From positions 1 to 52,864 of the forward strand of contig JAHFOV010000007.1 in assembly GCA_023261505.1 (NCBI GenBank): a DNA stretch of 52,864 nucleotides. Reading direction: 5' to 3'. Shown one piece after another: positions 1 through 52,864 of the stretch. Position numbers and translations under genes: made by a program. The DNA is from Planctomycetota bacterium (GTDB lineage: Bacteria; Planctomycetota; Brocadiia; Brocadiales; Bathyanammoxibiaceae). Position 1 is the first letter of the stretch. Each line of letters begins with the position of its first letter. The notes beneath the pieces were generated by a model that was given only the letters and a program-made list of their open reading frames with translations, did no database searches and was not told the origin of the DNA.

Positions 1-120
1 TGGTCGTACTGGCCCTTGTGCTGATAGGCAAGCCCCCGATTGTAGTAGGCCTCTGCTAATTTCGGGTTAATCTCTAGTGCCTTGTTGAAATCGGAGACGG
101 CCTGGTCGTACTGGCCTTTG
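1..120. repeat. 120-bp direct repeat, copy 1 (copy 2 at 857-976)
   Basis: Bases 1-120 match 857-976 without a visible difference and diverge at 121/977. Both copies encode the same TPR units on the minus strand. Identity at third codon positions points to a recent duplication or gene conversion inside the TPR array. Such a repeat can also confuse assembly. Confidence 0.85.
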
Positions 121-215
121 TCATAATAGGCAGTTCCTCGGTTGGTGTAGGCCACAGCATCTTTTGGGTTAATCTCTAGCGCCTTAAGGAAGTTCCTCTT
201 GTAGGTAGAAATCAT
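1..215 (-). pseudogene. TPR repeats, out-of-frame remnant or partial gene at window edge
   Basis: Read on the minus strand, this stretch encodes tetratricopeptide repeats with the same KALEINPxxAxAYxNRGxAY consensus as the gene just upstream, and it runs off the window. It lies one frame away from that gene. The frame opens at an ATG at 215, inside the end of the carbohydrate-binding-like domain, and enters TPR sequence near 190 (FLKALEINP). No ribosome binding site was seen. I infer that this is the continuation of one ancestral TPR array, split by insertion of the domain encoded at 184-735. A separate downstream gene starting at 215 is the alternative. Confidence 0.5.
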
Positions 216-1206
216 CAAACCACATTATCCCATCAGGGTTCCCGTGAGGGTCAATTCTAACGTCGTATGTATTAGTCTGATTTACCACACAGTGCCTTTT
301 CTCTATGTTAAACCAATCCTGAGTACCAGTGAAAAGTTGTGTAGCACCCAGGACGTTAATTGCAAGGTTATTATTAGGCCAGGGGGGAGGAGAAGAACGC
401 ATCAAGCTAATCCTTATTCCAGAATTAGGAACAGTCTGCCCTACCCCCTCTAGTTTTATCCAGCACCCTATCCTATAACGCTTTCCTTCTGTAAGGAAAA
501 AACTTTGCCAGGCCCGTTTGGTCTGATAACCAGGGTCAGGACTATTCGGGTCAGGTATGTTACAGTCGGCTAGCCTAAGGCTGTAAGAACCGTTCAAAAC
601 AACGGAACTGTCTATTGAAAAATAATTTTGATGTAAAAAAGACCATCCATTAAAACCACTTTCAAATCCTGGATTAGCCAGAAGATTAGGCCCTAATTGT
701 ACTGAAGCGTAAGGATTAGCTAATAATCCGCCTGAATTGTAATCAGAGATGGCCTGGTCATGCTGGCCTTTGCCATAAAAGGCAATCCCCCGATTGTTGT
801 AGGCCACAGCATATCTTGGGTTAATCTCCAGTGCCTTGTTATGATCAGAGATGGCCTGGTCGTACTGGCCCTTGTGCTGATAGGCAAGCCCCCGATTGTA
901 GTAGGCCTCTGCTAATTTCGGGTTAATCTCTAGTGCCTTGTTGAAATCGGAGACGGCCTGGTCGTACTGGCCTTTGCCATTATAGGCACCCCCCCGATTG
1001 TTGTAGGCCTCAGAATACCTTGGGTTAATCTCCAGGGCCTTGCTATAAAAAGAGATGGCGCGGTCATAGTCCCCTTTGGCAAAATAGGCATTTCCCTGAG
1101 CAAGGCAGGCTTGTGCATCCTCCACGGCGGCCTCAATGACAAAACTATAGTAAGTAGTGAAGGCAAGCATTAAGACTGCGTATGGTATAAATATTAGTCT
1201 TCTCAT
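184..1206 (-). CDS. Secreted TPR protein with C-terminal carbohydrate-binding-like domain
   Basis: The predicted protein has 340 residues. The start is the ATG at 1206, preceded by a GGGAGAA Shine-Dalgarno; the longer ATG at 1287 has no such site. A hydrophobic N-terminal segment (about residues 2-24) suggests export. About four 34-residue TPR units follow (residues 25-157), then a beta-rich domain starting NLLANPGFESGFNGW and ending WFDDFYL, which is typical of CBM4/9-like jelly rolls. TPRs mediate protein-protein contacts and the C-terminal domain may bind glycan; neither partner is known. The junction between the two parts (SGGL, bases 726-735) is a half copy of the dispersed ATCCGCCTGA palindrome, and the TPR array resumes out of frame after the stop. 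Confidence 0.75.
   Translation of the reverse strand: MRRLIFIPYAVLMLAFTTYYSFVIEAAVEDAQACLAQGNAYFAKGDYDRAISFYSKALEINPRYSEAYNNRGGAYNGKGQYDQAVSDFNKALEINPKLAEAYYNRGLAYQHKGQYDQAISDHNKALEINPRYAVAYNNRGIAFYGKGQHDQAISDYNSGGLLANPYASVQLGPNLLANPGFESGFNGWSFLHQNYFSIDSSVVLNGSYSLRLADCNIPDPNSPDPGYQTKRAWQSFFLTEGKRYRIGCWIKLEGVGQTVPNSGIRISLMRSSPPPWPNNNLAINVLGATQLFTGTQDWFNIEKRHCVVNQTNTYDVRIDPHGNPDGIMWFDDFYLQEELP
857..976. repeat. 120-bp direct repeat, copy 2 (copy 1 at 1-120)
   Basis: Second copy of the identical TPR-coding segment, lying inside the intact TPR reading frame. Confidence 0.85.
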
Positions 1207-1587
1207 TTTCGTTCTCCCTGGCAAAAAGGCAGAAAAACAATATATAGGTGCCGGCGTATTTATATGCAAAATGGATGTTATTCGCAATCTGAGACTTCTG
1301 CAAAAGTCTTATACATACGATGTCTACCACACTAATCCCTCCCCCTTGATGGGGGAGGGAAGTCCGCCAAAAAGATAGGCGGATTCGCATCGCACCTTAT
1401 CTGTGCGGGGTCCGCTGATTGCGGATTCGCCAATTTTTGTGGCGAAGGTGGGGGTGATTTATCATTATCACTACATATTTGCCTTTGTTATTTCGACTTA
1501 AGTGAATGGGCCGCTCACCCTCCCCCTACCCCCTCCCCTCAAGGGAGGGGGGAAAATCGGTGGTATTCATAACCTTTTTCAGAGGCA
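1207..1587. other. Intergenic stretch filled with short palindromic repeats
   Basis: No gene is supported here. The stretch holds several stem-loops: CCCTCCCCC/GGGGGAGGG near 1337-1359, TCCGCC/GGCGGA at 1363-1383, TCCGC/GCGGA at 1411-1425, TTCGCC/GGCGAA at 1426-1446, and a CCCTCCCCTC/GAGGGAGGGG-type hairpin near 1531-1552. The second, third and fourth belong to the dispersed palindrome family seen through the accessory parts of the window. One of the C-rich hairpins could stop transcription, but neither is followed by a clear U tract. Confidence 0.6.
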
Positions 1588-2448
1588 TCAATATATTAGT
1601 AAAGTTCCCCTGTCTAGAATAAAGGTCTTATCTTTTGAAGGTCTTTCTATTAGTCTGCCTGTATAATTTATTCTTTGGCCCTCTTTAAGTGGTGGAAGGC
1701 TGCCTTCAATGGCTAATTCAACCATAATTCCCTGGTCGCTGAGCGTGAGCCTGGTGAGGTCTGGATAGATGTAAATAATTTTGCCCTCTCCTCTGATGTA
1801 CATACCCTGGCAATGTTTCCATAAGGTATCTCTAGCGGTGGGAGTGGATTCTTCTGAGAGACCTTGTTCTACCTGGTGGAGGGATAGGCCAATGAAGTAC
1901 TTTTTTTCTTCTTTGGGCGGTAATCCGCCTGAGGCGGATGGCGTAGGTCTTTCTGCAAGAGGTTCTCCGAAGAGCTCATTAAAGCGACTCTCGTACTTAG
2001 CGACCAATTGTGGTTCGTCCAGAAAAAGGGCATTTTCGTAGTTGAATTTCTCTGCATACTCAGTTAGTGAGTAAGAGCCTGTAAAAACCTTTTTGTTGTC
2101 GAATATTATAAAAGTATGATGCATCTGGCCTCCCATTCTCCCCTGGACAAGTTTTATTTCCAAACTTTGTTCTCTGAGGAAGGGGACTAAGGAGGTAGGT
2201 CTTTGGGCCTCCCGATAGTCGAGTAGGATTCTTACCCTGACCCCCCTACTTCTTGCAATGAGAAGTGCCTCTGCAAAGTCACCGGAGGTGAACTGAAAGG
2301 CGGCAATATCTATAGAGGTTTTGGCTTCCTGGATGTGGCTGAGGAGTTCGTTTTTTACCCCACGTTGGGGAGAAAAGTGGGTCGTTACTTCAGCCCGTGA
2401 CTCAACACAGAGTAGCAATACAGATATAATAGATAGGATGTATTTCAT
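1588..2448 (-). CDS. Secreted PLD-superfamily (Nuc-like) protein with altered HKD motif
   Basis: The protein has 286 residues and a signal peptide with likely cleavage after SRA (residues 17-19). Residues about 24-165 resemble single-HKD endonucleases of the phospholipase D superfamily, which work as dimers on phosphodiester bonds. The conserved motif reads MHHTFIIFDNKKVFTGSYSLT: threonine replaces the lysine of HxKx4D, so the active site is probably impaired or changed. The C-terminal 80 residues look like an OB-type beta domain. Residues 170-176 are encoded by a perfect 17-bp palindrome of the dispersed repeat family (1923-1939), which acts as an in-frame linker between the two domains. The start is the ATG at 2448, immediately before the signal sequence. 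Confidence 0.75.
   Translation of the reverse strand: MKYILSIISVLLLCVESRAEVTTHFSPQRGVKNELLSHIQEAKTSIDIAAFQFTSGDFAEALLIARSRGVRVRILLDYREAQRPTSLVPFLREQSLEIKLVQGRMGGQMHHTFIIFDNKKVFTGSYSLTEYAEKFNYENALFLDEPQLVAKYESRFNELFGEPLAERPTPSASGGLPPKEEKKYFIGLSLHQVEQGLSEESTPTARDTLWKHCQGMYIRGEGKIIYIYPDLTRLTLSDQGIMVELAIEGSLPPLKEGQRINYTGRLIERPSKDKTFILDRGTLLIY
1923..1939. repeat. Perfect palindrome ATCCGCCTGAGGCGGAT inside the PLD-like gene
   Basis: This 17-bp palindrome belongs to the TCCGCC...GGCGGA family and encodes part of the linker (SASGGL on the minus strand) without breaking the frame. Related copies lie near 1363, 1411, 37067, 41240 and 44657, with a half copy at 726. Confidence 0.85.
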
Positions 2449-2506
2449 AGTGTTCAGGTAATATAATATCAGATAAAAGGGGAAGATAAGAATACCTTTT
2501 TTGGCC

Positions 2507-2534
2507 TTGCAAAAGGCAAAAATATTTTTATAAT
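2507..2534 (+). promoter_or_regulatory. Sigma-70-type promoter of the tRNA cluster
   Basis: TTGCAA (2507-2512) and TATAAT (2529-2534) are separated by 16 bp. The predicted start near 2541 lies a few bases before the first tRNA. Confidence 0.7.
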
Positions 2535-2546
2535 AATGAGTTTGAA

Positions 2547-2621
2547 GCTAGCGTAGCTCAAGGGTAGAGCAGCTGTTTTGTAAACAGCAGGTTGTGGGTT
2601 CAAGTCCCGCCGCTAGCTCCA
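2547..2621 (+). tRNA. tRNA-Thr (anticodon TGT)
   Basis: The sequence folds as a cloverleaf: acceptor GCTAGCG pairs with CGCTAGC, the T arm carries GGTTCAAGTCCC-type sequence, and the anticodon loop is TTTGTAA. The CCA end is encoded (2619-2621). It is the first of four tRNAs ahead of tuf. Confidence 0.96.
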
Positions 2622-2654
2622 CGAGGCGCGGTCTGTCCAAAAAGGATAAAAAGA

Positions 2655-2740
2655 GGGGAGATTCCCGAGTGGCCAAAGGGGACAGACTGTAAATCTGTTG
2701 GCGAAGTCCTTCGGAGGTTCGAATCCTCCTCTCCCCACCA
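2655..2740 (+). tRNA. tRNA-Tyr (anticodon GTA)
   Basis: This is a class II tRNA of 86 nt with a long variable arm. Acceptor GGGGAGA pairs with TCTCCCC, the anticodon is GTA, and CCA is encoded at 2738-2740. Confidence 0.96.
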
Positions 2741-2783
2741 TTAATAAAGGTTTAAAAGTTCAAAGGTTCAAGAGTTCAAAGTT

Positions 2784-2854
2784 GCGGGCGTAGCTCAATG
2801 GTAGAGCCCTAGCCTTCCAAGCTAGCCATGTGGGTTCGATTCCCATCGCCCGCT
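2784..2854 (+). tRNA. tRNA-Gly (anticodon TCC)
   Basis: Acceptor GCGGGCG pairs with CGCCCGC and the anticodon loop contains TCC. Unlike the other tRNAs here, CCA is not encoded: the sequence reads CTC after the discriminator T. It would need the CCA-adding enzyme. The promoter of the next transcription unit begins 4 bp downstream. Confidence 0.95.
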
Positions 2855-2857
2855 CTC

Positions 2858-2885
2858 TTGACAAATTCTTTTTAATTGGTATAAT
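2858..2885 (+). promoter_or_regulatory. Strong sigma-70-type promoter before tRNA-Thr(GGT)-tuf
   Basis: A consensus TTGACA (2858-2863) and a consensus TATAAT (2880-2885) are separated by 16 bp. It is the best promoter in the window and probably drives tRNA-Thr(GGT), tuf, rpmG, tRNA-Trp and secE. Confidence 0.85.
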
Positions 2886-2921
2886 TTTTGTTTTGTCACT
2901 ATATGATATAATATATTCAAT

Positions 2922-2996
<75 letters not shown>

Positions 2997-3040
2997 GCTC
3001 ATAGGCGGGTCGCAGATTTAAATTTAAGGAGAGGGTTGAT

Positions 3041-4243
3041 ATGGCAAAGGAAGTATTTAAGAGAACGAAGACTCACGTAAATGTGGGCACTATAGGCCAC
3101 ATAGACCATGGGAAAACTACGTTGACTTCGGTGATAACTCATGTTCTTGCAAAAGCGGGACTGGCCAAGGAGAGAGCTTTTGATACTATTGACAACGCCC
3201 CTGAGGAGAAGGAAAGGGGTATAACTATTGCAATCTCCCATGTTGAGTATGAGACGGAAAAGAGGCATTATGCCCATGTGGACTGCCCTGGGCATGCAGA
3301 CTATATAAAGAATATGATTACAGGTGCCGCCCAGATGGATGGGGCTATCCTGGTGGTTAGCGCTCCGGATGGACCCATGCCCCAGACCAGGGAACACATC
3401 CTATTGGCTCGTCAGGTAGGCGTACCTGCAATAGTAGTATTTATGAACAAGATAGACGCCCTTGAGGACACGGAGCTGCAGGATTTGGTGGAGATGGAGG
3501 TTAGAGAACTGTTAAAGAAGTACAAGTTCCCAGGAGACGAGATACCAGTGATTAAGGGTTCGGCTCTCGAGGCCATGAACTGTGGCTGTGCCAAGAGGGA
3601 GTGCGCTAAATGTGGGGCTATCTGGAAGCTTATGGACGCCGTTGATAACTACGTGCCCATTCCTGTAAGGGAGATAGAAAAACCCTTCCTTATGTCTATA
3701 GAGGACGTTTTCAGCATAAAGGGTAGAGGCACCGTGGCTACGGGAAGAGTGGAGAGAGGCAAAGTAAGGGTTGGAGATGAAGTAGAAATAGTGGGCCTCA
3801 CCCATGAGATAAGAAAGACAGTGGTGACCGGGGTGGAAATGTTTAATAAGACCCTGGAGGAAGGACAGGCCGGAGACAACGTAGGAGTGCTCCTCAGAGG
3901 GGTAGAAAAGGAACAACTTGAAAGAGGTCAGGTTCTAGCGGCCCCAGGAAGCATCACACCCCATACAGAGTTCGAGGCGGAGGTTTATATTCTGACGAAG
4001 GAAGAGGGAGGCAGACACACACCCTTTTTCACAGGATATAGGCCTCAGTTTTATTTCAGGACTACTGACGTGACCGGGGTAGCAAAGCTTCCACCTGGAA
4101 CGGACATGGTAATGCCTGGAGATAATGTAAGGCCAAGTATAGAACTTATTAACCCTGTAGCTATGGAAGAGAACCTGAGGTTTGCTATCAGGGAAGGTGG
4201 TCATACCGTAGGGGCTGGGGTAGTTACCAAGGTACTTAAGTAA
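3041..4243 (+). CDS. tuf: Elongation factor Tu
   Basis: The 400-residue GTPase delivers aminoacyl-tRNA to the ribosomal A site. G1 GHIDHGKT is at residues 19-26, with DCPGH and NKID following, then beta-barrel domains 2 and 3. The start ATG follows AAGGAGAG. Residues 181-191 form an unusual Cys-rich insert (C181-x-C183-x4-C188-x2-C191) between the G5 GSAL motif and the helix LMDAVD, with the geometry of a small metal site. The gene lies beside rpmG and secE rather than after fusA, and this is the only tuf in the window. Confidence 0.98.
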
Positions 4244-4250
4244 AAAGTAA

Positions 4251-4403
4251 ATGGTACGGGAAGCTATAACACTAGTCTGTTCTGAGTGTTCTGGTAGAAA
4301 CTATCGGAGTACAAAGAAGGCAAGGGCTACAGGAAAGCTAGAGCTTAAAAAGTATTGTCGTTACTGTAGAAAACACACAGTTCACAAGGAACACAAAAAA
4401 TAG
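4251..4403 (+). CDS. rpmG: 50S ribosomal protein L33
   Basis: This 50-residue protein starts at the ATG 4251, 7 bp after the tuf stop. It has the zinc-binding form of L33: one CxxC pair near residues 10-13 and a second near residues 38-41. The order tuf-rpmG-tRNA-Trp-secE-nusG is conserved in many bacteria and supports the call. L33 sits near the E site of the large subunit. Confidence 0.95.
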
Positions 4404-4410
4404 GAAGGAT

Positions 4411-4486
4411 AGGTCCGTAGCTCCAATGGTAGAGCACCGGACTCCAAATCCGGGTGTTGGGGGTTCGAGTCCCTCCGGACCTGCCA
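4411..4486 (+). tRNA. tRNA-Trp (anticodon CCA)
   Basis: Acceptor AGGTCCG pairs with CGGACCT, the anticodon loop is CTCCAAA, and the 3' CCA is encoded at 4484-4486. It lies between rpmG and secE, a common position. Confidence 0.96.
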
Positions 4487-4504
4487 TTAAAGATTTGGCC
4501 AGGA

Positions 4505-4963
4505 ATGGCTCTAGAGATATACAAAAAAAATCAAGGGGTTTATGCTAGAGTTTCTCTAGGGGCAGGTTTAGGAATCCTGGCCCTGATGGCTGCTCACAGC
4601 TTATATGGGAGTTTGATAGAGCTGCCTGAGTTGTATCCTGGCGCCAGAGTGCCACTGGTAGATGTTCCATTTACCTGGGGGCTTTTAAGTTCTTTAGTGT
4701 TTTTTACCCTCAGTGCGTTCCTTGTGGCTGCGACGACCATTGGCCTAGAGACAGGAGTAAAGACACTAGATAACACTAGCAAGAAGACGGTAGAGTTTCT
4801 AATAGAAACACAGGGAGAGCTTCAAAAAGTCTCCTGGCCTACTAGAGAGGAACTTACAGGCTCTACAGTAGTAGTAATAGTTTCAGTAATTATCCTAGGT
4901 ATTTACATCTTTGCGGTTGATTGGGTAATAACAAGGGTTATGAAGTTAATAGGCTTTATATGA
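4505..4963 (+). CDS. secE: Preprotein translocase subunit SecE (long form)
   Basis: This 152-residue membrane protein is part of the SecYEG channel. The conserved SecE core is C-terminal (ELQKVSWPTREEL followed by a transmembrane helix, about residues 100-145). Two further hydrophobic segments precede it (about residues 15-40 and 60-85), so it should span the membrane three times rather than once as in the short forms. The ATG at 4505 is taken as start, with only a weak AGGA upstream. It lies 18 bp after tRNA-Trp. Confidence 0.9.
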   Translation: MALEIYKKNQGVYARVSLGAGLGILALMAAHSLYGSLIELPELYPGARVPLVDVPFTWGLLSSLVFFTLSAFLVAATTIGLETGVKTLDNTSKKTVEFLIETQGELQKVSWPTREELTGSTVVVIVSVIILGIYIFAVDWVITRVMKLIGFI

Positions 4964-5118
4964 TGATGTTCAGATGTTCAGCTCCAGACGAAGGTTAATA
5001 TCTTAGAGAAAAGGACATTCCTTATAAGGCTATTACTAGGATATTACTTGAAACATACATCAATTTAAGGTCTCTAAGAACCCACAAAATATCAGGAATA
5101 TTTTTGCTCTCTATAAAT

Positions 5119-5667
5119 ATGAAGAAGTGGTTTGTGTTACGAGTTCAGAGTAACAAAGAGGAGAAGGTAAGAAGAACCCTCGAAGAGTGTATAAAAGTCA
5201 GAGGTTTGGAAAATAAGGTCTCCAAGGTTCTTGTTCCTACAGAAAAGGTCTCTGAGATTAAAGGAGGAAAGAAGAGGGTCTCTGAAAGAAAGGTTTATCC
5301 AGGCTACGTAATGGCAGAAGTAGAAGTGGATGAACAGGGTAATATGCCTCCAGAGGTCTTATTTCTTATAAGAGAGACCCCTGGGGCAGGGGATTTTTTG
5401 GGAGGAGAGCGCACTAGACCGGTACCAATGGCTCCTTATGAGGTGGAAAAGATCCTAGCTGAAGTGGAAAAGGGAGAGGAAAGGCCCAAGGCTAAAATAC
5501 ACTTTAAAGAAGGCGAAAAGGTCAGGATTAAGGAAGGTCCATTTGAAAACTTTGAAGGTGCAGTGGAGGAGATTATGGAAGGCACGGGAAGGGTAAGGGT
5601 AATTCTAACTATCTTTGGAAGGGCCACACCAGTGGAACTGGAATACTGGCAGGTGGAGTCAGTGTAA
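5119..5667 (+). CDS. nusG: Transcription termination/antitermination protein NusG
   Basis: The 182-residue protein has an N-terminal NGN domain ([19 protein letters not shown] near residue 60-70) that binds RNA polymerase. A C-terminal KOW domain ([16 protein letters not shown]) contacts Rho or ribosomal protein S10. I chose the ATG at 5119 over the in-frame TTG at 5104 because the family begins at this Met. The stop codon overlaps the rplK start by one base, so the two are translationally coupled. The 155-bp gap from secE holds a tandem GATGTTCAGATGTTCAG but no clear promoter. Confidence 0.95.
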
Positions 5668-6092
5668 TGGCTAAGGAAGTATTGGCGAAGGTAAAACTTC
5701 AAATACCAGCCGGCCAGGCTACGCCGGCCCCTCCTGTAGGGCCTGCCCTCGGTCAGCATGGGGTAAATATTGGTTTCTTTGTCTCTAAATTTAACGAGAA
5801 GACCAAAAATAACCCCGGTGTTATAACACCGGTAGAAATAACTATATATAAAGACAAGACTTTTGATTTTGTACTAAAGTCACCCCCGGCCTCCGTGCTC
5901 CTAAAACAGGCAGCTGAGATAGCAAAGGGTTCAGGAGTTCCTAACAAGGATAAGGTGGGAAAGGTCACGAAACAACAGGTCTTAGAAATAGCCAAGACTA
6001 AGCTTCGGGACCTTAACACTAAAGACCTCCAGGAGGCAGCGAAACTGATAGAAGGAACGGCTAGGAGCATGGGGTTAATAGTTGGAGATTAG
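5667..6092 (+). CDS. rplK: 50S ribosomal protein L11
   Basis: The 141-residue protein of the GTPase-associated centre starts at an ATG overlapping the nusG stop. The N-terminal thiostrepton-binding part ([19 protein letters not shown]) and the C-terminal 23S-binding domain are both complete. It heads the L11-L1-L10-L7/L12 string. Confidence 0.98.
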
Positions 6093-6094
6093 CT

Positions 6095-6775
6095 ATGGCT
6101 ACCAGAAGCAAGAGATATACTGAGAGCAAAAAGCTGTACGATAGCAAAAAGGAATACTCCATAAAAGAAGCAGTGAAAATACTAAAGAGCTTCCCACCTG
6201 CAAGGTTTGACCAGAGCGTAGAGCTTTCCATTAAGTTGGGCATAGATCCCAAACGCTCAGACCAGATGGTAAGGGACGCCTTCTCATTGCCTAAAGGGGT
6301 TGGAAAGGAACTAAGAGTAATGGTTTTTACCACTGGAGAAAGAGCCGAAAAGGCCCTTAAGGCCGGTGCCATAGAGGCAGGCGCAGAAGAACTTATAAAA
6401 AAGATAGAAGGTGGATGGATGGATTTTGATGTGGCTATAGCTACTCCTGACATGATGCGCCAGATTGGAAAGCTGGGAAGGATACTCGGTCCACAGGGAA
6501 AGATGCCCTCTCCAAAATCAGGAACTGTAACTGAAGATGTAGAAACAGCCGTGAAGGAGTTTAAAGCAGGTAAAATTGAATACAGGAGTGATGCAGGAGG
6601 AAATGTACATGCCCTAGTAGGGAAAGTCTCCTTCAAGACTGAAGACCTGGAAGAAAATATAAATGCTTTTATATCCCACCTGCTGGCCTCCAAACCACCA
6701 TCAGCTAAGGGAAACTTCGCCCAGGGTGTGTTTTTGTCTGCTACTATAAGTCCAAGTATAAAATTAGCCGTTTAA
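6095..6775 (+). CDS. rplA: 50S ribosomal protein L1
   Basis: The 226-residue protein of the L1 stalk is full length, with the family signature GRILGPQGKMPSPKSGTV near residues 128-145. L1 usually represses its own L11-L1 message; I did not find an obvious mimic of its 23S site in the leader. Confidence 0.98.
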   Translation: MATRSKRYTESKKLYDSKKEYSIKEAVKILKSFPPARFDQSVELSIKLGIDPKRSDQMVRDAFSLPKGVGKELRVMVFTTGERAEKALKAGAIEAGAEELIKKIEGGWMDFDVAIATPDMMRQIGKLGRILGPQGKMPSPKSGTVTEDVETAVKEFKAGKIEYRSDAGGNVHALVGKVSFKTEDLEENINAFISHLLASKPPSAKGNFAQGVFLSATISPSIKLAV

Positions 6776-6779
6776 AAAC

Positions 6780-7322
6780 ATGGTAAGCACGGTAAACAAT
6801 TTAATAGTAAAAGAACTTGTTCAGAGGTATCAGGGTACCAGGAACTGCCTTGTAGTGGGTTATCAAGGCATAAAGTCTCTGGAGACTAACGAGCTAAGAA
6901 AAGACCTCAGGACAAAAAACATTCACATGGAGGTAGTAAAAAATACGTTGGCCTCTTTAGCCTTTGAGGAAATAAGCTTAACGGACATGAAAAATCTCCT
7001 TGAAGGGCCTTCTGCTATAGTAATTGGGCCGATAGACCCAGTGGTGCTAGCAAAGACTTTAGTAGAATGGTCAAAGAAGATGCCTTCCTTAAAGGTTAAG
7101 GGAGGAGTGATAGAGGGCAGAATAGTTTCCTATCCCGAAGTGGAGACACTATCCAAACTACCATCGAAACCTGTGCTCTATACACAGATGGTCACGCTTC
7201 TACAGTCTCCTTTGAGTCTATTGGCCAGGACTCTAAGCGCTCCTCTGTACAACCTGAGAGGCGTCATAGAGGCCTTTAAGAATAAAAAAGAAAAAGAAAG
7301 TACAAGCACTACAGGAGGATAA
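6780..7322 (+). CDS. rplJ: 50S ribosomal protein L10
   Basis: The 180-residue protein anchors the L7/L12 dimers at the base of the stalk. The RNA-binding N-terminal domain (residues about 1-130, with [10 protein letters not shown]) is followed by the C-terminal helix that holds L7/L12. It begins 4 bp after rplA, so a separate L10 leader as in E. coli is not present here. Confidence 0.97.
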
Positions 7323-7324
7323 AA

Positions 7325-7741
7325 ATGACTACTGAGACGGCAAAAGAAACCACCTCAGCTAAGATAGATCAGATATTGGACCTGGTTAGTGGGCTAAGCT
7401 TATTAGAGGCTTCACAGTTGGTGAAGGCCTTTGAGGAGCGTTTTGGTGTAACAGCCATGGCGGCTGCTCCAGTAGCTATGCCTGCCATGGGAGCACCCGC
7501 AGCGGCGGCAGCAGCCCCAGTCGAAGAGAAGACAAGTTTTGACATCATCCTAAAGGCAGCAGGGGCCAACAAGATTCAGGTTATCAAGGTAGTGAGGGCA
7601 CATACTACCCTTGGACTAAAAGAGGCCAAAGAACTGGTGGATGCTTCCCCAAAAACCCTAAAAGAAGGTGTTAGCAAGGAAGAAGCTGCTAAAATCAAGA
7701 AGGAATTAGAGGAGGCTGGGGCCACAGTAGAGATTAAGTAA
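7325..7741 (+). CDS. rplL: 50S ribosomal protein L7/L12
   Basis: The 138-residue stalk protein recruits translational GTPases. The N-terminal dimerization domain is followed by a longer than usual Ala/Pro/Met hinge (residues about 40-65) and the conserved C-terminal domain ([19 protein letters not shown]). An AGGAGG-type site lies at the end of rplJ, two bases from its stop, consistent with a high translation rate. Confidence 0.98.
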
Positions 7742-7754
7742 GGACGAAGTTTTT

Positions 7755-10700
7755 ATGGTAAAATCTAAACAAGCAATGCAAATAAGAGATTACAGCAAAG
7801 TTACCGAGGTTGTCGAGGTTCCCAACCTCACCCAGATACAGACGGACGCCTACAGGAACTTCCTCCAGATTGATGTTCCCGCCTCAAGGCGAAAGGAAAA
7901 GGGGTTGGAGGCCATTCTAAAGGAGATTTTTCCTATAAAAAGTTATGACGAAAAACTCGTACTTGAGTATATAAAGTATGAGTTGGGAAAGGCCAGATAC
8001 ACCCCAGAGGAGTGCAAGCAGTTAAGACTCACTTACGGTAGACCCCTAAGGCTTCGTTTAAGGTTAACCAACAGGGAAAAGCAGGAAAGTGTGGAGGAAG
8101 AAGTCTATGTAGGAGAAATGCCGATAATGATAGGCGGAGGCGAGTTCATCATCAATGGTAAGGAGAGGGTTGTTGTTATTCAACTCCATCGCTCCGCTGG
8201 TGTGGACTTCCTTGAAGAAGTTTGTGCAGAGAAAAGGCTTCATTCTTGCCGAATAATCCCAGAAAGAGGTAGCTGGGTGGAGATAGAGGTAAGTAAAAAA
8301 GATACCCTGCATGTTCGTATAGATCAGAGTGGACGCTTTCCTGCCACATGTTTTCTTAGGGCCATGGCAGAAGAGTTCTCTAGTGACGAGGACATACTAC
8401 GGCTCTTCTATGATACAGAAACTGTTAACTTGACTGCCTTATCCAAACTAAAAGGGAGTTATTTTGCGCAGGCGGTCTTTGACCCCAAGACAGGTGAGGT
8501 AATCCTAAAGGCAGGCGCTCTCCTCACGGACGAGACAATTGATGCACTGAGTAAGCTAGACCTAAAAGCGACAGAAATTATAAAAAAAGTAGACGACCCC
8601 ATAATCCTAAATTCTCTAGACGAAGACAAAACAAAGAGCCACGAAGAGTCGCTCAGGAAACTTTATGCCCGCTTCCGCCCAGGCAACCCTCCACAGCTAG
8701 ATAAGGCCAAACAACTCTTTTATGAGAAATTTTTTGACCCCAGCAGATATCGCCTTGGGTCGGTGGGCAGGTTCCGTCTAAATAGGAAACTCTCCCGGGA
8801 GGTTCCAGATTCAGAGATGACCCTTCAGAAGGAAGACATAGTAAATGCAATCAGGTACTTAATAAAATTGAGAAAAGGAGAAGGGGTTGTAGATGATATA
8901 GACCACCTGGGGAACAGGAGGTTAAGGTGTATAGACGAACTAGTGAGTGAGGAACTTCGCAGGGGCTTCTTGAAGCTTCGCAGAACTGTTCAGGAGAGGA
9001 TGAGTGGTAAGGATGTAGAACAACTTACCCCGAGGGCCCTGATCAACACCAAGACAATTATGTCCACCATAGATTACTTCTTCAGTAGGGGAGAGCTCTC
9101 CCAGGTACTTGACCAAACCAACCCCCTCTCCCAGCTTACCCACGAGAGGCGCCTTAGCGCCTTAGGCCCCGGAGGACTGAACCGAAAGAGGGCTGGGTTT
9201 GAAGTCAGAGACGTACACGTATCCCACTACGGAAGGATATGCCCCATTGAAACGCCAGAAGGCACAAACATAGGACTTATAGCCTCCTTAAGTATTTTTG
9301 CCACTGTGGACGAGTATGGCTTTCTGGTCACCCCTTACCAGAGGGTAAAAGATGGAAAGCCCACCGGGGAGATACAAAATCTCAGGGCAGATGAGGAAGA
9401 AGGTAAGAGGTTGGCGCCGGCGGACGCATTAGTTAGCCTTGACGGTCGCGGGTTATATGAGAAGGTACTTGTCAGACAAAATGGAGACTTCCAGATAGTG
9501 AACTCCAAAGAAGTGGATTTTGTAGACGTCTCTCCCAGACAGCTTGTTGGGGTTTCAGCCAGCCTTATTCCATTCCTAGAACACAGCGATGCTAACCGCG
9601 CACTTATGGGTTCCAACATGCAACGTCAGGCAGTACCTCTCCTTAAAACGGAACCAGCCATAATCTGCACCGGAATGGAAAAAGTGGTGGCCAAAAACTC
9701 CAGTATGACCTTGAAGGCCGAAAATCCAGGTACAGTTACAAAAGTAACAGGCGATACAATTATCGTAAACGATAGGGATGTTTACCAACTGAGAAAATTT
9801 GTAGGGCTTAATGAACGTACATGCCTTAATCAGAAACCTGTAGTTTCAGAGGGCCAGAAAGTCAATAAAGGGGATATCCTGGCAGATGGGGCTGCAACCT
9901 GTGATGGCGAACTGAGCCTAGGAAGAAATGTCCTGGTGGCCTTCCTGGCCTGGGATGGGTACAACTTTGAAGACGCTATCGTGATAAGCGAAAGACTCCT
10001 TAAGGAGGATTATTTCACCTCTGTCCACATTGAAGAGTTTGAGGTGGAGGTCAGAGAAACCAAATTAGGCAAAGAGGAGTTTACCAGGGATATACCTAAT
10101 GTATCAGAAAAAGCCTTGAAGAACCTTGACGAGCACGGCATAGTCCTGGAGGGCACAAAGGTTAGGCCAGGGGACATCTTAGTGGGAAAGATAGCGCCCA
10201 AGAGTCGTAGTGAACTATCTCCGGAGGAGAAACTCCTCTATGCTATCTTTGGGCGGGCTGGAGAAGATGTTAGAAATGAGTCTTTTGAAGTACCCTCAGG
10301 GGTAGAAGGAATAGTAACAAGTACCCAGAGATTTTCGCGCAGGGCCTATTTATCCGAAGAAGAAAGAAATAGGATAAATCAAGAAATAAACAGGCTCGAA
10401 ACCCATTACAGTAAAGAAGTAGCCCATGAGTTTGCTGCTATGCTTCATGCCCTGCAAAAAGAAATAGGTGAACCCTTAGTAGATAGCCAGACCCACCAAG
10501 AGTTTAAAGTCAAGGCAGGCATGCAGATAAAACAGGTGCTGGAGATGGAGGAGACTTTCAATGTAGAAAATATTGCCTTTAGCACCAACAAGAAGAGGGA
10601 GCAGGCAATAGACCTTTGCCAACCTTTCCTCAGGAAGATAGAGTCACTTAAGGACGAGAGGGACAGGAAGATAAACAATCTTAAGAGGGGAGACGAACTG

Positions 10701-11447
10701 CCAAGCGGTGTCTTGGAAGTAGCCAAAGTATCCCTTGCCATAAAAAGAAAGCTCTCTGTAGGAGACAAGATGGCGGGCAGGCATGGAAACAAAGGAGTAA
10801 TTGCCAAGATTCTTCCAGAAGAAGATATGCCCTTCTTGGAAGATGGCACCCCAGTGGATATCTTGCTTAATCCTTTAGGGGTACCTTCCAGGATGAACAT
10901 AGGACAGATTATGGAGACCCACCTGGGTTGGGCAGCCAAAATCCTGGGATTCAGGGCTATCACTCCTGTTTTTGTAGGGGCTTCCGAAGAAGAGATAAGA
11001 GAGACCCTCAAAGAGGCCGGACTCCCAGAAGAGGGTAAGGTTACACTCTGCGATGGTCGTACAGGAGATCTCTTTGGGCAGAGAGTAACAGTGGGTTATA
11101 TGTATGTGATGAAACTGCACCACCTTGTAGATGACAAAGTTCATGCCAGGGCCACTGGCCCTTACTCCCTCATCACACAACAACCCCTGGGTGGAAAAGC
11201 CCGTTTTGGTGGGCAGAGGTTTGGAGAGATGGAGGTATGGGCCCTGGAGGCTTATGGTGCTGCCTACAACCTCCAGGAGCTACTGACAGTTAAGAGCGAT
11301 GATGTGGAGGGAAGAACGAAAATTTATGAGGCCATGGTCAAAGGAGAGAATTGCCTGGATGCAGGCATACCGGCCTCCTTCGATGTACTATGTAAAGAGA
11401 CGCAGGGTCTCTGCCTTAATATGGAATTAGAGAAAAAGAAGTTTTAG
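7755..11447 (+). CDS. rpoB: DNA-directed RNA polymerase subunit beta
   Basis: The 1230-residue subunit is complete. The rifampicin-binding cluster (about residues 446-505) reads [21 protein letters not shown] and keeps the Asp, His and Ser whose changes give resistance in other bacteria, so sensitivity is expected. The C-terminal half has [11 protein letters not shown] and the [24 protein letters not shown] region that joins beta'. It follows rplL by 13 bp and precedes rpoC by 13 bp. Confidence 0.98.
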
Positions 11448-11460
11448 TGAGGTATAGTTT

Positions 11461-14400
11461 ATGGAAAACATATTAGAAAAAGCAAACGAGTATGATGCAG
11501 TAAGGATACGCCTGGCCTCCCCCGAGGACATCCGCAGTTGGTCTTACGGAGAGGTGAAGAAGCCAGAGACAATCAACTATCGTACCTATAGACCGGAGAA
11601 AGACGGACTCTTTTGCGAGAGGATCTTTGGGCCGGAAAGAAACTGGGAATGCTTCTGCGGCAAGTATAAGGGGATTAAGCACAAAGGCATAGTATGTGAC
11701 AGGTGCGGGGTAAAGATTACCCATTCCAAGGTGAGAAGAAAACGGATGGGCCATATAAACCTGGCTGCACCAGCCGTCCACATCTGGTTCTTTAAGGCCA
11801 TGCCTTCCAGGTTGGGCATCCTTCTGGGGATGAAGACTAGTAGCCTGGAAAAGGTTATTTACTTCCAGGACTACGTGGTCATAGACCCCGGGAACACGCC
11901 TCTAAAAGAATATCAGCTTCTAAGCGAAGAAGAATACCGGGACTGCCAGGAAAAATATGGAGAACACAGTTTCAAGGCTGGGATGGGAGCTGAGGCAATA
12001 GAGGCCCTTTTAAAGAAGCTAGACCTTGTGCAGCTCTCTAAAGACCTTAGGGAACAGTTAGCCCAGACGTCAGCTCGTCAGCGCCAAAGAGAGATTATTC
12101 GTAGACTGGAGCTGGTAGAGGCGGTGAGGGACTCAGGGAACAAACCTGAGTGGTTAGTCCTCAGGGTCGTTCCAGTTATACCGCCCGACCTCAGGCCTTT
12201 AGTGCTTCTGGAAAGCGGCAATTTTGCCACCAGCGACCTTAACGACCTCTACAGAAGGATTATAAACCGTAACAACCGGCTGAAAAAGCTCATGGAGCTA
12301 AATGCCCCAGAGGTCATCATCCGTAACGAAAAAAGGATGCTTCAGCAGGCTGTAGACTCACTTTTTGACAACGAGCGTTCCAAACGCCCAGTCTTAGGCA
12401 GTAACAACAGGCCCCTAAAAAGTCTCACAGACATGATTCAGGGAAAGCAGGGCCGCTTCAGAGAGAACCTCCTGGGCAAGAGGGTAGACTACTCTGCCCG
12501 CTCAGTAATAGTAGTAGGCCCAGAGCTCAAACTCCACCAGGTAGGTCTGCCGAAAAAAATTGCCCTGGAACTCTTTCAACCCTTTATCATCCGTAGACTC
12601 AGAGAACTAGGTCTGGCCGACACAATAAAGAGCGCTAAACGAATACTCTCCAAAAAGGAAGAAGTGGTATGGGACATACTAGAAGAGGTAGTACGCCACC
12701 ACCCTGTACTTCTCAACAGAGCTCCTACCCTTCACAGAATGGGTATTCAGGCCTTTGAGCCCGTCTTGGTTGAAGGTAATGCCATAAAGCTCCATCCATT
12801 AGTGTGTAAGGGCTTTAATGCAGACTTTGATGGCGACCAGATGGCTGTCCACCTTCCACTTTCCTATGAGGCTCAAATAGAGGCAGTAACCCTGATGCTC
12901 TCCACAAACAACATCTTTTCCCCAGCCTCTGGAGAGCCCATTATTACACCTTCCCAGGACATAGTTTTGGGCTGCGCCTATCTTACCCACTGGATAGAAA
13001 ATGAGGAACTGGAGAAACCCAGGAGGGTCTTTACCTCCTTTGACGAGATATTCATGGCATATAGCGAAAAGAAGATAAAAATCCACACCCATATAGAAGT
13101 TCGACTACAAGAAGGCAAAGCAGTCATGGGCAAAGAAGGGCCCCAAGAGACTAGCAATGGACTGCTTAAGACCACCGTAGGGAGGGTTATATTTAACGGC
13201 ATCCTGCCTGAAGGATTACCCTTTTATAATTATAATCTGGACCAAAAAGGCCTGAACCGTATCATCCAAGATTGCTACAAAAACTTAGGAAGAGAAACGA
13301 CCATTGAGCTATTGGACAGCGTCAAGGAACTAGGTTTCAAAGAATGTACGAACGCGGGGCTCTCCCTGGCCATAAGTGACCTAAAGATGCCCAGGAAAAA
13401 GGCTCAGATCATAGCCAAGGCTGAGGCAGAGGTAGAAAAGATCCAGAAGCACTATCGTAAAGCCGCCATCACGGAGGGGGAACGCTACAACCAGATCATC
13501 GATGTCTGGACCGATGCCACTAACACAGTTGCAGAGGAGATGCTAAAAGAGCTTGAGACAGATACAAGGGATGATAGGCCGCACCTTAATCCTGTATATC
13601 TCATGATAAACTCTGGGGCCAGGGGAAGTAACCAGCAGATACGCCAGCTGGCAGGCATGAGAGGCCTTATGGCCAAGCCTTCCGGACGTATCATAGAAAC
13701 GCCCATAAAGGCCAACTTTAGGGAAGGGTTAGGAGTGCTAGAATACTTTAGCTCCACCCATGGTGCTAGAAAGGGACTGGCAGATACTGCCCTTAAGACA
13801 GCAGATAGTGGCTATCTCACTAGAAAACTGGCAGATGTGGCCCAGAACGTGGTGGTTACTGGGAGAGATTGCGGGACGCTGGGTGGCACATCCAAAAGCG
13901 CTATTTACAGGGGAGACAAAGTGGAAGTGCCACTGAGCAAAGTCATCACGGGAAGGGTTGCCAGGAATCCGATAGTGGACTTAGTAAGGGATGAAGTTAT
14001 AGTTAGAGAGAACGAGTTGATTACAGAGGAGAAGGCCAAAAGAATAGAGGCTTTGGGCATAGACAAGATAAGGGTCCGCTCCCCCCTTGCTTGCGAGATG
14101 CCTTTGGGTGTATGCAGCATGTGCTACGGGATGGATCCTTCAAGGGGTGAGCTAGTGGAAGATGGCACGGCCGTGGGTATAATTGGGGCACAATCTATAG
14201 GAGAGCCAGGTACTCAGCTCACCATGAGGACATTCCATATAGGTGGTACGGCTGCTCGTTCTGTGGAAGAGTCTGAACTCAGGTCAAGAAGGACAGGAAT
14301 AGTAGAGTATGCTCCCAACCTTAAAGTGGTAAAAAATCCTCTGGGCCAGATAGTCTCCCTTGTGGGCAACGGCGAGATCAACATCCTGGACGAAAAGAAA

Positions 14401-15543
14401 AGACTTATAGATAAATATTTAGTACCTATGGGTACTGCCATAGTTGTAAACAACGGTGAAAAGATAGGTGCTCAGCATCTACTGGCCAAGTGGGATCCTC
14501 ATATGACTCCAATCCTGGCGGAGTTCAAGGGCATTATACGCTTTGAGGACATCCTGGAAGGCAAGACCATGCATACAGAGATAGATACTGCGGCAAAGAT
14601 TACCAGGAAGGTCATTATAGAACACAAAGGAGATTTCCACCCGCAGGTTATCATAGAGGACTCTTCCGGGAAGATAGTCAGCGCTTATCCCATACCGGAA
14701 AAGGCCTATATAGAGGTAGAAGAAGGGGAAGAAGTAAACCCAGGAACACTGCTGGCAAAGACCCCCAGAGAAATAGCACGCACGGAGGATATTACTGGTG
14801 GTCTACCCAGGGTGACGGAAATCTTTGAGGCCAGAAAACCGAAAGACCCAGCCGTAATTAGCGAAATAGATGGTATGGTGGAGCTGGGAGAAAAGAGGAG
14901 GGGTAAAAGGACTATAATCGTTACAGATGAGGTCTCCGGCGTTCAAAAAGAACACCTCGTCCCCAGGGGAAAACACCTTAAAGTCCACAGGGGAGATCGG
15001 GTAAAAGCTGGCGACCCACTGGTGGAGGGACCTCTTGTACTTCAGGACGTTCTGCGTATATCTGGAGAAGAAGAATTACAGCAGTACATGTTAAAAGAGG
15101 TACAGAACGTCTACCGTTCTCAGAATGTCCCTATAGACGACAAACACATAGAGATTATTATTAGCCAGATGCTTAGGAAGGTGAAAGTAGATGAACCCGG
15201 TAGTAGCACTTTCCTGCCAGGGCAGATAATCGACAAGTTTAAATTTAAGGAAGAGAACAAAAGAGTAAAGGAACTTAAGGGTAAACCTGCCACAGCCAAA
15301 CCACTGCTTATGGGCATCACCAAGGCTGCACTGCAGTCAGAGAGTTTTATCTCCGCAGCCAGTTTCCAGGAGACTACCAAAGTCCTTGCTTTAGCTGCCC
15401 TGAGAGGACAGAAGGACAACCTCCAGGGTCTTAAGGAAAACGTTATCCTCGGCCACCTAGTACCTGCCGGTACAGGTTTTAAGGGTTTTACAGGCCTGGA
15501 GGTTAGGAAGGTAGAACTGGAGTCTCCAAAGGAGTCTAGTTAA
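11461..15543 (+). CDS. rpoC: DNA-directed RNA polymerase subunit beta'
   Basis: The 1360-residue subunit has the N-terminal zinc ribbon (CFCGKYK...CDRCG), the catalytic Mg site NADFDGDQ (residues 453-460; Asp455, 457 and 459), the bridge helix/trigger loop region ([18 protein letters not shown]), and the second zinc site ([11 protein letters not shown] plus an upstream Cys in CGTLGG). It is unbroken and followed after 36 bp by rpsL with an AAAGGAG site, so the str genes continue the same string. Confidence 0.98.
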
Positions 15544-15579
15544 TAACCTAAACTTAGAAAGGAGTAAAAAGCCCCCTTT

Positions 15580-15951
15580 ATGCCTACAATAAACCAATTA
15601 GTACGAAAGGGAAGAGAAAAAGTAAGAAAAAAGAGTAAGAGTCCTGACCTTGAAAGCTGTCCCCAAAAAAGGGGTGTATGTCTCCAGGTTATGACAAGGA
15701 CGCCCAAAAAACCCAACTCTGCCTTGAGAAAGGTAGCAAGGGTTAGGCTTTCAAATGGAAGAGAAATTACTGCTTACATTCCTGGAGAAGGCCACAACCT
15801 GCAGGAACATTCCATTGTCCTCGTAAGGGGTGGTAGGGTGAGAGACCTTCCGGGTATAAAGTATCACATAATCCGAGGTACCTTGGACTCAGCCGGAGTG
15901 GAGGGCAGGAGGAGAAGCCGCTCCAAGTACGGTGCTAAGAGTCCCAAGTAA
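15580..15951 (+). CDS. rpsL: 30S ribosomal protein S12
   Basis: The 123-residue decoding-centre protein contains [13 protein letters not shown], where streptomycin-resistance changes occur in other species, and [11 protein letters not shown], which bears the Asp that is methylthiolated in many bacteria. The resistance-linked lysines look wild type. Confidence 0.98.
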
Positions 15952-15965
15952 AGGAGCAAAATTGT

Positions 15966-16439
15966 ATGGCTTTAGAATATAGAAGTACAGAGGTCTTTCT
16001 TAAACCCGATGTGGTGCACGGGAGTAAACTCGTCTCTAAGTTCATCAATAATCTAATGAGAAAAGGGAAGAAGAGTTTAGCGGAAAAGATATTATACAGT
16101 GCCTTGAACGTGGTTAAGAAGCGTTTGCCAGATAAAGAACCTCTAGAGGTATTAGAAACTGCGGTAAATAATGTAAGACCCTTGGTGGAGGTACGTTCGC
16201 GGCGCATTGGTGGTGCCACCTACCAGGTTCCTGTAGAGGTTCCAAGAAAAAGACAGCTTTCCCTGGCCTTAAGATGGGTAATTCAGGCTGCCAAGGCAAA
16301 AAAGGGGCGTCCAATGTATCAGAAACTGGCCGATGAACTTATGGATGCTTATAAAAGACAAGGCGCCGCTTATACAAAGAGAGAAAATACACACAAGATG
16401 GCTGAGGCCAATAAGGCCTTCGCCCACTTTACATGGTAA
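15966..16439 (+). CDS. rpsG: 30S ribosomal protein S7
   Basis: This 157-residue assembly protein binds the 3' domain of 16S rRNA. Family motifs include [11 protein letters not shown] and [10 protein letters not shown], and the C-terminal tail is full length. It sits 14 bp after rpsL and is followed 13 bp later by fusA. Confidence 0.98.
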
Positions 16440-16452
16440 GGTAAGGAGTAAC

Positions 16453-18510
16453 GTGGAGAAGAAACCTTTAGAAAAATTACGGAATATTGGAATAGCTGCT
16501 CACATAGACGCGGGGAAGACCACCCTAAGTGAGAGGATACTTTATTATACAGGAAGGGCCTACAAGATGGGCGAGGTGGATGAGGGCACTGCTACCCTGG
16601 ACTGGATGGAGGAGGAGCAGAAAAGGGGAATAACCATCACTGCAGCTGCCACCTCCTGCTCGTGGAAGGATTTCCAGATAAATCTTATTGATACCCCAGG
16701 TCACGTAGATTTTACGGCAGAGGTTGAGAGGTCCTTGAGGGTTCTAGACGGGGCCATTTGCGTATTTTGTGGGGTAGGGGGGGTAGAGGCACAATCGGAA
16801 ACCGTTTGGCGTCAAGCTGACAGATACAATGTACCAAGGTTAGCTTTTGTCAACAAACTGGACAGAGTGGGCTCAGACTTCTTTAAAGTAGTTGCGGAGA
16901 TTAAGGAGAAGTTGGGAGCAAAACCCGTCCCAATACAAATTCCTCTGGGGAGAGAACAAAGTTTCAAGGGCTGCATAGACCTGGTACGGATGAAGGCCTG
17001 GGTATACGAAGGGGAAGGGCTAGGTACAAAATATAAGGAGATAGATATTCCATCTGAGGATTTACCACTGGCCAGGAAGATACGTGAGGAGCTAGTGGAG
17101 AAGGTGGCAGAAGAGGTAGATTGGTTTATGGAGATGTACCTAAGGGAGGAGCCTATTGGAGAGGAAGATATTAAGAAGGCTATCCATGAGGCCACGATTA
17201 GTACAAGGATAGTCCCTGTACTTTGCGGCTCAGCCTTGAAACACAAGGGGGTTCAAATGCTGCTAGACGCAGTGTGTGACTACCTTCCTTCGCCATTGGA
17301 TATACCCCCTGTAAAAGGTGCCCATCCTGAGAAAGAAGAGGAAATAGTCAAAAAAGCCTCTGAGGAAGAACCTCTGGCTGCCCTTGCCTTTAAAATTATG
17401 ACTGATAAACACGGCGACCTTACATACTTGAGAATCTACTCTGGGCGACTGCGTTCAGGACAGAGGGTCTTTAATTCCCGAAAAAAGAAAGTAGAGTTAG
17501 TGAGCAGACTTTACAAGATGCATGCCAACACCAGGGAGCAGGTCGAAGAGGCTGTAGCCGGAGACATCGTAGCTGCTATTGGCCTGAAGGATACGGTTAC
17601 AGGAGATACGCTTTGTGAAAGGCAGCATCCGATCTTGCTGGAGCCTGTCCACTTCCCAGAAACGGTCATTTCTATGGCTATAGAACCTAAGACACAAGCC
17701 GAAAAAGAAAAACTTATATATGCCCTGAATAAACTGAAGAAGGAAGACCCCACCTTTAACGTCAAGGTGAATGAGGAGACCGGGCAGCTCTTAATAGCTG
17801 GTATGGGTGAGCTCCATCTTGAGGTACTGAAAAACCGAATGCTCAGTGAATACAAGGTGGACGCCAACGTAGGCTCGCCAAGGGTGGCCTATAAGGAGAC
17901 CCTGTCAAGGGCAGTGCTAATAGAGGAAAAGTTTATTCAGCAGACCGGGGGCCATGGGCAGTACGGTCATGTTGTGATTCAGTTTGAGCCTTGCAAGGAT
18001 GCCCATCCAGTCATTTTTGAGGATGAAATAAAGGGAGGGGCTATCCCCAAGAATTACATTAAGTCGGTAGAAGCGGGCGTAAGAGAGACTACCCAGGGAG
18101 GTGTTCTTGGGGGATATCCATTGATTAATATCAAGGCCACACTCAAAGATGGCTCACATCATCCTGTGGATTCCTCAGACCTTGCCTTTTATACTGCAGC
18201 AGCCAGGGCCGTTACCCATGCTGTACAGGAAGCTGGCTCAGTGCTGCTAGAGCCAATAATGAAGGTAGAGGTATCTGTACCAGAAGCCAACCTGGGTGAT
18301 GTTCTAGGAGACCTTAACAGCCGCAGGGCCGATATCCTGGAGCTTGACATCAGGAGTGGAGTTCGAATTATCAGAGGTCTTGTACCCCTGGCAGAGATGT
18401 TTGGTTATGCCACTGTTTTGAGGTCTCTCACCAGTGGGAGGGGTAGCTATATCATGGAGCCCTATGAGTACAGGGCTGTCCCTAAAGAACTCTGTGTACA
18501 AACAGATTAG
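16453..18510 (+). CDS. fusA: Elongation factor G
   Basis: The 685-residue GTPase drives translocation. The start is a GTG at 16453 with AAGGAGT just upstream, giving [21 protein letters not shown]; reading further upstream would only overlap rpsG. G1 is AHIDAGKTT at residues 16-24, then [15 protein letters not shown] and NKLD. Domains II-V are complete, including the [11 protein letters not shown] loop of domain IV. The string continues to the S10 operon with no tuf in between. Confidence 0.97.
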
Positions 18511-18513
18511 TCG

Positions 18514-18541
18514 TTGACAAAAAAATAAAATGTGATAAACT
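18514..18541 (+). promoter_or_regulatory. Probable sigma-70-type promoter of the S10 operon
   Basis: A consensus TTGACA (18514-18519) starts 4 bp after the fusA stop, and TAAACT (18536-18541) follows at 16 bp. A start near 18548 leaves a leader of about 25 nt before rpsJ, too short for the long L4-controlled leader of E. coli. Confidence 0.65.
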
Positions 18542-18573
18542 CTAAGTTTTTGGGAATTTTTACCAGGTGAGTA

Positions 18574-18885
18574 ATGGTAATTGATCAAAAGATAAGGATA
18601 AGGATGGAGGCCTATGACCACACGGTGCTAGACCAGGCCGCCGCAGAGATAGTGGAGACAGCCAAAAGGACGGGGGCTAAGGTCTTTGGGCCTATACCAC
18701 TTCCTACAAGGATAGAGAGGTACACGGTCCTCAGGTCTCCTCATGTGGATAAGAAATCTAGAGAGCAGTTTGAAATTCGCACGCACAAGCGGCTGATAGA
18801 TATCTTAGAACCTACTGCTAAAACAGTAGATGCCCTGAACAGGCTAAACATGCCGGCAGGGATAGAGATAAAAATTAAGGTATAA
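18574..18885 (+). CDS. rpsJ: 30S ribosomal protein S10
   Basis: The 103-residue protein is full length, with the loop [20 protein letters not shown] and the C-terminal motif [15 protein letters not shown]10 also pairs with NusB and NusG in antitermination and coupling. It opens the S10-spc-alpha string and has its own promoter upstream. Confidence 0.98.
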
Positions 18886-18900
18886 ATTGGAGAGTTTTGG

Positions 18901-19530
18901 ATGATTAGCGGGATACTGGGGAAGAAAATCGGCATGACCCAGCTCTTTCAAGAGGACGGTAAGTTAGTGCCGGTCACTGTTTTGCAAGCAGGGCCATGCT
19001 ATGTCCTACAGGTGAAGACACAGGAGAAGGACGGCTACTCTTCCCTGCAATTGGGCCTTGAAGATAAGAAGGAAAAGAATACCCCAAAGCCTGAGATAGG
19101 ACATACTCAGAAGGCCTCAACAACCCCCAAGCGGTTTATCCGAGAGATACCTTACTCAAACAGCCCACCCTTCCAGCCTGGACAGGCCATAGGAGTGGAA
19201 GTCTTTACAGACACAAAGAAGGTAGATATCACAGGGTTGAGCAAGGGAAAGGGTTTTCAAGGGGTAATGAAGAGGTGGGGTTTTGTCGGTGGGCCAGCTA
19301 CCCATGGCTCTACAAGGCATAGGGCCCCAGGCTCAATCGGCTCCAACACAGACCCAGCGAGGGTATGGAAGGGCAAACGCATGTCAGGGCATATGGGCAT
19401 GGAGAGGGTAACTGTCCAGAACATTGATGTAGTAAAAATAGATGCCCAGAGAAACCTCCTCATGATTAAGGGAGCGGTGCCCGGGGCCGAGGGAAGCTTT
19501 GTTATTATAAGGAAAAGCGTAAAGGAATAA
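18901..19530 (+). CDS. rplC: 50S ribosomal protein L3
   Basis: The 209-residue protein has the signature [11 protein letters not shown] and the W-loop region [18 protein letters not shown] that reaches toward the peptidyl-transferase centre. Its glutamine-methylation context is conserved. It is separated from rpsJ by 15 bp. Confidence 0.98.
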
Positions 19531-19535
19531 AAAGC

Positions 19536-20150
19536 GTGATAGAGTTGGCAGTATATAACAGCCAGGGGAAAGAGGTAGATAAGGTCTCTATGGAAGAAGA
19601 ACGCCTGGGGGGAGAAGTAAAGAAGGCCCTTCTCAAGGAGGCAGTTCTTATGTATGAGGCTAACCAGAGGGTGGGTACTGCCTGTACAAAGACCAAGGCA
19701 GAGGTCCACGGCTCCGGCAGAAAGCCCTGGGCACAGAAGCATACAGGCAGGGCAAGGGCTGGAACGATACGCTCTCCTTTGTGGAGGAAGGGGGGAGTGG
19801 TATTTGGTCCTAAGCCCAGGGACTATTACTATCAGATACCGAAAAAGGCTAGAAGAGAGGCCCTTCGTTCCGCCCTGTTGGGTAAACTCCTTGATAGAGA
19901 GGTTAAAGTGGTAGATAGTTTAAGATTGGATAGCCCCAGCACCAAGGCAATGGCCCAAATCCTGAAGACCCTGGGCATCGATGGAAGCTGCCTGGTGGTG
20001 GCCAGGGATGATGATAACCAGACCCTCTGGAAGTCCATTAGGAATATTCCTGGAATGGCTCTTATGCCCGCCTCTCAATTGAATGCCTACGAGGTTCTAA
20101 AAAGAAAGACACTCCTTATAACAAGGGATCAGCTCGCTGGTCTACAGTAA
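19536..20150 (+). CDS. rplD: 50S ribosomal protein L4
   Basis: This 204-residue protein lines the exit tunnel with L22. It starts at a GTG (19536), 5 bp after rplC. The tunnel loop (KPWAQKHTGRARAGTIRSP, about residues 65-85) is intact, the site where macrolide-resistance changes occur in other bacteria. Confidence 0.97.
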   Translation: MIELAVYNSQGKEVDKVSMEEERLGGEVKKALLKEAVLMYEANQRVGTACTKTKAEVHGSGRKPWAQKHTGRARAGTIRSPLWRKGGVVFGPKPRDYYYQIPKKARREALRSALLGKLLDREVKVVDSLRLDSPSTKAMAQILKTLGIDGSCLVVARDDDNQTLWKSIRNIPGMALMPASQLNAYEVLKRKTLLITRDQLAGLQ

Positions 20151-20152
20151 CC

Positions 20153-20434
20153 ATGGACGCCTATCAAATAATCAAAAAACCTTTGCATACTGAAAAAAGC
20201 GTCACCGACAGAGATAAACAACGCGCCTATCACTTTGAGGTGGACGAAAGGGCCAACAAGATACAAATAAAGCAGGCCATAGAGAGATTTTTCAATGTAA
20301 AGGTCCTCAAGGTGAGGACTACGAATAAGAGAGGTAAACCCCGAAGGACTCGATACGGTCCTTTGAAGATCCATACCTGGAAAAAGGCGATTGTGACCCT
20401 AGTGGAAGGTAACACTATAGATTTGGGATACTAG
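20153..20434 (+). CDS. rplW: 50S ribosomal protein L23
   Basis: The 93-residue exit-tunnel protein docks signal recognition particle and trigger factor. The family features [11 protein letters not shown] and the loop [12 protein letters not shown] are present. It starts 2 bp after rplD. Confidence 0.97.
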
Positions 20435-20438
20435 AGAA

Positions 20439-21263
20439 ATGGTAAAATATTATAAACCTACTTCTTCCGGAAGACGCTTTGCCAGCGTCTTAGATTTTTC
20501 TGAGATTACAAAAGAAGAGCCAGAAAAGGCCCTGCTGGAACCCCTTCCAAAGTCAGGGGGAAGGAATAATGCGGGTAATTATACAGCCCGACATCGTGGA
20601 GGAGGGGAGAAGCGTCTTTACAGGGTAATGGACTTTAAGCGAGACAAGAACAATGTTCCAGCTAGGGTAGCATCCATTGAGTATGATCCAAACCGCTCTG
20701 CCTTTATTGCCCTCCTTCACTATATGGATGGGGAGAAACGATATATTTTAGCCCCGGTGGGATTGAAAGTAGGCGATACTGTGATGTCTGGGGAACAAGT
20801 GGAGCCCAAAGTAGGAAACGCTATGCTCTTAAAAAATATTCCGCTAGGGATGGAGATACACAATATAGAGCTGCAAGCCGGACATGGAGGTGTACTTGTC
20901 AGGTCAGCAGGTGGTGTGGCCAGGATCCTTGCCAAAGAGGGTGGATATGCCCACGTGGTGCTCCCATCAGGGGAAATCCGTAAGATACATGAGAATTGCA
21001 GGGCAACAATCGGTCAGTTGGGCAACCTGGACCACATCAATGTTACCTTCGGGAAAGCTGGAAGGAGAAGGCACATGGGGAAGAGGCCTCATGTCCGTGG
21101 GGTTGCCATGAACCCTGTATCCCATCCCATGGGAGGAGGCGAGGGAAGGGCCCACGGAGGACGTCCTCCCTGTTCCCGTACGGGTGTGCTTTCCAAAGGA
21201 GGAAAGACACGAAAAAGGAGGGCTGTTTCTAACAAGTTTATTCTTCGCAGGAGGCAAAAATAA
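20439..21263 (+). CDS. rplB: 50S ribosomal protein L2
   Basis: The 274-residue protein supports the peptidyl-transferase centre. The C-terminal signature [19 protein letters not shown] carries the invariant histidine. The protein is complete. Confidence 0.98.
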
Positions 21264-21266
21264 GAA

Positions 21267-21557
21267 GTGGGACGTTCTGTAAAGAAGGGACCATATGTAG
21301 ATGAAAGGCTCCTGAAGAAGGTCATGAAGCAAAAGGAGACCGGGAACAGGGAACCAATACGTACCTGGGCTAGGGCTTGCACTATTATTCCAGACTTTGT
21401 AGGACACACCTTCTTGGTCCATAATGGCAAGACATTTAATAAACTCTTTGTAATTGAGGATATGGTAGGGCACAAGTTAGGGGAGTTTTCCCTTACCCGT
21501 ATTTTCAGGGGACATGGCGGCGTAAAGAAGAAGGAAATAAGAGCTCCGGGGACATAA
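21267..21557 (+). CDS. rpsS: 30S ribosomal protein S19
   Basis: The 96-residue protein of the 30S head starts at a GTG (21267), three bases after the rplB stop. [16 protein letters not shown] and [17 protein letters not shown] are typical. No ATG lies near the family start. Confidence 0.97.
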
Positions 21558-21560
21558 GGT

Positions 21561-21908
21561 ATGCGTGTAAGTTCTATACATAAGTATGCCAAGATATCTC
21601 CCAGAAAGGCTAGACTGGTGATAGACCTTATTAGAGGTAAGACGGTAAATGATGCCCTTGAGATATTAAGGTTCAATCATAAGAGGGCGGCTGCCATGAT
21701 TGATAAGACTCTTAGGGCGGCACTGGCCAGTGCTGAGGAGAATACGGAGGTAGACCCTGATGCCCTGAGGGTGGTAGAAGCTAGGATAGATGGTGGACCC
21801 GTGAGAAAATGGCACTGGGCCAGGCCAAGAGGCATGTGGGCTCCATTAATAAAGAGGACTAGCCACATTACCGTGGTCCTCTCAGATGAGGGAAAGGAAA
21901 AAGGATAA
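21561..21908 (+). CDS. rplV: 50S ribosomal protein L22
   Basis: The 115-residue protein has RVSSIHKYAKISPRKARLV at the N-terminus and the tunnel hairpin DGGPVRKWHWARPRGM near residues 75-92. It ends 4 bp before the rpsC start. Confidence 0.97.
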   Translation: MRVSSIHKYAKISPRKARLVIDLIRGKTVNDALEILRFNHKRAAAMIDKTLRAALASAEENTEVDPDALRVVEARIDGGPVRKWHWARPRGMWAPLIKRTSHITVVLSDEGKEKG

Positions 21909-21912
21909 AGGT

Positions 21913-22578
21913 ATGGGCCAGAAAGTATGTCCTATAGGGTTGAGACTTGGGATAACTGAGAATTGGCGCTCTCAGTGGTATGCCAACAAAAAGAATTTTG
22001 GCTCACTACTGGTAGAAGACCAGATGATAAGAAAGCACATTAAGAAGAACTATGGCTTTGCAGGCATCCCTATAGTAGAGATTGATAGGACTAGGGAGGA
22101 GGCAGAAGTAATCCTGAATACAGCCCGTCCCGGACTCATAATAGGCCGCAAGGGGGCAGGTATAGACAAACTTAAAGAAGAGCTTGAACAAATTACGGGA
22201 CGGCAGATTAACATAAAGATTAAGGAGGTAAACTCTCCAGAGTTGAAAGCCCAACTGATTGCTGAAGGCATAGCCGAGCAGTTACAAAAAAGGGCAGCCT
22301 TTCGGAGGATCTTAAAGAGGGCTGCCGATACGACTATGCAGGCCAGGGCTGGGGGAATAAAAATACAGATATCCGGTAGACTTGCTGGGGCGGAAATAGC
22401 CAGAACGGAGTCAGTCATCCAAGGGAAAATACCCCTGCACACGCTCAAGGCGAATATTGATTATGGTTTTAGTGAGGCTATTACAACCTATGGTACTATT
22501 GGTATAAAAGTCTGGGTGTATACTGGAGAAAAACCTGTAAAGGAGGCTACCCATGCGGCTAATGCCCAAAAGGGTTAA
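21913..22578 (+). CDS. rpsC: 30S ribosomal protein S3
   Basis: The 221-residue mRNA-entry protein has the KH domain (IIGRKGAGIDKLKEEL) and a C-terminal domain with RAGGIKIQISGRLAGAEIAR. I chose the ATG at 21913 (MGQKVCPIGLRLG) because it matches the family start; the open frame up to 21886 only overlaps rplV. Its end overlaps rplP by 26 bp. Confidence 0.97.
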   Translation: MGQKVCPIGLRLGITENWRSQWYANKKNFGSLLVEDQMIRKHIKKNYGFAGIPIVEIDRTREEAEVILNTARPGLIIGRKGAGIDKLKEELEQITGRQINIKIKEVNSPELKAQLIAEGIAEQLQKRAAFRRILKRAADTTMQARAGGIKIQISGRLAGAEIARTESVIQGKIPLHTLKANIDYGFSEAITTYGTIGIKVWVYTGEKPVKEATHAANAQKG

Positions 22579-22966
22579 GTTCAGGAAGAGCCAAAGAGGG
22601 CGTATTAAAGGTAAGGCGACGCGGGGCAATACCTTGGCTATAGGGGAGTACGGACTCCAGAGTTTGGAATCAGGATGGGTAAGTGCAGAGGAGTTAGAAG
22701 CAGGCAGGATAGCTAGTAGCCATTTTCTGGGGAAATCAGGGAGGCTTTACATCAGGGTCTTCCCCCATAAGTCTGTGACTGCTAAACCAGTAGAAACCAG
22801 GATGGGCAAGGGAAAAGGTGAGCCTGAGTTTTGGGCCGCGGTGGTAAAGCCTGGCACAATCCTTTATGAGCTTGCAGGGGTACCGGAAGACAGCGCCAGG
22901 CAGGCCTTTAATCGCGTAGCTCATAAACTTTCTGTGAAAGTTAGAATGGTAACCAGAAGGGCCTAG
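22553..22966 (+). CDS. rplP: 50S ribosomal protein L16
   Basis: The 137-residue protein binds near the A site of the 50S subunit. Of two in-frame ATGs (22553 and 22562), the first has AGGAGG 6 bp upstream and gives MRLMPKRVKFRKSQRG, close to the family start. The 26-bp overlap with rpsC implies coupled translation. Confidence 0.96.
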   Translation: MRLMPKRVKFRKSQRGRIKGKATRGNTLAIGEYGLQSLESGWVSAEELEAGRIASSHFLGKSGRLYIRVFPHKSVTAKPVETRMGKGKGEPEFWAAVVKPGTILYELAGVPEDSARQAFNRVAHKLSVKVRMVTRRA

Positions 22967-22970
22967 ATAA

Positions 22971-23192
22971 ATGAAGCTTTCTGAACTAAGAGGAAAGTCC
23001 CGAGAAGAACTGCTACAAGAGCTGGAGGGTTTCAAAAGGGAACTATTGAACCTGAGGATACAGTGGCAGGTGGGTGAATTAAAAAACTCTGCTCAGTACA
23101 AGAAGAGCAGGAAAGAAATAGCCAGGGTAAAAACCCTGCTAAGGGAAACGGAACTGGGGATAAATAAAGAACTTTATCAAAAGAAGACTTAG
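22971..23192 (+). CDS. rpmC: 50S ribosomal protein L29
   Basis: The 73-residue two-helix exit-tunnel protein has [15 protein letters not shown] and a lysine/arginine-rich second helix. It starts 4 bp after rplP. Confidence 0.95.
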
Positions 23193-23197
23193 TAAAA

Positions 23198-23455
23198 ATG
23201 GAAAAAAGAGGACAAAAGAAGTGGGTAGTAGGGATAGTTAGTAGTAATAAGATGAACAAGACCATAACTGTTAAAGTAGAGAAGCTAGTAAAACATCCCC
23301 TTTATGGGAAGTATGTGAAGAGAGTAACTGTTTATAAGGCCCATGATGAGGAGAATAAGGCCAAGGTAGGTGACAAAGTAGAAATAATGGAGACCCGGCC
23401 TCTCAGCAAGACCAAACACTGGCGACTAGTGCGCATCCTGGAGGAGGCTGCTTAG
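23198..23455 (+). CDS. rpsQ: 30S ribosomal protein S17
   Basis: The 85-residue OB-fold assembly protein has [19 protein letters not shown] and [14 protein letters not shown]. It sits 5 bp after rpmC. Confidence 0.97.
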
Positions 23456-23456
23456 G

Positions 23457-23825
23457 ATGATAATGGAGTTTACCAGGTTGGATGTGGCTGATAATACAGG
23501 GGCCAAAAAGGTGATGTGTATAAAAGTGTTAGGAGGCTCTGCCAAGAGATATGCCTCTGTGGGAGACGTTGTAGTTGCTGCCGTAAAAAAGGCCGTTCCT
23601 GGGGGTGAGGTAAAGAAGGGAGAAGTGGTAAAAGGGGTAGTAGTAAGGACTAAACGCAGCATACCCAGAGAGGACGGCTCTTACGTAAGATTTGACAAGA
23701 ATGCAGTGGTTCTTATTGATGATGACGGTAACCCCCGGGGTACCAGGATATTTGGAGCAGTAGCTCGAGAACTTAGACAGAAGAACTTCACCAAGATATT
23801 ATCCCTGGCTCCAGAGGTGGTTTAG
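23457..23825 (+). CDS. rplN: 50S ribosomal protein L14
   Basis: The 122-residue intersubunit-bridge protein has [21 protein letters not shown] and [14 protein letters not shown]. The ATG at 23457 is one base after the rpsQ stop and matches the family start better than the ATG at 23463. Confidence 0.97.
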
Positions 23826-23826
23826 G

Positions 23827-24168
23827 ATGCATATAGTAAGGAATGATACCGTTGAGGTGCTAGCGGGGAACTACCGGGGAAAAGCAGGAAAAGTACTTTC
23901 AGTGATGCCCAAAAAGGGGCAAATAATAGTGGAAGGGGTTAATTATGTTTGGAGGCATATTCGCCCCAGTCCAAAGAACCCTCAGGGTGGTAGAATACAG
24001 AAAGAAGCACCTATTAATGCCTCAAAGGTACTAGTAATCTGCCAGAACAAGGATTGTAAAAGAAACGGTAAAGGGGTAAGAACCCGTAATAAGTTGGGAG
24101 AAGGGGCTACAAAGATTAGGGTATGTGTCAAGTGTGATAAACCTATTGCCGCCCCTGTGGAGAGATAA
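23827..24168 (+). CDS. rplX: 50S ribosomal protein L24 with C-terminal Cys-rich extension
   Basis: The 113-residue protein initiates 50S assembly. The KOW motif is N-terminal (VEVLAGNYRGKAGKVLSV). After about residue 75 it carries an extension with Cys pairs (VICQNKDCKR and RVCVKCDKP), which looks like a zinc ribbon and is absent from the E. coli form. It starts one base after rplN. Confidence 0.95.
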   Translation: MHIVRNDTVEVLAGNYRGKAGKVLSVMPKKGQIIVEGVNYVWRHIRPSPKNPQGGRIQKEAPINASKVLVICQNKDCKRNGKGVRTRNKLGEGATKIRVCVKCDKPIAAPVER

Positions 24169-24171
24169 GAC

Positions 24172-24711
24172 GTGGCGAGGCTGCTGGAACTTTACAAGGA
24201 AAAAGTGCTCCCGGAGCTAAAAGAGAGATTTGGGTACAAAAATCCGATGGCAGTGCCCAAGCTCATGAAAGTGGTGGTAAATATGGGGGTAGGCAAGGCA
24301 CTGGAGAATAGGAAGAGGCTGGAGGATGCACAGAGGCACCTTAGTATTATTGCTGGACAAAAGCCGGTGGTTACTAAGGCCAAGAAGTCTGTGGCAGGAT
24401 TTAAGCTCCGAAAAGATAACCCAATAGGGTGTAAGGTTACGCTAAGAGGACGTAGGATGTATGAGTTCCTTGACAGACTTTTCAGCATTGCACTCCCCAG
24501 GGTAAGAGACTTCAGGGGCCTTTCCCCTAATAGTTTTGATGAAAGGGGTAATTATACCCTCGGGATAAATGAGCAAGTTATCTTCCCCGAGATAAGCATA
24601 GAAGATGTTGAATTTACACAGGGGATGGATATTACCATAGTAACAACCGCTAAGAATAAGGGAGAATCTAAAGAACTTCTTCGTCTTTTAGGAGCACCTT
24701 TTAGAGAATAA
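24172..24711 (+). CDS. rplE: 50S ribosomal protein L5
   Basis: The 179-residue protein binds 5S rRNA and contacts the P-site tRNA. It starts at a GTG (24172). [11 protein letters not shown] and [19 protein letters not shown] are family signatures. Confidence 0.97.
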
Positions 24712-24719
24712 TAATTAAT

Positions 24720-24905
24720 ATGGCAAGAAAGGCAATGATAGAAAAGGCCAATAGGCCTCCCAAGTATAGGTCTAGACAGCGCAATCGCTGTAAACTCTGT
24801 GGGCGGCCCAGAGCATATTACAGAAAGTTTCATATTTGCAGGATATGTTTTAGAAATCTCGCCTCCAAGGGAGAGATCCCAGGGGTAAAAAAGGCCAGCT
24901 GGTAG
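24720..24905 (+). CDS. rpsN: 30S ribosomal protein S14 (zinc-binding type)
   Basis: The 61-residue short form carries two CxxC pairs (CKLCGRP and CRICFRN) that bind zinc. No zinc-free long paralogue is seen in the window. Confidence 0.97.
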
Positions 24906-24914
24906 GAGGAGTTT

Positions 24915-25307
24915 ATGACAGACCCTATAGCTGATATGCTCACACGTATCAGAAACGCTATTATGAGAAATAAGGATAGTGTGGAAATCCCTCGCTCCAC
25001 ACTAAAAACGGGTGTTAGCAATGTGTTAAAAGAGGAGGGTTTTATAAAGGAATACAAAGAGATTGAAGATGGTAAGCAGGGAATCCTCAAGGTGTACCTA
25101 AAGTATGGGTCACAAAAAGAGCCAGTCATCCATGGTCTCTCCAGAGAGAGCAAGCCAGGAAGAAATATATATAAAAAGTTAGAGGAAATAAAACCAGTGT
25201 TGGGGGGAATAGGTGTTGCTATTTACTCCACCGACAAAGGTGTCTTGAGTGACAAGGAGTGTAGAAAAGCAGGCGTTGGTGGTCAATTTATATGTAAGGT
25301 CTGGTAG
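24915..25307 (+). CDS. rpsH: 30S ribosomal protein S8
   Basis: The 130-residue protein binds helix 21 of 16S rRNA. MTDPIADMLTRIRNA is at the N-terminus and the C-terminal STDKGVLSDKECRKAGVGG is typical. S8 represses the spc genes in E. coli; no matching mRNA site was identified here. Confidence 0.97.
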   Translation: MTDPIADMLTRIRNAIMRNKDSVEIPRSTLKTGVSNVLKEEGFIKEYKEIEDGKQGILKVYLKYGSQKEPVIHGLSRESKPGRNIYKKLEEIKPVLGGIGVAIYSTDKGVLSDKECRKAGVGGQFICKVW

Positions 25308-25315
25308 GAAGAGCG

Positions 25316-25879
25316 ATGTCCAGGATTGGAAGATTACTAATTGCTATACCTAAGACGGTAGAACTTAAAATAGAAGAAGGAACCCTTAAGGTAAAAGGGC
25401 CTCTGGGAGAATTGTTGCAAAAATTCCATCCCTCTGTGAAATTTGAATTTGATCAATCCAGCAGGCTACTACAAGTTAATGTAGCTGAAGAGGAACCAAA
25501 GCGAGAGGCGCTATGGGGTCTCAGTCGCACCCTGGCCTTCAATGCAGTGGAAGGAGTAGTTAAAGGTTTTTCCAAGGAAATGGAGATCCATGGTCTTGGC
25601 TACAGCGCCAAGGTACAAGGTAAAGACCTCGTTCTTTCTGTAGGGTATATGAATCCTGTTCATCTAACTATCCCGCAGGGGATAAAAGTGGAGATAACTC
25701 AACCCACAAACCCTGCTCGCTTTATTATAAAGGGGGTCGACAAACAACTGGTAGGGCAGTTTGCGGCTACAGTGAGGTCTGTAAGAAAAGTAGAACCTTA
25801 CAAAGGAAAAGGTATAAGGTATAAGGACGAGGTAATAAGAAAGAAGGCTGGTAAGGCCTTTGCAGGTGGAGCGACGTAA
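25316..25879 (+). CDS. rplF: 50S ribosomal protein L6
   Basis: The 187-residue protein has the two repeated RNA-binding folds of the family and the C-terminal signature VEPYKGKGIRYKDEVIRKKAGK. It begins 8 bp after rpsH. Confidence 0.97.
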   Translation: MSRIGRLLIAIPKTVELKIEEGTLKVKGPLGELLQKFHPSVKFEFDQSSRLLQVNVAEEEPKREALWGLSRTLAFNAVEGVVKGFSKEMEIHGLGYSAKVQGKDLVLSVGYMNPVHLTIPQGIKVEITQPTNPARFIIKGVDKQLVGQFAATVRSVRKVEPYKGKGIRYKDEVIRKKAGKAFAGGAT

Positions 25880-25882
25880 GGC

Positions 25883-26251
25883 ATGGACCTACAAAAGGAA
25901 AAATGGCGGAAAAGACATATTAGGCACCTTAGAGTACGCCAAAAAGTGTTTGGCACAAAAGAGCGTCCTAGACTGTGTGTCTACAGAAGCCTTAAGCATA
26001 TCTACTGCCAGTTAATAGACGATGTGCAGGGAAGGACTTTAGCCGCAGCCTCCACCCTTTCTCCTGATATAAAGGAGAAAATTTCTTACGGGGGTAACAA
26101 AAAGGCGGCCGAATTGGTGGGCCAAAAGATAGCAGAGGAGGCCAAGAAGTTAGGGATAAATAAGGTGGTCTTTGATAGAGAAGGATATAAATTTCACGGA
26201 AGGGTGAAGGTCCTGGCGGATGCGGCCAGGGCGGCAAACTTGAAATATTAG
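25883..26251 (+). CDS. rplR: 50S ribosomal protein L18
   Basis: The 122-residue 5S rRNA-binding protein has [20 protein letters not shown] and a typical C-terminus with [20 protein letters not shown]. Its stop overlaps the rpsE Shine-Dalgarno. Confidence 0.97.
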
Positions 26252-26265
26252 GAGGGGATATACTC

Positions 26266-26760
26266 TTGGCAGAGGAAGCAATACAAGAAAGAGCGGCCGC
26301 AATAGAGGATGTTGTGGTGTCCATAAACCGTTGCATTGCTGTAACCAAGGGCGGTAAAAGCCTGAGTTTTAGTGCCCTTGTGGTGGCGGGGGATGGTAAT
26401 GGTAGGGTAGGTTACGGCTTTGGTAAGGCCAGAGAAGTGCCAAGCGCTGTAGCTAAGGCCGCTAAAGATGCCAGAAAGAATATGGTAGAAGTTCGACTCA
26501 AAGGAGATACTATACCCCATGAAGTCTGGGGGCGTTATTGTGCAAGCCGGATATTTATGAGGCCAGCCGGCCCTGGAACGGGTATCAAGTCAGGGGCTGC
26601 TGCACGGGCTGTCCTGGAATTAGCAGGCGTAAGGAATATATTGACTAAATGTTATGATTCTAGAAATCCGATAAATGTAGTAAAGGCCACCCTGGAAGGG
26701 TTGAAGGAGCTGAGGTCTACAGAGGAGATAAATTCTCTCAGAGAGGCAAAAGCAGTATGA
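26266..26760 (+). CDS. rpsE: 30S ribosomal protein S5
   Basis: The 164-residue accuracy protein starts at a TTG (26266) with GGAGGGG at 26251-26257. The double-stranded-RNA-like N-domain contains KGGKSLSFSALVVAGDGNG, followed by GVRNILTKCYDSRNPINVVKA. The stop overlaps rplO by 4 bp; the usual rpmD (L30) gene is missing between them. Confidence 0.96.
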   Translation: MAEEAIQERAAAIEDVVVSINRCIAVTKGGKSLSFSALVVAGDGNGRVGYGFGKAREVPSAVAKAAKDARKNMVEVRLKGDTIPHEVWGRYCASRIFMRPAGPGTGIKSGAAARAVLELAGVRNILTKCYDSRNPINVVKATLEGLKELRSTEEINSLREAKAV

Positions 26761-27200
26761 ATCTGCAAGACGTTAAGGCGGCAGGGTTAAAAAGGAAGAG
26801 GAAAAAGAGGCTGGGTTGTGGACTTGGTTCAGGTCATGGAAAGACCAGCGGTCGTGGAACAAAAGGGGCAGGATCCCGCTCTGGTGCGGAAACAGGCCTA
26901 TACTTTGAGGGTGGGCAAATGCCTTTGGTGAGGCGCATCCCTAAAAGGGGATTCCATAACGTTTTTAAGAAGGAATACGAAGTTATAAATGTAGAAGCCT
27001 TGGCAGGGCTTAAAGAAAAGGAAATAACTCCTGAGGTTCTTCAAAAGGCCGGGCTTATTAATGGTGGGGGAAAAAAGGTAAAGGTGCTAGGTAAGGGAGA
27101 GCTAAAAGGGCCCATAATCATTCATGCACACAGGTTTAGCCAGGGGGCCATCCATAAGATAGTAGCCGCTGGTGGAGAGGCTAAGGTTATTCCATGCTAG
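26757..27200 (+). CDS. rplO: 50S ribosomal protein L15
   Basis: The 147-residue protein has the Gly/Lys-rich N-terminus (RLGCGLGSGHGKTSGRGTKG) and the C-terminal fold. The start ATG overlaps the rpsE stop (ATGA), and its end overlaps secY by 7 bp. Confidence 0.97.
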   Translation: MNLQDVKAAGLKRKRKKRLGCGLGSGHGKTSGRGTKGAGSRSGAETGLYFEGGQMPLVRRIPKRGFHNVFKKEYEVINVEALAGLKEKEITPEVLQKAGLINGGGKKVKVLGKGELKGPIIIHAHRFSQGAIHKIVAAGGEAKVIPC

Positions 27201-28576
27201 ACAAATTCAAGAATATCTATAATATTCCTGAACTGCGGCAAAAAATATTAATTACACTTGGCCTCATTGCCCTTTGCAGGGTAGGGGTATACATCCCTAT
27301 ACCTGGGATAGATACAGGGGTTTTGAGAGGTTACTTTCAGCAGATATCCCACACTGGCGTAGGCCAACTTTTGGGTCTAGTAGACCTGTTCGCAGGCGGG
27401 GCTATGACTTCAGGGGCTATTTTTGGACTGGGGGTAATGCCTTATATAAGCGCCTCTATTATATTTCAACTACTGGTGGGAGTTGTCCCCTCCCTGGAAC
27501 GTCTCCATAAAGAAGGAGAGGTAGGGAGGAAGAAGATTAACCAGTACACCAGAATGGCCACGGTGGGGCTGTGTTTCTTTCAGGCTTTTATTTTAACCCG
27601 TACCCTTTATACTATTGAGATAAGCAATGTGCCAGTGGTACCGGTGTATCTCCAGGGAATAAGTTTTCAGTTAATGGCCTCGCTTTTATTAACCACGGGG
27701 ACCATGTCCTTGATGTGGATAGGTGAACAAATAGATGAGCATGGTATAGGGAGCGGGATATCGTTGGTTATTATGGTGGGAATAGTGGATCGTCTACCCT
27801 GGGCCTTCTCTCAGATACTTTCCAACTTTACCTTCTCGGTTAACCCAGCAGAACATGAGATAGGCATCTTCAGGATTCTTCTTCTGGCGGCATCTTTTGT
27901 GGTTATTGTGGCAGGGATAGTTTATATTACCCAGGGACAGAGGCGCATTCCTATTCAACAGGCTAAACATACAAGAGGCCACAGGGTATATGGAGGCCAG
28001 AAACATTTTCTACCCCTTAGAGTAAACCAGGCGGGGGTGATGCCTATAATATTTGCTCAATCCTTACTGATATTCCCAGCTGCCATAATCCAGGGAATAC
28101 AGGTGAGGATGGAGCCTGGGAGTTTTGGCTACTTGATAAGCTCCAGGTTAGCAGAGGCCCTGCAGGGCGGTATAACTTATGTTACGCTTTATGTCTTCCT
28201 TATCGCTTTTTTTAGCTATTTCTGGACAGCCATACAATTTAATCCCAAAGACATGTCTGAGAATCTTAAGGACTATGGTAGTTTCATTCCGGGAATAAGG
28301 CCAGGGGGCAGGACGGCAGAGTATCTTGAAAACATTATGAGTCGCGTAACCCTGGCTGGTGCCGCTTTCCTGGCAATAATAGCTCTCCTGCCCAGCATGG
28401 TCTCAAAAGGTTTTGAAATAAGCAGGGCTATTGCTGGGTTCTATGGCGGAACCGGACTCCTTATAGTAGTGGGGGTAGCACTGGACCTTCTGCAGAGGAT
28501 AGAGGCCCACCTCCTGATGAGGCATTACAGCGGTTTGCTAGGAGGCACGGCAAGAATAAGAGGAAGAAGGGGATGA
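27194..28576 (+). CDS. secY: Preprotein translocase subunit SecY
   Basis: The 460-residue channel protein has ten hydrophobic segments. Signatures are RVGVYIPIPGID at the first helix, the plug region GGAMTSGAIFGLGVMPYISA, and PFxxR-like cytosolic loops used by SecA and the ribosome. It overlaps rplO by 7 bp and adk by 4 bp. Confidence 0.97.
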   Translation: MLDKFKNIYNIPELRQKILITLGLIALCRVGVYIPIPGIDTGVLRGYFQQISHTGVGQLLGLVDLFAGGAMTSGAIFGLGVMPYISASIIFQLLVGVVPSLERLHKEGEVGRKKINQYTRMATVGLCFFQAFILTRTLYTIEISNVPVVPVYLQGISFQLMASLLLTTGTMSLMWIGEQIDEHGIGSGISLVIMVGIVDRLPWAFSQILSNFTFSVNPAEHEIGIFRILLLAASFVVIVAGIVYITQGQRRIPIQQAKHTRGHRVYGGQKHFLPLRVNQAGVMPIIFAQSLLIFPAAIIQGIQVRMEPGSFGYLISSRLAEALQGGITYVTLYVFLIAFFSYFWTAIQFNPKDMSENLKDYGSFIPGIRPGGRTAEYLENIMSRVTLAGAAFLAIIALLPSMVSKGFEISRAIAGFYGGTGLLIVVGVALDLLQRIEAHLLMRHYSGLLGGTARIRGRRG

Positions 28577-29232
28577 ATATAATCTTTTTAGGACCCCCAG
28601 GGGCAGGAAAGGGCACTCAGGCCGATGCTATAAGCAAAGAAAGAGGTATGGCCCATATATCTACAGGCGACATGCTCAGGACAGCTGTCGAGGTAGGTAC
28701 CCCTCTAGGTCTTCGGGCCATGCAGTATATGGAAAAAGGGTTATTGGTACCTGACGAGTTAGTGGTAGATATAGTAGCAGAACGTATTAGTAAGAATGGG
28801 CAACAAAAGAGTATCATCTTGGACGGCTTCCCCAGGAACTTAAATCAGGCGAAGGCCCTGGATGAAACCCTGAAAAGTCTCAGTTATAAATTGGATGCGG
28901 TTTTTTGTTTTGCTGTCTCGGAAGAGACAGCCATAGCAAGACTCACGGGACGCTGGATGTGTCCGGGATGTGGGGCTAATTATCATCAAAAGTACATGCC
29001 TCCCCAGCAACAAGGCAAGTGCGACAAATGTGGAAAAACCTTACAGCAGAGGCCAGATGATAATGAGAAAACGGTAAAGGAGAGGTTAAAGGTTTATAAA
29101 AAACAAACTGCCGACCTTGTTAATTATTATGAAAAAAAAAGCCTCCTCAGGAAGGTAAACGCTGACAGGGAGGTGAAGGAAGTTTACGAGGAGGTGACAA
29201 AAGCCCTGGATTTACTTACCAGAGAAAAGTAG
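28573..29232 (+). CDS. adk: Adenylate kinase (zinc-lid type)
   Basis: The 219-residue enzyme interconverts AMP, ADP and ATP. The P-loop GPPGAGKGT is at residues 7-15. The lid carries four cysteines (C130-x2-C133 and C150-x2-C153), the zinc form common in Gram-positives and several anaerobic lineages. It is coupled to secY by an ATGA overlap. Confidence 0.97.
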   Translation: MNIIFLGPPGAGKGTQADAISKERGMAHISTGDMLRTAVEVGTPLGLRAMQYMEKGLLVPDELVVDIVAERISKNGQQKSIILDGFPRNLNQAKALDETLKSLSYKLDAVFCFAVSEETAIARLTGRWMCPGCGANYHQKYMPPQQQGKCDKCGKTLQQRPDDNEKTVKERLKVYKKQTADLVNYYEKKSLLRKVNADREVKEVYEEVTKALDLLTREK

Positions 29233-29233
29233 T

Positions 29234-29992
29234 ATGATAGACTGTAAAAGCGCTAGGCAGATTGGGCTCATGCGGCAAGCAGGGAAGATTGTAGCCGGGG
29301 CCTTGCGACTAGCAAGAGAACTTGCTGTTAGTGATGTAACTACTGACCATATAGATACAGAGATTGAAAAATACATACGGAAAAATCATGGCATACCTAT
29401 ATTTAAAGGTTACAGAGGTTATCCGAGGAGTACATGCACTTCTATAAATGAGGAGGTTGTGCATGGAATACCCAGTAGCAGCAGAAAGTTAAAAAAAGGA
29501 GACATCCTTAGCATAGATGTAGGAGTAGAATATAAAAAGTATATGGCCGATGGTGCCATAACTGTGCCAATTGGAGAGGTTTCACTGGAAGCTAAAAAGT
29601 TAATTGAGGTATGCGAAGAGGCTCTCAAAAAGGGTATTGAGATAATTAGACCAGGGATACTGCTTTCCCAGGTTGCCGGGCGTATCCAAAAGTATGTAGA
29701 GAGCAATGGATACTCCGTGGTGAGAGACTATGCTGGACATGGGATAGGCAGATGTATGCATGAAGACCCACAAGTACCCAACTATGTCAGCGAAGAACTT
29801 CTAGCTAATGATGTCATCCTTTACCCAGGGACGACACTGGCAATAGAACCCATGATTTGTATGGGGAGTGGGGAAACTGAAGTACTTGAGAATAAGTGGA
29901 CTGTAGTGACGAAGGATCGTAAGCTCTCGGCCCATTTTGAATACACTGTTGTGGTAACTGAAACCGGAGTGGAGATCCTTACTGTAGAGTAA
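29234..29992 (+). CDS. map: Methionine aminopeptidase, type I
   Basis: The 252-residue enzyme removes the initiator Met. The pita-bread fold motifs are present: [14 protein letters not shown] (two metal Asp), [12 protein letters not shown] (metal His), and conserved Glu residues in AIEPMICMG and HFEYTVVV. It starts one base after adk. Confidence 0.96.
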
Positions 29993-29993
29993 T

Positions 29994-30212
29994 ATGCCAA
30001 AGGAGGAACCTATAAGAGTGGAGGCCATTGTAAAGGAAGCGCTTCCCAACGCCATGTTTAGAGTGGAATTGCCTAACGGCCATCAAGTGCTGGCTCATGT
30101 CTCCGGGAAGATGAGGATGCATTTTATACGTATACTTCCCGGAGATAAAGTGACAATAGAGATGTCACCTTATGACCTGGAGAGGGGTAGGATTATTTAT
30201 AGGCAGGTCTAA
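29994..30212 (+). CDS. infA: Translation initiation factor IF-1
   Basis: The 72-residue OB-fold protein binds the 30S A site during initiation. [22 protein letters not shown] and [15 protein letters not shown] are typical. It starts one base after map. Confidence 0.97.
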
Positions 30213-30226
30213 AAGGAGTTCCTAGA

Positions 30227-30340
30227 ATGAAGGTAAGAGCCTCAGTAAAACGTATTTGTGACAAATGTAAAATAGTAAGGCGCAAAAATGTGGTCAGGGT
30301 AATCTGCGCAGACCCCAGGCACAAACAAAGACAAGGATAG
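30227..30340 (+). CDS. rpmJ: 50S ribosomal protein L36
   Basis: This 37-residue protein has an AAGGAG site upstream of the ATG 30227. It contains a zinc-type CxxC pair (CDKC, residues 11-14) with a further Cys27 and His32, giving the C+ form. Position between infA and rpsM is conserved. Confidence 0.96.
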
Positions 30341-30357
30341 TAGGAGGTATATTTTAG

Positions 30358-30735
30358 ATGCCTAGAATTGCTGGAGTAGATATACCAGCGAATAAAAGAA
30401 TAGTGGTAGCCCTTACTTACGTATATGGTATAGGGAAAAGTCTTTCTCAAAAGATCCTAAAAGCACTGGGAATTGATGAGAATATCCGGGCAAAGGATCT
30501 TCATGAGGATCAGCTAAGTGCCCTTGGTTCATATATAGAAAAGAATTATACGATAGAAGGGTCCCTTCGCAGGCAGGAAACACAGAATATTGCCCTCTTA
30601 AGGAGTATAGGATGCTATAGAGGTTACAGGCATAAGGTAGGGCTCCCGGCAAGAGGCCAGCGTACACGGACTAACGCCCGTACCAGAAAGGGCCGCAAAA
30701 AAACTGTGGCCGGAAAGAAGATAGAAAGAGCTTAA
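30358..30735 (+). CDS. rpsM: 30S ribosomal protein S13
   Basis: The 125-residue head protein has [23 protein letters not shown] and the basic C-terminal tail ([13 protein letters not shown]). A foreign gene, not rpsK, follows it after a single base. Confidence 0.97.
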
Positions 30736-30736
30736 A

Positions 30737-31573
30737 ATGTCTTTTGCTTTGGGAAAAATATTACACGAAGATAGCGAAATACGAAGGCTGTTGTACTCTG
30801 CAAAAGAGCTACAGCAGGCCCTTGGCTGGATAGGATCGGATGTACAGTTTTATCAAAGAGAGGCTAAGAAATTACAGGAAGTAGCGGGCTTTTCTGCCCA
30901 TATATTTAGGGTGGCCTCTGACCTACTGAAAGAAGGGCTGATATGCCTGGATTGTTCCTGCGGTAAGTCGTATATCTCTTTTGTTCTCAACTATCTCTTA
31001 AGAGAAATGTACGGTCTAAAGGCTGCTTTTTATGGTGTGGATACTTCACTTCCCCTTATAGAAAGGTGTAAGGCTATCGCTGCACTCCTGGGTTATGAAA
31101 ATATGTCCTTCTGGCGAGGCAGGACGCGGCAATTTGAACCCCCAGTTCCTGTGGACATTGTGCTAGCCTTACATGCATGCGATATTGCCACTGATGAAGC
31201 CATAGCCAAGGGCATCCAGTTGGGAGCAAGATATATAATAGTGGTACCGTGCTGCCAGAATCAGGTTCGTGGGCAGATAAAGGACGAACAGACCCTCAGG
31301 AGGCTAACAGAGTTTGGCCTCTTGCGGTACAGGTTTGCAGACATCTTAACGGATGCCATTAGAGCTCAAGTGTTACGCGGGGCCGGATATTATGTAGAGA
31401 TGCACGAGATAGTACCTCCAACGGTGACCCCTAAAAATTTAGTTATAACTGCCAGGAAGACTCGTTCCGGGAAAAAGGGAATGGAGGGATACAAAGAATT
31501 GAGCCGCCTCTTTGGGGTCCATTCTCCCATAGAGGGACTTTTGCAAGAACTCTTTGGTGGAGATAAAGACTAA
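30737..31573 (+). CDS. Class I SAM-dependent methyltransferase (Methyltransf_32-like) embedded in the alpha operon
   Basis: The 278-residue protein has a SAM-binding motif I of unusual form ([13 protein letters not shown]72-x3-G76-K77). It also has an acidic strand end ([14 protein letters not shown]) and the motifs [10 protein letters not shown] (residues 145-153) and VVPCCQNQ (169-176), typical of the METTL25/GSTCD-like Methyltransf_32 group. The substrate is unknown. Its start is one base after rpsM, and its stop overlaps the rpsK ATG by one base, so it is produced together with S13, S11 and S4. A role in modifying rRNA or a ribosomal protein is my inference from position. The first Gly of motif I is replaced by Ser. 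Confidence 0.75.
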
Positions 31574-31944
31574 TGGCCAAGGTTAAAATGCGACGTAATA
31601 TTAATAGGGCGATAGCCAATGTAAAGGCGACCTTTAACAATACCTACATCAACATTGCAGACCTTAACGGAGAGACTCTCTGCTGGGCGAGTGCAGGGAC
31701 TGTAGGTTTTAAAGGTTCAAGGAAGAGTACACCCTTTGCCGCCACGCGAGCGGCGGAGAGCGTGGCGGATAAGGCCAAAAAGATGGGAATCCAGGAGATA
31801 GATATTAAGGTAAAAGGGCCTGGTTCTGGAAGGGAGTCGGCCATTACAGCACTTCAGGCCGCTGGGCTTAGCGTAAAATCTATCGAAGACGTTACTCCTC
31901 TTCCCCATAACGGTTGTCGTCCCAGAAAGAAAAGGAGGGTCTAA
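31573..31944 (+). CDS. rpsK: 30S ribosomal protein S11
   Basis: The 123-residue platform protein ends with [11 protein letters not shown] and has [18 protein letters not shown]. Its ATG overlaps the stop of the embedded methyltransferase gene. Confidence 0.97.
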
Positions 31945-31952
31945 GGCTATAT

Positions 31953-32579
31953 ATGAGTAGAGTGCTAGGACCGTCTTGCAGGTTGTGCAGAAGGGAAGGA
32001 ATGAAACTTTATTTGAAAGGGACACGCTGTTTCACAGCTAAGTGTCCCATTAGCAAGAGGAAGACCGTTCCTGGCGTGCATTACTGGAGAGTCGGGAAGA
32101 TGTCTAAGTATGGGCTACAGTTCAGGGAGAAGCAAAAGGTCAAAAGATTCTATGGAGTATTGGAGCGGCAGTTTAAAAGGCTTTTTCGCCTGGCTGAGAA
32201 GCAGAAAGGCCATACTGGAGAGAACCTTCTAACAGTATTAGAAAGGAGGCTAGATAATGTTGCCTATCTCTTGGGTTACGCTGCTTCCAGGAAGCAAGGT
32301 CGCCAGCTTATTAGCCATGGGCATATAGCCGTTAATGGTGAAAGGGTGGATATACCTTCCTACCTTGTGCGGGTGGGAGATGTTATCACCCCTTATCAGC
32401 ATCCTAGGAGTCAGGAATTGATAAAAGCAAATCTGGCCGGTTATGCCTCTCGTTTTAATCCAGTGTGGTTAGAATTAGATAAGGATACTCCACAGGCAAA
32501 GGTGCTCCGTTTTCCCACCAGGGAAGAGGTCTCTTTACCTGTGCAAGAGCAGTTAGTAGTAGAACTCTGTTCTAGATAA
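31953..32579 (+). CDS. rpsD: 30S ribosomal protein S4 (zinc-binding type)
   Basis: The 208-residue assembly protein starts at the ATG 31953, giving MSRVLGPSCRLCRREG. A longer frame from a TTG at 31914 would overlap rpsK and lacks family support. Four N-terminal cysteines (CRLC, then C and C near residues 26 and 31) form the zinc site. The S4 RNA-binding domain (LLGYAASRKQGRQLISHGHIAVNG) follows. Confidence 0.96.
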   Translation: MSRVLGPSCRLCRREGMKLYLKGTRCFTAKCPISKRKTVPGVHYWRVGKMSKYGLQFREKQKVKRFYGVLERQFKRLFRLAEKQKGHTGENLLTVLERRLDNVAYLLGYAASRKQGRQLISHGHIAVNGERVDIPSYLVRVGDVITPYQHPRSQELIKANLAGYASRFNPVWLELDKDTPQAKVLRFPTREEVSLPVQEQLVVELCSR

Positions 32580-32594
32580 AAGATAAACAGATAC

Positions 32595-32617
32595 TTCAGG
32601 CTCTGCAGTAGCCTGAA
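32595..32617 (+). promoter_or_regulatory. Hairpin between rpsD and rpoA
   Basis: TTCAGGCT (32595-32602) pairs perfectly with AGCCTGAA (32610-32617) around a 7-nt loop. It is not followed by a U tract, so it is not a standard terminator. It could be a processing or feedback site in the longest gap inside the alpha operon (62 bp). Confidence 0.5.
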
Positions 32618-32641
32618 ACAACAAGAGGGGAGGTAAAGTAT

Positions 32642-33670
32642 ATGCGAATTCGGTGGAGAGGTTTTGAACTGCCGACTCGCATCACCGTAGATCAGAAAAC
32701 CCGTAGTTCAACCTACGGGAAATTTATAATCGAGCCTTTTGAAAGGGGTTATGGGATTACCATCGGGAATTCCTTACGAAGGATACTCCTTTCTAGCCTG
32801 GAAGGCAGTGCCGTTACCTCTATAAAAATAAAAGGGGTGAAGCACGAGTTTAGTACCATACCAGGAGTGGTGGAGGATACCACCGACATAGCCCTCAACG
32901 TCAAGTCTCTAGTATTAAGGCTGCTTGATGACCAGCCCCGTAAGCTTCGAATAGAAGCCAATAAGAAGGGGGAGATAAAGGCCAAGGATATAATCACAGA
33001 TGGTGCTGTGGAGATAATCAACCTAGAGCAGCATATCCTCACCCTTTCGGAAGACGTAAACTTTTCAATGGAAATGGAGGTAAAAAAGGGAAGGGGTTAT
33101 GTTACCGCTGAAGAGAATGAGCCTGAAGAGCCGGAGATAGGCCTCGTTGCATTAGATTCTATATTTTCTCCGGTAAGGAAGGTAAAGTATTACACTGAAG
33201 ATACCAGGGTAGGAAGGCAAACCAATTACGATAGATTGATAATGGAGATATGGACTAACGGAGTGGTAACCCCAGAGATGGCCCTGGTAGAAGCAGCAAA
33301 AATACTCAGAAAACATTTGACCCCATTTATTCAATACTTCGAGTTAGGTAGGGAGCTACCGTCCACAGATCGTAAGCCTGTGTTGGAAGCTGAAGAGGTG
33401 CCTAAGGAAGCCTGTGGAGAATTTGAAGCGAAACTTAGCAAACCTGTATCAGAATTAGACCTCTCTGTTAGGGCATCTAATTGTTTGGAAGCAGCCAATA
33501 TCAGGACCGTGGAAGAACTCGTGAGTATGACAGAAGAAGAGCTTCTGCAGGTAAGAAACTTTGGTAAGACAACCCTTAAGGAGGTAAAGAAAAAGCTTGC
33601 TCAGTGGGGCCTTAGCCTTGGGTTTAGAAAGAAAGCGGAAAAGGCGGAAGTGGGAGAAAAATCATTATGA
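32642..33670 (+). CDS. rpoA: DNA-directed RNA polymerase subunit alpha
   Basis: The 342-residue subunit has the N-terminal assembly domain (EPFERGYGITIGNSLRRILL) and the C-terminal DNA/activator-binding domain (LDLSVRASNCLEAANIRTVEE and FGKTTLKEVKKKL). AGGGGAGG lies upstream of the ATG. The end overlaps rplQ by 4 bp. Confidence 0.98.
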   Translation: MRIRWRGFELPTRITVDQKTRSSTYGKFIIEPFERGYGITIGNSLRRILLSSLEGSAVTSIKIKGVKHEFSTIPGVVEDTTDIALNVKSLVLRLLDDQPRKLRIEANKKGEIKAKDIITDGAVEIINLEQHILTLSEDVNFSMEMEVKKGRGYVTAEENEPEEPEIGLVALDSIFSPVRKVKYYTEDTRVGRQTNYDRLIMEIWTNGVVTPEMALVEAAKILRKHLTPFIQYFELGRELPSTDRKPVLEAEEVPKEACGEFEAKLSKPVSELDLSVRASNCLEAANIRTVEELVSMTEEELLQVRNFGKTTLKEVKKKLAQWGLSLGFRKKAEKAEVGEKSL

Positions 33671-34263
33671 GACATCAAAAGGCAGGCAGACACCTAGGAA
33701 GAACTTCCAGCCATAGGTTAGCCCTGCGCCGAAACCTGGCCAAGGCACTATTCACCTACGGCAGAATAATTACCACTGTAACTAAGGCCAAGGAAGTCAA
33801 GCCCTTCGTGGAAAAGCTTATCACCCTGGCCAGAAAGGCCTACCAGAGGAAAGAGACTGATAGACCTACTTATGTACATTACTACCGCGAGATACTTTCT
33901 AGGCTGCAGGACGGAAAATTGACCCAAAAGTTAGTGGGTGAAGGCCAGTGGCGAGAAAAGGGTTGTATTGGCGAGAGATTTCTCAACAGGAATGGGGGAT
34001 ATACCAGGATAATAAGGCTGGGCGGTAGCCGGCTGGGCGTGCTAACTGGAAGTAAGATAGGAAAAATACCAGTATTAACCTATAAAATGGAAGGACAGGA
34101 GAGAAAGCTCCGCCTTGTAGGCAATCGCCTGGGTGACAATGCGCCACTGGTACTTTTTGAGCTAGTAGAAGGCACTGGAGAAGCGGGAAAAGAGATTCAT
34201 AAGCCTGAAGCGGAAAAGGAAGAAGCCGCCGCTGCCTCCAAAAAGGAAGAAAAGAAGGGATGA
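33667..34263 (+). CDS. rplQ: 50S ribosomal protein L17 with internal insert and charged tail
   Basis: This 198-residue protein starts as typical L17 (MRHQKAGRHLGRTSSHR; RNLAKALFTYGRI). It is longer than the usual 120-130 residues in two places. About 30 extra residues lie between GGYTRIIRLGGSR and LGDNAPLVLFELV. A C-terminal Glu/Ala/Lys-rich tail follows. An ATGA overlap couples it to rpoA and another to the HIT gene. Confidence 0.95.
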   Translation: MRHQKAGRHLGRTSSHRLALRRNLAKALFTYGRIITTVTKAKEVKPFVEKLITLARKAYQRKETDRPTYVHYYREILSRLQDGKLTQKLVGEGQWREKGCIGERFLNRNGGYTRIIRLGGSRLGVLTGSKIGKIPVLTYKMEGQERKLRLVGNRLGDNAPLVLFELVEGTGEAGKEIHKPEAEKEEAAAASKKEEKKG

Positions 34264-34682
34264 CAGGGTGTGTATTCTGCAAGATTGCCAGAGGTGAAAT
34301 ACCCGCCTGTAAACTCCTGGAAGACGATGAGAAAGTCTCTTTTTTAGACAGCAACCCCTTAAACCCTGGACACACCCTTGTTGTCCCAAAGAAGCACTAT
34401 GAGACAGTTATGGATATACCGGGGAAGGAGCTGGGCAAACTTATGGAGATAGTACCTGCGCTAGCCCGGGCCATATTCAATGTAACAAAGGCAGAGGGAT
34501 TGAACCTCTTTCAGACCAATAAACCTTGTGCTGGCCAGACCGTCCCCCATGTGCACATACATATAATACCCAGAAACAGTAGGGACGGATTCTCTTTTGG
34601 TTGGAGACAGGGCAGGTATAAAGAAGGGGAGATGGAAGGACTTCGTAATGAACTCATCAAGGCCTTAGGGGTAAAACTGTAG
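34260..34682 (+). CDS. HIT-family nucleotide hydrolase/transferase
   Basis: The 140-residue protein has the histidine triad HVHIHIIPR (H97, H99, H101) and an N-terminal CVFCKIARGEIPA. The Cys pair here and a later Cys may bind zinc as in many bacterial Hint-type proteins, which hydrolyse nucleoside phosphoramidates. It overlaps rplQ by 4 bp, so it is co-expressed with the ribosomal string. Confidence 0.92.
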   Translation: MTGCVFCKIARGEIPACKLLEDDEKVSFLDSNPLNPGHTLVVPKKHYETVMDIPGKELGKLMEIVPALARAIFNVTKAEGLNLFQTNKPCAGQTVPHVHIHIIPRNSRDGFSFGWRQGRYKEGEMEGLRNELIKALGVKL

Positions 34683-34759
34683 TGCAGACTCTTAGTCTTC
34701 CTATGGCAAATAGGGTAGTCCTAAGGGTCTGTAATGCAAAAATTTGGATATGTAGACTT

Positions 34760-35209
34760 ATGCCGAGGAATTTTAGTTGGCTCTTACCAGACGAAATAGC
34801 AGGTATGGCAAGGCCAGTCTCTGCCGTGGCAGACTTTGAGTTCCTTAAGGAACTGGGCATAGATGCCATTGTCTCGCTAACTGAACATCCCCTTCAAAAG
34901 GCCCTTATAGAAGAGTTTGGCTTTGAGTATAAACATGTCCCCGTAGAAGACTTCACCGCCCCCTCCCTGGGGCAGATAGATGAATTCGTGAACTTTGCTA
35001 CGAAGGTGCGCGAAGAAGGAAAAAAACTGGTAGTGCATTGCGGGGCAGGTATAGGCAGGACTGGAACTATGCTGGCATGTTATCTCGTACACAAGGGTTA
35101 TTCTGCCCAGCAAGCCATTGAGGAAGTTAGACGAAAAAGGCCGGGCTCAATTGAAACCACCGCACAAGAAGAAATAGTTGCCCTCTACGAGAGGAAGACA
35201 AGAGGTTAA
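34760..35209 (+). CDS. Dual-specificity protein phosphatase-like (DUSP) protein
   Basis: From the ATG at 34760 the protein has 149 residues and starts MPRNFSWLLPDEIAGMARP, close to the N-terminus of small atypical DUSPs such as DUSP23. The frame is open further up to a GTG at 34682 overlapping the HIT stop, which would add 26 residues with no family counterpart; either start is possible. The cysteine phosphatase loop VHCGAGIGRTGT has nucleophile Cys94 and the Arg, with a general-acid Asp in VEDFTAP. It could act on phosphoproteins or small phosphorylated molecules. It converges with ahbB, and the stops overlap by 4 bp. Confidence 0.88.
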   Translation: MPRNFSWLLPDEIAGMARPVSAVADFEFLKELGIDAIVSLTEHPLQKALIEEFGFEYKHVPVEDFTAPSLGQIDEFVNFATKVREEGKKLVVHCGAGIGRTGTMLACYLVHKGYSAQQAIEEVRRKRPGSIETTAQEEIVALYERKTRG

Positions 35210-35718
35210 ATCCTCGTCCCTGTCTTCTTAAACTCCTTTTCGCTATAAAGTATTACGTAATCCTCTAGCCCTGTTCTCTTCTTCATTGCCTCTATTACCT
35301 TCTCGCACTCTTCGTCGGTGTAGCCGTGAATCATGGTGAAGAGGTTGTAAGGCCAGTCAGGGAAGGTGGGGCGTTCATAACAGTGAGTCACCTCAGGGAA
35401 GCTGGCCATTATCTTACCCACCTTTTCTACCCTTTCGGAAGGCACTCTCCAGACGCACATGGCATTGGAGTTTATGCCTATCTTACGGTGCGCAACGCTG
35501 GCCGCAAAGCGCCTGACCTTTTTGGTCTCCAAAAGTCCTTTTATGCGGCTAATAACCTCCTCCTCAGAAAGCCCAAGGGCGTCTCCTATCTCTTTGTAGG
35601 GCCTTTCTACCAGCGGAATGCCGTCTTGGATATGCTTTAGAAGCCTGATATCTATCGGGTCCGCAGTCTTAGAGTCTTTGCTGCCTATCGCCGGTTTGTC
35701 CTGTAAGTATTTTTTCAT
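35206..35718 (-). CDS. ahbB: Siroheme decarboxylase subunit AhbB (AsnC/Lrp-like)
   Basis: The 170-residue protein has an N-terminal helix-turn-helix-like domain and a C-terminal AsnC-type domain. The stretch VTHCYERPTFPDWPYNLFTM near residues 107-126 is characteristic of AhbB. With AhbA it decarboxylates siroheme to didecarboxysiroheme in the alternative heme pathway of sulfate reducers, archaea and other anaerobes. A transcription regulator of the Lrp family is less likely given this motif and the partner. The start ATG directly abuts the ahbA stop. NirL/NirH of heme d1 synthesis are close relatives. Confidence 0.85.
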   Translation of the reverse strand: MKKYLQDKPAIGSKDSKTADPIDIRLLKHIQDGIPLVERPYKEIGDALGLSEEEVISRIKGLLETKKVRRFAASVAHRKIGINSNAMCVWRVPSERVEKVGKIMASFPEVTHCYERPTFPDWPYNLFTMIHGYTDEECEKVIEAMKKRTGLEDYVILYSEKEFKKTGTRI

Positions 35719-36195
35719 TTATTCGCCTCTGTATATATTGAATTTTACCCCTATTTTAAACTTTTTGGTAGTGGGGAGGTTCCTTACCTTAAGGCCGGTC
35801 TTTTCTTCTATTTCTTTAATCGTTTTTGTGAGTTCCTGCTTGTTGGGGGCGGACATGGTGAACCATAAATTATAGGGTATTTCCTTGTTTTTTCCCTTCC
35901 TCAGATAGTTATGGGATACGCCCGTGTATGCATTTATAATCCTGGAAACCTCTTCAATACGTTGCTCCGGCACACGCATGGCCATAAGGCTTGCGGTATT
36001 ACCCATCTCGTGGGTGTCTATGATAGGTCCCAGACGGCGGATGAGACCCTTTTCGGCCATGGCCCTTGTCCTCTGCAGTACCTCTTGTTCTTCCAATCCT
36101 AGCTCCTCGGCCAGGGCCTTGAAGGGGCGGGTGGTGAGGGGGAAATTGGATTGCAGACGGTGAAGTATTTTCTTATCTTCTCTTTTTAGTTCCAT
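35719..36195 (-). CDS. ahbA: Siroheme decarboxylase subunit AhbA (AsnC/Lrp-like)
   Basis: The 158-residue protein has the same two-domain build as its neighbour. The segment VSHNYLRKGKNKEIPYNLWF matches the AhbA/NirD group, in which a histidine and tyrosine lie at the substrate site. It is the first member of the ahbAB pair. ahbC and ahbD, the radical-SAM enzymes of the later steps, are not in this window. The MITE-like element at 36205-36324 sits immediately upstream and may alter its promoter. Confidence 0.85.
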   Translation of the reverse strand: MELKREDKKILHRLQSNFPLTTRPFKALAEELGLEEQEVLQRTRAMAEKGLIRRLGPIIDTHEMGNTASLMAMRVPEQRIEEVSRIINAYTGVSHNYLRKGKNKEIPYNLWFTMSAPNKQELTKTIKEIEEKTGLKVRNLPTTKKFKIGVKFNIYRGE

Positions 36196-36204
36196 TTCAA
36201 ACTA

Positions 36205-36324
36205 CAGTAAGCAGTAGGTAGTAGCCGCAGGTCGTGCCTGAGGCAGATTCGCCTTTGGCGAACTTTAGCCTGCTAGACAGTAACCAGTAACCAGTGGTTA
36301 CTCCTTACTGCTTACTTCTTACTG
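36205..36324. repeat. MITE-like 120-bp repeat with inverted ends and internal palindromes
   Basis: The ends are related inverted repeats: AGTAAGCAGTAGGTAG on the left, and on the right a stretch near 36302-36317 whose reverse complement reads AGTAAGCAGTAAGGAG (14 of 16 match). Inside are TGCCTGAGGCA (36235-36245), TTCGCCTTTGGCGAA (36248-36262) and a GTAACC/GGTTAC hairpin. It fills the gap between ahbA and the siroheme protein gene, and its right end supplies that gene's TAA stop. Confidence 0.65.
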
Positions 36325-37110
36325 AATTTCTTTTCTAAGCTTCTGGAGCGTGGATTCCTTGACCAGGACTTCGTACATATTCCGCCCGGTCTCACCCAAT
36401 ATCTTTTCCGAGGCCATTCCCAGGGCCTTTAGCACCTGCGGCTCCTGCACAAACCTAACCAGTTCCGTGGCAAAACGCGGGTGCCTGCCCACCTTCCCGC
36501 CCATAACCACAGTATATCCCCTGGACTCTGTCTTAATAGAACCTGTGGGACAAACCCTTGCACATTGTCCGCAGTCTACACAGCGCTCGTAATGGATGAT
36601 TACTTTTGGCGGGAGTGGCCCTGCCACTGTGTCAGGCTTCAGGGTAATGGCCTCTTCCCTACAGGCCTTTAGACATTTACGGCAGAGAATACACTCTGCG
36701 TCTGTAACCGTCACTTTTTCCCTTGCAATCACGCCGAAGTCCTTTATCTGGGGCATTGAACAGCTATTGGGACAGCCCGCAACGGCCATCTTAAAGGTCT
36801 GGTGGGGAAGTATCCTGCCAGGGATTTTATCGTAAAGCCTCTGGCTGAAAGAAAGACCCTCCATCTTTTCAGCCATACTCCTTGCAACAGGCCTTGGAGC
36901 CTTGATGAGGAAAGGGCACCCCACCTCTTCGCCCTTACATGACTTTATCTGGTGAAGGACCGCCTGCCCATCCTCTCTGATATACTTCTCATACTTTCTG
37001 AGAATGGCTAGTTTGTCTTCTTGAGGCTTCGCTACGGCAAAGTTGTTCGCCACACTGACTAGCGAATCCGCCGATTCTTTTGGCGGACCGGAGGTATGCG
37101 TTGCATCCAT
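36319..37110 (-). CDS. Small sulfite-reductase-like siroheme/4Fe-4S protein with ferredoxin domain
   Basis: The 263-residue protein has two parts. Residues about 50-125 resemble the siroheme-4Fe-4S half of sulfite/nitrite reductases (SCKGEEVGC, then AGCPNSCSMPQ). Residues about 137-195 form a two-cluster ferredoxin domain (CILCRKCLKAC and CVDCGQCARVC). Small dissimilatory-type sulfite-reductase-like proteins of anaerobes have this order. Beside ahbAB it may reduce or bind a siroheme-type compound; this is inference. Residues 8-22 derive from the dispersed palindromes (37046-37087), and a TTGACA lies so close upstream that the true start may be later, for example a GTG giving MANNFAVAKP. Confidence 0.78.
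   Translation of the reverse strand: MDATHTSGPPKESADSLVSVANNFAVAKPQEDKLAILRKYEKYIREDGQAVLHQIKSCKGEEVGCPFLIKAPRPVARSMAEKMEGLSFSQRLYDKIPGRILPHQTFKMAVAGCPNSCSMPQIKDFGVIAREKVTVTDAECILCRKCLKACREEAITLKPDTVAGPLPPKVIIHYERCVDCGQCARVCPTGSIKTESRGYTVVMGGKVGRHPRFATELVRFVQEPQVLKALGMASEKILGETGRNMYEVLVKESTLQKLRKEIQ
37046..37087. repeat. Double palindrome in the 5' end of the siroheme protein gene
   Basis: TTCGC (37046-37050) pairs with GCGAA (37062-37066), and directly after it TCCGCC (37067-37072) pairs with GGCGGA (37082-37087). The same two modules occur in the opposite order at 1411-1446. Confidence 0.75.
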
Positions 37111-37439
37111 ACTTAATAATTTTTGCAGGGAATTCCTCTTTTGTCAAATAGATATTTTTCTGGGTAGAGGTGCAAAATAAAAAAGATGTGGTAAAGTTAT
37201 TATGATTTTTTTACATGCGTCCATGCTTTAGAACTCACCTGTAGTGTTTGTAAGAAAGTAAAGTAGCTTTTCTTGGTAAAAAGTCTTCACCTTTTGCGAG
37301 AGGGTAGTGGGGTTAAGAGCGGTCATAGGTTCGCAAGTTGTTAATATCTTCAATATAAAGAGTTAAGACAATGTGGGCAGCAAAAAAGGTGGGAAAACGT
37401 AAATGCAGCCTATTTGTAAAAAGAAAGGAGGACGAAGCC
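37111..37439. other. Intergenic region between divergent units
   Basis: This A+T-rich stretch holds no supported gene and no riboswitch that I recognise. A possible promoter for the PEP-CTERM gene is TTCGCA (37330-37335) with TATAAA (37354-37359) at 18 bp. An AAAGGAGG ribosome binding site lies at about 37424-37431. Confidence 0.4.
37119..37147 (-). promoter_or_regulatory. Possible promoter of the siroheme protein-ahbA-ahbB unit
   Basis: On the minus strand TTGACA (37147-37142) is followed at 17 bp by AAAAAT (37124-37119), a weak -10. Transcription would begin almost at the ATG 37110, which argues for a leaderless message or a downstream start codon. Confidence 0.4.
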
Positions 37440-38148
37440 ATGCTCATAATCAGAACAATTCTGCTCGTCGTGATTCTGTTCCTTTAAGCGCCTTTATCTT
37501 ATGCACTTCCGCTTAGCCTGCAATTGTCCATCGATAATACCTTCAATGGCAGGGCCGTGCTTTCCGGAGACTTGGACGACACTGTCTTCCAAATTATAGG
37601 TGCTGACGCGGCGGTATTCACAGCTGATATAAGCGGGAAAAAAATGGTTTGTTAAGGTGCAAGTGCGTAAAGTTACTGGTGCCCCTGTTGGCAAACGCTT
37701 CCACCTTTCATCAGAAGCACGACGTGTTACCCCAGCAAAAGAACTCCACACAGGAGAGGTTAGCCCAGGTCTTCTGCTAAGTGGTATAAATCTTGGTATT
37801 GACCATGGCAACCTCAATGGCAATCCCCATCCCTCGTTAACAGACGGCCCCCAAGACAGAAGCGACAAGTTGCTTCACCCTGGTTCTATTAACCACCCTG
37901 ATATTTTAGAGAGTTATGTTGACGACCTCAATGGATCGCTAGCGGGATTTCTTACAGCAGATAATCAATTGTCAGCTCGCTTTGATATGCACCACACCCC
38001 CGAGCCATCTACACTGATACTTCTCAGCTCTGGGCTGGTGGGGATAATCGGTCTTAAGAGAGAGGCTGTTCAGGAAGACGTAAGGAACTGTAAAGGGTAC
38101 TCTGTAACACCGCTCTTAAAAGGTAAAGACTTGGACACCAACTTGTAG
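37440..38148 (+). pseudogene. Decayed PEP-CTERM secretory protein gene
   Basis: After an AAAGGAGG site, the ATG at 37440 starts a signal peptide (MLIIRTILLVVILFL, then an in-frame TAA, then APLSYALPLSL). The frame then stays open to a second break at an A7 run (37638-37644); removing one A joins it to the next frame (SGKKWFVKVQVRKV). That frame continues to HTPEPSTLILLSSGLVGIIG, a PEP-CTERM sorting signal (Pro-Glu-Pro, transmembrane helix, Lys-Arg). Such proteins are exported and processed by exosortase. The tail runs about 28 residues past the usual end and stops inside the palindrome at 38145. Two lesions suggest a pseudogene; sequencing error is the alternative. Confidence 0.75.
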
Positions 38149-38172
38149 GGGCGTATTGCAATACGCCCCTAC
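38145..38172. repeat. Perfect 28-bp palindrome, copy 1
   Basis: GTAGGGGCGTATTG is followed directly by its reverse complement. A second copy with one mismatch lies inside the kinase gene at 39072-39105. Here it provides the stop codon of the PEP-CTERM remnant and could form a hairpin at the transcript end. Confidence 0.9.
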
Positions 38173-38251
38173 GGTCTTCATTGTCCGCCTTAGGCCAATC
38201 GGTGGGCTTCAAACTCCCAGCTTTTTAAATCTCATTTAATAGAGTTACAGT

Positions 38252-38279
38252 TTGAAAATCCCTTGTCTCTTGGTAAAAT
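38252..38279 (+). promoter_or_regulatory. Extended -10 promoter of the LPS kinase gene
   Basis: TTGAAA (38252-38257) and TAAAAT (38274-38279) are 16 bp apart, with TGG before the -10 (extended -10 form). The expected start coincides with the ATG at 38286, so the message may be leaderless. Confidence 0.6.
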
Positions 38280-38285
38280 TCCTTT

Positions 38286-39260
38286 ATGTTGAACGGTTTG
38301 GGCCTGGGCGGTATCCACCTTGGGAGGGCAGGACATATTGTATGTGCTGGGTTACCCTGCCCCTTCCACTGTAGGAAGGAGGGGGAGAGGATATTTATTT
38401 TTAAGGAGGGATATGAGAGTATAGTGCGGAGTGCTGAGTGCGGAGTGCGGAATTCAGGATTGAGTAATCGGCAGTCCGCAATACCAAATCCACGAACAGT
38501 CAAAGGCCGTGGGCAGTATCCTTGTGTGGTTCTGGAAAATGGCAAAACGGTGATTATGAGAAGGGTGAGGCATGGGGGCTTATGGGGTAAGATCGCAGGA
38601 GGCGTGCTGTGGGGTGTGGGGCGTCCAGTACGGGAACTAATAAATGCAAAAGAATGTCTAGAAAGAGGAGTCCCCACGGCTGAAATCGTTGGAATAAGGC
38701 TGGAGCGAGTCTTAGGCGGATTTGGTACTTTCTTGGGAGTGGCCTTGCCCTTATTCAGGGCCGAGGTGTTTTCTAAAGAAATACCTGCAACGATAGACCT
38801 CCTGGGACTGCTTACTTCCCCTCAGGAATTTCATCAGCACAAGAGGGCAATCATTAGGGCTGTTGCCATGGCTGTAAGGGCTATGCATGAGGTGGGTTTA
38901 TATCATAACGATTTGCATCTAAAGAACATACTGATAACCATGCCAAGCTTGGGTAGACCTTTTAAGGCTTTTGTTATAGATTTGGACAAATCCAGCCTTC
39001 ACGAAAGATTGTTACTGTCCCAAAAGATTAAAAACCTACTAAGGTTAGATAGGTCTATAGAGAAGTTTATGGCAGTAGGGGCGTACTGCAATACGCCCCT
39101 ACTGCTAAGGGATAAACTCCGTTTTCTGAGGGACTACATGGGCAGTGATCCGTCTGCGGCAGCTTGGAAGGAACTGGCCCGTAGGCTTAATCCAAGGTAC
39201 ACCTTCCATAGGTTGTGGTGGAAAATAACTAAAATTGCAAATTACAGATTACAAATTTAA
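38286..39260 (+). CDS. Kdo/WaaP-family lipopolysaccharide kinase
   Basis: The 324-residue protein has a protein-kinase-like fold with catalytic loop YHNDLHLKNIL (His207, Asp209, Asn214) and metal motif VIDLDKS (Asp232). This family (KdkA, WaaP, InaA) phosphorylates Kdo or heptose of the LPS core at the inner membrane. Two inserts look repeat-derived. Residues about 47-70 come from a GTGCGGAGTGC-rich stretch (38424-38497), and residues 263-273 are exactly a 34-bp palindrome (39072-39105). Neither breaks the frame. No ribosome binding site precedes the ATG. The last residues (ITKIANYRLQI) also come from an AT-rich repeat. Confidence 0.8.
   Translation: MLNGLGLGGIHLGRAGHIVCAGLPCPFHCRKEGERIFIFKEGYESIVRSAECGVRNSGLSNRQSAIPNPRTVKGRGQYPCVVLENGKTVIMRRVRHGGLWGKIAGGVLWGVGRPVRELINAKECLERGVPTAEIVGIRLERVLGGFGTFLGVALPLFRAEVFSKEIPATIDLLGLLTSPQEFHQHKRAIIRAVAMAVRAMHEVGLYHNDLHLKNILITMPSLGRPFKAFVIDLDKSSLHERLLLSQKIKNLLRLDRSIEKFMAVGAYCNTPLLLRDKLRFLRDYMGSDPSAAAWKELARRLNPRYTFHRLWWKITKIANYRLQI
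39072..39105. repeat. 34-bp palindrome inside the LPS kinase gene, copy 2
   Basis: GCAGTAGGGGCGTAC is followed by its near-perfect reverse complement (one mismatch). It begins on a codon boundary and encodes AVGAYCNTPLL in frame. Its core matches the palindrome at 38145-38172. Confidence 0.9.
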
Positions 39261-39310
39261 AATTACAAGTTATAGATATGAAATATGGAATTTATAATTT
39301 GGAATTTGCT
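39232..39310. repeat. AT-rich repeat between kinase and plsY
   Basis: The AAATTGCAAATTACAGATTACAAAT-type sequence, followed by GGAATTTATAATTTGGAATTT, is a low-complexity stretch. It forms the 3' end of the kinase gene, the short gap, and the first codons of plsY. Confidence 0.45.
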
Positions 39311-39916
39311 GTTTATATACTGGCCTTTCTGGGTTCCTACCTGGTGGGGAGCATCCCTTTTGCTTATTTAGTGGCCAGGTGGGCAGTTGGTATAGATATT
39401 ACGCAGTATGGCAGTGGCAATGTGGGTGCCACCAATGTGGCCAGGGCGGTTGGGTGGCGTTATGGATCTTTGGTCTTTCTGATGGATATGCTGAAGGGGT
39501 TGGTGCCGGTGTATCTAGCCTCAAGATACGTGGGGGTGACAGTCCATCCTCTGGCAATACTTTGTGGTCTGGGGGCAATATTGGGGCACGTCTTTCCTGT
39601 CTATCTCAGATTTCAGGGGGGTAAGGCGGCGGCTACCAGTTTTGGGGTCTTCATATGGCTGGCCCCTAAGGCCCTGCTTATAGCCTTTGTCACATGGGGT
39701 GTTTTTGTACTCCTTACGCGATATGTATCCCTGGGTTCCATTATGGCGGCTGTGAGTTTTTGTGTGGTAATGGTAACCCTATACCATGAGCCTTTTGGAC
39801 AAGGGTTATACCTGACTTTGTTTAGTTTTCTTATTGCCTTGCTTGTGATTATTAGACACAAGGAGAATATCCGTAGGCTCATGGAAGGAACCGAAAGGAA
39901 GATAGGTCAGTCATAA
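39278..39916 (+). CDS. plsY: Glycerol-3-phosphate acyltransferase PlsY
   Basis: The 212-residue membrane enzyme transfers the acyl group of acyl-phosphate to glycerol-3-phosphate, the first step of phospholipid synthesis. Signatures are GSIPFAYLVAR, GSGNVGATNVAR (glycerol-phosphate site) and GGKAAATSFGVFIW, with about five hydrophobic segments. The first 10-12 residues come from the AT-rich repeat, and no ribosome binding site is evident, so the exact start is uncertain. Confidence 0.93.
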   Translation: MKYGIYNLEFAVYILAFLGSYLVGSIPFAYLVARWAVGIDITQYGSGNVGATNVARAVGWRYGSLVFLMDMLKGLVPVYLASRYVGVTVHPLAILCGLGAILGHVFPVYLRFQGGKAAATSFGVFIWLAPKALLIAFVTWGVFVLLTRYVSLGSIMAAVSFCVVMVTLYHEPFGQGLYLTLFSFLIALLVIIRHKENIRRLMEGTERKIGQS

Positions 39917-39919
39917 AGG

Positions 39920-39990
39920 CAGGTATTAGGGTCAAGGGGTTAGGGGCTAGTAATAATTAAGTCATGTTTGCTAGTCCGTAATCCCTGGCC
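39920..39990. repeat. Imperfect inverted repeat between plsY and amrB
   Basis: CAAGGGGTTAGGGGCTAG on the left and CTAGTCCGTAATCCCTGGCC on the right are imperfect inverted copies. They separate two convergent genes and could end both transcripts. Confidence 0.45.
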
Positions 39991-39991
39991 C

Positions 39992-40849
39992 CTAGAACAC
40001 TATCCCCGCATACCCCACAAAACTACTTGGGTCGCCTATAGGCTCTACGTCGTAACTGGTAGTGTAGTGGAGGAGCTCGCCACTAGTGAGTTCCAGAGCC
40101 CTAGCATAGGCCACAGTGGCTGCCAGGGCGCCTGGGCCACAGGCATTCATGTTTTTGCTGGCCTCAGGGATTATTTCTTCAGCATTCATAGACATACAAA
40201 GGTCTATCATGCGTTTATCATTAACTTCTTTCACCCAGGCTAGGGCCTTCATCCCTGTACCCACGCTTTTTACGCCGTAGTTAAGGCCGTAATGTGTCAG
40301 GTCGCTTGTGCCTATCACCGTTACTTTTTTTCCTTTTAATAACTGGGCAAGTTTATCTCCCAGTGGCGGTGAATCATTAGTGGCAGGGACCATGATGGGT
40401 ACAATATTAGCCTCTGGGAAGAGGTGCTGTATAAAGGGTACTTGTACCTCTATAGAATGCTCCATGAGATGACTCTCCAACTTTTCAATGAGGAGGTCAG
40501 GACATTCTTTTAAGAGGTAGTTAGCCAGGGCAGAGTCTATTTCTATCTCCCCCAGCGGTGTCTCCCACGAGCCCTCAGCCATGATGGTGGGTTTGTCTAC
40601 ACCAGCGACGTGGACAGAGCCCAATAGAACAAAGGTCTGTGGCTGAGAAAGTCGGTTGATGTTGTAATATACAGCAGCTGCCGTCTGCCCTGAATATATC
40701 CAGCCCGCATGGGGGACTATGCCAGCTACTATCTTTTCTCTCTTAGAGAGAATTGAGGAGGCCTTTCGCAGATACCTTTCGAGAGCCGATTCGCAGACCC
40801 CGGCACTGCCGGGATAAAATCCGATAGCAATGGGACTCCTTACAGCCAA
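39992..40849 (-). CDS. amrB: AmmeMemoRadiSam system protein B (MEMO1 family)
   Basis: The 285-residue protein belongs to the MEMO family, related to class III extradiol dioxygenases. Motifs include IVPHAGWIYSGQTAA (residues 43-57), a GS-H-x-G stretch in LLGSVHVAGVD, MEHSIEVQVPFIQ and SDLTHYG. In many genomes it occurs with an AMMECR1 protein and a radical-SAM enzyme; those partners are not next to it here. The start is a TTG at 40849 (MAVRSPIAIGFYPG) after a weak AGGAAT, since no ATG lies nearby. Confidence 0.9.
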   Translation of the reverse strand: MAVRSPIAIGFYPGSAGVCESALERYLRKASSILSKREKIVAGIVPHAGWIYSGQTAAAVYYNINRLSQPQTFVLLGSVHVAGVDKPTIMAEGSWETPLGEIEIDSALANYLLKECPDLLIEKLESHLMEHSIEVQVPFIQHLFPEANIVPIMVPATNDSPPLGDKLAQLLKGKKVTVIGTSDLTHYGLNYGVKSVGTGMKALAWVKEVNDKRMIDLCMSMNAEEIIPEASKNMNACGPGALAATVAYARALELTSGELLHYTTSYDVEPIGDPSSFVGYAGIVF

Positions 40850-41159
40850 TTTTTAATTCCTTTCATTACGAGCAAGTTTAGCAAGGAGAAAGCAGATTTG
40901 TCAAAAGCAATATGGGACTATCCACTAAGTTATAGGCTGACATCTCATCTAAAATGTTGCCGTTTCTATATACTGCCAAATTTATGTAATTATTTTATAC
41001 ATTCTTTTTTGTGTAAATTTCTTTTACATATAGCCAAGTTTAGGTCTTTTAAAGACTAATGTGCTCTTTATCTTGGATTGCTAGCCCATCACTAGGGTTT
41101 TGTAATATTTATGAACAAATTAAGACCTCTGAAAAAGTATGGGGAGCGACGCCTAAAGT

Positions 41160-41254
41160 GTCATTGCAAGCGAAGCGAAGCAATCTCATGTTTTCTAGCG
41201 CAAACCACTTAGGAGATTGCTTCGGGGCTTCGCCCCTCGTCCGCCTCAGGCGGA
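41160..41254. repeat. Composite dispersed repeat (GCGAAGCAATCTC element plus TCCGCC palindrome)
   Basis: CGAAGCAATCTC (41176-41187) pairs with GAGATTGCTTCG (41213-41224). Then GGGGCTTCGCCCC (41224-41236) and the perfect TCCGCCTCAGGCGGA (41240-41254) follow. Elements of the CATTGCGAGCGAAGCGAAGC type are known as dispersed repeats in many environmental genomes. Confidence 0.75.
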
Positions 41255-41555
41255 TCAGCTTTGCCCAAGATTTTTCAGAGACCTCAAATTGTAATTGGGC
41301 CATTAATTTTTGGCTTTACCTTAAGTTCTTTTATTTAAAAGTATTTGAATTTCTTTTCCGTTCCTTTCCCCTTTTGGCATATAGCTTGCCCAACATTTTA
41401 ATTCATAATTTCAATAATACAAATATCATAGGAGATAAAAGCATTGGGTAGTACCTTAAAGTCACAAGCCTTCTATTCTTACGGTCCGTCTCAGGCTGAT
41501 TATTTTAAAGTGTTACCCATGTTTATATACTCCACATAAAGAATTAGAAATTTGA

Positions 41556-41583
41556 TTGACAATTCTGGAAAGGCTTACATATT
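41556..41583 (+). promoter_or_regulatory. Promoter of the lipoprotein gene
   Basis: TTGACA (41556-41561) and CATATT (41578-41583) are 16 bp apart. AAGGAGG follows at 41602-41608, with a possible TTG start at 41615. Confidence 0.5.
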
Positions 41584-41614
41584 GTTCTCTAAAACCTTAC
41601 TAAGGAGGCGCCGG

Positions 41615-42201
41615 TTGGAAGGGAGGAGCAGCATAGCAAGGGGCACAAGCAAGAAAGACGGCGCTTTAGTGTATTTCGTCAGTTTCTTGGGGCTATTTTA
41701 CTCTGTGGATGCCAGCATATGGTTACGGGAGAGGCAGACCTATGGAAGGTTAAAAATGACCCAACTACAGGGGTAAAAAGGGTAGTAGAAAAATACTCTA
41801 CTGAAGGACAAGGTGAGGCTGTGGCGAAAAACGAGGCGGTAAAGATAGTCTTTAATCGTATGTTCTTGAAGCATATGGGCTGGACAGGCTTTGGAGAAAT
41901 CGTGGTCTTTGCAGAGGTCCAGGATGACCCTGAAGGGGATAGTAGACTTGTTACTAAAGTATACCGACCTCAGATAGTAGAAAATGCCTATCTAAACTTC
42001 ATTGACTCTACAATTTATGGTCCAATAGAATTTGATTGCACCTTCACCTTCCACCCTGTTAACCCTGAGACAACTGGCCCTGTTGATGTATTACTTTTGC
42101 GCTACGGACAATACTTAATTATTAAAAGGGAATTTGAGGAGAGGCCGGAGGCCAAAAAGGAATCGAAAGCACCTTCACACGAATATCCTTCAAAGACGTA
42201 G
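41615..42201 (+). pseudogene. Putative lipoprotein gene, N-terminal part, frame disturbed
   Basis: The main frame gives 160 residues from an ATG at 41719 (MVTGEADLWKV to the stop at 42201). The same frame is open upstream and encodes RRRFSVFRQFLGAILLCGCQ, which resembles a lipoprotein signal, but it has no start codon. A good Shine-Dalgarno (41602-41608) serves a TTG at 41615 in another frame, so an indel near 41650-41665 probably split the 5' end. I do not recognise the family. The mature part is mixed alpha/beta, with no cysteine until late. Alternatively, translation begins at 41719 and the protein is cytosolic. Confidence 0.5.
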
Positions 42202-42293
42202 AGTGTGAAAATGGTAAACTCTGGAGAGGGAACGACGAGTGTAGGGACAAAAGTTATGCCCTCATTTCCGTTGTTAAGTGCAAAGACGAGAGG

Positions 42294-42749
42294 GTGAATA
42301 GAGACAATGTGTTAAGGCTTAGCGCAGAAACCGCAAAGGAATACGATAAGCTGATAGCCGAAGATAACCTGAGCCTTGTAGAAGAGCGTCTGAGGGAACT
42401 TACCGCCACTTCAATAGCCTTTATGAATCTGGAGAAGATAAGAGAGGCCTGCCGGATGACGAACAGCATTGTTCCCTGTGGTACAGCCCTGAAAAGTTTA
42501 GTCGGAGAATCAGGGAAGCCAGGGGAAATAGATAAGCTGAAGAGTCAATTAGGAAGTACTACAGGTCTAGAAACTAAAAATGCCATAGGCACCTTCTTGC
42601 AGGAGAAAGAATCTCTAAGAGATGGTCTCGTGAGAGACTTGTTAGACCTAACGGGTTTGTATAAGACTCCTGAAGCCTGGGCAGCGGAAGATCCGTCCAA
42701 ATATAAAAAAGATCCGCGTAGCGGATATTACAGACCCAGTCAAATATAA
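42294..42749 (+). CDS. Hypothetical helical protein, probably C-terminal part of the preceding gene
   Basis: From the GTG at 42294 the protein has 151 residues, mostly helical and charged. The frame is open back to 42138 and encodes protein-like sequence there (TFTRISFKDVECENGKLWRG), overlapping the end of the lipoprotein frame. A one-base shift at the AAAAA run near 42154-42158 would fuse the two into one lipoprotein of about 330 residues. I do not recognise the family. The last codons (DPRSGYYRPSQI) overlap a small GATCCGCGTAGCGGAT palindrome. Confidence 0.5.
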   Translation: MNRDNVLRLSAETAKEYDKLIAEDNLSLVEERLRELTATSIAFMNLEKIREACRMTNSIVPCGTALKSLVGESGKPGEIDKLKSQLGSTTGLETKNAIGTFLQEKESLRDGLVRDLLDLTGLYKTPEAWAAEDPSKYKKDPRSGYYRPSQI

Positions 42750-42764
42750 AGAAATCCGCTTACA

Positions 42765-42803
42765 GGAGATTTAGGTTACGATATTCAGGTAACCTAGATC
42801 TCC
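42765..42803. repeat. Long inverted repeat, possible terminator
   Basis: Two 15-nt arms (GGAGATTTAGGTTAC and GTAACCTAGATCTCC, one mismatch) flank a 9-nt loop. A short T6 run follows only at about 42818. It lies downstream of the broken lipoprotein gene and upstream of the next operon. Confidence 0.55.
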
Positions 42804-42981
42804 CAGTCGGCGAAAAGTTTTTTACAGGCTTTGTTGTTTTCTGCAATACTTTTCGTATCGCCCATACCTCAGAAAAGTAATCCAGATTTATTCCAGTGTT
42901 TCCTAAGCATCTAACCTACTTGCCCCTTTAAATTCCTCATTTTTTTGGTTATCATAACATCTATCTCAAAAGGAGGCGTAG

Positions 42982-43623
42982 ATGTTGAAGATAGATGGTA
43001 TTACCATCACCTGGCTTGGCCACGATAGTATGAAGATAAAGGCAGTGGTAGCACCAACGGGTGCCTCAAGGGTCATTTATATAGACCCATTTCGGTTAAA
43101 AGAAAAGGAGGCTGCAGATATAGTCTTAATCACTCATGAGCACTATGACCACTGCTCTCCCGAAGATGTAGCAAAGATAGCGAAAAAAGATACAGTGGTG
43201 ATTGGCACTACAGATGTCACTCCCAGGTTTAAAGGAGCGACTAGGACAATAAAGGCTGGAGATTCCGTTACTATCCATGGGGTTACCATAGAGGCCGTTC
43301 CTGCTTATAACACCAACAAGAAATTCCACCCCAGGGCCAGCGGTTGGGTGGGGTATATTATAAACATCGGTGGAAAAAGGGTCTATCATGCAGGGGACAC
43401 AGACCATATACCGGAGATGGAGTCCCTGAAGGATATATATGTGGCGCTGGTGCCGATTAGTGGCATCTACGTTATGACGGCGGAGGAAGCAGCGGAGGCT
43501 GTGAACAAGATAAAGCCCAAAGTAGCTGTACCTATGCATTACGGCTCTGTAGTCGGGACTAAGGCCGATGCCGAACGTTTTAAGAAGCTGGTAAAGGAGC
43601 CGGTAAAGGTGGAGATATTATGA
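42982..43623 (+). CDS. Metallo-beta-lactamase-fold hydrolase (UPF0173/UlaG-like)
   Basis: The 213-residue enzyme has the metal motif THEHYDH (His52, His54, Asp56, His57), a later HAGDTD and a C-terminal PMHYGSVVGT. Members hydrolyse phosphodiesters or lactones; the substrate is unknown. AAAGGAGG precedes the ATG. It overlaps the next gene by 4 bp (ATGA) and is first in a tight five-gene unit ending in mutS. Confidence 0.9.
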   Translation: MLKIDGITITWLGHDSMKIKAVVAPTGASRVIYIDPFRLKEKEAADIVLITHEHYDHCSPEDVAKIAKKDTVVIGTTDVTPRFKGATRTIKAGDSVTIHGVTIEAVPAYNTNKKFHPRASGWVGYIINIGGKRVYHAGDTDHIPEMESLKDIYVALVPISGIYVMTAEEAAEAVNKIKPKVAVPMHYGSVVGTKADAERFKKLVKEPVKVEIL

Positions 43624-44681
43624 CAAAGGCAGTTGCATTGCTATCAGGGGGATTGGACAGCACTCTGGCTGTGCACCTGATGAAGTCTTTGGGTGTGGAG
43701 GTGGTGGCCCTGAACTTCACTACGGTCTTCTGCCGCTGTAACCGCGGGGGGAGTTGTAAATCCGAGGCAAAAAAGGTCTCTGAAGCCCTTAGAATACCTG
43801 TAAAGATGCTAAACATTACAGCCAGCTTCCTCAGGCTGGTCAAAAGGCCCAAATACGGTTATGGGAAAAACATGAACCCTTGCATAGATTGCCGTATCAA
43901 TATGTTTAGAATGGCAGGGGAGTTCATGAGGGAGATAGGGGCAGACTTCATAATTACTGGCGAAGTGCTAGGCCAGCGCCCGATGAGCCAGCGCCGTGAG
44001 GCAATGAAGATTATAGAGAAAGAAGCTGGCGTAGAGGGACTGGTTCTTAGGCCCCTTTGTGCCAGGCATATGCCTCCTACTATTCCAGAAAAGGTAGGGT
44101 TAGTAGATAGACAAAAACTTCTTGACTTCAAGGGGCGGGGAAGAAAGGGTCAAATGCAATTGGCAGACGTCTTTGAGCTAAAGGACTATCCATGTCCTGC
44201 GGGAGGCTGCCTTTTGACAGACCCAATGTTTGCCCACCGTATAAAAGAACTCTTCAACCATGATATTGGGTGTGAGTTGGGTGATATCCACCTTTTAAAA
44301 GTAGGCCGACACTACCGCCTGGATGATAGGACAAAGGCTGTCGTTGGTAGAAGAGAGGAAGAGAACCACCTGATAGAACACTATGCACAGCCAACGGATG
44401 CCCTTCTTATGCTTACAGACCTTACAGGCCCCTTGTGCCTAGTGAGAGGTAGCCTTACAGAGGAGAACCTTCGCCTTGCGGCAGGGCTGGTAGCCCGCTC
44501 AAGTAAGGCCAGGACGCTTTTCAGCGTTCGCATAACGGTTAAGCTCGATGGGGTCGAGAGGGTGATAGAAACAGCCCCTCTTGATGCTGCCAGGGCCCAG
44601 GAGTTGCTGATAGTAAAGAAAAAAGAGTCCGCTATTAGTCGGGAGTGGCACTGCCATCCGTCTGAGGCGGAAAGGGGGTGA
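43620..44681 (+). CDS. PP-loop ATP pyrophosphatase, ThiI/MnmA-like tRNA sulfurtransferase homologue
   Basis: The 353-residue protein has the PP-loop SGGLDST (residues 9-15), a Cys pair region (FCRCNRGGSC), NPCIDCR near residue 85 and YPCPAGGCLL near residue 192. This resembles the ThiI/MnmA-type proteins that thiolate tRNA, here without a THUMP domain and with a C-terminal domain like those often labelled tRNA 2-thiouridylate methyltransferase in anaerobes. Exact substrate is unknown. Residues 346-351 (HPSEAE) come from a TCCGTCTGAGGCGGA repeat, so the last few residues are probably recent. Its stop overlaps the next start by 4 bp. Confidence 0.82.
   Translation: MTKAVALLSGGLDSTLAVHLMKSLGVEVVALNFTTVFCRCNRGGSCKSEAKKVSEALRIPVKMLNITASFLRLVKRPKYGYGKNMNPCIDCRINMFRMAGEFMREIGADFIITGEVLGQRPMSQRREAMKIIEKEAGVEGLVLRPLCARHMPPTIPEKVGLVDRQKLLDFKGRGRKGQMQLADVFELKDYPCPAGGCLLTDPMFAHRIKELFNHDIGCELGDIHLLKVGRHYRLDDRTKAVVGRREEENHLIEHYAQPTDALLMLTDLTGPLCLVRGSLTEENLRLAAGLVARSSKARTLFSVRITVKLDGVERVIETAPLDAARAQELLIVKKKESAISREWHCHPSEAERG
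44657..44671. repeat. Palindrome TCCGTCTGAGGCGGA in the 3' end of the PP-loop gene
   Basis: This is a one-mismatch copy of the TCCGCC...GGCGGA family. It encodes the C-terminal PSEAE residues 10 bases before the stop. Confidence 0.8.
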
Positions 44682-45223
44682 GGAGCATACTGCAATTTAA
44701 TAGCGGAGTTTATCTTCTTATATGTAACGTGCCGGCTTGTCTGGCACGAACTAATTTGCCAGGTGCGTTCCATTCATTTCAGAAACAGCGTCAGAGGCAA
44801 GCTCCGACGCTACATTACAAAAAGTCGACCAATGGACTTGAAATACAAATAGGTAAGCTAGGAAGGGCCTTTTTCCCTGAGGGTTTTTATGTGTATGTAG
44901 GCAGCGCCCAGAGAAGTCTGGCCCAAAGGCTGGAAAGACATTTACGTAAAGAAAAAGCCCTCCACTGGCATATTGACTACCTCCTGCATCACGCTGAAAT
45001 CCTTTCTATATATGCACAGAAGGCTTCTAAGGAGTGGGAGTGCAGGTTGAGTAGGAGGCTGGCGGGGCTTGAGGGGGCAAGAGTAGTCATGAGGGGTTTC
45101 GGGTCTTCGGATTGTGGATGCATGTCCCACTTGTACTTCTTTCCCAGTAGGTTTCATCTTCCGAAAATAGATCATTTATTCCAATCATCAAGAGTGAATA
45201 AGGAGAAAAAAAGTCATGGATAA
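44678..45223 (+). CDS. GIY-YIG nuclease family protein (DUF123) with repeat-derived insert
   Basis: The 181-residue protein starts at a GTG (44678). The DUF123-type core is recognisable: GVYLLI at the N-terminus, then LEIQIGKLGRAFFPEGFYVYVGSA, RLERHLRKEKALHWHIDYL and a C-terminal GSSDCGCMSHLYFF. Between the first two elements about 36 residues (17-52) are encoded by two stem-loop repeats (44728-44748 and 44787-44811), which normal family members lack. The frame survives, but activity is uncertain. The end overlaps the next gene by 8 bp. Confidence 0.78.
   Translation: MRSILQFNSGVYLLICNVPACLARTNLPGAFHSFQKQRQRQAPTLHYKKSTNGLEIQIGKLGRAFFPEGFYVYVGSAQRSLAQRLERHLRKEKALHWHIDYLLHHAEILSIYAQKASKEWECRLSRRLAGLEGARVVMRGFGSSDCGCMSHLYFFPSRFHLPKIDHLFQSSRVNKEKKSHG
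44728..44811. repeat. Two stem-loop repeats inserted in the GIY-YIG gene
   Basis: CGTGCC pairs with GGCACG (44728-44748), and AGCGTCAGAG pairs with CTCCGACGCT (44787-44811, one mismatch). Both lie in frame within the coding sequence. Confidence 0.8.
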
Positions 45224-45908
45224 GACAAAGAAACTGAAAGAATTAAGGAAAAAAATAATTGACCAGATGTTTGTACAAGGTTGGAAGGATGTTTGGTTTT
45301 ACCCTAGCTGTGAAAAATGCAAAGAAAACAGGTGGAATCAGGAAAAGAAGCCCGGAGAAGAGCGCGAAGAATGTCAGGGGTTTAAGATTAAGGGTTTTTT
45401 AGGAACAAAGGATATAATATTTCTTGGTTTAAATCCCAGTTACGGTGCTTTTCCATCCGATAATGACAAATTTTTTTATGACTGTTTAAGCAACCGGGAT
45501 TTTGAAAATGCCCATATAACGGATTTAATAAAGATAAGGGCAAAAGGAAAGGGTTCTAAGCACGAAAGCATTGACAAACTTCTTGAAGATAAAAGAATTG
45601 TAAAGGAACAAGTAGAGTTTCTAAAGAGAGAAATTGAGATTATAGAGCCTAAGATTATTGTAACATTAGGTAAAGAATGCGATAAACATTTCAGGAAGAA
45701 GTTTGAAGAAAGGATTGAGGATCCATATGAAACTCCGCACCATTCTTTTAAGGTCTACTTGTTCAAATTGGCTAGTGGCTATGTAGAAGTAATAAATATT
45801 CCGCACTATTCTTCCAGAAAAACTAAGAACTACAAAAAAAAAGAAAAGAAATTCTTGAATGGAATGGAAGTAGTAAAAGAAGAATACTTGAAGAAAGTAA
45901 AAGAGTAG
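45216..45908 (+). CDS. Uracil-DNA-glycosylase-like fold protein, family unknown
   Basis: The 230-residue protein has a segment IIFLGLNPSYGAFPSD, a later KIIVTLGKECDKHF and VINIPHYSS. These match the layout of UDG-superfamily motifs (active-site loop, beta strand, and H-P-S-type loop), but the residues are not canonical. An N-terminal Cys set (SCEKC and later ECQG) may bind metal. It is visibly richer in A+T than its neighbours, suggesting horizontal gain, yet it overlaps the upstream gene and lies 8 bp before mutS. A role in DNA repair is inference. Confidence 0.55.
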   Translation: MDKTKKLKELRKKIIDQMFVQGWKDVWFYPSCEKCKENRWNQEKKPGEEREECQGFKIKGFLGTKDIIFLGLNPSYGAFPSDNDKFFYDCLSNRDFENAHITDLIKIRAKGKGSKHESIDKLLEDKRIVKEQVEFLKREIEIIEPKIIVTLGKECDKHFRKKFEERIEDPYETPHHSFKVYLFKLASGYVEVINIPHYSSRKTKNYKKKEKKFLNGMEVVKEEYLKKVKE

Positions 45909-45916
45909 AAAATACC

Positions 45917-48547
45917 GTGACTGACCTCACCCCCATGATGCTACAGTATAAGACCATTAAGGAGCGACATAAGGATTGTCTCTTGTTCTTCCGGCTGGGG
46001 GATTTCTATGAGATGTTCTACGAGGATGCGAAGGTCGCCTCCAGGGTTCTGGGTATCACACTGACAAGCCGCTCCAAGGGGGATAGAGCCGTTCCGATGG
46101 CAGGCGTGCCTCATCACGCAGCCAGTACATATATCCAGCGGCTGATAAAGGCTGGCTACAAGGTGGCTATATGCGAACAAATGGAAGACCCCAAGGAGGC
46201 TAAGGGAGTAGTGGAGCGGGATATAGTTAGAATTATCACTCCCGGCACCCTCACCGATGAGAACCTCCTTGACGAAAGGGTCAACAACTACCTCATCGGG
46301 ATACTGCCTCGAAAAGATAGTATAGGTCTGGCATGGGTGGAACTCTCTACAGGGAAATTTGAACTGGAAGAGATACCAAGGACGGGACTTATTGACGAAC
46401 TCTACAGGCTCAGGCCTTCCGAGTGCCTACTACCAGAGGATTCCTTTGCCCAGGAAAGGGTACTTGTAGAAGACTTGAAAGCAGGGCTGGGAAGTACGAT
46501 TACTGCAAGACCACCCTGGGAATTCTCCAGGGAGACAGCTTATCAGGCACTACTTGAGCATTTCAAAGTTGCAAGTCTGGAGGGTTTTGACTGCCATGAT
46601 ATGAATCATGCTCTGGGGGCAGCGGGGGCGGTGCTGCACTACCTGAGAGATACACATAGAGAGTCCCTTTCCCATATATGTAAACTTCAAAAGTACAGTG
46701 TCTGTAACCGTCTCATGATAGATGCCACTACACAGAGAGGGTTGGAACTCCTTGAGACAATAAGAAGTAGAGAGTGCGAGGGTTCCCTCCTTAGTGTGCT
46801 GGACTTGACCCTTACTCCCATGGGGGCAAGGCTATTAAGGCGGTGGATACTTTCTCCATTATTAAATCCTCAGGAGATAGGTTCCAGACAAGAAGGTATA
46901 CAGGAATTGTTAGCTCAGCAGGGGTTAAGGACAACCCTCCGCTCTCACCTAAAAAATGTCGCGGACATGGAAAGGATTTCTACAAGGGTAAGTACTGGAA
47001 GATGCAATGCAAGGGAACTTGTGGCCCTGAAGGATTCCCTGGAGCAGGTAGGGAGTTTAAAAGAGGCCCTTAAGGGGGTGGGTTCACCAATCCTGAAAGA
47101 CCTGTGGGGAGGATTGGATTTGTTGGAAGAGGTGAGGGTGCTGATTAGTACGGCGCTCGTCTTAAACCCACCGCTTGGATTAAGGGATGGCGGATTAATC
47201 AAGGAAGGCTATCATCCTGAGTTAGATGAACTGCGGAACATTGGACGCAACGGCAAGTCCTGGCTTGCAAATTTTCAGGCAGAAGAGGTACGCCGTACTG
47301 GTATATCCTCCCTCAAGGTGGGCTACAATAAGGTCTTTGGGTATTACATAGAGGTGACAAACACCCATAAGGAGCGCATACCTCAGGGCTACATCCGACG
47401 GCAGACCCTAAAAAATGCGGAACGTTACATAACTCAGGAACTGAAGGAATACGAATCTAAGGTGATTACCGCAGAGGAGAGAGCCAAGGGGTTGGAGTAC
47501 GATCTTTTCGAAGAAGTAAGAAAAGATGTGGCTTCTTACACCGTAAGGCTACAAGAGGTGGCGGGCGTGGTGGCCGAACTCGATGTGCTGGTTGCCCTTG
47601 CTCAGGTGGCAGCAGAAAACAATTACATCAGACCTGAGATAACTGAAGAACGAAGGCTTTATATCTCAGAGGGAAGACACCCAGTATTGGAAAAGACTAT
47701 GGGCAAGGGGAAGTTCGTCCCTAACAGTATTGAGCTTGATGGGAATATTAACAGGGTGATGGTGATCACCGGTCCCAATATGGCGGGAAAAAGTACCTAC
47801 ATAAGGCAGGTGGCACTTTTGGTACTAATGGCACAGATGGGGAGTTTCATTCCTGCCAGGGAGGCAAAGATAGGTGTGGTAGATAGAATCTTTACCAGGG
47901 TTGGTGCCTCTGATGAACTTTCCAGGGGGCAGAGTACCTTCATGGTAGAGATGCAGGAGGCGGCTAATATCCTTAACAATGCCACAGAAAGGAGCCTCAT
48001 CATCCTGGACGAGGTGGGAAGGGGCACCAGCACCTTTGATGGATTAAGTATCGCCTGGGCCATGACTGAATATATTTATAAAAACCTTGGAGCCAGAACC
48101 CTTTTTGCCACTCACTACCATGAGCTTACCGAGCTGGCGTTATTGTTTCCGGGAATAAAGAATTACAATGTGGCTGTGAGAGAGTGGGGGGAGGAGGTGG
48201 TATTCTTAAGAAAGATTGTGGAAGGGGGTACAGACAAGAGCTATGGTATACACGTAGCAAGGCTGGCTGGAGTACCGAAGGAGTTAGTAACCAGGGCAAA
48301 AGAGATTCTGGAAGAACTTGAGGCAAATTCCCTGGACGCATATCAGAGACCTAAATTGGCGGCAAAAAAACCTGGAAACGTAAAAGAAGCTACTCCCGCA
48401 GAACCCATACAAATCCCACTATTTTTCCCTAAAGAGCAGGCTGTTATAGAAGATATTAAGCGCCTGGACATCTTCACCCTTACCCCTCTAGAGGCATTAA
48501 GCAAGCTGGATGAGCTAAAGAAAAGGCTCACAGCAGACAAGACCTAA
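45917..48547 (+). CDS. mutS: DNA mismatch repair protein MutS
   Basis: The 876-residue protein starts at a GTG (45917). The mismatch-reading motif FYE (residues 30-32) is N-terminal. The ATPase has Walker A GPNMAGKST (619-627), then STFMVEMQEAANIL and DEVGRGTSTFDG. A C-terminal helical clamp ends in SKLDELKKRL. It is the last gene of the operon. Its stop overlaps the stop of the convergent efflux gene by 3 bp, with no terminator between them. Confidence 0.97.
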   Translation: MTDLTPMMLQYKTIKERHKDCLLFFRLGDFYEMFYEDAKVASRVLGITLTSRSKGDRAVPMAGVPHHAASTYIQRLIKAGYKVAICEQMEDPKEAKGVVERDIVRIITPGTLTDENLLDERVNNYLIGILPRKDSIGLAWVELSTGKFELEEIPRTGLIDELYRLRPSECLLPEDSFAQERVLVEDLKAGLGSTITARPPWEFSRETAYQALLEHFKVASLEGFDCHDMNHALGAAGAVLHYLRDTHRESLSHICKLQKYSVCNRLMIDATTQRGLELLETIRSRECEGSLLSVLDLTLTPMGARLLRRWILSPLLNPQEIGSRQEGIQELLAQQGLRTTLRSHLKNVADMERISTRVSTGRCNARELVALKDSLEQVGSLKEALKGVGSPILKDLWGGLDLLEEVRVLISTALVLNPPLGLRDGGLIKEGYHPELDELRNIGRNGKSWLANFQAEEVRRTGISSLKVGYNKVFGYYIEVTNTHKERIPQGYIRRQTLKNAERYITQELKEYESKVITAEERAKGLEYDLFEEVRKDVASYTVRLQEVAGVVAELDVLVALAQVAAENNYIRPEITEERRLYISEGRHPVLEKTMGKGKFVPNSIELDGNINRVMVITGPNMAGKSTYIRQVALLVLMAQMGSFIPAREAKIGVVDRIFTRVGASDELSRGQSTFMVEMQEAANILNNATERSLIILDEVGRGTSTFDGLSIAWAMTEYIYKNLGARTLFATHYHELTELALLFPGIKNYNVAVREWGEEVVFLRKIVEGGTDKSYGIHVARLAGVPKELVTRAKEILEELEANSLDAYQRPKLAAKKPGNVKEATPAEPIQIPLFFPKEQAVIEDIKRLDIFTLTPLEALSKLDELKKRLTADKT

Positions 48548-51500
48548 GCACCTTTTAATACCTTCTTTTTCAACCGGCCCTTCTTGCCTTCAATCAGATT
48601 ATAAAGGGCTGGGAGTACGAGTAGGGAAAGCATAGTGGCCGATGTTAGGCCACCCACTATAGCCACGGCAAAGGGGCGCTGTATCTCAGAGCCTATTCTG
48701 GTTGAGAGGGCGGCAGGTAGGAGCCCAAGGATTCCCAGCGTCCCTGCCATAAGTACCGCATTAAAGCGGTTCTTTGCACCCTCTATTATGACCTCCCGAA
48801 AGTTCGTTTGGGGATTTTCATTCCTTAACTGATTTATATAAGAGACCATTACAACTCCATACATGGTAGCTACGCCGCTGAGGGCAACCATCCCTACCAT
48901 GGCAGATACACTCAAGTGCAGCCTGGTTACAGCCAGGGCAAAAGGCGCACCCATCAAGGAAAAGATAATATTTATCATGACCAGTAGGGTACTCTTTATT
49001 GAGAGAAAAGCAGTGTAAAGGATGGCAACAATAATGAACATACAAACTGGTACAATTATGGCAAGACGCTTCATGGCCCTCCTCTGGTTTTCAAAGACGC
49101 CGCTCCAGATTAACTTATATCCTGGCGGAAGAGACACCTTGGCCTTGACCTTCTTCTGTCCCTCTGCTACCAGACTACCTAAGTCGCGTTCCCTTATGCT
49201 GCACTTAACAGCAATGCGCAGGGAATTGGCCTCTCTATAGAGGCGGGTAAAGCCCTCCCTTACCGTAACGGTAGCAAGCTGGCTCATGGGTATCAACGTA
49301 CCATCAGAGGCACTTATCAGGATGTTCTTAATCTGGTCTATGTTACTTATCTCTTTTTCCAGGAATCTTACATTAAGCTCAAACCTCCTCTCCCCTTCAA
49401 GTACTACAGTGGCCACTTTTCCCCCCAAGGCCACCTCAACGACCTCCTGGACATCTGCCACGCTTATCCCATATCGGGCTATTTTGGAACGGTCTATTTC
49501 TATCTGAACCTGAGCTTGTCCTCCCAGCCTTTCCCTAGCTAGGTCCGCTGCCCCTTTTACTGTAGACATTACCTCTACTACTTGAGAGGCCAGCTCTTCC
49601 AACTTGCTGGCATCAGGACCAAAAATCTTTACCACCAACTCGCCTTTTACACCTGAGACAGCCTCGTCTACATTGTCCTTTATGGGCTGTGAGAAGTTCA
49701 AAATTATTCCAGGGATAGAAGAAAGTCTGTCGTTCATCTTTCGTATAAGTTCGATTCTATTCCTTGCGGTCTTCCACTTGCTTCTGGGTTTCAAGTCTAC
49801 AAAAATCTCTACGTTGTCGAAACCGTTCACATCGGTGCCGTCATCGGGCCTTCCTAGTTGCGAGGCGGTATTAACCACTTCTGGAAACTCTTGCAATACA
49901 GAGCGGATCTCATGGACAAGCCCTTCTGCCGTGGAGAGGGAGATGTTTGGGGGCATTGTTACCCTTACCCAGAGGGCACCTTCATCAAGTTCTGGTAAAA
50001 ACTCTGTTCCGAGGAAAGGCACTACCGCCAAGCTCCCCGCGAGAAGACCTATCGCTATACCTACGGTGACCCAACTGTGGGATACTGTCTTGGTAACCAC
50101 CGGAACATAAAGGTTTCTTAGAAAATGTATTATAAAACCTTCACGGGCAGCGCCTGGTTTCAAGAAAAAGGAGCAAAGTACAGGAATCACTGTAAATGAG
50201 AAGAGCAAAGACCCTAAGAATGCAAAGCATAGGGTATAAACCATCGGACTAAAAATCCTCCCCTCCACCCTCTGGAAGGAGAATATGGGGATAAAAGCAA
50301 CAACAAGGATGAGTTTAGCAAATACAACAGGATTCCCCACTTCCCTTGTAGCATAAGAAATAATATCAAGTAAAGCCATGCTGTCTTTTTTCAAGTTAAG
50401 ATGCCTGATAATGTTATCTACCACCACTACGGCACCATCTACAATTATCCCAAAATCTATAGCCCCCAGGGACAGAAGATTAGCAGGCACCCCCCTCAAG
50501 TCCAACATTATAAACGTAAAAAGGAGGGAGAGGGGTATTACCGAAGCCACTATAAATGCCACACGAATATTGTGGATTCCAAGATAGACTATTATTATCA
50601 TTAAGACTAAAAAAACCCCTGCCAAAAGGTTTTCCGCAATGGTTTCCAGTGTCTTATGAATTAAGTTTGTGCGGTCATAATAGGGCACTATCCTGACACC
50701 AGTGGGTGCCAATGTCTCATTAAGCTCGTCTACCTTTGCCCTAACTCTTTTTAGTACTTCTAGGGGGTTATCCCCCTTCCTGAGCAGGACTACGGAGGCT
50801 ACCACATCGTCTCTTTCCTCCATCCCTACTATCCCGAGGCGCACCCTTGGCCCTACCCCCACCTCAGCAATATCCTTTACGGTGATTGGTACCCCCTCCC
50901 TGGCCTTTATTACAGTATTCTCTATGTCTGAGATGGTCTTAATTAGGCCAAGGCCCCTTACGGTATAGACCTCCGAGCCGTGCTCTATAAGGCTCCCACC
51001 GGCGTTAATATTAGCTTTAGCTAGGGCCTCAAAGGTCTCATGCAGAGTTATTCCATAAGCCCTAAGTTTTTCTGGGATTACCCTTACTTGATACTGCTTA
51101 GTGGGTCCACCAAAACCGACAACCCCAACCACCCCAGGGACAGTTCTCAGCCCCTTTTCCACCACCCAATCTTCTGTGGCCTTCAGATCCAGAAGGCTTA
51201 TATCCGGTGGGCCTTCCAGGGTGTAACGGTATATCTCTCCAATTGGAGTATAGAGAGGAGCAAGGGTGGGCTGTACACCGCCTGGTAAGGTCGCAGAATT
51301 CATGAACTCCGTAACCTGTTGACGGGCAAAGTATGGATTGGTGCCATCTTCAAAGACTACGGTCACCACTGAGAGGGAAAAGATAGATATAGAACGCAGA
51401 GACACAAGCCTGGGAAGTGCGTTCATAACCTTCTCAATAGGTATAGTTATAACCTTTTCAACCTCTTCTGCTGCACGGCCGGGGTACTGGGTAATAATCT

Positions 51501-51642
51501 GTACCTGGACGTTAGTAACGTCTGGGTAAGCCTCTATGGGCAGGCGCTTTAAAGAAAGGATACCAAAACCTATGCAGAAGACTGTCAGGGTTATAATAAT
51601 AAATCTATAATAGAGAGAGAAAACTACTAGTCTATCAATCAT
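48544..51642 (-). CDS. CzcA/CusA-family RND heavy-metal efflux pump
   Basis: The 1032-residue inner-membrane pump has twelve expected transmembrane helices and two large periplasmic loops. Helix 4 reads AIDFGIIVDGAVVVVDN, keeping both proton-relay aspartates of the CzcA group but with Asp in place of the usual Glu. RLPIEAYPDVTNVQV and SRIGSEIQRPFAVAIVGG are family signatures. It exports divalent or monovalent metals together with the adaptor encoded just upstream (21-bp gap). The outer-membrane factor is not in the window. Confidence 0.93.
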   Translation of the reverse strand: MIDRLVVFSLYYRFIIITLTVFCIGFGILSLKRLPIEAYPDVTNVQVQIITQYPGRAAEEVEKVITIPIEKVMNALPRLVSLRSISIFSLSVVTVVFEDGTNPYFARQQVTEFMNSATLPGGVQPTLAPLYTPIGEIYRYTLEGPPDISLLDLKATEDWVVEKGLRTVPGVVGVVGFGGPTKQYQVRVIPEKLRAYGITLHETFEALAKANINAGGSLIEHGSEVYTVRGLGLIKTISDIENTVIKAREGVPITVKDIAEVGVGPRVRLGIVGMEERDDVVASVVLLRKGDNPLEVLKRVRAKVDELNETLAPTGVRIVPYYDRTNLIHKTLETIAENLLAGVFLVLMIIIVYLGIHNIRVAFIVASVIPLSLLFTFIMLDLRGVPANLLSLGAIDFGIIVDGAVVVVDNIIRHLNLKKDSMALLDIISYATREVGNPVVFAKLILVVAFIPIFSFQRVEGRIFSPMVYTLCFAFLGSLLFSFTVIPVLCSFFLKPGAAREGFIIHFLRNLYVPVVTKTVSHSWVTVGIAIGLLAGSLAVVPFLGTEFLPELDEGALWVRVTMPPNISLSTAEGLVHEIRSVLQEFPEVVNTASQLGRPDDGTDVNGFDNVEIFVDLKPRSKWKTARNRIELIRKMNDRLSSIPGIILNFSQPIKDNVDEAVSGVKGELVVKIFGPDASKLEELASQVVEVMSTVKGAADLARERLGGQAQVQIEIDRSKIARYGISVADVQEVVEVALGGKVATVVLEGERRFELNVRFLEKEISNIDQIKNILISASDGTLIPMSQLATVTVREGFTRLYREANSLRIAVKCSIRERDLGSLVAEGQKKVKAKVSLPPGYKLIWSGVFENQRRAMKRLAIIVPVCMFIIVAILYTAFLSIKSTLLVMINIIFSLMGAPFALAVTRLHLSVSAMVGMVALSGVATMYGVVMVSYINQLRNENPQTNFREVIIEGAKNRFNAVLMAGTLGILGLLPAALSTRIGSEIQRPFAVAIVGGLTSATMLSLLVLPALYNLIEGKKGRLKKKVLKGA

Positions 51643-51663
51643 GGCTTTTTGGGTTCGGCGGGC

Positions 51664-52864
51664 TCAGCTTTTGGATTTGGCTAACTCAGCCTGAAGGAGA
51701 ATGTTACCTTCAGTGACCACCCGCTCTCCCGGCTTAAGCCCGCTTAGGATTTGAACTACGCCTTCCCTTTCAGAAGACACCATGACTTCTCTCTTGGAAT
51801 ACTTTCCAGTACCTTCCTCAACGATAACTATCCTTTTATCCCCCTCAGTAAGTAATGCTTTGCTGCTAACTGTTAAAACCATATCCCCTTCGTCGGGTAA
51901 GGTGTTTATCTTTACAAACATCTCAGGTTTAAGTTTACCCGAGGTGTTATCTATCTCGCACCTTATTTTTATTGTTCTGGTGGTGGGGTCTATTACATCG
52001 GATATGTATGAAATCTTTCCTGGAAAGAACTCCCCAGGGTAGGAGAGGGTCTCGACGGCTACGTTTTTACCTAACTTTAAAAAGGACAGGTCCTTCTCAA
52101 AAACGTTGCCCAATACCCATAAGGTAGAAAGGTCGGCTACTGTGTAGAGTAAATCGTTAGGTTTAATATACATGCCTAGAAGGGTCTTTTGTTCTACCAC
52201 AGTCCCAGAAATAGGGGATTCAATAGAAACCCTACCAGTCAATTTTGCATCCTCTTTCATAAGTTCTGCCACCTCACTATCGTCCATGCCCAGTGTAAAA
52301 AGCGTTGCCCTGGCTACCTCAAACTTTGCCTTTTTTTCTATTAGGTCGTTGTAGGCTTCTTGATACGATTTCTTTGCGATGGCACCGTGCTCGTATAGAT
52401 TTTTAACCCTATCGTAAGCTTGCTGAGCTAACGTAAGGGCGGCACGACTGTTAACGAATGCTGCCTGAGCCTGGCCTAACTCTACACTTTCTATTGTGAC
52501 CATATGGGCCTCCTTACAAACCTTATCCCCCAGTTTTGCTTTTATCTCAACTGTCCTTCCACCAATAGGGGAGTAAATGTAGGTCATACGTGTGGCATTA
52601 AACGTCGTACGTCCACTAATTGGTGGTAGGGTATACCTGGGTGCTAGGACAGCCTCTTCTGTTTTTATATTGACTAATCTTTCTGGAGTAGGTTCTTTTG
52701 TGCTACTTTCAGAATGACCGGTCTTGGCACTGCCCTTTTTATGTTCTGGCATTCTCTTCGCTCTGTAAACAGTGTCGTTCTCAAATCTATCCTTACCTTT
52801 GACCTGGTTACAGAAGGTGCCCGAAATAGCTATCAAGAAGATGAGGATAAAGAAAAGAAAGATA
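51664..52864 (-). CDS. RND efflux membrane fusion protein (CzcB/CusB family), partial
   Basis: The adaptor links the pump to an outer-membrane channel. About 400 residues are visible and the frame is open to the window edge, so the start lies outside. The last visible N-terminal part (FLFFILIFLIAISGTFC) looks like a signal or lipoprotein leader. A TTG at 52836 would cut it. Family features are an alpha hairpin (LTLAQQAYDRVKNLYEHGAI), lipoyl-like halves (LGDKVCKEAHMVTIES and SPISGTVVEQKTLLGMYI) and the beta barrel (LWVLGNVFEKDL; VETLSYPGEFFPGKISYISD). Confidence 0.9.
   Translation of the reverse strand, partial: IFLFFILIFLIAISGTFCNQVKGKDRFENDTVYRAKRMPEHKKGSAKTGHSESSTKEPTPERLVNIKTEEAVLAPRYTLPPISGRTTFNATRMTYIYSPIGGRTVEIKAKLGDKVCKEAHMVTIESVELGQAQAAFVNSRAALTLAQQAYDRVKNLYEHGAIAKKSYQEAYNDLIEKKAKFEVARATLFTLGMDDSEVAELMKEDAKLTGRVSIESPISGTVVEQKTLLGMYIKPNDLLYTVADLSTLWVLGNVFEKDLSFLKLGKNVAVETLSYPGEFFPGKISYISDVIDPTTRTIKIRCEIDNTSGKLKPEMFVKINTLPDEGDMVLTVSSKALLTEGDKRIVIVEEGTGKYSKREVMVSSEREGVVQILSGLKPGERVVTEGNILLQAELAKSKS

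What the first reader, a model, noticed from the sequence alone, without database searches (positions are those of the whole stretch)
1363..44811. In-frame palindromic repeats inside several protein genes (RPE-like behaviour)
Short palindromes lie in frame in at least five genes: the PLD-like gene (1923-1939), the siroheme protein (37046-37087), the LPS kinase (39072-39105), the PP-loop gene (44657-44671) and the GIY-YIG gene (44728-44811). A half copy sits at the TPR/CBM junction (726-735). They add linkers or tails without destroying the frame, as Rickettsia palindromic elements do. The ribosomal supercluster seems free of them. This could be a selfish element family that tolerates translation.
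Basis: partly seen in the sequence, partly recalled or inferred. Interest (0 to 1): 0.75.

Follow-up and report, generated by a model that had tools for sequence, protein, structure and literature searches.

The report
Tiny palindromes inserted into working genes
Uncultured groundwater bacteria related to the anammox bacteria carry hundreds of copies of a 15-letter DNA palindrome that has repeatedly entered genes, hairpins and even a catalytic RNA, usually swapping 5-6 letters for 15, so that many proteins keep their reading frame and only gain a small linker.

Summary
The palindromes are real, far above chance, and in frame. The host is a Brocadiales (Planctomycetota) MAG. The core element, A (TCCGCCTNAGGCGGA, 15 bp), has 158 exact copies in this genome and 0 control matches. 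It has 72-259 copies in most sister genera, 3-10 in one, and none in most other Planctomycetota apart from a few distant families. Orthologues lack the inserts in the PLD, NIR/SIR (two inserts) and DUF123 ("GIY-YIG") genes. The Kdo-kinase insert is shared with two relatives, with three different cores inside the same ends. Filled/empty comparisons show that A usually does not simply insert: it replaces 5-6 bp with 15 bp (net +10 or +9); coding events are nearly all +9. A is enriched at tips of existing hairpins, caps helix P3 of RNase P RNA in three relatives, and is depleted from genes; coding copies are 31/36 in frame and prefer the Ser-Ala-Ser-Gly-Gly frame. It works like Rickettsia palindromic elements but is not that family. 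Companion elements (GTAGGGGC...GCCCCTAC) resemble RAYT-linked GTAG REPs; A fits no described family I found. I infer an ultra-short mobile palindrome spreading by hairpin-tip replacement; the enzyme is unknown.

The parts
1924..1938 (-). A element in frame in the PLD-like gene (1588-2448, minus strand), encodes Ser-Ala-Ser-Gly-Gly in the linker after the PLDc_2 domain
   Evidence: ERPTPSASGGLPPKEEKKYF here; orthologues in G001-G005, G007, G008 lack SASGG
1363..1446 (.). intergenic composite of palindromes (TCCGCC..GGCGGA + TTCGCC..GGCGAA, 'C composite')
   Evidence: same composite at L061:9834 and a related one at L038:14585
36614..36630 (-).
   Evidence: KPDTVAGPLPPKVIIHYERC against KPDRTVIVHYERC in relatives
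37046..37087 (-). degenerate C composite, +42 bp in frame, near the N-terminus of the NIR/SIR gene (36319-37110)
   Evidence: MDATHTSGPPKESADSLVSVANNFAVAKPQ against MDATHASGRLAVVNPQ
36248..36262 (.). intergenic C palindrome TTCGCCTTTGGCGAA
38145..38172 (.). intergenic B element GTAGGGGCGTATTGCAATACGCCCCTAC
39075..39102 (+). B element in frame in the Kdo/WaaP kinase gene (38286-39260), encodes VGAYCNTPL; the same codon site holds other cores in G005 and G007
41240..41254 (.). A element beside a CGAAGCAATCTC repeat, in a 130-aa ORF that is probably not a gene
44656..44670 (+). degenerate A (TCCGTCTGAGGCGGA) in the variable C-terminal tail of the PP-loop gene (43620-44681)
   Evidence: orthologues diverge in sequence and length after ...LIVKK
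44728..44811 (+). two-hairpin composite in the DUF123/GIY-YIG gene (44678-45223), about +32 residues against G005

Best explanation
The window shows copies of an ultra-short mobile palindrome (A, TCCGCCTNAGGCGGA) and several longer companion palindromes in a Brocadiales genome. SHOWN: A appears at new sites; in most comparable sites 5-6 bp of the old sequence are gone and 15 bp stand in their place; sites are enriched at tips of existing hairpins, including other repeats and RNase P helix P3; A and others nest and exchange cores inside older palindromes; copies are rarer in genes, and coding copies nearly always keep frame. INFERRED: A moves as a DNA hairpin while a target hairpin is extruded as single strand (for example on the lagging strand). 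The target's tip, about 5-6 nt, is cut out or skipped and replaced by the A hairpin (6-bp stem, 3-nt loop), by a host or trans-acting nuclease or by template switching onto another copy. The 5-bp events shift frame (+10) and are found outside genes; the 6-bp events add exactly three codons and are tolerated in loops and linkers, best in the frame giving Ser-Ala-Ser-Gly-Gly. I see no sign of a host function; selfish or neutral spread is most likely.
For: Copy number and lineage pattern. Replacement at 90-99% flank identity: L231:5775 vs G001 (TGTTG->A), L279:1768 vs G005 (CAACG->A), L160:3967 vs G005 (CTCAG->A), L088:15241 vs G007 (CTGACG->A), L116:13228 vs G005 (CAGAGA->A, also absent in G003 and G004); of 17 pairs with a clear net gain (6 bp or more), 13 replace 5 or 6 bp and 2 replace 9 bp. 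Coding pairs are net +9 apart from one or two at +6. Hairpin tips: stems of 5 bp or more flanking A within 4 nt in 13.7% of non-composite sites against 3.3% with flanks re-paired (permutation p about 0.003, the floor); exact loop replacement TCCTG[CAGAGA]CAGGA and RNase P P3 in G001, G005, G007 against CCGTCCGT[CTTGC]GCGGACGG in G006. Flanks: purine at -1, pyrimidine at +1 (85%), with A..C / G..T favoured over paired ends, so the unit is strand-asymmetric. Coding depletion, 31/36 in frame, frame preference. Core exchange at one kinase codon. A distant family carries A at a hairpin tip too (GCCCCG-A-TCGGGGC).
Against: No enzyme was identified. RAYT-type transposase counts do not follow A (G017 22 matches and 0 A; G000 one match and 158 A). 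Most A sites show no surviving flanking stem. Replacement lengths rest on about 17 pairs, several at only about 82-85% flank identity where alignment can shift by a base or two. Polarity (gain rather than loss) is firm only where outgroups were seen (PLD, L116:13228, L120:539, RNase P P3).
Confidence: 0.6

Rival explanations
1. A and B are ordinary REP elements mobilised by a RAYT (Y1) transposase, inserting by single-strand transposition; the replacement is noise.
For: B and companions begin GTAG; Y1_Tnp genes in several relatives are flanked by their own REP-like hairpins, and the only Y1 gene found in G000 lies among GTAGGGGCGGACC...GTCCGCCC hairpins and carries one in frame.
Against: A has no GTAG tag, is not found as a pair around those Y1 genes, and its copy number does not follow Y1 genes; IS200/IS605-type insertion is not known to remove 5-6 bp (own knowledge).
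Confidence: 0.2
2. A is a functional motif (operator, uptake sequence, methylation or chromosome-organising site, terminator) kept by selection.
For: High copy number, strict 15-bp conservation, mostly outside genes.
Against: Gained or lost between close relatives, arrives as a 15-for-6 replacement, sits inside genes and RNase P RNA, no T-run enrichment next to it (0.021 against 0.030 random), patchy over the phylum with only 3-10 copies in a sister genus.
Confidence: 0.1
3. Quasi-palindrome correction or other local mutation creates the palindromes where they stand.
For: Such mutation makes perfect inverted repeats at hairpins; core changes with both arms matching are seen at one site.
Against: The same 15-mer appears at hundreds of unrelated sites, so its sequence must be copied from elsewhere.
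Confidence: 0.04
4. Assembly or binning artefact, or chance in GC-rich DNA.
For: Draft metagenome assemblies.
Against: Shared filled sites in independent assemblies (G001/G007, G005/G007), zero reversed controls, simulation.
Confidence: 0.01

Closest known systems
Rickettsia palindromic elements (RPE; summarised in PMC3733652)
   Same: Palindromic repeats inserted in frame in many unrelated protein genes, absent from orthologues, tolerated by translation.
   Different: A is 15 bp and unrelated in sequence; it replaces 5-6 bp, favours hairpin tips, and occurs in Planctomycetota.
GTAG-tagged REPs with RAYTs (PMC3733652, PMC2817692)
   Same: Companion elements start GTAG, are hairpins of 20-40 bp, some flank Y1 transposase genes, some lie in genes (as reported for Opitutus terrae).
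   Different: B's GTAG is paired with a terminal CTAC rather than unpaired; A has no GTAG and does not follow Y1 gene number.
Short palindromic repeats of Volvox organelles and the ultra-short invasive element of Podospora mitochondria (PMC2670323, which cites Koll et al.)
   Same: Very short, apparently selfish units (palindromic in Volvox) without an enzyme of their own; means of spread unknown.
   Different: Organellar and mainly non-coding; no fixed 5-6 bp replacement was described in the passages read.
IS elements that target REPs (PMC1525189)
   Same: Existing palindromes are insertion targets.
   Different: There the insert is a full IS; here it is a 15-bp hairpin and part of the target is lost.

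Membership tests
Rickettsia palindromic elements | In-frame insertion in genes, absent from orthologues | tested here: met
Rickettsia palindromic elements | RPE family sequence and length (RPE-1 is a longer palindrome; RPE-4/RPE-6 are CGTC REPs per PMC3733652) | tested here: not met
   A is 15 bp TCCGCCTNAGGCGGA with no CGTC tag in its flanks; compared by size and tag, not by alignment to RPE sequences
GTAG-tagged REP (for A) | Unpaired GTAG at one end of the hairpin | tested here: not met
   Flank profile is YAG or plain purine at most, no GTAG consensus
GTAG-tagged REP (for B) | Unpaired GTAG at one end of the hairpin | tested here: inconclusive
   GTAG present but paired with CTAC; the companion GTAGGGGCGGACC...GTCCGCCC has it unpaired
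GTAG-tagged REP | Cognate RAYT gene flanked by the element | tested here: inconclusive
   Y1 genes flanked by companion hairpins, not by A; the cognate relation itself is not shown
MITE | Terminal inverted repeats of a known IS plus target-site duplication | tested here: not met
   A is one hairpin, no duplication of 4 bp or more beyond chance, target bases are lost
Mobile element | Observed movement in living cells | not testable with these tools
   Sequence comparison only

The most novel reading that the evidence does not exclude
A is the smallest mobile DNA unit known in bacteria (15 bp) and spreads by a new mechanism, replacement of hairpin loops: a 5-6 nt tip is exchanged for a 15-nt hairpin, which lets it enter coding sequence as a clean +3-codon change and enter structural RNAs at helix caps.
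Probability: 0.35. Interest if true: 0.85.

Novelty: new variant of a known kind. Interest (0 to 1): 0.62.

Why it matters
If hairpin-loop replacement is right, DNA can spread without a transposon body, and it leaves frame-preserving linkers in proteins and longer helices in a catalytic RNA. The family offers filled/empty pairs among close relatives, so how ultra-short palindromes (also known from algal and fungal organelles) multiply becomes testable first by sequence and then at the bench. It also warns annotators: residues such as SASGG, PPEAD and VGAYCNTPL in these lineages are insert products.

Tried and rejected
Target-site duplication: none of 4 bp or more beyond chance. Terminator role: no T-run enrichment. 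End joining by Ku: Ku is absent from all A-rich genomes tested. RAYT dosage: no relation to A number. Similarity between the replaced 5-6 bp and A itself: only CTCAG matches the CTNAG core, so no general rule. Literature: no held paper contains the three forms of A that I searched. One viral-contig scan gave two hits, not followed. My coding call is a home-made dicodon score, not a gene finder, so coding fractions are approximate.

Full report
OBSERVATION. The window is contig C76 of a 2.5-Mb draft genome. TCCGCCTNAGGCGGA ('A') has 158 exact copies in the genome and no match to the reversed pattern; GTAGGGGCG...CGCCCCTAC ('B') has 15. In the window, A-type and B/C-type hairpins exceed simulation by more than forty-fold. 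Other families share the genome: B relatives with the same ends and other cores, TTCGCC..GGCGAA (C), AGTGGCAGGGCCACT (E), GCCCTGAACC..GGTTCAGGGC (F), and GTAGCCGCAGGC, GTAGCGTGCCAG, CATTCTGAG and CATTGCGA types.

GENE BY GENE. PLD-like protein: Ser-Ala-Ser-Gly-Gly sits in the variable stretch after the PLDc_2 domain and is absent from orthologues in seven relatives. NIR/SIR protein: a +42-bp C composite near the N-terminus and a separate +21-bp E insert between conserved blocks, both absent in relatives. Kdo/WaaP kinase: G000, G005 and G007 all have a GTAGGGGC...GCCCCTAC element at the same codon, but with cores GTACTGCAATAC, AACCCGACGGGT and a nested one (GTATCGTCGTGCCTTAGGCAGATTCGCCGTGGCGAACAATAC); G006 shows no such element there. 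The simplest reading is one old insertion whose core has been exchanged. DUF123/GIY-YIG: about 32 extra residues made of two hairpins. PP-loop protein: only a variable C-terminal tail.

DISTRIBUTION. In f1 (the own family) A has 158 copies in g1, 194-259 in g2, 72 in g4, 96 in g5 and only 3-10 in g3; 88 in f2; almost none elsewhere in the order. Over 392 Planctomycetota only 23 have any copy, yet f51 (103 and 42 in two genomes) and f69 (107) are rich. This patchiness suits a mobile or repeatedly amplified element.

WHAT THE EVENT LOOKS LIKE. Comparing the same place in relatives, A rarely adds 15 bp. At 90-99% flank identity: GTAGGGGCA[TGTTG]CAACG -> A (G001 empty, G005 filled), CACGTTG[CAACG]TGCCCC -> A (G005 empty, G007 filled), ATCTA[CTCAG]CTAAAG -> A, TACGAG[CTGACG]TGCCC -> A, TCCTG[CAGAGA]CAGGA -> A. 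Among 17 pairs with a clear net gain, 4 replace 5 bp, 9 replace 6 bp, 2 replace 9 bp and two are other rearrangements; more distant pairs (L120:539, L089:18386, L100:1773, L123:6607) also give net +9. Where the flanks are coding (L116:13228, L243:7568, L113:1075, L089:18386, L123:6607, and with weaker support L100:1773 and L100:6983) the net change is +9; the +10 events I found are non-coding. Other families behave differently: F inserts whole with 2-4 bp repeated.

HAIRPIN TIPS. A is often in the middle of other palindromes. With flanks re-paired at random as control, stems of 5 bp or more close to A are four times too common even after removing GTAGGGGC hosts (13.7% against 3.3%; an earlier version agrees). 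RNase P RNA is the cleanest case: in G001 (one base changed), G005 and G007 A caps helix P3, where G006 has CCGTCCGT[CTTGC]GCGGACGG, again 5 for 15; G005 has a second A at P12. RNase P RNA is 604 nt in G000 and 561 in G001 against 310-394 in g3-g5, enlarged by inserts. The bases next to A are purine at -1 and pyrimidine at +1, and A..C or G..T occur about twice as often as the paired combinations, so the unit has a direction.

TRANSLATION. Using a dicodon score, about 20% of A copies have coding sequence on the same strand on both sides against 56% of random positions, and 42% have none against 11%. Of 36 such coding copies 31 keep frame. The frame reading TCC GCC TCA GGC GGA (SASGG) is used 17 times of 31, more than expected (P 0.011 against one third; 4e-5 after allowing for stops, post hoc). 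So genes are mostly closed to A by selection, and what remains is frame-keeping and small-residue.

MECHANISM. Shown: lineage-specific gain, 5-6 bp replaced, tip preference, core exchange, nesting. Inferred: copying or capture of an A hairpin at the tip of an extruded target hairpin. Which enzyme does this is open. Y1 (RAYT-like) genes exist, and their surroundings carry companion hairpins (one even has such a repeat in its own frame), but their number does not follow A; Ku is absent, so Ku-dependent end joining is unlikely.

COMPARISON. It works like RPEs and like the intragenic REPs described in Opitutus and Rickettsia (PMC3733652), but A fails the tag and size features of those families. 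Organelle palindromes of Volvox and the ultra-short element of Podospora (PMC2670323) are the nearest in size and in the open question of how they spread. No held paper contains the A sequences searched. I rate it a new variant of a known kind, with a real chance that the replacement mechanism is new.

LIMITS. Draft genomes, a sample rather than all sequence, home-made coding calls, few very close pairs, and no experiment.

Noticed in passing
L295 (G000:C81:25681-26284), L293, L294, L291: RNase P RNA is enlarged (up to 604 nt) by inserts; A caps P3 in three relatives and P12 in G005.
   Followed up: partly
L223:1393-2223 (G000:C118): A Y1_Tnp (RAYT-like) gene that carries GTAGGGGCGGACC-type repeats in its own reading frame, surrounded by many such repeats.
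   Followed up: partly
window 39075-39102; L200, L201: One kinase codon site holds the same outer palindrome with three different cores in three genomes: core exchange within a fixed element.
   Followed up: yes
L088:12373, L183:1423, L089:3349: Family F (GCCCTGAACC-N-GGTTCAGGGC, 25 bp) inserts with a 2-4 bp repeat, once into the middle of an E palindrome.
   Followed up: partly
L232, L254 (Dehalococcoidia Bin_016), L248 (Omnitrophica): Contigs filed under other phyla carry the B/A composite; either misbinned Brocadiales DNA or transfer.
   Followed up: no
L282, L283 (viral contigs): Single exact A copies with a TAA flank in two IMG/VR contigs.
   Followed up: no
L296, L303 (G126): In distant family f51, A sits at the tip of GCCCCG-A-TCGGGGC, the same habit as in Brocadiales.
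   Followed up: partly
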